The position numbers and the translations under genes were made by a program. The notes below the pieces were generated by a model, which was not told the DNA's origin, did not search any database, and saw only the letters and a program-made list of their open reading frames with translations. Shown piece by piece: positions 1-64,000 of a stretch of 64,000 bases of DNA; position 1 is the first letter of the stretch; the number at the start of each line of letters is the position of its first letter. Source of the stretch: Selaginella tamariscina (taxonomy: Eukaryota > Streptophyta > Lycopodiopsida > Selaginellales > Selaginellaceae); the NCBI GenBank assembly GCA_003024785.1, contig PUQB01000245.1:1-64000 (forward strand). The letters run 5' to 3'.

Positions 1-751
1 CTACATACGGCTAAGTCACAAACGGAGTAGTAGGTGAATACGGCTTCAACCTCATCATCCTCGACTTGCCCAATGAGCTTGTATATGGAGGTGTTGGCAT
101 CAACAAGGACATTGTGCAACTAGATCTAGTGAAGTTTGAAGAGGCCTTGCAGTTCAGTGGACTGCATTTGGCAGCGAGTGGTTTCATGGTCGTCTTCGTG
201 AGTTCTCCTTCTGTTTCGGCAGTGATTTAGGCGGCTACGGTAATCAACATGGAGGTTGCAAGGACTTACAGCGTCTACCGTGCACGAGGCTGGGGACACT
301 GTGACAAAAATTAAGGTAAGCTAGCTATTTATGTTCAAGTTTAACTTGGTCTATGTGGCATGATAACTTGTTGGTTCTCTGGTGCTACAAAGCTCTGAGA
401 AGAAGTCGAAGAGGCCAAACCCTCTAGCGTTGACGAACACGATCCTCGTCGATACTGCCGACCGTTTTCAGGAGGCTTGGTAAGGAAGTACTTTACTTTG
501 TTTATCCTAATGGAAGTTTGTGCAGGATGATGATTCAACCAAAGAGTGTTCGACTCATGCAGCTTTTGATCGAGCGTCTCAGTAGACCTGGCAACCTAGT
601 CTGGGATATTGGTTCCGGAACCGGATCATCGTTGTTAGCTGCCATCGAGTTTGAAAGGAATATTATAGAAACCGAGAAGAGTTTTGAATTCTCTAGGTTC
701 GCAACAAACAAGCTCGCAGAGAACATTAGACCAGAAGAAATACTTACTTAG
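1..751 (+). pseudogene. Fragment of a beta-class DNA amino-methyltransferase-like gene
   Basis: Two coding blocks suggest a decayed or intron-split DNA N4/N6 methyltransferase. Block 1 (about 30-230) reads FNLIILDLPNELVYGG and then LHLAASGFMVVFVS, which looks like motif IV (DPPY-like, here DLPN) followed by the next beta strand. Block 2 (527-751) reads PKSVRLMQLLIERL, then LVWDIGSGTGSSLLAA and ETEKS, which looks like motif X followed by motif I. The order IV then X-I is that of the circularly permuted beta class. A splice acceptor (TTTGTGCAG) just before block 2, at about 525, fits an intron. The target-recognition part between the blocks is not readable, and block 1 ends in a stop. The gene starts upstream of the window. 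Motif I is closer to consensus here than in the methyltransferase-like genes at 21.5 and 42.2 kb, so this is a different lineage rather than a copy of them. Confidence 0.55.
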
Positions 752-759
752 ACACCTCC

Positions 760-1670
760 ACGTCCAAGCCTAGCTGAGTTATAAATTAATAAATAAAGAG
801 AATGGCATCTCTTGAAGAAGCCTACCGAACTAAAACAATGAAACTTAATGAAAAGACAAGATTTTAAATCAGTTGACCACCCCTTATTAAGGCAATTAAG
901 GTTAACTAATTTCTTTATCCTACATGGCAACTTTAATTGGCCCATCTGATATGACTTTTTGTATAATAACAATTTTTTCATATGCAAGGATTTCAGTATA
1001 ATATATATATAAAAATTTTGGAAGTTAAATTAACTTCTTTGTCATTTTACCGTTTTGCAACCATATAGGTATAACTTCTGCTGTTGGAGTCGCTCCTCTA
1101 CTGAGGCAGGGAGCACTAAAGAATGTTTGTCTGCGGTAGCCAGTGTTCTGTTTTGGATAGATAAATAGATAGATAGATAGATAGATATTGTATATTGTAT
1201 ACATAATGCATCTGTTATGTGTAGATTAATGAGGGATAAATGTATTTGGTTGGTAGTCGATGTAGAATTGCAGACCGAGAGATATATTTTGAACGGGTAA
1301 TATGGACTATTGTTGATGTTTCAATCGACAGCCTGCGTGAACATCAACTAACACATCTACGGTGTAGATCTTGTCCGTCATCGAGGACTTACAAAATGGT
1401 TTCTCAAGTTTCGTGCGGTGCGTGTGTGCATATACACACATTATGTGTATGTAATCACGCTTGTTTGTTTTGTACTTTCCGATGGTTACATCTAATGAAC
1501 TTTTAATTACCATACCTCAATTTATTTGTAGTTTTCATGCACACAGTAAATTCTGAGTGACCATTCGCTTCAAGTTTATGTGCAAGTAACCGTTTATTTG
1601 ATGTGAACATTGTTACTTAATGTGTGTGTGTGTATCTGTACATTAATATATCTTTTAAATGAACAGGAAC
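760..1670. repeat. Local non-coding repeat, copy R1
   Basis: This stretch aligns base by base, with small gaps, to 18480-19767 (R3). Shared landmarks include the blocks starting CCTCTACTGAGGCAGG, GCGGTAGCCAGTG and GATGTTTCAATCGACAGCC. Part of it recurs at 3535-3870 (R2). It holds a GATA microsatellite near 1160 and a TG tract near 1620. No convincing coding sequence is visible, so it is probably a piece of an unclassified repeat family or a segmental duplication. Confidence 0.7.
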
Positions 1671-2110
1671 AGTATATACACAAAATGGGAGACAAAAGGC
1701 GAATTTTATCACCTCTCCATAACGCATACATAGTAGAGAATGTAAACTCTTCTATTGGATGGTGCTATTTGGATTGGTATTGGATATTAAATGAACTGTT
1801 TTATCGGATGGCACAGGAAAGCATTTTCCTCCTCTCGGACCATATACTTTAATATATATGTATGTGTATGTGGGTGTGTCCATATATATAAAAAATTAAT
1901 GTATACATGTATGCATGTTTATATTAATGCACATACTAATGTTTGCATATGGAAGGGACATTATAAAAAATACCTTTGTCGAATTATATATAGATTTTTA
2001 TGTTTTTATCAAAAGTAGTCTATGTATATACGAGGTTAGATACAAGACTATATATAAAATATTACATTTTTGCATCTGTAACTTCTGATATTACTGGTTT
2101 TTACTTGTGT
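1671..2110. other. AT-rich spacer, nothing recognisable
   Basis: Short TA- and TG-rich tracts and chance ORFs only. I see no gene here. Confidence 0.5.
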
Positions 2111-2112
2111 AA

Positions 2113-2510
2113 TTTATGCAGTAAAAGCCCTACGTCCTAGCACTATAAGATGCTATTACAACGGAAGAACACTAATGTAAATGACTTAATGTGATTGTTT
2201 CTGCCCTGGTTATTAACGACATTACAACCGTCCAGGTCAGTCTACACTCGTCGAAGAGGGCTCATATCAATGTATGTTCGTGTCACTCAGTATCACGAGG
2301 GAGCTGGTGGAAGCACATTTGCAGATTTCTGGTATGCAGTCAACAATCTATAGGAGAAGTTACCTTCGACGATGGTTCTATGCGTGTACGTCTGAGTTGA
2401 TCAAGTACCTCAACAACAACAACAAACACGTCTAGTAACCTGATCAAGGACACAAGGAATAAGACATATATGCTGGGATAACAGGAACATGCTCATATTA
2501 ATAATAAATC
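2113..2510 (+). pseudogene. Inverted pseudogene copy of the small secreted-protein gene
   Basis: The stretch is the reverse-complement counterpart of the gene at 4501-5011. It keeps the sequence for an AxRPSTIRCYYNGR-like start, the run CHSVSRG where the other copy has NQYHEGAGG, the EVTFDDGSMRV motif and the CAACAACAACAAC asparagine tract. The signal-peptide region is not recognisable, and small indels and stops break the frame. Homology with the inverted copy continues past the gene to about 3160. Confidence 0.7.
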
Positions 2511-3214
2511 AAGGATGCAAAGAATAAAACATATAAAAGAACATGTGATTTGTTTTAAGTCCTCCTAGAGAACATAAGACGTCAATTAAGTTTTTGTTCC
2601 ACCACAGTAGAACTTGTGAAGATTTTATATTAATTCAGGCATAAAAAAGAGGATAAAATTCCTTTATAATATTACAGTACCATATTAACGCAACTCACAT
2701 ACAATAGCCTTCGTTAACACTCAACAGCTTTTGCATGACACACATCCACAGTGCACGTGTGCAATGAATTATAGCTTACTATTATCAACACTCTTTATAT
2801 GTTAAAATATATATATGCTTTTAAGATAAAGAATGCACTAAATAACATCGATTTTTAGATGGATCGACGGCCTCTAGTCAGGCAACATTTTCATGGCTCA
2901 CAAATATTAATAATTTATCTAATAATTATATGTTCTGTTCTAAATATTCTACTTAATAAGCATGCCTAAGCGAAACTGTAAAGTTTGAAGCTCATTTTTT
3001 CTTAGTCTCATATTACTATCTGTATCGATGTTTATAGTATATCATGTATGCAAGGCCTAGTACAAAAAAAACAACAAACATGCTGTGTGCAAGCTGACTT
3101 ATAGCATAGTTATTTACTACGAACATACAGGGACAACATCTGCAACAGTTGAGTACCTTGTCGGTAAAACCACATCATTTAGAATAATGAAATAAATTAA
3201 TTTTTATTTAACGT

Positions 3215-3430
3215 CCGGCAACATTGGTAACACTATTAATACATAGCAATTCCTGCTGATTTATTACAGTATTCCTCTATATAAATTCTGGAAATGTATA
3301 AGCTAATCACACTCGTAAGTTTCTCAAGTTGTTTTGGTTAGTGTACATGGCTAGTGTCTCAAGTATCTTAGCCTGCAATGCACATTTGTTTTGCTGTATT
3401 ATATTAGCTGTGTGACTGCTACGGTTGAAA
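3215..3430. repeat. Direct duplicate of 5165-5360
   Basis: Shared blocks include GCTGATTTATTACAG, AATCACACTCGT and CATGGCTAGTGTCTC in the same order and orientation. The neighbouring stretch 2110-3160 matches 4400-5170 in the opposite orientation, so the locus mixes direct and inverted duplication. Confidence 0.65.
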
Positions 3431-3471
3431 TAAGTGATATGTGTAGAATTGAACATGTTTGATTTTGTATA

Positions 3472-3472
3472 T

Positions 3473-3508
<36 letters not shown>
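3472..3508. repeat. (TG)n microsatellite
   Basis: An uninterrupted TG dinucleotide run is seen directly. Confidence 0.95.
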
Positions 3509-3512
<4 letters not shown>

Positions 3513-3534
3513 AAATAATGTTGTATATTGAAAA

Positions 3535-3870
3535 TTGAATTTCTATTTAAGTAATATAGTTATTGATATTGTGCGATGTCAAGGGAATTAAAGATCATCA
3601 TTTAGATGTTTCAATCGACAGCATCCTCCAACACATCTACGGGGTGTTAAGTCCAGTATTGTTTGTTTTAGTTGATCTAATGATTAACATCTAATAAACT
3701 TTTAATTATCATAAATTTAAAAGCCTCTTATTAAATTTATTTGTAGTTTATGTGTTATTTATGCACACAAGTAAATTCTGAGTGAGCCATTCACTTCAAG
3801 TTTATGTGCAAGTAAGCGTTTATTTACTTAATCTGTGGGTATGTGTCAAAACGTATACATAATAGAAAAT
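3535..3870. repeat. Local non-coding repeat, copy R2 (partial)
   Basis: It shares with R1 and R3 the GATGTTTCAATCGACAGC block, the AACTTTTAATTA block and the TTCAAGTTTATGTGCAAGTAA block. It is shorter and internally deleted relative to R3. Confidence 0.65.
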
Positions 3871-4256
3871 GTATTATCGAAATTATTTTCATCTTCGAGT
3901 TCCTCTAGCCATAAGTACACACACACACACATATGTATGTGTAATCTAGTGTTGATGTTTTTTTGTATTATTAGTAAGGGAGAATTCTATTGTTTCAAAA
4001 AGTACCTCTGTTTAGATCTTTCTATACTATATTTATGTATATGTCATCAGTAGTCTATGTATATAAAATGCAAGAGTCTATATAATAAAATTTTAACATT
4101 TTTGCATCTGTAACTTTATTGGAAAAAATTGATATTATCGCTTATTACGTAGAATATTAGAAACAGAACATATAATTACTAGATTGAGAGTGAAGAAAAA
4201 TGTACGCTCCAAAAACCTTCTCAATCGAGAATAGTTCTCAGCTGTTGCCTCCCGTA

Positions 4257-4283
4257 TGTATATATATATATATATATATATAT
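4257..4283. repeat. (TA)n microsatellite
   Basis: A TA dinucleotide run is seen directly, between the two inverted secreted-protein copies. Confidence 0.9.
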
Positions 4284-4500
4284 TCTCTAACATATATGTG
4301 TGTCATGCAAAAGTTAAGTGCTATGGAGTTGTTTTTAATATGGTAGTGTAATATTATAAAGGAATTTTAACTGAACACACAAACTACTCAAATTACACAA
4401 ATGAATGCCGAAATTAATATAAGATTTTATTCTGCCATAAGACATAAAACAAATTATACATACATACATTATATGTTTTATTCTTTGCGTCCTTGATTCA

Positions 4501-5011
4501 TTAATATGAGCAAGTTCCTGTTATCCCGGCACTATATGTCTTGTTCCTTGCGTCCTTGATCAGGTTACTAGACGTGTTGTTGTTGTTGTTGAGGTACTTG
4601 ATCAAGTCATCTCTCAGACGTAAGATTTCAACACGCATAGAACCATCGTCAAAGATAACTTCTCCTCCAGGATAATTATGCAAGACATTCGTCCCACAGA
4701 TTGTTAACTGCACTCCAGAAATCTGCAAACGTAGAATCATTTGGATCATACCTTCCACCAGCTCCCTCGTGATACTGATTGACACTAACAAACATTGATA
4801 TGAGCCCTCTTCGACGAATGTACCGACGTGGAGTGCGATCAGTTGTAATGTCGTTAATAACCAGGGCAGAACAATCACATAAATCATTTACATTAGTGCT
4901 TCTTCTTCCGTTGTAATAGCATCTTAGAGAGCCAGGACGTGGGGCTTTTACTGTATAAATTACGCAAGTAAAAAACCATGTCAAAGCGAAAATGTAAAGT
5001 TTGAAGCTCAT
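4501..5011 (-). CDS. Small secreted protein of unknown family (frameshifted at its 3' end)
   Basis: The reading frame opens at 5011 with a clear signal peptide: MSFK, a hydrophobic core (LYIFALTWFFTCVIY) and a small-residue cleavage region near residue 23 (TVKA). The mature part has CYYNGRR, LCDCSALVINDIT, an RRYIRRRG basic patch and FADFWSAVNNLWDECL, then meets a stop at 4676. The homologous tail (GGEVIFDDGSMRVEIL, then an asparagine run) continues in another frame to 4501, so one small indel or an unrecognised intron separates the parts. The intact protein would be about 165 aa. The inverted copy at 2113-2510 has the same tail. I do not recognise the family. The protein is probably exported, which is inference from the signal peptide alone. 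Confidence 0.6.
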
Positions 5012-5045
5012 TTTCTTGATATCATACTACTATGTGTATCGATAT

Positions 5046-5255
5046 TTATAGAGGTTTTACGGACAATGTTGTCCCTGTGCGGTCGTAGCAAATAACTATG
5101 CTGCTTAGAAGCTCGTCGGGTTGCACACAGCACGTTTGTTTTTTTTTGTAATAGGCCTTAGTGCATTCCCGCAACACTGGTATGGCATTGGTTAACACTC
5201 GAGTATATAACAATGTTAATACAGCAATTCCCGCTGATTTATTACAGATAATCAC
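5046..5255 (-). CDS. Short hydrophobic-start ORF, doubtful
   Basis: The 69-aa frame has a hydrophobic start (IAVLTLLYTRVLTNA) and four cysteines, which could make it a second small secreted peptide upstream of the 5011-4501 gene. Its homologous inverted stretch near 3050-3150 does not keep the frame. It may equally be leader sequence of the downstream gene. Confidence 0.25.
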   Translation of the reverse strand: MIICNKSAGIAVLTLLYTRVLTNAIPVLRECTKAYYKKKQTCCVQPDELLSSIVICYDRTGTTLSVKPL

Positions 5256-5359
5256 ACTCGTCTGTTTTGGTTAATACATGGCTAGTGTCTCCAAGTATTA
5301 AGGCCTGCTATGCACAATTGTTTTACTGTATTTTCTTAGTAGTGTGAATGCTATCGTTG

Positions 5360-7435
5360 AAAAAATGATAGAGATTGATCCGGGGCCACGACTGAAGCAG
5401 TGTTTAACTGTAAAACCTATGATAATGTGTTCTTATGAAGAAGTGGGAATGAGTTTAATACTTTCACTTACGACCATAGTTTTGTTAAGATTTGTGGAAG
5501 CACGATAAAAACGAAGCATTCATTGGCAGCTTTTAGCGGGAATTCACATAGTATTCATTTTTATCTTCAAATAAAAATGTTCATTTATTTATTTATTTGG
5601 CCTCTACAACTCATGCTATCATAAAAGAAGTTGGATGAATTTTGACTATTTATGGCATAAAACAGTGAGTAAAATCTTAATAACTTTAATTTTCTTCAAA
5701 CTATAGTAATGTACTTATTAAAATCAGTTTATTAAATTTGAAATTTTATTAAATTATAAATTTGAAAAAGAGAAATATAATTATAAAAGAAGCAGATCCC
5801 TTTGTCATGAAGTAAAATCAAAACATAAAAGAGATTCTGGAAGGAACACATATACAATTGGTTTTGATTTCAATGAACACACAAACAACTTTATAAAATA
5901 TTGACATACGTATACCGATTGTTACCTTATACTGAGTACATTACATCTTCAAACCGAAGCTTTCCGTATTGACTCCTTCAACGACTAAAAACATAAGATT
6001 CAATATTTTTAATGTCAAAGTTTGGCCCATCACGTGAAGTGGCCATCGAGTATTATCGTTATATGTAAACAATGTTTAGTCCTCAAAAATCTAGTTAAAA
6101 TGCCTAATTACTCTCACACATTAACCTTTCGAGGTAAGGTTCAAGGTCATCAGTGTTCTAGTACATATGTAAATAGAAAAAAAAAGATTTTATTACATAA
6201 ATTAAGTAAAATAAATGCAGGACAAGTATGCTAAAGAATGAGAAGTCTCTAGTTTTTAATTCTTCGGACTCCATAAGGTTAACTTATATCATTAAATTAC
6301 ACTTTTGTGTTGCATTAACTTTAACATGTGATGTATGTCACACCCTAAATTTATTCTTATTATGCATTATTTTATTTAAGTATGTCACATCTAAAGAGTT
6401 AATTTTATTTAGGTATGTCACATTTAAATTAATTTTGACACTAATAATTTATATTTGTGAAGTTTTAATAAAATTTATAGAGCTATCAAATTATACTTTC
6501 TTTTTTAAATATGATCAATGTATAAGAATTTTTAAGAAATAAAAAATATTATTTGCTTAAATACTACATACATAATGTATAAAAAATAAAAAGGAATGAA
6601 AAAGATTTTGATTTGCTATATATACACAAGCACATCAGAAATGAAAAGTATGAAACATGTTAACATTAAAACTTTCATGTATAATATTTTATATAGCTCA
6701 TTAATTTATATAATAAATATGCATATATTTTAGCCTTATATTGCTTAAATTAGTGTATGCCTCTTGTTTTGTGATAAAACATTTGTAATATATCAATATG
6801 AGTATCTTTTAGTTATTTAAATTTTTAATAAATTTACAAATTTTATATTGTTAAGTATATTCTCAATTGAATATAGATTATTAAGTATTAAAAGCTATAA
6901 ATTAATACATCTTTGCACATAAAATAGTAGATGATATGCTTTACATTATTATCAAATAAAAAAATAAATGTTACTTAAAAATTTTACTTTTATTAGAATG
7001 GAGTGCTTTAATGTGTATATGTAATAAATAACATGTATATATATTAGAAAATGAATGCAATTGATTGATTTTGTATGTAGTAAAGAAAGGATAATATATT
7101 CTTCACTTAACATAGAGGAGACTAGATATAAGCCTCAACCTTTAAATTAACAAAATGTATACTTTAATAATACTTAATTATTGGATGAAAAAAGTTAAAC
7201 TAACCACTTAAATGCAGCATATTGGAGCATAACAATGTGGATTCAACAATGCTAAGGGTAGGCTTACCCTTAAGATATGATGTATCCTTACATACTAGAA
7301 GTTTGGGGGTATACCTTAATTACATAAGCTAGGTTCAACTAGAATCTTTTAATCTTTGGTTTATACCTACCCTATTTAATTTATGTGACAGAACCCTCCC
7401 ACCCTTCTATTTGTTTGTTTTACAAAATAGGTTGG
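5360..7435. other. AT-rich intergenic DNA, no gene seen
   Basis: Very AT-rich sequence with many stops on both strands. The longest frames (for example 6228-6542) are rich in Leu, Phe, Ile and Lys and look like chance products of composition. No repeat termini were found. Confidence 0.6.
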
Positions 7436-7440
7436 CATTG
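7436..7440. repeat. Target-site duplication, left copy (CATTG)
   Basis: CATTG directly precedes the left LTR and recurs directly after the right LTR at 16509-16513, the 5-bp duplication expected for an LTR retrotransposon. Confidence 0.9.
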
Positions 7441-8063
7441 TGTTGAACAGAGAAAATCCTACAGACTAAAATGTAGCAATGGTCATCACCAACAACCTGT
7501 ATTAAAGGTCTATCGGAATAAAGGAAATGAGATAAAGAACAAGTCAGACTTCAGAAGGTCGGGAAAGGGTAAGGATGACAAGGTATGTAGCAGGTAGCAA
7601 TATTGCTGATCCCGTCACAGTACTAAGAAAAGAATAGTATACACCAAAACAATAAGATGAGCAAGAGATAGTCATATTGAGAGTGAAAAGAAACTTATAT
7701 TATGTTGCACACGGACATAGTACAACATTACAGTATACTCGGGATCCGTTCTAGTCCTAATCTAGTCTATTTATACCCGTACTCTTGGTCCCGTACTAGC
7801 AGTTATAATAACTACCTCTTAGCCTTATCCATTCAGCTACTCTAACTCCTTCTTATCCTTATTTGGGTATGCCGTACTCCACCTCAAACAGCGTATTGCG
7901 GTAGTAACTCACTTGTATTACAATAATGACTCATACTCCGATATTTCTATCCAACTCTCGTTTTTGCACAATATATACTTTTTTTGGTGTTTTTTCCATT
8001 AAATTTGCCCATGAAATAAAACACATCTAGGATCCTTCCACATGTCTAACTACGATCCTAACA
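7441..8063 (-). repeat. 3' LTR (623 bp)
   Basis: On the coding strand it begins TGTTAGGATCGTAG and ends CTGTTCAACA. It matches the right LTR from end to end except for an extra segment at about 7907-8005 that the right LTR lacks. Confidence 0.9.
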
Positions 8064-8077
8064 TCCCCCCAGACTGG
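8064..8077 (-). promoter_or_regulatory. Polypurine tract
   Basis: On the coding strand the bases just before the 3' LTR read TCTGGGGGGA, a purine-rich primer site for plus-strand synthesis, in the expected position. Confidence 0.7.
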
Positions 8078-8388
8078 AAGTGTTGCATCGCCCCGATGCA
8101 ACCTTATGATGTCCCATTGCTCCGTAGAAAGACGTGACTACGGTCTTGAGCTTTTGATTCTCCTCACGTAGTTTACGTACTTCTTCGGTGTCGTCCGTAG
8201 TTGTGGCGGTTGTTCGTACATACGACACGTGATGTTTGACTGTTCCTGGAGTTGCTTGTCGATGGCGTTACAGCAGTCATGGAGTTGCTAAGTGACAGTT
8301 GCCTCTCCTCTTTGCATCGCTACTTGCTGTATGACGGAATCCACAACACTCTGAAGATGCGATAACTAACCTTCGAGAGTAGAATCAT

Positions 8389-9807
8389 TTAGCGGGTCTT
8401 GCGAAGGTAATCCGGGTGAAGCAATTTGATCATGCGTGCACTTTGAACCTCTGAGTGTGTCACACTCTTGTCGATCCGATGCGTGATGCCCCATTTGTTG
8501 TGGTTGGGGGTAGGGTTCTTGCTCCTTCCCTTTATCATGAATATCATTCTTGGCTTGATGTCCAGGTGTGAGTGAGGGTGAATGTGGTTCTTGATGTGTC
8601 TACTGAACAACTGGATTTCGTACATCCTCTGTACTAGTCCATACTTGTTGTGTTATGATGTGAGGAATACATGTAGTAGAGGGAGGTTGAGGTGATGGAG
8701 GTGACGGTATTACGATGTCTTCCATATGGATGTTGTCTGATGGTGCTGAGTGCCCACAATCCATGTGTGCTGCGGAGGTTGATGCCGTGGGTTTAGTGCG
8801 CATTCTTTGTAGGTTCCTCGTGGTAACGGTCTTCTCTGCAAGAGTTGATCATTTTCTTCTTCGTCTTCCACAAATTGGTAGGACACTAGTTCCTGTGTTT
8901 GTGGCTCGCTGGGTTTCTTCGCTTGTGATCGTGGTCGTTTCTTAGGCTTGGTTGGCAATGGTGCATCCAAATCACGAGTGTCAAAAATGTTGTCTGGGTA
9001 CTATGAAGTGAGACCTAACCAAAATTCCATCCTTGTCATCATTACCGGTGTACCTGTTGGTGCTAAATTTGCAGCCGTAACACGGAGTGCTGTTAGAATG
9101 TGATGGAGCACTAGAAATACGGTTGTCTCCTTATCCTTGCTTTTGGGATTGTGTAGAGTTTGTAGCTCACGTTGTAATCCCACTACGACTAGCTCCCCCC
9201 AATCCGGTTTGTGTCCCTGTTTGGTTGTATATATAGATGAATCCGATTTCCTTATTGAAACCTGCTGGAGTTTTGCAAAAAGCAAAGGCATTAGTGATTG
9301 CCTTGATGCGGCTCTTATGGGCTCCCGTAAGATGGACGTTGGTGCTGTGTTGGCAGTCCTCTGCTTATGGAGAAACTGATCGTAGTTGTCGGTGTAGGCT
9401 TGAATGTACGTGTGGACTTGCGGAATTGGATCGAATGAAGCCTGCGGTTTTGGAAATTCAAAGACATCCCTAATAAGCTTACTTGTGAAAGCAAATGCCC
9501 CGCCATGTAGTTGTAAGGCCTTGAGTTGTGGTGCATAAGCCTTGATCGCTTGATCGACTAAACACTCCCATGTTGGTCCAATCGTTTGTGAATGAATATG
9601 TTGAAGTACTTTTCCAACTGCATTCATTATATCCATTCTCGTATCTCGAAAATGAGTGTTGGTGCTAGACGAGCAACACAATACAAGACTGGTGAAAGTG
9701 GAACTGAGACTGGTGAGTGTGGCATTGTCAGTTCGGACTGGGATGCTGAATTTAGTGCTGTAGCGGAATTGCTTGTTGTGTCGGTGAAGCTCGTCCATCA
9801 ATTCCAT
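8389..9807 (-). CDS. Extra ORF of the retrotransposon between integrase and 3' LTR
   Basis: A 268-codon frame (9807 to 9001) is the longest open frame in the element, although pol is riddled with stops. After a single TAG at 9001 the same frame continues to 8710 through a basic, NLS-like stretch (PTKPKKRPRSQAKK) and an acidic stretch (FVEDEEENDQ). Shorter frames extend the region towards 8389. Readable features are KVLQHIHSQTIGPTWECLVD, GGAFAFTSKLIRDVFEF and DWGELVVVGLQRELQTLH. I see no transmembrane segments or Cys/His clusters, so it does not look like an envelope protein. It could be a captured host gene or a lineage-specific accessory protein. Its function is unknown. Confidence 0.6.
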
Positions 9808-10172
9808 TATGAACGATGAATGAAAGAAGGAAATGAAGAAGGACTTGAAGATTGTAAGGAAGAAGAGATGAAAGAAAGAAATGGGAAACCTAGTGTGTGT
9901 ATTTGGTTGGGTGATGTTGCCGTTTTATGCTTGGAAAATTTATGGTCTGTTAGTGTTTTTTGGGTAGTCCATGTGTCAAGATTTGATTTGCTTGGTGTGT
10001 GAATGCCTTGGTTTTCGGTAGATTTGACAGAGAATATCTCATCATTGGATATTGTATTTCTCGAAGTTCCCCATATCTTGGACTTCGGTACTCCCGTGTG
10101 AATGATCTGTTGATGTTTCCAGAAGATTTTGCTTACGTCTACCCACCATATCGGCACGTGCTTTTCTATGTT

Positions 10173-10496
10173 CTATTCTGACTTATTGTTGAGATCGTGT
10201 TCCGGGTTGTTGTTCAATTCGTGTTCGCTTCTTGTTGTGCAATTTGTGTTCCGGCTTGTTGTGTGATTCAAATTCCAGCTTGTTGTGCAATTTGTGTTCC
10301 AGGTCGTTATCAAGATCGTCTTCTGGTTTGTTGGAAGTATATTTTTGTATGCGATTTGTATTTGTTGTAAGTAGGACTGCGTTGTATCATCCATAAGAGT
10401 GACGGTATTGTTAGCTCGTATATTTGTAATAATGTACGGTCCATACCATTTAGACTTGAACTTATGTCCGATAGGTCGGAGATTTCCTCGATAGTG
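10173..10496. repeat. Short degenerate tandem repeat between integrase and the extra ORF
   Basis: On the plus strand, units resembling TTGTGTTCCGGCTTGTTGTG recur about five times between 10180 and 10340. The flanking sequence has no readable gene. Confidence 0.6.
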
Positions 10497-11500
10497 TCAT
10501 ACCATTTCCCCGACTTGGAATTCGGGTCGTCGTTGTAATCTTCGGAGCCGATCGTGCCATGCCTTAATACGTGTTTGAATTACTTGTATGTTGAAGACTG
10601 CTTGCTGTCTTTTCTCGTCGAGCTTTTCAAGTTGTAGCAATCGTTGTCTAACTTGTTTGGGTTCCCCAATATTATATTCAAGTGACATTCGTAATGATGG
10701 TATGATATATTCAATAGGAGTAATGGCTTTTAAACCATATGTTAGTTGAAATGGTGTAAACTTTGTTACCACTTTATACGTAGTACGGGTATACCCATAA
10801 TGCGAAAGCGAGTTTTTCGTCCCAGATTTTGCGATTCGTGTTCACTATCTTGGTTAATACGATTTTCAATATTTTGTTGGTAGCTTCTGCCTGACCATTG
10901 CCTTGTGGATAATACAACCATGGAGACATAATGTTTCACTAAGTATTCGTTACAAAAGACTTTGTTGACAAAATGAGTTCCCTAGTCACCAATAGTTATA
11001 GGAGCACCAAATCGTACTACGATATTTTCGTAAATAAACTTGGCTACGTGTGTTGCGCGACCATCTCATAATGTGATAGCTTCAGCCCATTTGGTAACAT
11101 AATCTGTGAGTACCAATATTACTGATTCTCTTGCTGCTTTTAAGATTGATTGGTCCCATAAAATCCATTCCCACTTCATAAATGAAGCTAATGGTTTTGT
11201 TGGATGTAGTGGTTGAACTTGATAATGTGGAGCTGGTTGATGTTTGTTACACTTCAAACATTTTTGGCAATATTTATAGCATCTTTGAATAACGTGGACC
11301 ACCATAATCCGAACTACAGAATTTTGCGTGCTATTAACGTTCCTGCAAAGTGTCCACCATGTTCTCCTAAGTGGGCTTCTCGTAATACGAGCTGAAACTT
11401 CCATTGGTACGCATCTCCTTAAGACTTCATCTTTTCTCCTCTTGTATAATATGCCAGATATCATGTAGTACGGCTTGAACATAAGACGAGTTGTTTGCAT
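10497..11500 (-). pseudogene. Integrase of the Ty3/gypsy element (broken)
   Basis: The zinc-binding region is readable in two frames: HLGEHGGHFAG supplies the His pair and CQKCLKCNKHQP the Cys pair. The start of the catalytic core is visible as LTDYVTKWAEAITL, and the first acidic block (WGMDFMG-like) appears only after a frame change. The C-terminal part (10772-10497) begins FTPFQLTYGLKAITPIE, the usual motif after the core, and ends EFQVGEMV. Several frameshifts mean no active integrase can be made. Confidence 0.85.
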
Positions 11501-11540
11501 TGTTGTGTTGATGCATATTTGTTTGGTGCTAATTCGGTAG

Positions 11541-13060
11541 TTAGAAAGTGTTCAATATCTTGTAGATATCTTGGTGGTTGTAGTGTTTTGGTTGTTCTTC
11601 TTGTTTTATTTGAAATAAACTAGCATCTGGTAGTTCGTCATTCACGTTGACACCTTCTTCTTCATGTGTAATACGGTTTAAGAAATCTGCTTGTTGGTGT
11701 AGTTTGCCTGGTTTGTGAATGATATGAAAGTTGAACTCCTGCAATAGTAAGAACCAGCGTACTAATCTTCCTTCTAGCTTGGTCTTGCTCAATAAATGTA
11801 TAAGAGCTTGATGATCGATAATGAATTGACCTTATTTGCTAGCAAATACCAAAATTTCTTGGTTGCATAGACCATTCCGAGTGCTTCCTTTTCCATAGTC
11901 GTGTAATTTTCTTTTGCAGGTGCTAACCGTTGACTCACATAATATAATGGACGATCTTTTCCATCTTCCTAGGTTTGTGTTAATATGCATCCGATGATGT
12001 ATGACGATGCGTCCACTTGTACATGAAATTCTTGTTTTTAATTTGGGCTAGCTAGTATGGGAGCCTTTGTTAATGCTTGTTTCAACGTGTTAAAGCTCTA
12101 TTCGCATTGTGAGTCCCATATGAATGATTGTCCTTCCTTAAGAGCATTGTTACTGGTTTCGCTATTGCTGCATAGTTTTTTAAAACGTCGATGATATCCC
12201 ATTTACCAAGGAGTCGTCGTATTCCGCTTACATCTTTAGGAGGTTGCATCGTCTATATTACTTTGACTTTATCTTGGTCCACCATAATTCCATCTTTGCA
12301 TATAATATGCCTAAGTAGGACTCCTGATTTTACAGAAAAATACGCACTTCTCCGGATTAAGAGCTATATTGTTCAATCGACACTTTCCAAAACACTTCAT
12401 TAAACAATCCAAATGTTCATCTTTCGTTTCATAAATGCTAAAAATCAAGAAAACCTTCATAAATGCTGTCAGATAATCTCGGAAGGTTCATTGACCAAAC
12501 GCTGGAAAGTGAATGGTGCATTATATAACCCAAAAGGCATAACGCAATATGCATATGTACCTCAAGGACTAATGAATGCTATTTTTGATTGATCCGCTGG
12601 GTCCACTTGTACTTGTTGTATTCTAAAAATTCGTCCATAAAGGAATACATTTCATGTCCCGCTACCGTATCTAACAATTCTTTTGTGAAAGGTATTGGGT
12701 ACGTATCCTATCGAGTCACATCATTCAACTTTTTATAATTGACGCATATACGTAATTTGCCATTCTTTTTCGGCGCTACTACAATTGGTGATAACCATTG
12801 CGGATTTTTATTGGATAAATAAATCCGGCTTGCAATAGCTTGTCCACTTCTTCTTTGACTTTTGCCAGGAATGTTGAATTCATACGGTATGCTTGCTGTT
12901 TCTTGGGGACTGCATGGGGTAGTAATTTTATCTTATGGGTACAGATTGTCGGTGGAACTCCCTTGAGATCTTCGTAACTCCAAGCAAGGACATCTACATT
13001 TTGATGTAGTACCTTTATCAACTATTTTCGGTATTCCGGTTCAAGGTCGACTGCTATTCG
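11541..13060 (-). pseudogene. Reverse transcriptase and RNase H of the Ty3/gypsy element (broken)
   Basis: The RT N-terminal part is readable at 13021-12779 (KEEVDKLLQAGFIYPI). The YxDD active-site box should lie near 12449-12463, but the frame there reads FMKVFLIFS, so both aspartates are lost. RNase H is readable at about 12060-11820 with VQVDASSYIIGCIL, PLYYVSQRL and YTTMEKEALGMVYA. The connection domain at 11792-11541 has FNFHIIHKPGKLHQQADFLN. Several in-frame stops interrupt the region. Confidence 0.88.
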
Positions 13061-13399
13061 CACTTTCCGTGGTCCATATTCACTTGTTTTAATTTCTACT
13101 TCTTCAGTCTTCTCATGAGTCGTATTTTCAATTTCTGTTAAGTCCGTGTTCTTTGTTTGTGCTCTGTTTCAAATTGTAGTTGTTGTTGCATGGGTCATTT
13201 GAACTTGTCTGTTAGTCCAAGAATGTCCATATGTTGCTGTTGTTGATCATTAGTAGTCATCTTTTTTGTGCTCTCATCCTCTAGTGTCATTTGATATAAA
13301 TCAGCTTGTGCTATCTTTACGAGTTCTAGGTTGCTTTCGAATAGGAGTTTTTCTTTTCCGTGTTTAAGCCGTAATGCCAGTCAAAATCCTCCATTCGTA

Positions 13400-13870
13400 A
13401 TGGTAGAGTTGGTCGTTCAATTGGCTTCTTCTATTGTGTTCTAACGACTGCTTCTTGTCCATGCTTATATAGTACCATTTCGTCGTTCTCCCAATTATGT
13501 CGTACTTTCGCGTCTCTTAACCAAGGTCTTCCTAATAATATTTGGTATGGTTTGCTCGTCTGCTCGATACGTAGTAACGACCAAAGACACCTTAAACTTG
13601 ATCCCTGCAATTTCTATACATACGGATCTGATTATACCAACGGGTCTTACTTTCCTCTAGTCAACCATTTGTACCAAGAATGGTGCATTTTTTATGGGCC
13701 CTAAACCCAGTTCCTTGCAAGTCTGCTCTTCGATTATATTGACTCCTAATCCCCCATCAATGGGTATGTTCTGAATGTTGTTCTTGCCGATCCAAGCAGT
13801 AATCATTGGCACCTCTTCATCCCAATCCTTTTCATCTCTAAGAACTTTGGTGGTATTCACTCCAACTTGA
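13400..13870 (-). pseudogene. Aspartic protease of the Ty3/gypsy element (broken)
   Basis: The frame at 13860-13657 contains IPIDGGLGVNIIEEQTCKEL, which aligns with the retropepsin active-site loop. The usual D-S/T-G triad reads D-G-G, so the catalytic signature is altered. The rest of the domain is spread over other frames. Confidence 0.7.
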
Positions 13871-13956
13871 CTGGTGTCAGTTTAGATATTGTTGAAGTCC
13901 AAAGCGTTAGTTATTTTGTTCATAGAAATGGTGCTAAGGTGAGTAACTCTTTGTTG

Positions 13957-15966
13957 TTAACTGTACCGATTGTTGCAGAATGACGGCAACAATATGATCT
14001 CCAAGCGGTACGACTGACGTGGATTGCTGTGAATGCATGCTTGCTTCATTGGGTATGGAGTCTTGATTTTCTTCTTGCTGTATTTTCTGAATTTGATCTG
14101 CCACTCTTTGTCCCAGTTTTTGTGTATCGCCTCTTCTTTGTTTGGTTTTACCCGTGCTCGTTTAGCCCGTGTTACTGCATACGTTTGTTGAGGGTAATTC
14201 TGTATCTTCTTCCCATTTGCACTCGTGATTTTGCTCTTCATGGTCATCTCTTTGGATCATTTTCTTGTTGAACTTCAATTCTCCATGTTGCTGGTTCTAT
14301 GGGTGATGTTCCAATGTTAAATTCGCGTTGTGGACACTCTGGTGAATAATGTCCCAGCTCTCCACACGTGTAGCATCAAACATTGTTGAGTCTATTGCAT
14401 TCAGTGGAATAGTGCCCTTTCTCTCCACATCTGAAGCATGTCACATTTGGATTCAGACCTTGTAATGCTGGTGGAGGTGGTATTGGTGGCAATAAAGGGG
14501 GTCCCGTTTGTGCTGGGGCTGGTAATAGAGATTGTCCCCCTCGCAATATCTCTGTATTATTGTCTTGTCAATAAAATGCTCTGAATTCACAGGGAAATCA
14601 CCTTCCATTGCCGTTTCTTCATTCTCCATTATATGATCTTTGTGGATAATCATATGGGTTGGCATTCCGAGATTGTGGATAGTCATATGGGTTCACATTC
14701 CTGGTGTTGTCCCATCTGGGTCGTGGTGGTGGGTAGCCCTTAGTGCGTCCAATCATTGGTTGGGGTTTATATCCCGCACTTCGACATTGCTTTGCTTCAT
14801 CTCCACACATTTGACACTTGGGTACTTTACATTCAGAAGCATTATGTCCTTCATTCTTGCATGTTATACAAAATATTACTTTGGATCTTGCCCGTATCTC
14901 GTTCTCCTTTCAGTATTGCCTTCTTAGTTCTCGTTCATCATCATCTACGTATCTCGGAGGTATCAGTATTTCAATTTGTTTAGCTTCTTTGATTGCATAT
15001 CTTAGATCATGCGGTTTTATCAGTCGTACTTGGAGCTGTAAATTATCCTGTAGTCCGTTGATATACCTTTTCCTTGCCAATTTATCACTGACATCTCCCA
15101 CCTCGCAGCGGTTGTGTATCCTCCAAAATCTTCGCATGTAATCTTTCACCACCTCCATAGGACCTTGTCGTATTTCCTGTAATTGTACTGTCGGGTCTCG
15201 TTTGCGATATTACGTACATAGTAATTCCTGAACAATGCAAGTAGTGTATCGTACTTGTTGATTGTGATGGCATTTTTGTAATACCAATCGCTAGCATCTC
15301 CCTTCAATGTAAATGGAAATATTCAAGCTTCTAGTATTCATCCTTGATTTTGACAGCTTCACATGCCTTCTCAAATTGCTGTATATGACGATTCGTATCC
15401 TCGTTCTCTAGACCTGAAAAGGTAGATGGTATAACTTTCCCCATAATTGTTAGTGTTCCCATTTTCGTCAGGTGCTTCAATTGCCAACAGATCCCAGTTT
15501 CCTCGTGTTGGTACGTGTTTTTCGTGATCGTAACTTTCCTAATTGTTTCCTCTTCCTCCATAACCTCATCGTACTTTGTTTGCTGTCGCTCTTCTCGTCG
15601 AGCTTCAGTTTGCTCCTTCCTTCTCTGTTCTTCACGTTCCTCAATTTTTTTATGGGTCTCTATTACTGCTTGTCGTCGTAAGTATCGCTCCTCGCTCTCT
15701 CTTTGTTGTCTCTGCTTATCTTTTCATATCGTTGATGTTCTGCATGAATACGTTGGTAATCATCTATTCACTAGATGCAGCAAATCCATTTTCATGCTAT
15801 CTTTGTTGAGCCTCTTTCGTCTCTGTGATAGTTGTCCCGATTGTATTAAGTACTCACTTCTGAGCCTATGAAAAGCCTCAAATTTCTTCTTCCGCCGTAA
15901 TTTCTCTTCAAACTCCAACACTAATTCGAGTATCGATCTACCCGTCCTGGTACATTCTACAAACAC
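13957..15966 (-). pseudogene. Gag region with CCHC zinc knuckles (broken)
   Basis: Starting just inside the 5' LTR, the frames include a Glu/Lys/Arg-rich N-terminus, the capsid-like start KVIPSTFSGLENEDTNRHI at about 15440, and the matrix/capsid tail DYMRRFWRIHNRCEVGDVSD at about 15150. Three zinc knuckles follow: CITCKNEGHNASEC near 14840, CFRCGEKGHYSTEC near 14430 and CYTCGELGHYSPEC near 14370, with a stop between the last two. Multiple frameshifts make it non-functional. Confidence 0.85.
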
Positions 15967-16011
15967 ATTGTTAGTTACCTACTAATACGACCATCCTCCG
16001 TGGTTGCCATA

Positions 16012-16508
16012 TGCTAAACAAAGAAAATCCTACAGACTAAATTGTAGCAGTGGTCACCACCGACAACCCGTATTAAGGGTCTATCGAAATAAAGAATAGG
16101 TCAGACTTCAGAAGGTCAAGATAGGGTAAGGATGGCAAGGTTTGTAGTAGGTAGCAGTACTGCAAATCCATCACAAAACTGAGAAAAGAATAGTATACAT
16201 TAGAACAGTAAGATAAGCAAGAGATAGTTGTATTGAGAGTGAAAGAAACTCCGCACATGGCACATAGTACAACATTACAGTATACTCGGGATCCCGTTCT
16301 AGTCCTAATCTGGTCTATCTATACCCGTACTCTTGGTCCTGTACTAGCAGTTATAATAACTACCTCTTAGCCTTATCCATTCAATTACTGTAACTCCTTC
16401 TTATCTTTATCCGGGTATGCCGTACTCCGCCTCAAACAGTGTATTGAATTTGCCCATGAAATAAAACACATCTAGGATCCTTCTACATGTCTAACTACGA
16501 TCCTAACA
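16012..16508 (-). repeat. 5' LTR (497 bp)
   Basis: It matches the left LTR end to end but lacks about 100 bp that the left copy has. On the coding strand it runs TGTTAGGATCGTAG to TTGTTTAGCA. The next bases, TATGGCAACCACGG, start with a TGG two bases in and could be the primer-binding site, but I cannot assign a tRNA. Confidence 0.9.
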
Positions 16509-16513
16509 CATTG
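16509..16513. repeat. Target-site duplication, right copy (CATTG)
   Basis: CATTG here is identical to 7436-7440. Confidence 0.9.
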
Positions 16514-18479
16514 AATGCCAGTCCAATATATTTACATTTGATGAATCAAACCTAATGGCTCGCCTACCATTAAACGGGTTTAGGGACTTAAGGGTTAGGT
16601 AAACCCTAAGGGTGTTTCTAACTATATTTGATATGTAGAACTTATTAGAATCAACCAAAAATCTAATATAAACATGAAAAATAAAGGGAAAGTTTTTATA
16701 AGGTAAGTTTTGCCTTCACTTAGAGTTTTTTGAGATACTTAATAATAACAAACTGAATCATTTATAAGCACTAGGTGTTATTTCTCCTTATACTCAGAGA
16801 TTCGACAACATAATTCAAAGTATTAACAGTTAACTTTTAAAAATAAAAAATAATCATGGTAAAACTATGACATTGATGAAAAAAACTCAATACCCTTGGT
16901 GCAAGTAACTTGACTAAGGGCAACTTAATGGATATAACCTTGGTGTAGATGTAGACAATTTCAATAGATGTAGCATTGATGGGATAACTTTATACCAAAT
17001 ATAATTTTGGTGTGGATGAATATAATATTGTTGTGGTTTATAATAATATAATATAATAATTAATGTGTGTGCAATTTAAGTTTTCCTTTCTCAATTAATA
17101 ATGGTAATAAAGACAAAACAATGATATTGAGTGACAATTATATATAATAAGCGGAAAAGAAAGGTAATAATATTAATATGTTCTTATAAATGTAATTATA
17201 ATTTAATTTTTCTATACAGATTCATAAGATTAAGGCTAAATAGAGGAGGATTAATCCAATAAACCACATAGTGAATGCAATAATAATAAAGATATTTGTA
17301 CATTATTAACAAATCTTAAGTATTTATCATTATGTTATTTCATGTTTTATTCATAATATATACCAAATAGTTACCCACATAATTATATGTAATAACCTTA
17401 TAAGTATAATATTTACAATTTATTAACATGTTTTATCACACTTTTATTACACAAGGACAACATGTTTGCATATTATTATCTTAAATTCATCCTACATGAT
17501 TTATTATTTCAATTGTTTATATGTTTAAAATGCCCATAATTTTTAGGATATATTTAAATACTTTATAATAAAAATTGTTAAGATCGAACTCTTGCCAATT
17601 ATAGTGTATGTATTCTCATTTCATAACTTTTCTAATCTTATTGTTATTACTATTATATATTTTAAATAAAAACATGTTGGGTTTCAATGTAAATTGAAAT
17701 AAACTCTATGCATTATACATTTACGTATTAAGGTATATGACATATAAATGTTAATAAACATATAAATTCTATATATTATAGGATTTTAATTAGATTTTCA
17801 ATGAGCAACTTTACAATAAGAAGATTTGGAAATTAAAAATTATTATCTTAAAACTCTCATCTCTTAAACAAGTTTGTTATTTCTTATAATTAATTTAATA
17901 TTTATTTATAAATTAAAAATAATGAATCAAAACCATGTGTTAATTATATACTTAAAAAAAAAAGTATGTGGATCCAAATTTATGAACTTAAATACTTATT
18001 TATCTCACTTAAAACATTTGTTAGTATTTCTCAATATTAATATATAACAAATGATTTATTTATCATCTATAATACAATTAAAGTAAAGAAATACATCGGA
18101 GCTTTTTTATAGTTTTTTTTTATCATTTATTTATGAACAAATATGTGTTAATAAATAACTAATGTATCTTAAAATCATCATTCAACCTAAATTATTATTA
18201 TTCATTAGCATTTTACTAAGCAATATGAAAAATGATTTAGAATTAATTTTAATAAGAAAATGATTTCTTATGTTTGCACCTTTAATTTTTAATACCATTG
18301 TTTTCTAGTGAAACTTCAATTAGAGAAACGATAAATCCCACTACTTTTATTATTCCTCCTCACTGTATTAGTCCTATATTTGTTTTTTTATGTTAACCCT
18401 TCACAACCTTGTATGTTTATGATATCTCCTTTTAACTTTTGAAGGTCACTCCATTGTAAAGGTGGTTATGTGTTCCATC
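16514..18479. other. AT-rich intergenic DNA, no gene seen
   Basis: Stops are dense in all frames, and only simple AT-rich tracts are visible. Confidence 0.6.
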
Positions 18480-19190
18480 GATTGATTTGTATATTTAATG
18501 TCTTTCACATATGGCAACTTTAATAGGCCTATTGAAAGTTATAAATTAATAAACAGAGAAAATGACATTTGTTGGAAGAGGCCTATCGAATTAAAATAAT
18601 GAAACCTAATGAAAACTAAAACTTCAAAGTCACATGTCAAATCAATTATCCGCTGGATATTGGTAAACGTGCAGCCATGTTAATAGAAGTGGTGCAAGGG
18701 TTAATAATTTCTTTATCCTACGATATAACAATATTTTATATAATGTATATATAGAGAAAATTTATAGTGTATATATATATATATAATTTTTGAAATGAAT
18801 ATATGGCGGTGTATGTGCACGTGTGTACGAGTGTGCGAGAGAGAGAACGGATGAAAATGTGTATGAAAAATGAATAGAATAGCGTCACGATTCTTGCACT
18901 GGATACATGCTCCGAATATTTTTTATTTAATGTCAGTCCACACCGCCACCAGAGATTAAGGAATTCATTCTAAACGAAGAGGTTTCAGTCACAAGAATCT
19001 CAAATCGTTCCCCACTTATCCCAGAAATCCCATCCAATCCCAATTCCATCTTCTAGATCCAAACAGAAGTTTCAATTTATAAATTAGCTCGATACTTTGT
19101 CATTTTACCGTTTTATCTTATGAGTCGGTCCTCTACTGAGGCAGGAGCACTAAAGAATGTTGGTCTGCGGTAGCCAGTGCTCTGTTTTGG

Positions 19191-19244
<54 letters not shown>

Positions 19245-19767
19245 CACACACACACAGATAATGTATACATAATGCATCTGTTATGTGTAGATTAATGTAT
19301 ATATGCGCATATATAGGATAAATGTATTTGGTTGGTAGTTGATGTAGAATTGCAGATACAGTTCGAACCCGAGTGATATATTTTGAACGACTATTGTTGA
19401 TGTTTCAATCGACAGCCTGCGTGAACATCCTCCAACATATCTACGGTGTAGATCTTGTCCGTCATTGGGGACTTACAAAATGGTTTCTCAAAGGTTCGTG
19501 TGTGTGTGCGTGTGTGCATATACACAATATGTGTATGTAATCACCGCCTGTGTTGTTTGTTTCGTAGTTTCTGATGATTACCATCTAATGAACTTTTAAT
19601 TACCATAAATCCAAAAGCCTCTTACTAAATTTATTTGTCAAGTAAATTCTGAGTGAGACATTTCCTTCAAGTTTATGTGCAAGTAACCGTTTATTTGATG
19701 TGAACATTAATGTGTGTGTGTGTGTTTTATCTGTACAAGTCAATGTATATCTTTTAAATGAACATAT
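18480..19767. repeat. Local non-coding repeat, copy R3, cut by the large transposon
   Basis: Homologous to 760-1670, with an extra insert around 18780-19080. Copy R1 runs on past TTTAAATGAACA into different sequence. Here the same TTTAAATGAACA is followed, after the bases TAT, by the left TIR of the large element at 19768. Confidence 0.7.
19190..19258. repeat. (TA)n and (CA)n microsatellites
   Basis: Adjacent TA and CA dinucleotide runs are seen directly. Confidence 0.9.
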
Positions 19768-19800
19768 ATGCACGTTGTAACTAAAGTGCGGGCATGATAC
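19768..19800 (+). repeat. Left TIR of the large transposon, copy A
   Basis: It starts ATGCACGTTGTAACTAAA. It differs from the copy B left end (40492) by a CG insertion and from the right TIR by two substitutions in the first 27 bases. Confidence 0.8.
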
Positions 19801-20055
19801 GTGAAAATGGAATAAAATAAATTACTAATTAATACTTAAGTTTTAATTATTAATTAATCATTTAATTAATATGTAATTAAGCCTTAAATATTAATTAATT
19901 AATTAATTAATCCTTCAATAACCTTACTTAGTAAGGAATATTCCTAAAATATCTTAGAATATTCATATTATTCTAAAAATAGTTTACAATAATGAAGAAA
20001 TACTATCAAACATAATTACAAATGAAATCATTTTCTTATCAACATGTTAATTTTT

Positions 20056-21233
20056 TTATAAATACTTTCTTTCTATCATACAAAGAAATCTTTTCATTTT
20101 GTCTAAATCATCACTCTCCGGATTAATCAAATCATTTTGGTCAATATCTTGATGTTGTTGCCACCACTTAACACTCTCACGAATGCAATTGGGAGTTGCC
20201 ATCCTTGTTAATACATAAGATGTGATAAGAGAAGGTCTGCATAAAGGCTCATCTAAAAACTGACGTTCCTTAAGAATAATATTATAAAGCGCCCGGTTGC
20301 TATCCTTCATTTTATAAAATTCAATATCACGAGAAAGAAAAGCTTCAGGAAATGTATGATACGGTGGATACTGCTCACAAAAATTTTCGAGATTCTTCTT
20401 TCTGAGGCACGTATCCAAGTAGTTCACTAGCTCATCCATGATATCGTATCAGAATATGGATCGAAAGTGATTGGATGAATACAAGCAATGTTTTGGTTGA
20501 GCATAGCCTTCTGAGGAGAGTCGTCTACTACTAAGATATGTGCTTCTTCATTATCCTTAAGCGACTGATCTCCCCATGAGTCCCAATTATTCTTTCATTC
20601 TTGAAGAAGTATGGCTTGCTTTCCTTTCTTATATTGTGAAATTCGAGAGGTTTATGACACATTCGCTGGTCAAAAATCCAATCTTTACGAATCACCTCTT
20701 CTGCAACACTACAATGTTTCTTAAGTAAACTCAACAGCGGTGTTAAGTTATGAATCTGCATGCATGACCAAATCCCCACAAGCGCACCCATCTCCTTAAG
20801 CTTTTGAAAGAGACGATCCAACCCTGGACGAAAAATAATATCATATCGAAATTTACCATGACAAGGAATGAAATCTCCTTGTTTGATTTCTGTTTCTATC
20901 CTCGGGCCTTTGTCGATGAAGCAGAACACCATTGACATCCAACAACACAATATGGCCATGAGTAACATGAGATAGCGTTGCCTCTTGAATACTTTGCAAA
21001 TCACTTGTTTGCTCCCTTTCACATTTATCCGTTGCCACTATTTCGTTGCCTATCCCTTCATCATTTAATTGTACATCATCCTTACAAGATTCAGATATTG
21101 CATGCGCTGAAGAAATTGATTTCGGAACTGAAGCCAATAAAAATGATGATGAAGTGGCCCCCATGGTAACGATGTTTTGAGCTGCATTATTATCCATTTC
21201 CTGCATGAACTCTGTCATTCTGACATGTGGCAC
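20056..21233 (-). pseudogene. HAD/FCP1-like protein gene, copy A (frameshifted)
   Basis: This is the near-identical counterpart of 40781-41971. In this copy the frame breaks near 20890-20910, just after the first catalytic motif (a two-base loss relative to copy B), and again near 20560, just before the DDSP motif. A further small deletion near 20440 removes the frame at the IDIMDELV region. Three partial frames (21233-20853, 21022-20531 and 20439-20056) together cover the whole protein. A short in-frame deletion near 21150 also removes a few residues that copy B has. Confidence 0.8.
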
Positions 21234-21501
21234 AAGAAATTGTCGCCAAACCCCTCTCTTACCTCATGGCAATGCTGAAAATCCATGTTCTCAATTATTT
21301 CATTACATCTGCAAAATGATAATTAGCTGACCTTAAAATTATCAAGGTATATTATTTACCTTGTTAATGTGTGACCCATGTTTGAACTAAAAGCTTCATT
21401 AATCCTTGAGAATTTATTTTCTGTACAAATATAAAAGAAATATACAAAAATGCCTTATGTTACACTCATTTACAACTATTCATCACTCTATCAATTCATT
21501 A

Positions 21502-24500
21502 TCAATTCTTCTTCGCTATTACCTTCTGATGAGGCGAAGAAGGTCTAAGCCGCTTGTGAGATGGTTCAAGATCTTCTGCATCTTCTATTGATGTTTCCAT
21601 GGGTCCTGGAGTGTGCGAATGTTCTGTACTCCTCGAGATAACTTCCGGTCTAATATCTGATTGATGTTCGTTCTCAGACTCCGAGATTGAACCAGATTCA
21701 CCTTCAGAGCTATCGCACTTATCTGGAGGGAACTTTCTCAAATACGCCTTTATGGAATCGTTGGGGTACTCAGTTGAGACCCAATCTATCCACTTGTTCA
21801 GGTCCTCAACCATGGTCTTATCCTTCTCAACGGCAAACACACATGTATGCCGAAGGTAACACTCCTTCAAGACGGACCCCCTAGTGCAGTAGTCAAAAAC
21901 CCACGCATCACTGTGAGGACCCCTGATCAAGTTGACGATGCTCCGTGCCGCTTGACTTGTAATGTTTGGATAACGTACATTGCCGAATACGTCACTCATA
22001 CCTATCGGTGTATCGGATGGAGGTTCAGGGCCGTTGGAGTGCAAACAGATGCCTGGCCAGTCATTTGGAAGCTTGAAATTGTTTGGCGCATTCCTAACAA
22101 CCAAGTGAACAACAGTATCAATGCACTTGGGATTAGCATCGTTCATATAAAATCCTGTCCAACGATGTCTATTCTTCTTGGCGAAGGCGAAGGCAAAAGT
22201 ATCGGTGACATGAGCAAGAATCAAGAAATAAATACCTGAAAAAGTAGGTATCAGTGAAGAGCGCAAGCATGAATTCAATAATAAATACCTTCTATGTATA
22301 TGCTTGCACGGCTAAGTTTCTCCACCAGATCCTCTAGTGCCCTATCTGTCGAAAGATTTTTTGACACCCGCCGATCCATCACGAACAATTGAAACGGTTT
22401 CCTACAAGCAGTGATGTTACCCCATAAAGTCTCCGAATCTAACAACAAACATCTGTAGGGCTTGTCGTGATTCGTAGCATCCTCCTTTATAAGGTTCAAT
22501 TCGGTTCTCCGCTGCTGAAGGACTGCCATAAGAGAAGGCGTCATCCCAATGTTCTCCTTTTTGGCGTTGGCGTGCAATAGATTCTTGCCTAGATCTTCCG
22601 ATTGGTTCACCCATTCGACAAGCATATCATCGTTCGTCACATGCAAATATTTGCTGACCTCTTCATATGTTGAAGTCGAGGTCCAACCCAGTTTGTGGCA
22701 GTGTATTCCCAACCACTCCTTGAAATGCCTGACCGTCTTCAACTCCATTGCCTTGAGATGAAAAGGAGAGGTTGGGCTGCTGTTATTAATTTGTAGTTTG
22801 CCATCGATCACCAAATCAGCCAAGACTTCCATCTCCTCCATCGTTGTTCCATTTAAAGGCTTCAACCATGTGAGCTTGAAATCGTTGTCTACATCCTTTG
22901 TAGATTGAACAGACTTAGCCTTCGGCGTCTTACTGGGTTTCTTTGCAGACTTTTCTGAGGGCTCCCCTTCACTTGTCTGCTTCTTCTTCAGTGTTCCTTT
23001 TGAAAAGGATTCCATAATCCCCAACCATTTGGCAAAGATCCTATCTTCGGGGCAAGAAATCAACATCATCAGAAATGATGTTTCCTTCCCGCCCACCTGG
23101 GCAAAATCAACTGCTGCAATTTCTTCAACTCTCTGAGGAAAAAGACAGATTAATATACCGGCGAGATAAATCCCGCCCAAACAATTTGCTTACCCGGTAT
23201 TCCGCAGATTGTGTATTCCCTGCGGTAGCTCTTTGTGGTCGCTGAAGAGATTCCCACACGGCTCGCGTGTGTTTAAACTTCTCCCATATTTTGCTGTTGT
23301 AGTGGTTGGTGTCGGCAGCGTCCCATTCCGCCGATAACTTATGGTACTGCTCGATTGTGAGATTCGGCTTAGCTAAAAACGCCGATCTTTTTGTCAGCTT
23401 CTCACGGGTATGCTCGGAAAGTTTTGTTGCCATCGTTCCTTTGTTGTGTTCTCGAGAAGTCGTTGGGCTGCCGTTATTGTGTGCTGGCCACTAATGATGT
23501 AGTACTTGATAGATCTTTTATTCTCCGTCTGAATCTTCATGAGTTGTTCTGGTGTTGTGATCCAGACTTTGTCAGCACCCTTCCTTCTTTCATAGTATGG
23601 ACACAAAACAGCATTATGTGGAACGGTATAAGAATTGTCGTCCTTCATCTTCTCCATGAGCTCAGCTACACGTTCCTGGTTGAGTGGCCTGTAATTGAAG
23701 TTTGGGTTGACGCTGCAATATTTAACCCTACAAGGATAAATCTTATCATCCAACATCATTTCCTTGTGACTTATTGCAGCATGAGATGCCACAGGTGCAG
23801 CTGACAAAACGATTGATGATTTTCTTTTGCGATCCGAATCAACATGTGTGATCCCCGACTGCAGCTGTTCTAGTGTTCTCGGCACACTTCCAGCTCCCGA
23901 AGCTTCCTAAGCAAATTGAACGTGATCTGTAGAGAACCTGAGACCGAGCCACCTTCTCAATCTCCCTTATGATGTCGCTGTGTTCTTCTTCAATGTCAAG
24001 AGGGAAGATTGCTCCACTTGCTGATTTTCTGTATTGTGAAGCAATATCTCCTGACAATACACCTACTCGATGAGTCTGAAGATCTTCGAAGTAGACATCC
24101 AGATGGATCCCCTCCATAGATGGGCTTTCGTTGAGTTGAAGAAGAACTCCAAGGTCAACATCATTAGTGAACACGTGAACGTCATTATCCACAAGTCGAC
24201 AAAACCACCCGAGATTAATGTTGTAACTGACGACCTCTGGATCCGAGAACGTGACATTGGATGGAACAAGGCATATCTGTCGAGCATCGTCCAATCTGGG
24301 TTCGCAGCCTGCTTTCGGGTGCTTGACTAGCGAATCTACTTTCCATTGTTTTGCTTGTCCATGAGATGTGACAGAGGTTAATTTGACAGCACCATGGTTG
24401 CTCCAATGCGCTTCCCATTTATCTTAAAATATGGCCAAGTTGATTCCAGAATCCCCCTGCCCATCTCTTCTCCTGCTCTTGTCTTTAATGTCACTCAATT

Positions 24501-24590
24501 CCACATCTGAATACAAAAATGATTAGTTCAAGTATCCGAGTATAACAGATTTTATTTTAATTCTTACCCAGAATTTGACGACGACTCCAT
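21502..24590 (-). pseudogene. ParB-like/methyltransferase-like gene, copy A (frameshifted first half)
   Basis: This is the counterpart of the copy B gene at 42229-45334, with the same introns at 23133-23193 and 22236-22288. Exon 2 is broken by private indels near 23450, 23890, 24370 and 24480, leaving separate frames (24294-23839, 23885-23394 and 23433-23194). Exons 3 and 4 stay open and encode the methyltransferase-like half. The last residues differ (ending VIAKKN) because of one indel near 21530. As it stands, this copy could not give the full protein. Confidence 0.8.
23160..23177. promoter_or_regulatory. Variant of the 18-bp palindrome inside an intron, copy A
   Basis: GGCGAGATAAATCCCGCC lies within the 61-bp intron between exons 2 and 3 of the ParB-like gene. 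It differs from the array consensus at two positions and is present unchanged in copy B. Confidence 0.75.
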
Positions 24591-24734
24591 ACTAATGACT
24601 CGATCTCCTTGTTTGATCAAATCGTCCTTCTGCAAAATAATACACTATAAATATAAATTATATAAAAACGCACACACACTTGTATAAACCCGAATATACA
24701 AAAATAATACACAGAGAGAAGTAGACGTAATTAA

Positions 24735-24817
24735 CTGTCCGAAGCTCACATTTGTGTTAGTGCAAAAGAAAGATAACATTTCGTTTTAGAACCACCACAA
24801 ATGTGAGCTCTGGACAG
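24735..24817. other. Inverted repeat upstream of the ParB-like gene, copy A
   Basis: CTGTCCGAAGCTCACATTTG and its near-exact reverse complement (ending GCTCTGGACAG) flank a loop of about 39 bases. The arms are 22 bases with two mismatches. It lies about 145 bp upstream of the start codon and could be a binding site or an RNA hairpin in the leader. Confidence 0.7.
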
Positions 24818-24933
24818 TTTTACATAGATTCCTAGCTTTTACTCGAAATATTATGATAAGATGATAAAAGTAAATAAAATGAGATATGCAACTTATATAT
24901 ACTAATACACATATATATTCACATGGAAGGTGC

Positions 24934-26150
24934 GGCGGGATTAATCTCGCCACCCCTTCAATGCCTCCTGAAAGAGTGGGCGGGATTAATCTCGCCACCT
25001 TTCTGGAGGCCTTGAACGGGAGTGCGGAATTAATCTTGCCACCCTTCTCGGTCTCAGAGAGAACTGGGCAGGATTTATTTCTCACACCCCTTCAGTGACT
25101 CCAGAAAAGGCGGGATTAATCTCGCCCACCATGTAAGGATGGTTAAATGAATTTCGCCACCCTTCCCAGTCCCCTCCATTGGTATGTTGTAAACCTTCTA
25201 CGTCTTAGACAGAAACGTTTGGGATTGGTCCAACTCACCAATGGAGGAAAAAGGGAAGGGTGGCGAGATTCATTTCTCCAACAGGCATTGAAGACTCGGC
25301 GGGATTAATCCCGCCGCCCAGGGCCTTCACTCGTCCCTATGCGGCGGGATTAATCCCGCCGGACGCCAATTCCCTGCGCGGAATCGGGCGGGATTAATCC
25401 CGCCGCCTAGGCACTTCAGGCAGGCCAATGGCGGCGGGAAATCCCGCCCGATTTCGACAGGGCATTGGCGTCGGCGGGATTAATCCCGCCTCCCAGGCCC
25501 TTCACTCGGGCCTTAGTCGGCGGGATTAATCCCGCCGAACGCCAATGCCCTGTGCGAAATCTTGCGGGATTAATCCCGCCGCCTAGGCCCTTCAGGCAGG
25601 CCAATGGCGGCGGGATAAATCCCGCCCGATTCCGCGCAGGGCATGCGTACGCGGCGGGATTAATCCCGCCCACCATGTAAGGGATGGTGAAATTAATCCC
25701 ACCACCCTTCTCGGTTCCCTCCATTGGTATTTTGTAAACCTTCTCCGTCTCAGACAGAGTTAGTCGGGATTGATTCAACATACCAATGGGGTAATGAAGG
25801 TTCGGAGATTAATCTCGCCACCGGGTAATGAAGGTTCGGAGGCTAATCCCGCCGCCCTCTCGTAAATCATGCGCTCACACATATATATTGGCTGGCATTT
25901 TTGAACAGGGATGTGGGGGCGGGATTAATCCGCCGCCCAGGGAATTCACGCAGGCATGAGGCGGGATTAATCCGCGCCGCTCCGAAGGCATGAGGGCATG
26001 AGCTGGCGGCGGCGGGATTAATCCCCATTAGAACCTTCACACAGGCCATGCCGGCGAGATAAATCTCGCCGCATTCGCGCCAGGGCAGATGAGCGCGGGA
26101 TTAAATCCCGCCGCGAGGCTATAAACTATAGCGGCGGGATTAATCCCGCC
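24934..26150. repeat. Palindrome array 1, copy A
   Basis: About 25 units built on the perfect 18-bp palindrome GGCGGGATTAATCCCGCC. Exact or near-exact units at about 25298, 25341, 25386, 25472, 25517, 25562, 25606 and 25651 are spaced about 41-46 bp apart. Units at the outer (left) edge are decayed (CTCGCC or TTGCC on one side). The spacers are themselves related (AGGCCCTTCACTCG-like). The array sits on the ParB-like gene side of the divergent intergenic region. Confidence 0.95.
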
Positions 26151-26159
26151 GCTCGAGGG

Positions 26160-26880
26160 GCTTAGCGAGATAAAAACACACACATATATATATGTGTGTT
26201 GTAATATATATATATATATATGTATGTATGTATATGTATAGGAGTGTACGTGTGTGTGCAAGAGATAGATAAATAAATAAATTATACAGTACTGGTACAC
26301 CTAATATATGTGTGTACATAGTATATATATGTGTGTATATGTATATCGTGTGTATGCGTGTGAGCGAAACAAATAAAATCATACAGATAAACAAACACAC
26401 ACACACACACATATATATATACACAGGAGTGTGCGTGTGTGTGCGAAAGATAAAACTAATAAATAAATAAAATTATACAGATAAACACACATATATATGT
26501 GTGTATATAGATATATAATCTATAGAGAAAGAGAGAGAGTCTGTGAATATATAAGCATATATATAAACTAGTGTTGTATGTATGTATATATGTATATAGG
26601 TATATATATATGTGTATATGTATATTGTGTGTATGTGTGTGAGCGAAACAAATAAAATCATACAGATAAACAAACACACACACACACATATACATACACA
26701 GGAGTGTGCGTGTGTGTGCGAGAGATAAAACTAATAAATAAAAAATTATACAGAAAACACACACATATATATATGTGTGTATATAGATATATAACCCATA
26801 TGAATATATAAGCATATATATAAACTAGTGTTGTATACTATTTGTTAATATGCATTATTATATTATATATATTTATTGTA

Positions 26881-26939
<59 letters not shown>

Positions 26940-27003
26940 GCAGTGCGCGTGTGGTGGGAGAGATAGATCAATAAAAAAAAATTTACAGATACTGGTACAC
27001 ATA

Positions 27004-27055
<52 letters not shown>

Positions 27056-27330
27056 TGTGTTAAAGCAAGATCAATAAAAAAAATTTACAGATACTGGTAC
27101 ACATAATATATGTATGTATATATGTATATATATATATATGTGTATATGTATATCGTGTGTATGCGTGTGTGAGCGAAAAAATAAAATCATACAGATAAAC
27201 ACACACACCACACACACATATACATACACAGGAGTGTGCGTGTGTGTGCGAGAGATAAAACTAATAAATAAAATTATACGCACACTCCTATACATATATA
27301 CATACATACACACACACACACACACAGATC
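26160..27330. repeat. Microsatellite block, copy A
   Basis: Compound TA, TG, CA and GTAT repeats are arranged in longer tandem units (for example the recurring AGGAGTGTGCGTGTGTGTGC and GATACTGGTACAC blocks). The frames here are artefacts of the repeats. Confidence 0.9.
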
Positions 27331-27700
27331 TCACCTGTGTGCACAGCCGCCGCCGCCGATTTCACAGCCGCCCCTCTTGAAACCCTAAGAATATACCTAA
27401 ACCCTAAAGGAATTAAATATATATATCAACCCTAATAGAATATTCCTTCTGAGAGAATATACTTAAACCCTAAAAAGAATAAAATATAGATTCGCCCTAA
27501 ACGAATATTCTTTCATTATATTATTAGCGCGTGCGTGTGCGTGGGTGTATCACATACCTCAAAAATATAAATCATGCAGGGATTTAACATGTGTGTGTCC
27601 ATGAGAGTGTTAAAGTTTCATGTGTATCACATTGCATATATTAATACACATAATATATACATACACACGTGTATACACACAGACATACACACATATTACA

Positions 27701-27732
27701 TGGGTTTAGGGTTTAGGGTTTAGGGTTTTGGA
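27701..27732 (+). repeat. Telomere-like (GGGTTTA)n tract, copy A
   Basis: Three to four consecutive TTTAGGG-type units are seen directly, followed by degenerate ones. Confidence 0.85.
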
Positions 27733-28174
27733 TTTAGGATCATGCATGGTGTGTATGTATGAGAGAAGAGAGAGTGTTGAAAAATTATTTTTGTACACAT
27801 TGCATATATTAGTACACATATATACTTACACATATTATACACAGATTATACATACATAGTATATGAGAGAAGAGAGACAGTACATATTATGGATCATGCA
27901 TGGTGTGTATTATACACACAGACATACATACATATTAGTACATAATATTAGAGAGACCGAGTACATATTATAGATCATGCATGGTGTGTATGTTTGAGAG
28001 AAGAGAGACAGTACATATTAACATGGATCATGCATGGTGTGTATGTATGAGAAAGACAGTAACATACATACAGAGTACACATATATACATACAGAGTACA
28101 CATATATACATGCACACGTGTATACACACAGACATACATACATATTACATGAGTAAATTCATTGTGTTACATAT

Positions 28175-28204
28175 TAGGGTTTAGGGTTTAGGGTTTAGGG
28201 TTTG
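28175..28204 (+). repeat. Second telomere-like (GGGTTTA)n tract, copy A
   Basis: Four consecutive GGGTTTA units are seen directly. Confidence 0.85.
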
Positions 28205-29791
28205 CTCCCAACAAGCTTAATATAAATATTACACATGTAAATTCAATGTGTTACATACAGTACACAGATTGAGTACATATATCATACATGCGTTGAACAT
28301 GATGTTTTCAATAAAGAAGCAACTATTTCTTCAGTTTGGTTTAGGGTTGTGCATGTGTGTGCATATGTGTTTTTGTAAGTTTTGTAATGCGTGTGTAAAT
28401 TTATGATTGTGTTTATATATGTGTGCAAAACAAACATCGAATAATTAAGAAAATAAAATTAATAAACACACTAGGAACATATTTTAAATTATACATAATA
28501 ATATATGATTTTATCTAATATATAGCCATATATAGTTTTAATAATATATATTAATTTAATATTGATAAAAAGGTTTAACATTGAAATATTCTTGAAATAA
28601 TAAGAAATTAATTGAGAAAATCCCATTAATATATACAAATGTAAATTAAGTACTCAAATAATTAACTAAATTAATTATCATAATCATGTTTAATATTGGA
28701 ATATTCTTGGAATAATAAGAAAATAATAAAGAATATCCCATTAATATAAAGAAGATTAATTACTCAAGTAATTAAGGAAATGATATTAATATATATATTA
28801 TTAAAACTATATATGACTATATATTAGATAAAATGATGTATTATTATGTATAATTTAAAATATGTTCATAGTGTGTATTAATTTAATATTGATAATAAGG
28901 TTTAACACATGAATATTCTTGAAATAATAACAAATTAATTGAGAAAATCCCTACAAATGTAGAATAATTACTGCAATAATTAAGAACAAGAAATTTAATT
29001 ATGATAATCAGGTTTAATATTAGAATATTCTTCAAATATTAATAAAATATTAAAGAATATCCCATTGATACTAGGAAATGAAAACTAAATACTCGAGTAA
29101 TTAAGAAAATAATAATAATAAACAGACTATGAATATATTTTAAATGATACATAATAATATATCAATTTATTTATTGTATAAGTATATATTTATATATATA
29201 TATAATATAAATATACTTGAATACTAAGAATGTAGAATATAGTCTAAAATTTCGTAATATTAAACAGCTTGAATCACTTGAATAACATTAAATGCAATTT
29301 TAAAATACTCATTGGAACTGGAGAGTATATATGTCAGAGTGTCGGATATTTGTGTCAACTCATCTTAAATTTTATTTTCTGTTCTTTTTAAAAATTTTGA
29401 ATTTCTGACATATGTATTGTCGGTCTGACATGTAAATTTGAAAATGCATTTAATTTCCCACTCAAATTCAGATCTGGTTCTTTCTCCGGCAAGGGTTTCT
29501 TCATTTCTGTATTTTTCCTCTTTAGATCTTCTTTTTTCTTCATAGTGATCATCTCAGGAGCGAGATTAAATTGGGTGCTATTCTTTATAGGAAAGCACGG
29601 CGCCTTCAGTGCTGTTTACAAGTAAGTATTATAAACAAATTTAAAAATACTTATTAAGATTCACTCTCTTACATTCTCTCTTAAAATTACAATTTAGGGG
29701 TTTAGAAATGCATTAGGATTATAATATATTCCGTTAGGGATTTATCACGTTTAAATATCCTTTTAACTTAATATTCTAGGTTAACCGGGGC

Positions 29792-30701
29792 GGCGGGATT
29801 AATCCGGCCATTTCTTTTTCGCCTCTTTGAAGAAGTGGCGGGATTAATCCCGCCACCATCTCCCGGGCAATGCTTCTCCGCCACTGAAAAAGAGTGGCGG
29901 GATTAATCCCGTCGATAACCTTCTCAACTGATGAAGAGTTACCAGAATTTATTAGAAAGAGTTGTCGGCGGGATTAATCCCGCCAACCATTTTAGGAGGC
30001 AGGGAAGGGGTGGCGGGATTAATCTCGCCACCACTTCCTGTTTTAAAGATTTGGGGACAGGATTTATCCCGAGATCTCTTTGAAATCATAGTTTTGGAGA
30101 GAGTTATGTGCGGGTTTAATCCCGCCACCCATTCCCCGTCGTAAGAATTGTGGCGGGATTAATCCCGCCTTGGACTCCCTCCGACAAGGAAGAGCCGGCG
30201 GGATTAATCCCGCCGCCTCTTCCTCCGACGAGGAAGGGAGTCCGGCGGGATTAATCCCGCCGACTCTCTCCGGCGAGGATGAGTCGGCGGGATTAATCCC
30301 GCCGGACTCCCTTCCTCGTCGGAGAGAGTCGGCGGGATTAATCCCGCCGGACTCCCCCCGAGGAGGAAGAGGCGGCGGGATTAATCCCGCCGGCTCTTCC
30401 TTGTCGGAGGGAGTCCAAGGCGGGATTAATCCCGCCGACTCTCTCCGAAGGGGTTGAGTCGGCGGCGGGATTAATCCCGCCGGACTCCCTTCCTCGTCGG
30501 AGAGAGTCGGCGGGATTAATCCGCGGACTCCCCCCGAGGAGGAAGAGGCGGCGGGATTAATCCCGCCGGCTCTTCCTTGTCGGAGGGAGTCAAGGCGGGA
30601 TTAATCCCGCCGACTCTCTCCGAAGGGGTTGAGTCGGCGGCGGGATTAATCCCGCCGACCGTTCCTCGTCGGAGGGATTCGTGGGCGGGATTAATCCCGC
30701 C
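29792..30701. repeat. Palindrome array 2, copy A
   Basis: About 18 units. Exact GGCGGGATTAATCCCGCC cores start at 30197, 30244, 30286, 30331, 30374, 30419 and 30464, a spacing of 42-47 bp. Spacers here are GAGTCC/CTCTCC-rich and differ from those of array 1, so the core is conserved and the spacer is not. The array lies within a predicted leader intron (29622-30846) of the transposase-like gene. Confidence 0.95.
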
Positions 30702-30852
30702 CATCAGTTGTATTAATCAAACATGAGATATTATCTCTAAACATAATTATGTATTATTGCATATGCATTTATTAAGTAACCGTAATTCAGATTTTCTTAG
30801 AAATATGCATAAACAGATATCATAATAATACAATTTTTATGTGCAGGACAAT

Positions 30853-33800
30853 ATGTTTAATACTGGAGATAAAGTATGTCTTCTTCGGAACAACGAGATA
30901 GTTGGCACTGGAACTGTGGAAGTTCGAGATAATAATGCATCATGTCACAATATTTCCCAAGGATCTTGTGTGTACGTATGGGTGAACACATTTACAAAGC
31001 ATGTTGAGGTTCTGGGAATGGAAATTTGAGGAGGGTTCTCCTGTATTGTGGAATTTGGATGAAATCAAGGCTGACAACAGAATATGCAGAGTCACAAACA
31101 AATAGTAGCACGAGTTTACCAGATGATGGCTTGCCTGTTGTAATGGATGAGGTGATTCTCTTTCTTCGTGAGATTGAAGTCGGAAGAGGCATCATCACAG
31201 TTATAAATCCAATGGAAGCAGTGTCAGAAGGAAACTAGGGTCCGACTTCGTGGGTGTAGTTGTGACAGAGGTTTCACCACCTAATGGCACATTGTATCCT
31301 GGATCCCTCGTGAGGTGGCGAACATCTGAATTAAGACGGCAAGATGGTTCAACATATTCTGGGTTGGATTTCAATAATAACAACCCGGAAGAACAACTCA
31401 TATTTGAAGAGGTTCCTTGCATTGGTCTATTGTAAGAAAAAGGCGATTCATGGGTTGTAGATTTCCCCTGCAAGTTTCAGCAAGAGGGTAAAGATGGATC
31501 CTACACTTCCGAAAGTGTTACGACATTTCCACGATTGACTGTTGCAAGAAGAAGTGTTGTCAGATGGCAGACCGGAATGAAATTACCCAATGTAGACATG
31601 TCTTTCGTATGCTCACCAAAAGCAAAGGCATGAGTTTGTATATGCTGCACTAACTGGGTGTATTGATGGAATGGCTCGGACACAGGTTATCAGAGTACAT
31701 CCATGGTATTTAATAAGGTGGCCATCTGCTTCAAAGCTTGGTACAGTATATACGGGAATCCCAAAGACCACGTTCTACTGTCGGAGGGATGAGTGGCTAG
31801 ATGGAGCGCGAACCTCAGTTCATGGGAACACTGGCTTGGTCAAAACCCACTCTCACATCATGGCAGCCATAGAGATACTCAAGGCTTTTGTGGAAGCAAA
31901 TGCAGACAGGATGCCTCACAAATGCCAAACCACAAATGCAGGGGTCAGGGAAAATCTCAAGGTTTTACCTTCAATCTACACTCAATTGAAACTGTGTGAA
32001 CATGTGAACAAGTGCCTATTTGATGGGGCTCCAAGCAATCTGCACTGGTACCTTCAACAACATATGGAATATCCATTTTAAGGATGTGGAGATTGCAAAA
32101 CACTCTAGCTTTCTAAGTGTGACACTTGTACATCATTGAAGGCTGCAGAGGCTTGTGCAAAAACCTTGGTGGAGATCACTACCATTCAAAGGAAGATGGA
32201 GGCCCACATGATTGCACAACAAACTTGTCGATCTCAGTACTATCACACCGCATGCTTCTGTGTCACGCCCATCAGAGTACCTGTGCTTGATCCATGACAA
32301 GATGGATCATTCAAGACCAGCATTCCAAAGCTCTTTGCAACACCAAAGTGCCTTGGAAATGTCATGAAACTTCCGATTTCTTTAACATGTGTGCTAACAC
32401 ATGGACACGGTTGTGAGTCATATGGACACTTTCACTTCCACATTGGTCTAGCGACTCCAATTTCACTATTGGGTCGTTAGCCATGTGTTTCAAGAAACCT
32501 TGAAGCCCACCACAGACAAGTCCTATCATGATCTCAAAGTGAAGAAACAACACCTTCAACCTTTACATAATGCTCTCATGAACACGTCTGCACTTGAGGC
32601 TACTTGGAATATGAGAGGCATTGTCAGCAACCTGCACAAAAAATAGATGGCCCTATTGAAGTTCAGGTTCAGTGGAGGATCTAGCTCAAATAGTGTACAT
32701 GTGTCCTCAAATCAAATAAGCTTCCTCGTCATTTGCTTTTACAGATGGATAATTGTGCAGGCGAGAACAAAATAGGTAAATCATTTTACTTAAGGGTTTC
32801 TCAAGCTCATACTTACTTTTATTTTCTAGATATGTGCTAGCATACTTGTCAATGCTTGTTGCCAAAGGTGTGTTTGAAACAATCACGCTCAGTTTCCTTA
32901 TGGTTGGTCACACTCATGAAGATATTGATGCGTTCTTCAGCAAGGTCTCCAACTCTACAAAAAGGCAAGTGCACTTACCTTACCGCATATGATGAATCTT
33001 TTTGAAAATTGCATCTCCAAAAAAGTTGTGCTTTGCTTGTGACTGAGGTGCCAGACTTCAAAAAAATTTCTCAAGGAGTATATAAAAGAAGGGAGTGATT
33101 CTTTAGTTGGTCACCTTGTGCCGCTACAATTCTTTTTCTCCATACGAGATGGTATACTATTATGCAGTACAAGTTACGGCCATCAGAGCAGGAGTGGTTA
33201 CGAAAGAGGGCTTAATGCTCTTCAAAAGTGGAGAGGATGGAAAGCCACTTCTCCCAGAAGGACAACCAGACCCTATTCCATTGAGTGCCCAGCTCAAGGA
33301 ACAAGAGGTTATTATTGATGGCATCAAAAAAATATGTGGCATGGGTTCAAAAATCGATGCTAAAGAATTCTGATAAGGCAACTGGTTACTCAGAACTATA
33401 TAAGCATGTGGTCAACTATTGGGAGACTGTTGTTCGAGAGTTGGAAGGGCCTACTGTCACAAGTACAGAATTGCAACACCCTTCTGGCCTAAAACAAGGT
33501 GGCGAGAGGAGATTGAAATGACATCACTGAGCATAGACGACATAGAAGCCAGTAGTGATGTGGAAGTGCAAACCCCACTTTTTTGGACAAAGGAACCAAA
33601 AACCTAAAGCATACTTTGATTGCTGCAAGGATCTTCAAAACTAATGATGGTTCTCATTACTCCAAATGCGTCATATAATCAGCCTATTTGGATGGTCAAA
33701 TTATTGACACACCTGAAGTAATCACAAAAAATAGTATTGTTAAGGTTGCATGGTTCAAACCACAAAAAAGGCAACACGAGAAGGAGAGCGAAAGATATAA

Positions 33801-33942
33801 TGGATGCCTAGAGAAAACATGGTCTCCCAATCAAAAAGACCCAGCATGTTTTATAAATGTTAAATCCATTCGATATGGGTGGATGTCAAGAAGCGTTGAT
33901 AAAGTCACGATTAACAAACTGCAAGGAATGTATGTTTTCTGA
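30853..33942 (+). pseudogene. DUF7869-type putative transposase, copy A (frameshifted)
   Basis: This is the counterpart of 51649-54765. It keeps the frame through VNTFTKHVEVLGME, where copy B is shifted, and through HGNTGLVKTHSHIMAA, where copy B is also shifted. It has private indels near 31022, 31280, 31430, 31490, 32030, 32110, 32240, 32630, 33030, 33165, 33330 and 33580. The intron after the DNCAGENK motif begins at 32776. Taken with copy B, the ancestral gene was clearly intact, but neither copy is open as printed. Confidence 0.85.
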
Positions 33943-33944
33943 AG

Positions 33945-34390
33945 CTTAAAGCAATTACAAAATTATAAAATATCATATATTTAATTTTCATAATTATATA
34001 AACTCTTTAATAATAGTACCAAATTGTATATTTAACTATATAAATTAAAAAATGATATGGAAGATTGACTATATTATTATAGGATTTTATATATATATTA
34101 TTACTACTACAAATTTTAATTAATAATGTTATATTTAAATATTAATATTTTAATAACAACATCAATATTTATATAATGTATCTTATGCTCTTCCTTAATT
34201 ATTATATTAGGCATATATTATATAATTTAATACATTCTACTTTTATAATGTTATTAATTTTTGTTCAATGAATGCTATAATTTATTAAAGGGTAGAATAC
34301 AAAATAGAATATTCTAAAGAATATTCCTTTAATATTAAAAAATGCTAATTAAATAGCTAAAATTGCTAATTATTAGGAAATGGGACTATA
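33945..34390. other. AT-rich tail between the transposase gene and the right TIR, copy A
   Basis: Very AT-rich sequence with the repeated motif AGAATATTC near 34310-34325. No gene is visible. Confidence 0.6.
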
Positions 34391-34419
34391 GCCATGCCCA
34401 TTTTAGTTACAACTTGCAT
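34391..34419 (-). repeat. Right TIR of the large transposon, copy A
   Basis: Read on the minus strand it starts ATGCAAGTTGTAACTAAA and continues to GGCATG, the inverted counterpart of 19768 and 40492. It is directly followed by ATGT (34420-34423). Confidence 0.85.
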
Positions 34420-35048
34420 ATGTTGTGATCCACTCAATAGTATATACTTTTTAAGAATCATTAACATAAACATAAAAGTAATCACAGTAAACATGTTTTG
34501 TTATTTCCAAATTAAGTTTGAGAGTTTTTTATTAAGACTAAATTCATCATGTTAATTTTTATAAAATGAAAACACACGAAAGAATAAAAGACATTGATAT
34601 AATTCAAATACAAATATGCGTGGATATTTATTAGAGGCTAACGTGAGTATGAAATACATACTAGGGAATTTTAATTTCCCTTTGGGATGTGTTTTATCTT
34701 TCCAAGCGTGAACGTGCCCATGTGGGATTTATTTATTAGACAAACGACAATTTAGAAATAATGATATATATTCTCAAATAATTAAGTTAATCTATAAATA
34801 AAGTTCATTTTTAACTTTCCACACCGAAAATTATTTTTATTTTTATTTTTACATATGTTTGGATTATTTTTCTCTACTCAATCAAGTAAATATATGTGAG
34901 TACATATATATACCTAATTGAGTAAAAAAAAATAAAAGAGAAACATATATAGCTTATTATGATGCATCAAAATCATTTTGTTACAATAAGCATATGTACA
35001 TTTGTATAAAATTCTTGAATATTTAGAAATAAACCCTTGTACATTAGT

Positions 35049-35420
35049 TCAATTTGGAGACGGGGTAACACTCGTGGATGTACAATGAATACATGATTTA
35101 TCATCTTGTAGTGCAAGGAAGACATCATCCTTAATTGCTTCAGCTATTCCATGAAACATATATAAGTCTTGCTCTGAACTTGTCATCTTCCTCACATTCC
35201 TCATAGGTCTTGGAAATTTGAGTTGCCGAGCATCGAATTGGTTTTCAGCACATAGCTTGATTCCTAATTGAAGACCACTCATTGATATGTTAGCCAATCG
35301 TATAGGATATTCAAACTTATTATGCTGGAATTCTATCCCAAGCTTGAGTGCCAACTCTTTTTCCACCTCCAAAAGGTAGTTGTCACTGGTCCTTACTTTT
35401 ATATTGTATAAAAAACTCAT
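35049..35420 (-). CDS. Unknown 123-aa protein of the Dof-carrying element, locus 1
   Basis: The frame is open in both copies and identical to 58866-59237. The protein starts MSFLYNIKVRTSDNYLLEVE and has LGIEFQHNKFEYPIRLANIS and a C-terminal CIHC pair. I see no signal peptide or membrane segment, and I do not recognise the family. A leader intron is likely: CCTAG|GTAAGG at 35517 and TTTTTACAG at 35434 flank an 84-bp intron just upstream of the start. The promoter would be in the TIR at 35538-35749. This copy lacks two bases of the TATA box that the other copy keeps. The gene converges with the Dof-type gene in the intact element, and a diverged remnant lies at 36664-37030. Confidence 0.6.
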   Translation of the reverse strand: MSFLYNIKVRTSDNYLLEVEKELALKLGIEFQHNKFEYPIRLANISMSGLQLGIKLCAENQFDARQLKFPRPMRNVRKMTSSEQDLYMFHGIAEAIKDDVFLALQDDKSCIHCTSTSVTPSPN

Positions 35421-35537
35421 GATAGCTCTATACCTGTAAAAACATTGAATGACATCTTTTCTTTATAAAAAAATCAAACACAACTCAAAATTTTCTTAAG
35501 TAAAAAAGAAACCTTACCTAGGTAGCCTTAATAAGGC

Positions 35538-35749
35538 GCTACTTGAAATTGACCTAACCATGTAGCAAGAGATAGCTTTTTTAGTTTCACGTGGTACTTT
35601 TCCACGTGGTTAAGTGACCATCGGTTCTCACAAAACAATAAGAGAATTGAAAATAAACTTTATTGACTGTCAGATCCATTTTGGGTTCATCAATTTGTAT
35701 AACAAAAATAAGGAAATAAAAAGAAAACTCTATTGGCTATAGGATCCAT
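35538..35749 (-). repeat. Right TIR of the Dof-carrying element, locus 1
   Basis: About 210 bases match the reverse complement of 37366-37573 over almost the whole length (shared ends ATGGATCC and TCAATTTCAAGTAGC). It contains two CACGTGG G-box motifs. Confidence 0.85.
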
Positions 35750-37365
35750 CTTGAGTCTTCATCTTACATTTCAATTTTGTTATATATCAATGATATAACT
35801 AATTATGTTTAAATATTAGCCTCTTTATATTAGTACACAGATATATGTGAATGATATTTATAGGTTGAATTAATATGCTCACCAAGCAATATAGCAGAAT
35901 CCTTATGTTAATATATACATTATATTTTTAATTATATAATAGATTTACTAATAATATTACCAAGCTAAGTTCAAATATTTTGCGGTTCATTAATTAATAT
36001 ATATAGGTTGTTTGGGCATGCATGTTAGTAGTTAATAATTATAATGAGAATTTCATTATCATAGTTTACTATAATAATAGTTCAATACTATATATAATTT
36101 AATTAAATAGTTAATTTGATGCAATAATAGTATAATAATTGTACATTATAAATCTTTTGTGAGTTAATTCAAGTTAATAAGTTAGTCAAAAGTTAATATT
36201 GGTGAACTTAGAAAGTTCGCTAACAACTATTAAAGTGAAGAATGTTCATCATTAATTATTGAATTTGTGAATGTTAATCACCTTGGTAATGTCTTAGTCA
36301 ATGCAAATTTAATAATAATCACAATTTAAAATTTGGTAAGTTTTTAAAATAAACAGTAGTCATGAATTTGAAAATGTTTGTCATGAACCTGTAAAAGTTG
36401 GTAATGAACTTTTATCACAAACATAAGAATTTCATAATAATTTGAGTTTACCTAAAATTCATTATAAGCCTTAGGAAATTCATTAAAAACCTTATTATGA
36501 ATATATATGAATTACAAATTACATGTCTAGATTTGTTTTAAGTTATGTGAATATCCCAGTAAATGATGGCATGGACCCATTGGCATATGTAATAAGCACG
36601 ACAATATGTGAAACTACGTTATACGTTGAAATAAGGTGTTAATTATTATCCACTCAAGGAATATCTTCTTTGTAACATATATACACTTCTTTATGATGCA
36701 TGAAAATCATTTTGTTATAGTAGGCATATGTACATTTGCATAAAATTCTTTATGTTTGAAACTAAACCCTTATACACTCAATTTGGAAATGGTGTAGCTT
36801 TGGAATGAATACAATAGTTATTAACTTGTAATGCAAGGAAGACAACATCCTTAGTTGCTTCATAAAATACCACTTTCCAACTTCCTCACATTCTTTATTG
36901 GTCTTGAAAATTTGAGTTGCTAAGCATCGAACCTGTTTTCAAGACATAGCTTGATTCCTAATTGGAGACCACTCCTTGATACGTTAGTTAACCATATAGG
37001 ATCTCCAAATCTATTATGTTGGAATTCTATCTAAGTGTATTTACGCTCAATAATTTAAAATTAGTGGTTAAAACAACTCTATAAAATAAATTATATATTT
37101 TAAGCTTTAGAATACAATTAAAACTTTTGAGTTTGAAAATAAAATTATATATATTATAACAGTAATAGATAGTTAAATTAAATTTACCAAGTGACTTCTT
37201 TGCAGTGATATTAAGAGTTGTCCAAATGAAAGGGATTCCATAAAATGCGCGTCTATATGGCATTTAGTAAGTAAAATTATTACTTATACTATAAACTAAA
37301 CAAGACTATATAGATAGATAGATAGATAGATAGAGAGAGATTTAATAATAGGATCCATTCTTATT
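35750..37365. other. AT-rich DNA between the two Dof-element halves
   Basis: The first 200 bases are shared with 59568-59783. The rest is unique AT-rich DNA with no gene, apart from the remnant listed separately. Confidence 0.55.
36664..37030 (-). pseudogene. Diverged remnant of the 123-aa protein gene
   Basis: It aligns in the same orientation with 34945-35350, sharing AATCATTTTGTTA, GCATATGTACATTTG and ATAGCTTGATTCCTAATTG. Indels remove the frame. It shows that an older relative of the Dof-carrying element was once here. Confidence 0.65.
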
Positions 37366-37573
37366 ATGGATCCGACGGCCAATAGAGTTTTATTTTTATT
37401 TCCTTACTTTTGTTGTGGGAATTGATAAACCCAACAGTCACTAATAATAGTTTATTCTTTATTCTCTTACTTTTTTGTGAGAACCGATGGTTACTTAAAC
37501 GCGTGGAAAAGTACTACATGTGAAGCTATAAAAAGCCATCTCTTGCTACATGGTTAGGTCAATTTCAAGTAGC
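37366..37573 (+). repeat. Left TIR of the Dof-carrying element, locus 1
   Basis: Inverted counterpart of 35538-35749. Just outside it, GGATCCAT and ATGGATCC form a short hairpin at 37351-37373. Confidence 0.85.
37526..37535 (+). promoter_or_regulatory. TATA box in the TIR (CTATAAAAAG)
   Basis: It lies about 210 bp upstream of the Dof-type start codon and within the TIR. The inverted match in the other TIR (59392-59402) would drive the converging 123-aa gene. Confidence 0.6.
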
Positions 37574-37735
37574 AACTAGCGTCTGGTACTCACCCTTTTA
37601 ACCCTTTTCACTTAGACATAGCCTTTTTTGAGATAACAGATCATCGTCATTCGAAGCCATTGGCTTTTGATAGGATTCTAGTCTATTTCTTTAACATTTC
37701 TTGGTTACACATTTCCCCTTAATAAAAAAGAACAA

Positions 37736-38878
37736 ATGGGATCGTTGTTGGGGAATCTTCCCTCTTATAATCCAAGGAATTTCAGCAAGATGAAGCGATC
37801 AACTCATGGTACGATTCCTTCCCACCCTTTTTACCCTTTTATATTTCCCTTGTTAATTAATAGGATTCATTTCAGACAATTTTTATTCTTATAATTTGGA
37901 TACTTTCACCCAATTGAAGTATTTAACGCCTGGTATGGTTCCAATCCATCTTTTTCTCTTTTGCTTATATAATACATTTTATAGTGTCAGTTCATACAAA
38001 GCAAGTGGAAACCTTGTTGGACAAGTTTCATTCTTGCAATTCAAACAATTTTAATTCGCCAGACACTCATGTAAGTTTTATGTATGCACATACATATTCA
38101 TTTGTATAAACGTGCGTGATGATATTGTATTAATCAGTTAAGTTTATACTCATGGTTCTTATTAATTAAGAAGATATTATACACTTTTTAACATTTTATT
38201 TCTTATTATCAATAATCAATTTTATTAATTGATACATACATATATATATATATATATAACGTGTGTGAGAGAGAGAAAGAGAGAGTACACAGTTAGTGAT
38301 GAATTTGATTATATACAGGTTATCGAGAAGGAAATTGACAATGAACAAGAAGCCTTACATGTCGCAGAAGAGATATTGAGAAGCCAGAGACCTGAATTGG
38401 AAAGGCTAATGGCTTCCTTAGGGGAAAATGCAAATCTCGAGGATATGAAGAAGGTTTTCCGTGATCACAGTTTCATGTGTCCCCATTGTAGATCCCACAA
38501 AACTGTCTTTGAGCAATTCAACAATCTCAAACGAGGCCGGTATGTGTGAGTGCATTGCACGCGTGTGTGTGTTTATATACATCTTAAATACACTATAGTA
38601 ACAGGAGTTGCCAACCACGATATAAGTGCCGTTCATGTAAGAAATCATGGACAATAGGGGGAAGGAGGTTCAAGATCAAAAGGCAAGAACAAAATGAACC
38701 GGTTAAGCATTATGACTGTCCAAGTTGCAAGTCAGATAATACGAGGTTTGATTACTACAACAATGGTAACAAGATGCAGCCGTCCTATGTTTGTAGACAA
38801 TGCAAGATCAAGTTTAAACCCCTTTCATGCCAAAGGAAGGATAAAAGGGGTCCCAAGGTGGACGAGCTTAGTCATTGA
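37736..38878 (+). CDS. Protein with two tandem Dof-type zinc fingers, locus 1
   Basis: Five exons join in frame at GT-AG sites: 37736-37808, 37876-37932, 37985-38070, 38319-38539 and 38605-38878, giving 236 aa. The N-terminal 70 residues are Asn/Ser-rich, followed by a helical, acidic segment (EKEIDNEQEALHVAEEIL). Finger 1 is CPHC, 24 residues, then CRSCKKSWTIGG. Finger 2 is CPSC, then KSDNTRFDYYNNGNKMQP, and CRQC with exactly 21 residues between the cysteine pairs. The YYNN and QP residues and the CPxC-x21-CxxC spacing are the hallmarks of the plant Dof domain. The C-terminus is basic (RQRKDKRGPKVDEL). A DNA-binding role in the nucleus follows from the family. A role in transposition or as captured cargo is inference. 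Genomic Dof proteins normally have one finger. Confidence 0.8.
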
Positions 38879-39144
38879 TCTTCCTACACATGGCATGTAT
38901 TCCCTATTGTTACCCTTTTACAAAGAGTTACATTTGTCAATAAATCTTGACCATAATACACATACACACATCCACACACAAACATACACATATATATCAT
39001 ATTTATCTATTCTTATTAATTAGTGGTGGTCCTCTCCTTCTTCTTCCTCGACACCAGCCATCGAAGTCCAAGGATTTGCCTCATACTGCCCTCTTCAATT
39101 GCATGGATTATCCCACGTGAAGTAAAGATGGTCCATTCGAGAGC

Positions 39145-39288
39145 ATGAATGGGGTGACTGAAGCAAAAATCATGTGTGCAACGACGTTGGTTGATGATAC
39201 GTTGAACTTATTTGAGGCTACAAATGGAGATGAGATTGCATCTTATCTTATTGAGAAGTTGGTGCAAGATTACATAGACTATCTGTGA
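39145..39288 (+). CDS. Short conserved-looking ORF downstream of the Dof-type gene, locus 1
   Basis: A 47-codon frame (MNGVTEAKIMCATTLVDDTL, then LFEATNGDEIASYLIEKL) has a balanced, protein-like composition unlike its AT-rich surroundings. The identical frame is at 56899-57042. It may be an exon of a longer or decayed gene, and I do not recognise it. Confidence 0.35.
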   Translation: MNGVTEAKIMCATTLVDDTLNLFEATNGDEIASYLIEKLVQDYIDYL

Positions 39289-39289
39289 A

Positions 39290-39800
39290 CTTGATTACGA
39301 ATGTTAAAGGCATTCAACAAGGACGATGTTGTCAACCTACAATGAAGTTTGCAGTGTTTTCATTCTTGGTTTAGCACGCAAAAGGACACACCTACATAGA
39401 TACATATTCACAATACTTATACTTGAAACATCCTTCCACATGTACACACTTAAAGAGGTAGAGGCAGAGGCAAATGCTACAAGAAAGGTTGTAAAGACAT
39501 TTAAGGCATTTTTTATTTATTTTAATCATTTAATTACATTATAAGTTAAATGCATAACATATAAACTGCATATCGCACCAATTGACTACAATCTAGAACT
39601 ATACATTGTGTCAATCGATTATAACTTAGAACTACATGTCACAGCAATGAACAATGTCTTAGAACTGCAGGTTGGTTTAAATACATACATTTATATAACT
39701 TATTACATTTTGCAATAGATTGTTTACATGACACACATATTCTTCATCTTTACATGTAAACACTATATGGACGATATAAACATGCCCCATTTTATGTATT

Positions 39801-39840
<40 letters not shown>

Positions 39841-40487
39841 ACATACATATTATATATGTTTTAATAAATAGATAACTTTTTCTATGCATCTTATTAGTTG
39901 GTAACTATGTGTTATGCATCACATATATAAATATCTAGATTCTTTTGTTTTATACATGTTTTAATATTTGAATGTTTGTCTTGGAATAAGGGGTTAGAGA
40001 GAGTGACAATTGTGTATTAGTTCATTGTTAATAAAACATAATATTTAAAAAGTGCATGTGTACACAAATTATATAAATGCGATGTAGAAATATATATGGG
40101 CCTTACGATGAAGCATAATTTGTGATACAAAAGATAAATAAAAGGTACAAATGAATTATTTTGTTTTAAATATTTTATATTTTACAACAATACTTTTTTA
40201 ATCACTAGCATATTTCATGGGTTTGTTAGCCTAGAGTGGATATTAAACATTTATTAGACACTTTTTTACTATTAATTTTTAAAAGAAGATGTATTCATGT
40301 CAATCTATATAAAGTAGCATCAAACATCGTTATTTAAATAATAATGAGAGTTAAATTTAAAATAAATATCTTTTTATTATTCTTTATGTACACATACACA
40401 CATATATATGTCTCAACATACAAACATTTATTGTTGTAACTCTCTAAATCCTAGACATTCATTCCATTATTTGTTGAATATAGAATC
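39290..40487. other. AT-rich 3' part of the Dof-carrying element's left half
   Basis: It includes a TG/TA microsatellite at 39801-39840. No gene is seen. Confidence 0.6.
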
Positions 40488-40491
40488 ATGT
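40488..40491. repeat. Target-site duplication of the large transposon (ATGT), left
   Basis: ATGT precedes the left TIR of copy B. The same ATGT follows the right TIR of copy A (34420-34423) and occurs once in the unoccupied site (58237-58240). Confidence 0.75.
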
Positions 40492-40780
40492 ATGCACGTT
40501 GTAACTAAAGTGGGCATGATACGTGAAAATGGGAATATAAAATAAATTACTAATTAATACTTAAGTTTTAATTATTAATTAATCATTTAATTAATATGTA
40601 ATTAAGCCTTAAATATTAATTAATTAATTAATTAATCCTTCAATAACCTTACTTAGTAAGGAATATTCCTAAAATATCTTAGAATATTCATATTATTCTA
40701 AAAATAGTTTACAATAATGAAGAAATACTATCAAACATAATTACAAATGAAATCATTTTCTTATCAACATGTTAATTTTT

Positions 40781-41971
40781 TTATAAATACTTTCTTTCTA
40801 TCATACAAAGAAATCTTTTCATTTTGTCTAAATCATCACTCTCCGGATTAATCAAATCATTTTGGTCAATATCTTGATGTTGTTGCCACCACTTAACACT
40901 CTCACGAATGCAATTGGGAGTTGCCATCCTTGTTAATACATAAGATGTAATAAGACCAGGTCTGCATAAAGGCTCATCTAAAAACTGACGTTCCTTAAGA
41001 ATAATATTATAAAGCGCCCGGTTGCTATCCTTCATTTTATAAAATTCAATATCACGAGAAAGAAAAGCTTCAGGAAATGTATGATACGGTGGATACTGCT
41101 CACAAAAATTTTCGAGATTCTTCTTTCTGAGGCACATATCCAAGTAGTTCACTAGCTCATCCATGATATCGATATCAGAATATGGATCGAAAGTGATTGG
41201 ATGAATACAAGCAATGTTTTGGTTGAGCATAGCCTTCTGAGGAGAGTCGTCTACTACTAAGATATGTGCATTCTTCGTTATCCTTAAGCGACTGATCTCC
41301 CCATGAGTCCCAATTATTCTTTCATTCTTGAAGAAGTATGGCTTGCTTTCATTTCCTATATTGTGAAATTCGAGAGGTTTATAACACATTCGCTGGTCAA
41401 AAATCCAATCTTTACGAATCACCTCTTCTGCAACACTACAATGTTTCTTAAGTAAACTCAACAGCGGTGTTAAGTTATGAATCTGCATGCATGACCAAAT
41501 CCCCACAAGCGCACCCATCTCCTTAAGCTTTTGAAAGAGACGATCCAACCCTGGACGAAAAATAATATCATATCGAAATTTACCATGACAAGGAATGAAA
41601 TCTCCTTGTTTGATTTCTGTTTTTCTATCCTCGGGCCTTTGTCGATGAAGCAGAACACCATTGACATCCAACAACACAATATGGCCATGAGTAACATGAG
41701 ATAGCGTTGCCTCTTGAATACTTTGCAAATCACTTGTTTGCTCCCTTTCACATTTATCCGTTGCCACTATTTCGTTGCCTATCCCTTCATCATTTAATTG
41801 TACATCATCCTTACAAGATTCAGATATTGCATGCGCTGAAGAAACTGATTTCGGAACTGAAGCCAATAAAAATGATGATGCAAAAACTGAAGTGGCCCCC
41901 ATGGTAACGATGTTTTGAGCTGCATTATTATCCATTTCCTGCATGAACTCTGTCATTCTGACATGTGGCAC
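40781..41971 (-). CDS. HAD-superfamily FCP1/NIF-like protein, copy B (intact)
   Basis: The 396-aa frame has an N-terminal region of low complexity (residues 1-95). A HAD fold follows, with motif 1 HIVLLDVNGVLLHR (Asp at about 102; the second Asp of DxDxT is Asn), GALVGIWSCM at about 153-162 as motif 2, a Lys in the MCYKPLEF region as candidate motif 3, and ILVVDDSPQKA at about 238-247 as motif 4. This arrangement fits the FCP1/NLI-interacting-factor group, whose members are protein phosphatases. DxN variants occur in plant relatives, but loss of the second Asp could reduce phosphatase activity. The C-terminal 140 residues (VNYLDMCLRKKNLENF onward) are not recognised. The gene lies between the left TIR and the ParB-like gene, in the same direction. 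An upstream exon is possible (a GT-AG pair lies near 41960-42010). Confidence 0.75.
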   Translation of the reverse strand: MPHVRMTEFMQEMDNNAAQNIVTMGATSVFASSFLLASVPKSVSSAHAISESCKDDVQLNDEGIGNEIVATDKCEREQTSDLQSIQEATLSHVTHGHIVLLDVNGVLLHRQRPEDRKTEIKQGDFIPCHGKFRYDIIFRPGLDRLFQKLKEMGALVGIWSCMQIHNLTPLLSLLKKHCSVAEEVIRKDWIFDQRMCYKPLEFHNIGNESKPYFFKNERIIGTHGEISRLRITKNAHILVVDDSPQKAMLNQNIACIHPITFDPYSDIDIMDELVNYLDMCLRKKNLENFCEQYPPYHTFPEAFLSRDIEFYKMKDSNRALYNIILKERQFLDEPLCRPGLITSYVLTRMATPNCIRESVKWWQQHQDIDQNDLINPESDDLDKMKRFLCMIERKYL

Positions 41972-42228
41972 AAAAAATTGTCGCCAAACCCCTCTCTTAC
42001 CTCATGGCAATGCTGAAAATCCATGTTCTCAATTATTTCATTACATCTGCAAAATGATAATTAGCTGACCTTAAAATTATCAAGGTATATTATTTACCTT
42101 GTTAATGTGTGACCCATGTTTGAACTAAAAGCTTCATTAATCCTTGAGAATTTATTTTCTGTACAAATATAAAAGAAATATACAAAAATGCCTTATGTTA
42201 CACTCATTTACAACTATTCATCACTTTA

Positions 42229-45200
42229 TCAATTCATTATCAATTCTTCTTCGCTATTACCTTCTGAATGAGGCGAAGAAGGTCTAAGCCGCTTGTGAGA
42301 TGGTTCAAGATCTTCTGCATCTTCTATTGATGTTTCCATGGGTCCTGGAGTGTGCGAATGTTCTGTACTCCTCGAGATAACTTCCGGTCTAATATCTGAT
42401 TGATGTTCGTTCTCAGACTCCGAGATTGAACCAGATTCACCTTCAGAGCTATCGCACTTATCTGGAGGGAACTTTCTCAAATACGCCTTTATGGAATCGT
42501 TGGGGTACTCAGTTGAGACCCAATCTATCCACTTGTTCAGGTCCTCAACCATGGTCTTATCCTTCTCAACGGCAAACACACATGTATGCCGAAGGTAACA
42601 CTCCTTCAAGACGGACCCCCTAGTGCAGTAGTCAAAAACCCACGCATCACTGTGAGGACCCCTGATCAAGTTGACGATGCTCCGTGCCGCTTGACTTGTA
42701 ATGTTTGGATAACGTACATTGCCGAATACGTCACTCATACCTATCGGTGTATCGGATGGAGGTTCAGGGCCGTTGGAGTGCAAACAGATGCCTGGCCAGT
42801 CATTTGGAAGCTTGAAATTGTTTGGCGCATTCCTAACAACCAAGTGAACAACAGTATCAATGCACTTGGGATTAGCATCGTTCATATAAAATCCTGTCCA
42901 ACGATGTCTATTCTTCTTGGCGAAGGCGAAGGCAAAAGTATCGGTGACATGAGCAAGAATCAAGAAATAAATACCTGAAAAAGTAGGTATCAGTGAAGAG
43001 CGCAAGCATGAATTCAATAATAAATACCTTCTATGTATATGCTTGCACGGCTAAGTTTCTCCACCAGATCCTCTAGTGCCCTATCTGTCGAAAGATTTTT
43101 TGACACCCGCCGATCCATCACGAACAATTGAAACGGTTTCCTACAAGCAGTGATGTTACCCCATAAAGTCTCCGAATCTAACAACAAACATCTGTAGGGC
43201 TTGTCGTGATTCGTAGCATCCTCCTTTATAAGGTTCAATTCGGTTCTTCGCTGCTGAAGGACTGCCATAAGAGAAGGCGTCATCCCAATGTTCTCCTTTT
43301 TGGCGTTGGCGTGCAATAGATTCTTGCCTAGATCTTCCGATTGGTTCACCCATTCAACAAGCATATCATCGTTCGTCACATGCAAATATTTGCTAACCTC
43401 TTCATATGTTGAAGTCGAGGTCCAACCCAGTTTGTGGCAGTGTATTCCCAACCACTCCTTGAAATGCCTGACCGTCTTCAACTCCATTGCCTTGAGATGA
43501 AAAGGAGAGGTTGGGCTGCTGTTATTGATTTGTAGTTTGCCATCGATCACCAAATCAGCCAAGACTTCCATCTCCTCCATCGTTGTTCCATTTAAAGGCT
43601 TCAACCATGTGAGCTTGAAATCGTTGTCTACATCCTTTGTAGATTGAACAGACTTAGCCTTCGGCGTCTTACTGGGTTTCTTTGCAGACTTTTCTGAGGG
43701 CTCCCCTTCACTTGTCTGCTTCTTCTTCAGTGTTCCTTTTGAAAAGGATTCCATAATCCCCAACCATTTGGCAAAGATCCTATCTTCGGGGCAAGAAATC
43801 AACATCATCAGAAATGATGTTTCCTTCCCGCCCACCTGGGCAAAATCAACTGCTGCAATTTCTTCAACTCTCTGAGGAAAAAGACAGATTAATATACCGG
43901 CGAGATAAATCCCGCCCAAACAATTTGCTTACCCGGTATTCCGCAGATTGTGTATTCCCTGCGGTAGCTCTTTGTGGTCGCTGAAGAGATTCCCACACGG
44001 CTCGCGTGTGTTTAAACTTCTCCCATATTTTGCTGTTGTAGTGGTTGGTGTCGGCAGCGTCCCATTCCGCCGATAACTTATGGTACTGCTCGATTGTGAG
44101 ATTCGGCTTAGCTAAAAACGCCGATCTTTTTGTCAGCTTCTCACGGGTATGCTCGGAAAGTTTTGTTGCCATCGTTCCTTTGTTGTGTTCTTCGAGAAGT
44201 CGTTGGGCTGCCGTTATTGTGTGCTGGCCACTAATGATGTAGTACTTGATAGATCTTTTATTCTCCGTCTGAATCTTCATGAGTTGTTCTGGTGTTGTGA
44301 TCCAGACTTTGTCAGCACCCTTCCTTCTTTCATAGTATGGACACAAAACAGCATTATGTGGAACGGTATAAGAATTGTCGTCCTTCATCTTCTCCATGAG
44401 CTCAGCTACACGTTCCTGGTTGAGTGGCCTGTAATTGAAGTTTGGGTTGACGCTGCAATATTTAACCCTACAAGGATAAATCTTATCATCCAACATCATT
44501 TCCTTGTGACTTATTGCAGCATGAGATGCCACAGGTGCAGCTGACAAAACGATTGATGATTTTCTTTTGCGATCCGAATCAACATGTGTGATCCCCGACT
44601 GCAGCTGTTCTAGTGTTCTCGGCACACTGCTCCAGCTCCCGAAGCTTCCTAAGCAAATTGAACGTGATCTGTAGAGAACCTGAGACCGAGCCACCTTCTC
44701 AATCTCCCTTATGATGTCGCTGTGTTCTTCTTCAATGTCAAGAGGGAAGATTGCTCCACTTGCTGATTTTCTGTATTGTGAAACAATATCTCCTGACAAT
44801 ACACCTACTCGATGAGTCTGAAGATCTTCGAAGTAAACATCCAGATGGATCCCCTCCATAGATGGGCTTTCGTTGAGTTGAAGAAGAACTCCAAGGTCAA
44901 CATCATTAGTGAACACGTGAACGTCATTATCCACAAGTCGACAAAACCACCCGAGATTAATGTTGTAACTGACGACCTCTGGATCCGAGAACGTGACATT
45001 GGATGGAACAAGGCATATCTGTCGAGCATCGTCCAATCTGGGTTCGCAGCCTGCTTTCGGGTGCTTGACTAGCGAATCAACTTTCCATTGTTTTACTTGT
45101 CCATGAGATGTGACAGAGGTTAATTTGACAGCAGCCATGGTTGCTCCAATGCGCTTCCCATTTATCTTAAAATATGGCCAAGTTGATTCCAGAATCCCCC

Positions 45201-45334
45201 TGCCCATCTCTTCTCCTGCTCTTGACTTTAATGTCACCTCAATTCCACATCTGAATACAAAAATGATTAGTTCAAGTATCCGAGTATAACAGATTTTATT
45301 TTAATTCTTACCCAGAATTTGACGACGACTCCAT
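42229..45334 (-). CDS. ParB-like domain plus beta-class DNA methyltransferase-like domain, copy B (intact)
   Basis: Four exons join in frame: 45334-45312, 45250-43933, 43871-43028 and 42974-42229, giving 976 aa with GT-AG introns of 61, 61 and 53 bp. Residues about 270-370 resemble the ParB/Srx N-terminal fold: NYRPLNQERVAELMEKMK, then KYYIISGQHTITAAQRLLEE, where GQHT stands for the usual GxHR. A basic, NLS-like Lys/Ser/Pro stretch follows at about 497-521. Residues about 670-870 look like a circularly permuted (beta) amino-methyltransferase: PFQLFVMDRRVSKN at motif IV (DPPY replaced by DRRV), a strand block VTDTFAFAFAKKNRHRW, then SQAARSIVNLIRG and AWVFDYCTRGSVLKE with FAVEKD at motifs X-I. 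The C-terminus is acidic and Ser-rich. Both catalytic motifs are degraded, so a DNA-binding or regulatory role is more likely than methylation. That is inference. The start codon is the first in-frame ATG of exon 1; further upstream exons cannot be excluded. Confidence 0.75.
43899..43916. promoter_or_regulatory. Variant of the 18-bp palindrome inside an intron, copy B
   Basis: GGCGAGATAAATCCCGCC sits in intron 43872-43932, the same position and sequence as in copy A. Confidence 0.75.
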
Positions 45335-45478
45335 ACTAATGACTCGATCTCCTTGTTTGATCAAATCTTCCTTCTGCAAAATAATACACTATAAATATAA
45401 ATTATATAAAAACGCACACACACTTGTATAAACCCGAATATACAAAAATAATACACAGAGAGAAGTAGACGTAATTAA

Positions 45479-45561
45479 CTGTCCGAAGCTCACATTTGTG
45501 TTAGTGCAAAAGAAAGATAACATTTCGTTTTAGAACCACCACAAATGTGAGCTCTGGACAG
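45479..45561. other. Inverted repeat upstream of the ParB-like gene, copy B
   Basis: The same 22-base arms as at 24735-24817. The right arm overlaps the first unit of the 57-bp tandem duplication. Confidence 0.7.
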
Positions 45562-45662
45562 TTTTACATAGATTCCTAGCTTTTACTCGAAATAATATGA
45601 AGAGAGAGCTCTGGACAGTTTTACATAGATTCCTAGCTTTTACTCGAAATAATATGAAGAGA
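45549..45662. repeat. 57-bp tandem duplication private to copy B
   Basis: Two consecutive units starting GAGCTCTGGACAGTTTTACA (45549-45605 and 45606-45662). Copy A has only one. Confidence 0.9.
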
Positions 45663-45734
45663 TGATAAAAGTAAATAAAATGAGATATGCAACTTATATA
45701 TACTAATACACATATATATTCACATGGAAGGTGC

Positions 45735-47277
45735 GGCGGGATTAATCTCGCCACCCCTTCAATGCCTCCTGAAAGAGTGGGCGGGATTAATCTCGCCACC
45801 TTTCTGGAGGCCTTGAACGGGAGTGCGGAATTAATCTTGCCACCCTTCTCGGTCTCAGAGAGAACTGGGCAGGATTTATTTCTCACACCCCTTCAGTGAC
45901 TCCAGAAAGGAGGCGGGATTAATCTCGCCCACCATGTAAGGGATGGTTAAATGAATCTCGCCACCCTTCCCAGTCCCCTCCATTGGTATGTTGTAAACCT
46001 TCTACGTCTTAGACAGAAACGTTTGGGATTGGTCCAACTCACCAATGGAGGAAAAAGGGAAGGGTGGCGAGATTCATTTCTCCAACAGGCATTGAAGACT
46101 CGGCGGGATTAATCCCGCCGCCCAGGGCCTTCACTCGATCCCTATGCGGCGGGATTAATCCCGCCGGACGCCAATTCCCTGCGCGGAATCGGGCGGGATT
46201 AATTCCGCGCCTAGGCACTGCAGGCCAATGGCGGCGGGATAAATCCCGCCCGATTTCGCACAGGGCATTGGCGTTCGGCGGGATTAATCCCGCCTCCCAG
46301 GCCCTTCACTCGGGCCTTAGTCGGCGGGATTAATCCCGCCGAACGCCAATGCCCTGTGCGAAATCTTGCGGGATTAATCCCGCCGCCTAGGCCCTTCAGG
46401 CAGGCCAATGGCGGCGGGATAAATCCCGCCCGATTCCGCGCAGGGAATGCGTACGCGGCGGGATTAATCCCGCCCACCATGTAAGGGATGGTGAAATTAA
46501 TCCCACCACCCTTCTCGGTTCCCTCCATTGGTATTTTGTAAACCTTCTCCGTCTCAGACAGAGTTAGTCGGGATTGATTCAACATACCAATGGGGTAATG
46601 AAGGTTCGGAGATTAATCTCGCCACCGGGTAATGAAGGTTCGGAGGCTAATCCCGCCGCCCTCTCGTAAATCATGCGCTCACACATATATATTGGCTGCG
46701 GCATTTTTGAACAGGGATGGGTGGGGGCGGGATTAATCCCGCCGCCCAGGGAATTCACGCAGGACATGAACGGCGGGATTAATCCCGCCGCCCTCCGCGA
46801 AGGGCATGAGCGTGGGGCCGGATTAATCCCGGCGTTCATGTCCTGCGTGAATTCCCTGGGCGGCGGGATTAATCCCGCCGCTCTACGACAAACCGAAGAG
46901 CGGCGGAATTAATCCTGCCGCCCATTCCCTGTAAATGCCCTGCGCGGAATCCGGCGGGATTAATCCCGCCCATTAGAACCTTCACACAGGCCATTGCCGG
47001 CGAGATAAATCCCGCCGCATTCCGCGCAGGGCATGGATGAGCGGCGGGATTAATCCCGCCGCCGAGGCCCCTCACGCAGGCTATGGGCGGCGGGATTAAT
47101 CCCGCCGCTCTTCGGTTTGTCGTAGAGCGGCGGGATTAATCCCGCCGCCCATAGCCTGCGTGAAGGGCCTCGGCGGCGGGATTAATCCCGCCGCTCACCC
47201 ATGCCTGAAGGGCCTCGGCGGCGGGATTAATCCCGCCGCCATGGCCCCAACTATATAGCGGCGGGATTAATCCCGCC
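45735..47277. repeat. Palindrome array 1, copy B
   Basis: About 32 units of the GGCGGGATTAATCCCGCC palindrome. Exact cores at 46102, 46148 and 46192 show the 44-46 bp spacing. Compared with copy A, the right end has several extra and better-preserved units (46730-47277), including segments in inverted orientation. The array lies upstream of the ParB-like gene. Confidence 0.95.
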
Positions 47278-47294
47278 GCTCGAGGGGCTTAGCG

Positions 47295-48280
47295 AGATAA
47301 AAACACACACATATATATGTGTGTGTGTGTATATATATGTATGTATGTATGTATAGGAGTGTACGTGTGTGTGCAAGAGATAGATAAATAAATAAACTTA
47401 TACAGTACTGGTACACCTAATATATGTGTGTACATAGGTATATATATGTGTGTATATGTATATCGTGTGTATGCGTGTGAGCGAAACAAATAAAATCATA
47501 CAGATAAACAAACACACACACACACATATATATATACACAGGAGTGTGCGTGTGTGTGCCAAAGATAAAACTAATAAATAAATAAAATTATACAGATAAA
47601 CACACATATATATGTGTGTATATAGATATATAATCTATAGAGAAAGAGAGAGAGTCTGTGAATATATAAGCATATATATAAACTAGTGTTGTATGTATGT
47701 ATATATGTATATAGGTATATATATGTGTATATGTATATTGTGTGTATGCGTGTGTGAGCGAAACAAATAAAATCATACAGATAAACAAACACACACACAC
47801 ACACATATACATACACAGGAGTGTGCGTGTGTGTGCGAGAGATAAAACTAATAAATAAATAAAATTATACAGATAAACACACACATATATATATGTGTGT
47901 ATATTATGAATATATAAGCATATATATAAACTAGTGTTGTATACTATTTGTTAATATGCATTGATTATATATATATATATATATATATAGTGTGTGTGTG
48001 TGTGTGTGTGTAAAGCAAGATCAATAAAAAAAATTTACAGATACTGGTACACATAATATATGTATGTATATATGTATATAGGTATATATATTATATGTGT
48101 ATATGTATATCGTGTGTATGCGTGTGTGAGCGAAACAAATAAATCATACAGACACATATACATACACAGGAGTGTGCGTGTGTGTGCGAGAGATAAAACT
48201 AAGAAAAAAAATTATACGCACACTCCTATACATATATACATACATACACACACACACACACACAGATCTCACCTGTGTGC
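47295..48280. repeat. Microsatellite block, copy B
   Basis: The same compound TA/TG/CA block as in copy A, about 180 bp shorter, with one TG run much reduced. Confidence 0.9.
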
Positions 48281-48626
48281 ACAGCCGCCGCCGCCGCCTC
48301 TTGAAACCCTAAGAATATACCTAAACCCTAAAGGAATTAAATATATATATCAACCCTAATAGAATATTCCTTCTGAGAATATACTTAAACCCTAAAAAGA
48401 ATAAAATATAGATTCGCCCTAAACGAATATTCTTTCATTATATTATTAGCGCGTGCGTGTGTGTGGGTGTATCACATACACCTCAAAAATATAAATCATG
48501 CAGGGATTTAACATGTGTGTGTCCATGAGAGTGTTAAAGTTTCATGTGTACACATTGCATATATTAATACACATAATATATACATACACACGTGTATACA
48601 CACAGACATACACACATATTACATGG

Positions 48627-48657
48627 GTTTAGGGTTTAGGGTTTAGGGTTTTGGATT
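48627..48657 (+). repeat. Telomere-like (GGGTTTA)n tract, copy B
   Basis: Three to four consecutive units, matching 27701-27732. Confidence 0.85.
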
Positions 48658-49093
48658 TAGGATGGATCATGCATGGTGTGTATGTATGAGAGAAGAGAGA
48701 GTGTTGAAAAATTATTTTTGTACACATTGCATATATTAGTACACATATATACTTACACATATTATACACAGATATACATACATAGTATATGAGAGAAGAG
48801 AGACAGTACATATTAATATGGATCATGCATGGTGTGTATTATACACACAGACATACATACATATTAGTACATAATATTAGAGAGACCGAGTACATATTAT
48901 AGATCATGCATGGTGTGTATGTTTGAGAGAAGAGAGACAGTACATATTAACATGGATCATGCATGGTGTGTATGTATGAGAGAAGACAGAAAGTACACAT
49001 ATATACATACAGAGTACACATATATACATGCACACGTGTATACACACAGACATACATACATATTACATGAGTAAATTCATTTGTGTTACATAT

Positions 49094-49122
49094 TAGGGTT
49101 TAGGGTTTAGGGTTTAGGGTTT
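49094..49122 (+). repeat. Second telomere-like (GGGTTTA)n tract, copy B
   Basis: Four consecutive units, matching 28175-28204. Confidence 0.85.
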
Positions 49123-50718
49123 GCTCCCAACAAGCTTAATATAAATATTACACATGTAAATTCAATGTGTTACATATACACAGATTGAGTACATATATCA
49201 TACATGCGTTGAACATGATGTTTTCAATAAAGAAGCAACATATTTCTTCAGTTTGGTTTAGGGTTGTGCATGTGTGTGCATATGTGTTTTTGTAAGTTCT
49301 TGTAATGCGTGTGTAAATTTATGATTGTGTTTATATATGTGTGCAAAACAAACATCGAATAATTAAGAAAAAAAATTAATAAACACACTAGGAACATATT
49401 TTAAATTATACATAATAATATATGATTTTATCTAATATATAGCCATATATAGTTTTAATAATATATATTAATTTAATATTGATAAAAAGGTTTAACATTG
49501 AAATATTCTTGAAATAATAAGAAATTAATTGAGAAAATCCCATTAATATATACAAATGTAAATTAAGTACTCAAATAATTAACTAAATTAATTATCATAA
49601 TCATGTTTAATATTGGAATATTCTTGGAATAATAAGAAAATAATAAAGAATATCCCATTAATATAAAGAAGATTAATTACTCAAGTAATTAAGGAAATGA
49701 TATTAATATATATATTATTAAAACTATATATGACTATATATTAGATAAAATGATGTATTATTATGTATAATTTAAAATATGTTCATAGTGTGTATTAATT
49801 TAATATTGATAATAAGGTTTAACACATGAATATTCTTGAAATAATAACAAATTAATTGAGAAAATCCCATTAATATATACAAATGTAGAATAATTACTGC
49901 AATAATTAAGAACAAGACTAATTTAATTATGATAATCAGGTTTAATATTAGAATATTCTTCAAATATTAATAAAATATTAAAGAATATCCCATTGATACT
50001 AGGAAATGAAAACTAAATACTCGAGTAATTAAGAAAATAATAATAATAAACAGACTATGAATATATTTTAAATGATACATAATAATATATCAATTTATTT
50101 ATTGTATAAGTATATATTTATATATATATATAATATAAATATACTTGAATACTAAGAATGTAGAATATAGTCTAAAATTTCGTAATATTAAACAGCTTGA
50201 ATCACTTGAATAACATTAAATGCAATTTTAAAATACTCATTGGAACTGGAGAGTATATATGTCAGAGTGTCGGATATTTGTGTCAACTCATCTTAAATTT
50301 TATTTTCTGTTCTTTTTAAAAAATTTGAATTTCTGACATATGTATTGTCGGTCTGACATGTAAATTTGAAAATGCATTTAATTTCCCACTCAAATTCAGA
50401 TCTGGTTCTTTCTCCGGCAAGGGTTTCTTCATTTCTGTATTTTTCACTCTTTAGATCTTCTTTTTTCTTCATAGTGATCATCTCAGGAGCGAGATTAAAT
50501 TGGGTGCTATTCTTTATAGGAAAGCACGGCGCCTTCAGTGCTGTTTACAAGTAAGTATTATAAACAAATTTAAAAATACTTATTAAGATTCACTCTCTTA
50601 CATTCTCTCTTAAAATTACAATTTAGGGGTTTAAATGCATTAGGATTATAATATATTCCGTTAGGGATTTATCACGTTTAAATATCCTTTTAACTTAATA
50701 TTCTAGGTTAACCGGGGC

Positions 50719-51494
50719 GGCGGGATTAATCCGGCCATTTCTTTTTCGCCTCTTTGAAGAAGTGGCGGGATTAATCCCGCCACCATCTCCCGGGCAATGC
50801 TTCTCCGCCACTGAAAAAGAGTGGCGGGATTAATCCCGTCGATAACCTTCTCAACTGATGAAGAGTTACCAGAATTTATTAGAAAGAGTTGTCGGCGGGA
50901 TTAATCCCGCCAACCATTTTAGGAGGCAGGGAAGGGGTGGCGGGATTAATCTCGCCACCACTTCCTGTTTTAAAGATTTGGGGACAGGATTTATCCCGAG
51001 ATCTCTTTGAAATCATAGTTTTGGAGAGAGTTATGTGCGGGTTTAATCCCGCCACCCATTCCCCGTCGTAAGAATTGTGGGCGGGATTAATCCCGCCTTG
51101 GACTCCCTCCGACAAGGAAGAGCCGGCGGGATTAATCCCGCCGCCTCTTCCTCCGACGAGGAAGGAGTCCGGCGGGATTAATCCCGCCGACTCTCTCCGG
51201 CGAGGATGAGTCGGCGGGATTAATCCCGCCGGACTCCCTTCCTCGTCGGAGAGAGTCGGCGGGATTAATCCCGCCGGACTCCCCCGAGGAGGAAGAGGCG
51301 GCGGGATTAATCCCGCCGGCTCTTCCTTGTCGGAGGGAGTCCAAGGCGGGATTAATCCCGCCGACTCTCTCCGAAGGGGGAGTCGGCGGCGGGATTAATC
51401 CCGCCGACTCTCTCCGAAGGGGTTGAGTCGGCGGCGGGATTAATCCCGCCGACCGTTCCTCGTCGGAGGGATTCGTGGCGGGATTAATCCCGCC
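50719..51494. repeat. Palindrome array 2, copy B
   Basis: The same array as in copy A, but about 130 bp shorter through loss of about three units. It lies inside the predicted leader intron 50551-51642 (TTTACAA|GTAAGT to TGTGCAG|GACAAT) of the transposase-like gene. Confidence 0.95.
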
Positions 51495-51648
51495 CATCAG
51501 TTGTATTAATCAAACATGAGATATTATCTCTAAACATAATTATGTATTATTGCATATGCATATTATTAAGTAACCGTAATTCAGATTTCTTAAAAATATT
51601 GCATAAACAGATATCATAAATAATACAATTATTTATGTGCAGGACAAT

Positions 51649-54600
51649 ATGTTTAATACTGGAGATAAAGTATGTCTTCTTCGGAACAACGAGATAGTTG
51701 GCACTGGAACTGTGGAAGTTCGAGATAATAATGCATCATGTCACAATATTTCCCAAGGATCTTGTGTGTACGTATGGGTGAACACCATTTCAAGCATGTT
51801 GAGGTTCTGGGAATGGAATTTGAGGAGGGTTCTCCTGTATTGTGGAATTTGGATGAAGTCAAGGCTGACACAGAATATGCAGAGTCACAAACAAATAGTA
51901 GCACGAGTTTACCAGATGATGGCTTGCCTGCTGTGATGGATGAGGTGATTCTCTTTCTTCGTGAGATTGAAGTCGGAAGAGGCATCATCACAGCTATAAA
52001 TCCAATGGAAGCAGTGTCAGAAGAGAAACTAGGGTCCGACTTCGTGGGTGTAGTTGTGACAGAGGTTTCACCTAATGGCACATTGTATCCTGGATCCCTC
52101 GTGAGGTGGCGAACATCTGAATTAAGACGGCAAGATGGTTCAACATATTCTGGGTTGGATTTCAATAATAACAACCCGGAAGAACAACTCATATTTGAAG
52201 AGGTTCCTTGCATTGGTCCTATTGTAAGAAAAAGGCGATTCATGGGTTGTAGATCTTCCCCTGCAAGTTTCAGCAAGAGGGTAAAGATGGATCCTACATC
52301 TTCCGAAAGTGTTACGAGCATTTCCACGATTGACTGTTGCAAGAAGAAGTGTTGTCAGATGGCAGACCGGAATGAAATTACCCAATGTAGACATGTCTTT
52401 CGTATGCTCACCCAAAAGCAAAGGCATGAGTTTGTATATGCTGCACTAACTGGGTGTATTGATGGAATGGCCTCGGACACAGGTTATCAGAGTACATCCA
52501 TGGTATTTAATAAGGTGGCCATCTGCTTCAAAGCTTGGTACAGTATATACGGGATCCCAAAGACCACGTTCTACCGTCGGAGGGATGAGTGGCTAGATGG
52601 AGCGCGAACCTCAGTTCATGGGAACACGCTTGGTCAAAACCCGCTCTCACATCATGGCAGCCATAGAGATACTCAAGGCTTTTGTGGAAGCAAATGCAGA
52701 CAGGATGCCTCACAAATGCCGAACCACAAATGCAGGGGTCAGGGAAAATCTCAAGGTTTTACCTTCAATCTACACTCAATTGAAACTGTGTGAACATGTG
52801 AACAAGTGCCTCAGTTTGATGGGGCTCCAAGCAATCTGCACTGGTACCTTCAACAACATATGGAATACTCATTTTAAGGATGTGGAGATTGCAAAACACT
52901 CTAGCTTTTCTAAGTGTGACACTTGTACATCATTGAAGGCTGCAGAGGCTTGTGCAAAAACCTTGGTGGAGATCACTACCATTCAAAGGAAGATGGAGGC
53001 CCACATGATTGCACAACAAACTTGTCGGTCTCAGTACTATGCACACCGCATGCTTTCTGTGTCACGCCCATCAGAGTACCTGTGCTTGATCCATGACAAG
53101 ATGGATCATTCAAAGACCAGCATTCCAAAGCTCTTTGCAACACCAAAGTGCCTTGGAAATGTCATGAAACTTCCGATTTCTTTAACAGGTGTGCTAACAC
53201 ATGGACACGGTTGTGAGTCATATGGACACTTTTCACTTCCACATTGGTCTAGCGACTCCAATTTCACTATTGGGTCGTTAGCCATGTGTTTCAGAAACCT
53301 TGAAGCCCACTCACAGACAAGTCCTATCAGTGATCTCAAAGTGAAGAAACAACACCTTCAACCTTTACATAATGCTCTCATGAACACGTCTGCACTTGAG
53401 GCTACTTGGGAATATGAGAGGCATTGTCAGCAACCTGCACAAAAAACAGATGGCCCTGTTGAGAGTTCAGGTTCAGTGGAGGGATCTAGCTCAAATAGTG
53501 TACATGTGTCCTCAACATCAAATAAGCTTCCTCGTCATTTGCTTTTACAGATGGATAATTGTGCAGGCGAGAACAAAAATAGGTAAATCATTTTACTTAA
53601 GGGTTTCTCAAGCTCATACTTACTTTTATTTTCTAGATATGTGCTAGCATACTTGTCAATGCTTGTTGCCAAAGGTGTGTTTGAAACAATCACGCTCAGT
53701 TTCCTTATGGTTGGTCACACTCATGAAGATATTGATGCGTTCTTCAGCAAGGTCTCCAACTCTACAAAAAGGACAAGTGCACTTACCTTACCGCATATGA
53801 TGAATCTTTTTGAAAATTGCATCTCCAAAAAAAGTTGTGCTTTGCTTGTGACTGAGGTGCCAGACTTCAAAAAATTTCTCAAGGAGTATATAAAAGAAGG
53901 GAGTGATTCTTTAGTTGGTCACCTTGTGCCGCTACAATTCTTTTTCTCCATACGAGATGGTATACCTATTATGCAGTACAAGTTACGGCCATCAGAGCAG
54001 GAGTGGTTACCGAAAGAGGGCTTAATGCTCTTCAAAAGTGGAGAGGATGGAAAGCCACTTCTCCCAGAAGGACAACCAGACCCTATTCCATTGAGTGCCC
54101 AGCTCAAGGAACAAGAGGTTATTATTGATGGCATCAAAAAATATGTGGCATGGGTTCAAAAATCGATGCCAAAGAATTCTGATAAGGCAACTGGTTACTC
54201 AGAACTATATAAGCATGTGGTCAACTATTGGGAGACTGTTGTTCGAGAGTTGGAAGGGCCTACTGTCACAAGTACAGAATTGCAACACCCTTTCTGGCCT
54301 AAAACAAGGTGGCGAGAGGAGATTGAAATGACATCACTGAGCACAGACGACATAGAAGCCAGTAGTGATGTGGAAGTGCAAACCCCACACTTTGTTGGAC
54401 AAAGGAACCAAAAACCTAAAGCATACTTTGATTGCTGCAAGGATCTTCAAAAACTAATGATGGTTCTCATTACTCCAGATGCGTCATATAATCAGCCTAT
54501 TTGGATGGGTCAAATTATCGACACACCTGAAGTAATCACAAAAAATAGTATTGTTAAGGTTGCATGGTTCAAACCACAAAAAAGGCGACACGAGAAGGAG

Positions 54601-54765
54601 AGCGAAAGATATAATGGATGCCTAGAGAAAACATGGTCTCCCAATCAAAAAGACCCAGCATGTTTTATAAATGTTAAATCCATTCGATATGGGTGGATGT
54701 CAAGAAGCGTTGATAAAGTCACGATTAACAAAACTGCAAGGGAATGTATGTTTTCTGAAGCTTAA
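51649..54765 (+). CDS. DUF7869-type putative transposase, copy B (two small frameshifts)
   Basis: The ancestral protein would be about 1,000 aa. The N-terminal part has MFNTGDKVCLLRNNEIVGTG and VVVTEVSPNGTLYPGSLVRW. A Cys-rich block follows (CCKKKCCQMADRNEITQC), then the family-typical FRMLTQKQRHEFVYAALTG, AICFKAWYSIYGIPKTTFYR and SFSKCDTCTSLKAA. The C-terminal domain matches the DUF7869 pattern: LCLIHDKMDHSK, LLLQMDNCAGENKNR, a 54-bp intron (53583-53636), YVLAYLSMLVAKGVFE and FLMVGHTHEDIDAFFSKVS. The conserved D, DN and HxHxDxD residues could form a DDE/D-type active site (inference). Frame breaks at about 51780 and 52625 are absent from copy A. The gene points towards the right TIR and is divergent from the ParB-like gene. 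Confidence 0.8.
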
Positions 54766-55210
54766 AGCAATTACAAAATTATAAAATATCATATATTTAA
54801 TATTCATAATTATTATAAACTCTTTAATAATAGTACCAAATTGTATACTTAACTATATAAATTTAAAAAATGATATGGAAGATTGACTATATTATTATAG
54901 GATTTTATATATATATTATTACTACTACAAATTTTTAATTAATAATGTTATATTTAAATATTAATATTTTAATAACAACATCAATATTTATATAATGTAC
55001 CTCTTATGCTCTTCCTTAATTGTTATATTAGGCAATATATTATATAATTTAATACATTCTACTTTTATAATGTTATTAATTTTTGTTCAATGAATGCTAT
55101 AATTTATTAAAGGGTAGAATACAAAATAGAATATTCTAAAGAATATTCTCTTTTCAAACATATATTCTAAAGAATATTCCTTTAATATTAGAAAATGCTA
55201 ATTAAATAGC
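54766..55210. other. AT-rich tail of copy B up to the junction
   Basis: It matches copy A to about 34359 but has a short duplication around an AGAATATTC motif at 55132-55180. No gene is seen. Confidence 0.6.
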
Positions 55211-55326
55211 TTTATTCTCTTACTTTTTTGTGAGAACCGATGGTTACTTAAACGCGTGGAAAAGTACTACATGTGAAGCTATAAAAAGCCATCTCTTGCT
55301 ACATGGTTAGGTCAATTTCAAGTAGC
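55211..55326 (+). repeat. Left TIR of the Dof-carrying element, locus 2 (truncated)
   Basis: Matches the inner part of the TIR at 37366-37573 and keeps the TATA box (55279-55288). Confidence 0.8.
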
Positions 55327-55488
55327 AACTAGCGTCTGGTACTCACCCTTTTAACCCTTTTCACTTAGACATAGCCTTTTTTGAGATAACAGATCATCGT
55401 CATTCGAAGCCATTGGCTTTTGATAGGATTCTAGTCTATTTCTTTAACATTTCTTGGTTACACATTTCCCCTTAATAAAAAAGAACAA

Positions 55489-56632
55489 ATGGGATCGTTG
55501 TTGGGGAATCTTCCCTCTTATAATCCAAGGAATTTCAGCAAGATGAAGCGATCAACTCATGGTACGTTTCCTTCCACCCTTTTTACCCTTTTATATTTCC
55601 CTTGTTAATTAATAGGATTCATTTCAGACAATTTTTATTCTTATAATTTGGATACTTTCACCCAATTGAAGTATTTAACGCCTGGTATGGTTCCAATCCA
55701 TCTTTTTCTCTTTTGCTTATATAATACATTTTATAGTGTCAGTTCATACAAAGCAAGTGGAAACCTTGTTGGACAAGTTTCATTCTTGCAATTCAAACAA
55801 TTTTAATTCGCCAGACACTCATGTAAGTTTTATGTATGCACATACATATTCATTTGTATAAACGTGCGTGATGATATTGTATTAATCAGTTAAGTTTATA
55901 CTCATGGTTCTTATTAATTAAGAAGATATTATACACTTTTTAACATTTTTATTTCTTATTATCAATAATCAATTTTATTAATTGATACATACATATATAT
56001 ATATATATATAACACGTGTGTGAGAGAGAGAAAGAGAGAGTACACAGTTAGTGATGAATTTGATTATATACAGGTTATCGAGAAGGAAATTGACAATGAA
56101 CAAGAAGCCTTACATGTCGCAGAAGAGATATTGAGAAGCCAGAGACCTGAATTGGAAAGGCTAATGGCTTCCTTAGGGGAAAATGCAAATCTCGAGGATA
56201 TGAAGAAGGTTTTCCGTGATCACAGTTTCATGTGTCCCCATTGTAGATCCCACAAAACTGTCTTTGAGCAATTCAACAATCTCAAACGAGGCCGGTATGT
56301 GTGAGTGCATTGCACGCGTGTGTGTGTTATATACATCTTAAATACACTATAGTAACAGGAGTTGCCAACCACGATATAAGTGCCGTTCATGTAAGAAATC
56401 ATGGACAATAGGGGGAAGGAGGTTCAAGATCAAAAGGCAAGAACAAAATGAACCGGTTAAGCATTATGACTGTCCAAGTTGCAAGTCAGATAATACGAGG
56501 TTTGATTACTACAACAATGGTAACAAGATGCAGCCGTCCTACGTTTGTAGACAATGCAAGATCAAGTTTAAACCCCTTTCACGCCAAAGGAAGGATAAAA
56601 GGGGTCCCAAGGTGGACGAGCTTAGTCATTGA
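55489..56632 (+). CDS. Protein with two tandem Dof-type zinc fingers, locus 2
   Basis: It has the same five-exon structure and 236-aa length as 37736-38878. The protein differs at one visible residue: LSRQRKD here, LSCQRKD in locus 1. The Arg is the likelier ancestral state because it continues the basic tail. The first donor reads G|GTACGT here. All Cys ligands of both fingers are intact. The TATA box is 201 bp upstream of the start codon. Confidence 0.8.
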
Positions 56633-56898
56633 TCTTCCTACACATGGCATGTATTCCCTATTGTTACCCTTTTACAAAGAGTTACATTTGTCAATAAATC
56701 TTGACCATAATACACATACACACATCCACACACAAACATACACATATATATCATATTTATCTATTCTTATTAATTAGTGGTGGTCCTCTCCTTCTTCTTC
56801 CTCGACACCAGCCATCGAAGTCCAAGGATTTGCCTCATACTGCCCTCTTCAATTGCATGGATTATCCCACGTGAAGTAAAGATGGTCCATTCGAGAGC

Positions 56899-57042
56899 AT
56901 GAATGGGGTGACTGAAGCAAAAATCATGTGTGCAACGACGTTGGTTGATGATACGTTGAACTTATTTGAGGCTACAAATGGAGATGAGATTGCATCTTAT
57001 CTTATTGAGAAGTTGGTGCAAGATTACATAGACTATCTGTGA
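56899..57042 (+). CDS. Short conserved-looking ORF downstream of the Dof-type gene, locus 2
   Basis: Identical 47-codon frame to 39145-39288. Confidence 0.35.
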   Translation: MNGVTEAKIMCATTLVDDTLNLFEATNGDEIASYLIEKLVQDYIDYL

Positions 57043-57049
57043 ACTTGAT

Positions 57050-57556
57050 TACGAATGTTAAAGGCATTCAACAAGGACGATGTTGTCAACCTACAATGAA
57101 GTTTGCAGTGTTTTCATTCTTGGTTTAGCACGCAAAAGGACACACCTACATAGATACATATTCACAATACTTATACTTGAAACATCCTTCCACATGTACA
57201 CACTTAAAGAGGTAGAGGCAGAGGCAAATGCTACAAGAAAGGTTATAAAGACATTTAAGGCATTTATTTATTTATTTTAATCATTTAATTACATTACAAG
57301 TTAAATGCATAACATATAAAACTGCATATCGCACCAATTGACTACAATCTAGAACTATACATTGTGTCAATCGATTATAACTTAGAACTACATGTCACAG
57401 CAATGAACAATGTCTTAGAACTGCAGGTTGGTTTAAATACATACATTTATATAACCTATTACATTTTGCAATAGATTGTTTACATGACACACATATTCTT
57501 CATCTTTACATGTAAACACTATATGGACGATATAAACATGCCCCATTTTATGTATT

Positions 57557-57588
<32 letters not shown>

Positions 57589-58236
57589 CATACATATTAT
57601 ATATGTTTTAATAAATAGATAACTTTTTCTATGCATCTTATTAGTTGGTAACTATGTGTTATGCATCACATATATAAATATCTAGATTCTTTTGTTTTAT
57701 ACATGTTTTAATATTTGAATGTTTGTCTTGGAATAAGGGGTTAGAGAGAGTGACAATTGTGTATTAGTTCATTGTTAATAAAACATAATATTTTAAAAAG
57801 TGCATGTGTACACAAATTATATAAATGCGATGTAGAAATATATATGGGCCTTACGATGAAGCATAATTTGTGATACAAAAGATAAATAAAACAAGGTACA
57901 AATGAATTATTTTGTTTAAATATTTTATATTTTACAACAATACTTTTTTAATCACTAGCATATTTCATGGGTTTGTTAGCCTAGAGTGGATATTAAACAT
58001 TTATTAGACACTTTTTTACTATTAATTTTTAAAAGAAGATGTATTCATGTCAATCTATATAAAGTAGCATCAAACATTGTTATTTAAATAATAATGAGAG
58101 CTAAATTTAAAATAAATATCTTTTTATTATTCTTTATGTACACATACACACATAATATGTCTCAACATACAAACATTTATTGTTGTAACTCTCTAAATCC
58201 TAGACATTCATTCCATTATTTGTTGAATATAGAATC
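57050..58236. other. AT-rich interior of the Dof-carrying element, locus 2
   Basis: Matches 39300-40487, including the TG/TA microsatellite. No gene is seen. Confidence 0.6.
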
Positions 58237-58240
58237 ATGT
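58237..58240. other. Unoccupied insertion site of the large transposon (ATGT)
   Basis: GAATC-ATGT-TGTGATCC is continuous here. Locus 1 has GAATC-ATGT before copy B and ATGT-TGTGATCC after copy A, which defines both the element ends and a 4-bp target duplication. Confidence 0.8.
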
Positions 58241-58865
58241 TGTGATCCACTCAATAGTATATACTTTTTAAGGATCATTAACATAAACATAAAAGTAATC
58301 ACAGTAAACATGTTTTGTTATTTCCAAATTAAGTTTGAGAGTTTTTTATTAAGACTAAATTCATCATGTTAATTTTTATAAAATGAAAACACACGAAAGA
58401 ATAAAAGACATTGATATAATTCAAATACAAATATGCGTGGATATTTATATAGAGGCTAACGTGAGTATGAAATACATACTAGGGAATTTTAATTTCCCTT
58501 TGGGATGTGTTTTATCTTTCCAAGCGTGAACGTGCCCATGTGGGATTTATTTATTAGACAAACGACAATTTAGAAATAATGATATATATTCTCAAATAAT
58601 TAAGTTAATCTATAAATAAAGTTCATTTTTAACTTTCCACACCGAAAATTATTTTTATTTTTATTTTTACATATGTTTGGATTATTTTTCTCTACTCAAT
58701 CAAGTAAATATATGTGAGTACATATATATACCTAATTGAGTAAAAAAAAATAAAAGAGAAACATATATAGCTTATTATGATGCATCAAAATCATTTTGTT
58801 ACAATAAGCATATGTACATTTGTATAAAATTCTTGATATTTAGAAATAAACCCTTGTACATTAGT

Positions 58866-59237
58866 TCAATTTGGAGACGGGGTAACACTCGTGGATGTAC
58901 AATGAATACATGATTTATCATCTTGTAGTGCAAGGAAGACATCATCCTTAATTGCTTCAGCTATTCCATGAAACATATATAAGTCTTGCTCTGAACTTGT
59001 CATCTTCCTCACATTCCTCATAGGTCTTGGAAATTTGAGTTGCCGAGCATCGAATTGGTTTTCAGCACATAGCTTGATTCCTAATTGAAGACCACTCATT
59101 GATATGTTAGCCAATCGTATAGGATATTCAAACTTATTATGCTGGAATTCTATCCCAAGCTTGAGTGCCAACTCTTTTTCCACCTCCAAAAGGTAGTTGT
59201 CACTGGTCCTTACTTTTATATTGTATAAAAAACTCAT
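58866..59237 (-). CDS. Unknown 123-aa protein of the Dof-carrying element, locus 2
   Basis: Identical protein to 35049-35420. Here the TIR promoter keeps a full TATA box on the minus strand (59402-59392), 155 bp upstream of the start codon, and the same leader intron sites are present. Confidence 0.6.
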   Translation of the reverse strand: MSFLYNIKVRTSDNYLLEVEKELALKLGIEFQHNKFEYPIRLANISMSGLQLGIKLCAENQFDARQLKFPRPMRNVRKMTSSEQDLYMFHGIAEAIKDDVFLALQDDKSCIHCTSTSVTPSPN

Positions 59238-59353
59238 GATAGCTCTATACCTGTAAAAACATTGAATGACATCTTTTCTTTATAAAAAAATCAAACACAA
59301 CTCAAAATTTTCTTAAGTAAAAAAGAAACCTTACCTAGGTAGCCTTAATAAGG

Positions 59354-59567
59354 CGCTACTTGAAATTGACCTAACCATGTAGCAAGAGATAGCTTTTTAT
59401 AGTTTCACGTGGTACTTTTCCACGTGGTTAAGTGACCATCGGTTCTCACAAAACAATAAGAGAATTGAAAATAAACTTTATTGACTGTCAGATCCATTTT
59501 GGGTTCATCAATTTGTATAACAAAAATAAGGAAATAAAAAGAAAACTCTATTGGCTATAGGATCCAT
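59354..59567 (-). repeat. Right TIR of the Dof-carrying element, locus 2
   Basis: Inverted match to 37366-37573, with two CACGTGG motifs and a TATA box. Confidence 0.85.
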
Positions 59568-59783
59568 CTTGAGTCTTCATCTTACATTTCAATTTTGTTA
59601 TATATCAATGATATAACTAATTATGTTTAAATATTAGCCTCTTTATATTAGTACACAGATATATGTGAATGATATTTATAGGTTGAATTAATATGCTCAC
59701 CAAGCAATATAGCAGAATCCTTATGTTAATATATACATTATATTTTTAATTATATAATAGATTTACTAATAATATTACCAAGC
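59568..59783. other. Shared flank of the Dof-carrying element
   Basis: It matches 35750-35967 up to the shared AAGC at 59780, where the sequence switches to the truncated copy of the 530-aa gene. Confidence 0.65.
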
Positions 59784-60340
59784 CCAACTAAACAAGCCAT
59801 TAGCTTCTTTAGGCCACTCTTCCCTGCTTCTGAACTTGTTAGATGTTTACCGTGATGCTTCCTTAGCCAACACAATGCACAATGTATATGCAGTGATTTG
59901 CAAAGTACATGGAACGTCTTTGCTTTTGGCCAAATCACTATGGCTACCTCATGGAGCTGTTTTATGGGCCTCACCACCTCATTTCTCATGTCAAACAGCC
60001 ATGTCCCAAACCGCACGCATTTGTCATTTGTTGATATCCAAATCTTGTTTGTGTATCCAAATCGATTCAATACACAAAGATGAAATTCTAGAAACTCACA
60101 ACCACGTAGGAGGTCTGCCACAAGTCGATCGCGGTGCCTCAGAGTTGCAAAACTCGGTCTGTGGTATTTACATGCCAGTGGGATGGCAAGCTTTTTCCCT
60201 TTCTTGGCCCATGGCAACAACAATGATTGCACACGAGATGCAGTTGCCCTGAACAAAGGAACATCGTATGCACATTCGTTTGCCTCTGATGTCTTTGGTA
60301 TATCAGCCCACAGCTCCTTAAGCAGTTGCCTTGTGTCCAT
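59780..60340 (-). pseudogene. Truncated 5' copy of the unknown 530-aa gene
   Basis: The first 187 or so codons are identical to those of 63836-63276. The frame then runs into foreign sequence and stops (GNIISKSII). The upstream region is copied too, up to at least 60501, so this is a DNA-level duplication that includes the promoter. Confidence 0.85.
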
Positions 60341-60734
60341 TTATACAGTGTGCTGGTGGAAAAGAAACATCTTGTGTTAGATTATTTACTTGTTTTCCCT
60401 CTTTTATTTCATTGTTCAGTGTGTTTAACACACCCCAGTATTGATGTGCTAAAAATTAGTCATACACACACACAACCTGGAAATTCACTCAAGAATTAAC
60501 CTCCTTAACAAGCCTTGAGGTAAAACACAATCTAAAATTATTATAAAGCCCTAGGAAAGCAAGGCCTTATATATCATCAACCCCACGCACGTGCACGTGC
60601 ACGTGCATGTGTACATGCCGCCGCTGATCCATTGACTTGAGTTCCTCACGTGCATGCTGTGGTGAACTCGATCACGCCCTTGTACATGTATATATATAAG
60701 TGCTTAAGCCAATATATATATGTGTGTGTGTGTC

Positions 60735-60777
<43 letters not shown>

Positions 60778-61960
60778 GGGAATTGGTGTGCAGTCAAAGT
60801 TTTGGGGCACACTTATATTTTAAAGGAACTAAGTTTACATATTTGTTTAATATGTTAGTTTATAATATATATGTCTCAGACATGCATACATACTAATAGA
60901 AATATTAACTATGTGCCACAAACATGCCAGAACGCCACTGAGGATACACGTGTACATTATTGAATACGAAAACAATGCAAGCGTTTGCATAAACTCACAA
61001 CCTTTATCTGTGAGTGGTTATTATTATTTTACTTGTACTGTTCACTCTATAATAAGCAAACATTAATGTGGTTTGGTTTAGATTAAAAATTAATGTTTAT
61101 CTAAGGTTCAAACTGAGAGTATTAACATGGAATTCCAAGGAAGACTAGTGATTGGACGAGTGTGAAGCATCTGAGGGTTATCAAATTGAATTGCAAAGTG
61201 AAAGTCTACGTCGATACAAACACTTTCTAAATGCATTGGAATAAAAAGGAAATAAGTATACTTGTTATATATAAAAGATAACATTAATTATTGAAAAGAA
61301 AAGAATATATATATACATAACATTAATAAAATATGTTTTTAAAAAGTATATAATATTTTGAATATTATTATTTATAACATTTAATTCCAAATTAATATAT
61401 AATATAGCTATTTGTATTATATTATACTACTAACATTTATATAAAAGAATATAAAATCTACGTGTGGTGTTCAAGTGAGTGCATACATGCATGAAAACGT
61501 GAGTGGAGTTTGCTATGAGAATTAAGAGATTATTTAATTATATAAAGTACTTATGTAAAATTATAAAGACTGGGTGTAAAATTATATGATTTAAGAAATG
61601 ATTAAAATGTAAGGGGAAAATAAATTGAAAAGAAAACCTAGGTATAAGTAGCTAAAATTTAATTATCATAACTTACTTAGGTTAGTTAAATATGTCTAGA
61701 CGATTTCAACGTATCCAACAGTGAATTATAATAGTGACAAATTAAAAAGTCAACACATGATTATGCCATTAATTCTTGGGTAAATGACTTGATAAATGAC
61801 ACCTATTATTTAATCAGCTTATTTTTACACTAGGACAGAAAATGTTGCAGAAGTTGCAGTGTCAATAAATAATACAATGGAGTTTTATTTTTGAAAATAG
61901 TTATAAAACAAATATTAATTTATAACATGGACAGTGAAACATATATTCATTGTTCAGGTA
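60341..61960. other. Intergenic DNA with short repeats
   Basis: It contains a CACGTG-rich run (60583-60608), TG/TA/AG microsatellites (60713-60778) and AT-rich DNA. No gene is seen. Confidence 0.6.
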
Positions 61961-63836
61961 TCAAGAGCGCATGTAACAAAAAGTATCAAGCACTGAGAAA
62001 CATACGTGCAAAAGTAGTTTTAAATCCTCAATTTCCCTCTTAATCTCATGTTTATGGTGAGTCTGTAGGTCCTTAAGTAGTTCACTTTGTAAATGTGTGA
62101 TTCTAGAGTGGGCTAGCATCTTCAGAAGTTTTCTTGCAGCAGGACCTGATCTCATGGCATGCACTACCAATCCACGCAATACCTTCCTTGTGAAATTCTC
62201 CATTGTTTCTAGTTCAAATCCCTTAACCACATCTACTAAAACATCAGCATCCAACCAAAAACACAACTGAAAGAAAACCTAATATTACATCCTCAGGCAA
62301 CATATCCAACTCTTTAATTCTCATGCAATAATCGGTAATCACACTTCTCATCACGTCCGCAGTCCTCCCCAGTCCCATCAGAACAACAACCCTGTATATC
62401 AGCTTGAAGATCCTTATAGGCTGCCACCGTAGAATAACCATTCCCTCGGCTGGCATGTCCAACAGCAACATCAACGCCACCATTTCTTCAGACTCTCTAG
62501 AGTCTCCACTGTAAAGATTGTCTGGTACATATGATAGCCACGCTTTAGCCAAATGTCTTGCATGATTCATATAGCCTCCAGACTCCAACTTGAAAATAAA
62601 CTTTGCCATTGCATTTAAGAAGCCATCACACTCATCGTTCTTTCTTCTTATATGCCAACTTTCCATAGCATTCCCAATCGCTCCACAAATTTCTTCTCCC
62701 CAAGTATCCACCAACAGCATCAGCATGGTGGCATCCATTGGTAACTTGTTAAGAATGTATACAATCTCTTCCCTAAGTCTGTGTGCAGCACAGAATTTTA
62801 TTAGCTTCTCAGATTCTTCTGTATAACAACAGCGGTGCCAGTTAGCTTTATGAACTCGAAGTATGCGACTCAATTCCCTTGCAATATTGACTGCTATGTC
62901 TACGGAACCGCAGTTGTCAAGTTGTTCGATGAGGTTGGCAAACTGCAATAAACGTTTAGTGTCACATTGGTGCACCATGGATTCAAAGAATTTCTTGCAT
63001 TCATCCCAGCCACACATAACGAACACCGAAGCAAGGTCCTTCCAATTCCAAATCGTTTTCCATCCCCATTTATCCACGGTGAATTTAGCACCCTCACGAA
63101 ACCCTCGTTCTAGACACATGCTCAGAAGATGGGTGTGCACCTTCCGCTTTTTTCTCAATAGCCTCAGCACCATGCACGCTCCTTCCTTTAGTCCGGATTC
63201 GAGAAACAACTCCATCAGTGTGGCAAATGTAGAGAGGTTTACGCGCCTTAGGATCTCATCCCTGCCACTTGGATTAAGCCCAACTAAACAAGCCATTAGC
63301 TTCTTTAGGCCACTCTTCCCTGCTTCTGAACTTGTTAGATGTTTACCGTGATGCTTCCTTAGCCAACACAATGCACAATGTATATGCAGTGATTTGCAAA
63401 GTACATGGAACGTCTTTGCTTTTGGCCAAATCACTATGGCTACCTCATGGAGCTGTTTTATGGGCCTCACCACCTCATTTCTCATGTCAAACAGCCATGT
63501 CCCAAACCGCACGCATTTGTCATTTGTTGATATCCAAATCTTGTTTGTGTATCCAAATCGATTCAATACACAAAGATGAAATTCTAGAAACTCACAACCA
63601 CGTAGGAGGTCTGCCACAAGTCGATCGCGGTGCCTCAGAGTTGCAAAACTCGGTCTGTGGTATTTACATGCCAGTGGGATGGCAAGCTTTTTCCCTTTCT
63701 TGGCCCATGGCAACAACAATGATTGCACACGAGATGCAGTTGCCCTGAACAAAGGAACATCGTATGCACATTCGTTTGCCTCTGATGTCTTTGGTATATC
63801 AGCCCACAGCTCCTTAAGCAGTTGCCTTGTGTCCAT
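61961..63836 (-). CDS. Unknown alpha-helical protein, 530 aa plus a likely frameshifted tail
   Basis: The frame from 63836 encodes 530 aa and stops at 62244. A second frame (62266-61961) begins at the same point one base out of phase with protein-like sequence (LCFWLDADVLVDVVKGFELE), so the true protein is probably about 620 aa and one indel or an error separates the parts. It is Leu-, Cys- and Trp-rich with repeated helical segments (LLRGCEFLEFHLCVLNRFGY, LMELFLESGLKEGACMVLRL, LSMCLERGFREGAKF), like an alpha-solenoid. I see no catalytic motif, signal peptide or clear membrane segment, and I do not recognise the family. The duplicate 5' fragment is at 59780-60340. Confidence 0.55.
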
Positions 63837-64000
63837 TTATACAGTGTGCTGGTGGAAAAGAAACATCTTGTGTTAGATTATTTACTTGTTTTCCCTCTTT
63901 TATTTCATTGTTCAGTGTGTTTAACACACCCCAGTATTGATGTGCTAAAAATTAGTCATACACACACACTAACCTGGAAATTCACTCAAGAATTAACCTC

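Follow-up and report, generated by a model that had tools for sequence, protein, structure and literature searches.

Few systems are understood in sequence-specific detail when it comes to how plant transposons escape silencing. Some large TIR elements encode an accessory protein that binds DNA. En/Spm (CACTA), which is large and bounded by TIRs, combines a short repeated motif with a second protein, TnpA, whose motifs are subterminal. VANDAL elements are related to MuDR.

The excerpted text of PMC5735166 places VANC21 motif arrays upstream of VANA and within introns of both VANC and VANB. Sola elements, as outlined in part of PMC10741241, have a 4-bp target-site duplication (TSD), TIRs of at least 11 bp and a DDD transposase, exceed 15 kb in some cases and occur in the moss Physcomitrella patens; extracts of PMC6890710 and PMC6786969 also record them for ferns. 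CACTA/EnSpm elements are characterized in the same part of PMC10741241 by CACTA termini and a 3-bp TSD. According to a portion of PMC12730594, fungal DNA transposons of several superfamilies carry a TET/JBP dioxygenase gene thought to counter silencing.

Here we analyzed a 64-kb window, the whole stretch of 64,000 nucleotides from Selaginella tamariscina, which a sequence-only reading had taken to hold a transposon with a previously unseen cargo, matching no superfamily known to it. A new superfamily was not shown; the size, TSD and spread of the element fit Sola. In our literature search, no paper mentioned DUF7869 or contained the palindrome and TIR strings, and no title or abstract among those listed described this element.

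Two element copies in the window stem from one insertion

The window carries two element copies of about 14.7 kb, A and B, with five main aligned blocks that are 93.1–99.1% identical in pairwise alignment (Table 1). Both copies display the same gene order, consisting of a HAD/NIF gene (−), an orphan gene (−) and a DUF7869 gene (+). Alignment and TIR positions bore out what the sequence-only reading had described, namely the size, the common gene order, the same left TIR in both copies and a right TIR in copy A. The inverted right TIR is found in the window in copy A only, ending at 34419, and copy B stops short of its own right TIR. The element termini read ATGCA..., and an Rfam search gave no match at gathering level.

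Because the left flank of B (Y) and the right flank of A (X) together make up a single target site, A and B come from one insertion, and the idea that they are independent insertions was rejected. An empty, joined form of this site (Y'X') lies downstream, with 0.26% substitutions between Y and Y' and 0.06% between X and X' in the flank alignments. From the left flank of B, the right flank of A and the empty site, a 4-bp target duplication, ATGT, can be seen.

Table 1. Positions of the element copies, their genes, palindromes and target site in the window.
Feature	Position	Strand	Remarks
Copy A	19768..34419	+	14,652 bp; both TIRs present; from TIR positions and alignment to B
Left TIR of A	19768..19796	+	2-bp insertion relative to B
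HAD/NIF gene, copy A	20056..21211	−	Frame broken
Orphan gene, copy A, exons 2–4	21491..24507	−	Frame broken
Intron palindrome, copy A	23160..23177	.	
Palindrome array 1, copy A	24934..26150	.	
Palindrome array 2, copy A	29792..30701	.	
DUF7869 gene, copy A	30936..33952	+	Frame broken
Right TIR of A	34393..34419	−	25/27 matches to left TIR of B (counted by hand)
Target duplication ATGT, right side	34420..34423		Start of flank X
Target duplication ATGT, left side	40488..40491		End of flank Y
Copy B	40492..55209	+	Right end approximate; left TIR kept; right end truncated, joined to Y'
Left TIR of B	40492..40518	+	27 bp
HAD/NIF-phosphatase-like gene, copy B	40781..41949	−	PF03031
Orphan gene, copy B	42229..45334	−	4 exons: 45334-45312, 45250-43933, 43871-43028, 42974-42229; 976 aa without stop
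Single palindrome, intron 2 of orphan gene, copy B	43899..43916	.	
Palindrome array 1, copy B	45735..47277	.	Upstream of orphan gene; 25 sites
Palindrome array 2, copy B	50719..51494	.	Upstream of DUF7869 gene; 16 sites
DUF7869 gene, copy B	51649..54768	+	PF25273; exon break 53582/53637; frame broken upstream in B
Y'X', empty form of target site	55210..59783		Single ATGT at 58237-58240

The three genes recur together in the host genome

We searched the 300.7-Mb host genome with the TIR pattern and obtained 4,092 matches (2097 forward and 1995 reverse), against 0 for the reversed-pattern control. Ten elements, chosen for the co-occurrence of two of the genes, were fetched from ten other contigs, and in all of them (10/10) the two TIRs are present and the three genes follow the same order. 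They are 14.7–16.7 kb long, and the gene spacings are sharp and fixed across genomic copies. Chance togetherness of the genes is rejected by these ten elements and the fixed spacings, and the recurrence of the TIRs together with the genes, which the sequence-only reading had put forward as its check, was confirmed. Its further expectation of 4-bp duplications at other sites held in part: outside the window, 6 of the 19 loci that could be used had an exact TSD (1/9 by eye and 5/10 in a second set), where by our own arithmetic about 0.07 would be expected by chance at 19 loci, and none was present at the other 13. Many copies have mismatched flanks. In ranked lists, which overstate the likeness of copies, many appear near-identical; single-base indels differ between copies, perhaps through sequencing noise. 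Taken together, these results support a large cut-and-paste TIR DNA transposon with three genes travelling together.

A likely transposase and a probable passenger gene

Two pieces of the DUF7869 protein matched Pfam PF25273 with E values of 1e-26 and 2.8e-13. Asp 167, 320, 360 and 362 are invariant in 25 aligned sequences, and their positions allow a DDD triad. Because of these conserved positions and the element structure, the DUF7869 protein is likely the transposase of the element, with Sola-like features and a predicted catalytic role. The transposase assignment made earlier thus gained a domain call, conserved aspartates and a structural context for DUF7869 (TIRs, 4-bp TSD and empty site), while the role stays likely rather than proven. 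Named relatives came from bryophytes and molluscs, and none was found in viral contigs; two bacterial-MAG contigs with DUF7869 pieces look like eukaryotic contamination and were left out. DUF7869 exon 2, with 2 synonymous and 8 non-synonymous changes, showed no significant constraint in the 12-copy set.

The HAD domain call was upheld by a match to PF03031 (NIF; E 5.8e-11, 42.8 bits against a cut-off of 21.8). The protein matched nothing in the PDB at E 0.01 or below and had no relative in viral contigs, and its phosphatase activity is uncertain because HAD motif I reads DVNGV. With 11 synonymous and 26 non-synonymous changes and no significant constraint in the 12-copy set, this gene is most likely a passenger.

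Part of the orphan gene is under purifying selection

Even at a threshold of E 10, the 976-aa orphan protein matched no Pfam family; it had no homologue in the databases searched, phages included, and no DNA-binding domain was found in it. A PHROGs search gave matches only at E 0.17 and 0.39. The PDB search returned dTor_9x57R and dTor_3x57R (E 3.4e-6 and 0.014), which we take to be designed repeat proteins, and three rows at E 0.45–1.2; the dTor hits were discounted as matches to repeat proteins in which no individual stretch passed.

We compared copies of the gene and found 9 synonymous changes and 1 non-synonymous change in exon 3 among 12 copies (p 1.4e-4). Among 34 copies, exon 2 had 66 synonymous and 87 non-synonymous changes (ratio about 0.52, p 1e-4), but these copies were taken from hits ordered by protein score, an ordering that favours conserved ones; in the 12-copy set, neither exon 2 (10 synonymous, 16 non-synonymous) nor exon 4 (5 and 13) showed significant constraint. 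Part of the orphan gene is under purifying selection, and for this reason it fits the working cargo of the sequence-only reading, a description not matched by the HAD gene, which shows no constraint.

Palindrome arrays lie upstream of two genes

The palindrome is the 18-bp GGCGGGATTAATCCCGCC, every exact copy of which forms a perfect inverted repeat. Allowing 3 mismatches or fewer, we found 42 sites in B (27 of them exact), 35 in A and 0 elsewhere in the 64 kb; five mononucleotide-shuffled versions of B gave 0. The shorter core GGGATTAATCCC occurs outside the copies at 2 places with 2 mismatches and at 7 with 3. Genome-wide, exact GGCGGGATTAATCCCGCC occurs 27,128 times (control 0). The arrays noted earlier are thus present in both copies, placed internally between the divergent genes and not at the element ends. 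All 12 elements share the layout of array 1, array 2 and one site inside the orphan gene, with none elsewhere; the intron position of the single site was read in the window copies, and the other elements have it at the same offset.

Site-to-site spacings are 44–46 bp in 244 of 344 cases. Across the 41 array sites of B, the 18 palindrome columns are 90–100% conserved, partly by construction since the site search tolerated as many as 3 mismatches, against 34–68% for flanking columns. Between arrays 1 and 2, palindromes are 95% identical and spacers 58% (shuffled spacers 53%). The two arrays of B have CpG observed/expected values of 1.04 and 1.14, versus 0.41–0.76 in seven other stretches; the high values may reflect mere turnover of tandem repeats.

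A proposed anti-silencing regulator and its alternatives

We propose that the DUF7869 transposase would move the element and produce the 4-bp target duplications, and that the orphan protein would recognise GGCGGGATTAATCCCGCC, probably as a symmetric dimer. It would act at the evenly spaced arrays that precede its own gene and the transposase gene, as well as at the one site in its own intron. The most likely effect would be anti-silencing, with both promoters held active and unmethylated, so that this element family alone might escape silencing and multiply, as VANC does for VANDAL elements. On our best reading the orphan would regulate its own element through specific sites, probably as an anti-silencer comparable to VANC of Arabidopsis. 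The whole explanation, comprising a DUF7869 transposase, a palindrome-binding anti-silencing orphan and a HAD passenger, has in our estimate an even chance of being right.

The orphan protein might instead be an accessory transposition factor that binds the palindromes, folds the element and joins its ends, like TnpA of En/Spm. The regular 44–46 bp spacing would fit cooperative assembly; however, the arrays sit inside the element, several kb away from both TIRs, and precede its two main genes, and besides the single orphan-gene site no palindrome lies outside them in 12/12 copies. We consider such a factor unlikely. An autorepressor, whose binding to the arrays would damp its own and transposase expression and limit copy number, is somewhat less likely still: sites upstream of both genes and within the orphan's own gene would suit it, but effective self-restraint is argued against because TIR ends are very numerous and many copies near-identical. 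Equally doubtful is a reading in which the DUF7869 transposase or a host factor recognises the palindromes, or in which they serve as structured DNA, with an unrelated role for the orphan. The perfect inverted repeats of the exact sites are compatible with this, and binding by the orphan protein is itself a prediction; yet no sites lie near the TIRs, where transposase binding would be expected, and one constant palindrome sits inside the orphan gene.

A ParB-methyltransferase segregating or methylating the element, as the sequence-only reading had it, is very improbable. By eye, YYIISGQHTITAAQ resembles the ParB G-x-H motif, and FDYCTRGS...AVEKD resembles methylase motifs I and II. However, Pfam showed no ParBc domain up to E 10, neither Pfam, PDB, profile, shuffles nor hhalign supported an N6/N4 methylase domain bearing catalytic and SAM motifs, and the PDB rows contained no ParB or methylase. 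A five-sequence beta-class DNA methylase profile picked up 767 of 2000 shuffled sequences, yet not the real orphan sequence. Local alignment with YhdJ was no better than with shuffles (566/1000 reached it; 107/300 at full length), the hhalign probability was 0.4%, and the exon holding the methylase-like motifs shows no constraint.

An assembly artefact or single local duplication behind the three-gene association is scarcely credible, for although A and B come from one insertion, many copies have mismatched flanks and the indels are perhaps noise, the same architecture stands in 10/10 elements on ten other contigs and the gene spacings are sharp.

Comparison with known systems

Compared by description only, the element shares with Sola the 4-bp TSD, TIRs (25/27) and size of 14.7–16.7 kb. 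Unlike Sola as described, it carries two additional genes and has palindrome arrays in its interior, features that to our knowledge have been reported for no Sola element. Membership in CACTA/EnSpm was rejected, given termini of ATGCA..., the 4-bp TSD and no CACTA transposase domain found in the element by Pfam; the palindromes are internal, whereas TnpA motifs are subterminal in En/Spm. In contrast to the fungal TET/JBP transposons, no dioxygenase was found in this element, where the accessory gene is the orphan.

If the orphan is an anti-silencing regulator, then a giant DUF7869 (possibly Sola) transposon and some 27,000 palindromic sites in one genome could represent an independently evolved, sequence-specific anti-silencing system, a proposal that we hold tentatively and at less than even confidence. 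Were it true, about 27,000 sites would be enough for a genome-wide private chromatin network of one transposon family. In a photosynthetic host, a very numerous family carries a complete candidate system, protein and site.

The likeness of the orphan to VANC is claimed only in the sense of "works like". As far as the excerpts of PMC5735166 and PMC10398659 describe VANDAL/Hiun, both systems have an extra element-encoded protein and dense, non-coding tandem arrays of one motif, upstream of a transposase-type gene and in a regulator intron. The VANDAL motif is 9 bp long and arrayed in one orientation, whereas here it is an 18-bp perfect palindrome. Dense arrays laid out as in the VANC type, in non-coding DNA near the transposase gene, together with a site in the regulator gene, were found in 12/12 elements.

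Three genes travel as one transposon

We searched the host assembly (300.7 Mb, 1391 contigs) for relatives of copies A and B, two copies of a terminal-inverted-repeat (TIR) element. The TIR pattern, at ≤2 mismatches, occurred 2097 times forward and 1995 times in reverse, against 0 for a reversed-pattern control. Among the first 100 TIR places listed, 23 adjacent pairs were convergent and ≤40 kb apart, 13 of them spanning 13-17.5 kb. The matches listed by rank numbered at least 122 for a DUF7869 piece, at least 102 for HAD and at least 96 for exon 2 of the orphan, a gene for which no homologue was found (from 5966, 7153 and 6565 first-look candidates, respectively). The assembly also gave 26 matches to light-harvesting PF00504, which points to a photosynthetic host.

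Same-contig pairs ≤100 kb apart among these ranked matches, with the window copy included in all three groups, recurred at fixed spacings: 15 of 24 HAD-orphan pairs at 3.1-3.45 kb and in the same orientation, 12 of 17 HAD-DUF7869 pairs at 11.5-12.2 kb, divergent, and 15 of 26 orphan-DUF7869 pairs at 8.1-8.9 kb, divergent. From the last group we sampled ten elements with DUF7869 and orphan matches about 8-9 kb apart. All ten (14.7-16.7 kb) had TIRs at both ends, left and right, with HAD, orphan exons 2-4 and the DUF7869 exons in one common order. The linkage of three genes within recurring TIRs, proposed by the sequence-only reading, therefore extends to the host genome, and the genes move as one unit. 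Among the ten, C1102 has an insertion within the orphan gene and an altered last TIR base, C102 has N at that base, and N runs fill about 2.4-2.5 kb in C658 and in C803.

A third TIR variant (T at position 6) made up 19 of the first 100 ends listed; some have palindrome arrays close by (on C1, at about 912 and 931 kb), and one pair, on C84, is only 6.7 kb apart. It is possibly a sister or shortened family.

One insertion, two rearranged copies

Features of the window
Feature	Position	Basis or remark
Copy A	19768-34419	alignment and TIRs
Copy B	40492-about 55209	alignment and TIR
Joined flanks Y' and X'	55210-59783	one ATGT only
Left flank of A and its relative	19316-19764; 1234-1665	parts of an 82% identical repeat
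Telomere-type short repeats in mid-copy B	48625-48661; 49093-49122	plant type, GGGTTTA and TTAGGGT units
Direct repeats of ~470 bp	7430-7898; 16002-16446	84% identical
Integrase-like ORF between them	11066-11551	by eye; without Pfam support
Intronless 530-aa ORF	62244-63836	without Pfam match
Partial copy of this ORF	59750-60340	99.9% identical; adjoins X'

Copies A and B aligned in five main blocks (identity 99.1, 96.7, 93.1, 96.4 and 95.9%), with 0-10% substitutions per 500-bp bin, mostly 0-1.2%. Both left ends start with ATGCACGTTGTAACTAAAGTG, and the right end of A is ATGCAAGTTGTAACTAAAATG, inverted; by hand count, 25 of the 27 positions in this right TIR agree with B's left TIR. The same gene order, common left TIR and inverted right TIR described from sequence alone were thus seen again. 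The right end of B is missing.

The left flank of B (Y) ends in ATGT and the right flank of A (X) begins with it, and their second copies, Y' and X', adjoin downstream with a single ATGT. Therefore, the element entered Y|X a single time and duplicated 4 bp of its target; later rearrangement gave rise to A and B. The left flank of A has no relation to Y; its repeat relative continues uninterrupted past 1665 without an element, so this end adjoins a site other than Y. Copy A is a chimera, with a foreign left flank and X at its right.

Elsewhere in the window, the direct repeats bound a possible LTR retrotransposon (7430-16446), and the 530-aa ORF with its partial copy is a further local duplication.

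The earlier expectation of 4-bp duplications at unrelated sites was borne out in part. One of the ten sampled elements has N at its right flank, and an exact duplication (CATT) was found by eye in 1 of the other 9. Ten further TIR pairs, picked by spacing from the TIR matches listed and all among the 13 spanning 13-17.5 kb, gave 5 (TAGA, CGTT, CTAT, ATAA and TGGT). Overall, 6 of 19 loci beyond the window carry exact duplications, against a chance expectation of about 0.07, and 13 lack them. These 13 may reflect recombination between near-identical copies, alternative transposition or assembly joins; copy A is a chimera of this sort within the window.

The genes and their constraint

Pfam confirmed two of the original domain calls: DUF7869 matched PF25273 in two pieces (E 1e-26 and 2.8e-13) and HAD matched PF03031 (NIF, E 5.8e-11). 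The named DUF7869 relatives among 120 matches listed were Riccia sorocarpa, Physcomitrium patens, Mytilus edulis and Saccostrea echinata. Two contigs in Bacteroidetes MAGs (L001 and L002) also code for DUF7869 pieces; their frames appear intron-broken, which suggests that these bins are contaminated with eukaryotic DNA.

The B copy of the orphan gene is divided at GT/AG borders into four exons, which together code for 976 aa, stop-free. Its assignment as a ParB/methyltransferase found no support: Pfam gave no match up to E 10, and ParB had been suggested by one short motif noticed by eye. A methylase identity failed the profile test; against E. coli YhdJ, 566 of 1000 shuffles aligned as well as the real sequence, and hhalign gave a probability of 0.4%. 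Whole or as exon 2 alone, the protein had no relative among 5.8 billion proteins in a search requiring shared five-residue words, and none was found in phages.

Frame breaks are present in A and in parts of B. Single-base indels also vary from one to the next of the ten sampled elements, so sequencing error may account for some of the breaks.

We counted distinct synonymous (S) and non-synonymous (N) changes across 12 copies. Orphan exon 3 (9 S, 1 N, p 1.4e-4) and the DUF7869 exon-1 part (9 S, 7 N, p 0.03) were constrained; orphan exon 2 (10 S, 16 N), orphan exon 4 (5 S, 13 N), DUF7869 exon 2 (2 S, 8 N) and HAD (11 S, 26 N including two stops) were not significant. In 34 copies drawn from a protein-score-ranked list, and so tilted toward conservation, orphan exon 2 gave 66 S and 87 N, the latter with three stops (p 1e-4, ratio about 0.52), or 55 S and 79 N with CpG sites removed (p 0.001). 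These counts indicate that the orphan and the likely transposase, DUF7869, are partly constrained, with no constraint seen for HAD in 12 copies.

Palindrome arrays

Exact copies of the palindrome GGCGGGATTAATCCCGCC numbered 27 in B, 21 in A and 0 elsewhere in the window, 18-31 in each of the ten other elements, and 27,128 in the host genome (control 0). At about 25 sites per element over twelve elements, our arithmetic puts this total near a thousand element equivalents. Two palindrome clusters (C1:130054-130227 and C1:1809596-1813952) had no neighbouring TIR among the matches listed; they could be elements that have decayed, or sites that do not belong to the family.

At ≤2 mismatches, all 12 elements had 12-25 sites in array 1 (upstream of the orphan gene), 12-21 in array 2 (upstream of DUF7869), exactly one left of the orphan start codon and 0 elsewhere, the counts for C658 and C803 being minima owing to N runs. 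The lone site lies in orphan intron 2 in both window copies and at the same offset in the others, displaced in C1102 by its own insertion.

Across 41 array sites of B, the 18 palindrome columns were 90-100% conserved and flanking columns 34-68%, where selection at ≤3 mismatches alone guarantees at least 15 of 18 matches. Identity between the two arrays of B was 95% for the palindromes and 58% for the spacers, against 53% once spacers were shuffled; what both arrays have in common is thus the palindrome and not the repeat unit. Of 344 spacings, 244 measured 44-46 bp, or about four turns of the helix. The ratio of observed to expected CpG was 1.04 and 1.14 in the arrays of B and 0.41-0.76 in seven other window stretches.

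Proposed mechanism and known systems

The element is mobile and TIR-bounded, and its three genes are linked; private palindrome arrays stand upstream of both main genes, and the orphan gene holds one further site. We propose that the DUF7869 protein would cut and join DNA, and that the orphan would bind the palindromes, leading to activation or unsilencing. A regulator acting at the palindromes has, in our judgement, an even chance of being the right description of the orphan; that it is an anti-silencing factor proper is a more tentative suggestion.

An alignment of 25 DUF7869 sequences, made up of the query from copy B plus 24 picked among the 120 matches listed, had 34 invariant columns. 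These include D167, D320, D360 and D362, which fall in IHDKMDxxKT, LQxDNxxxxNKN and VGHTHEDID. This pattern would fit an RNase-H-type DDD nuclease. Sola transposons are described as DDD elements with 4-bp duplications, mostly 2-9 kb with some >15 kb, that occur in Physcomitrella (PMC10741241); the features tested agree, and the element is a candidate member.

VANC21 motif repeats are reported upstream of VANA and within introns of VANB and VANC (PMC5735166), a layout that the motif arrays of our element resemble. VANC proteins are described there as having highly variable regions and co-evolving with their own motifs, and the orphan status would fit a protein of that kind.
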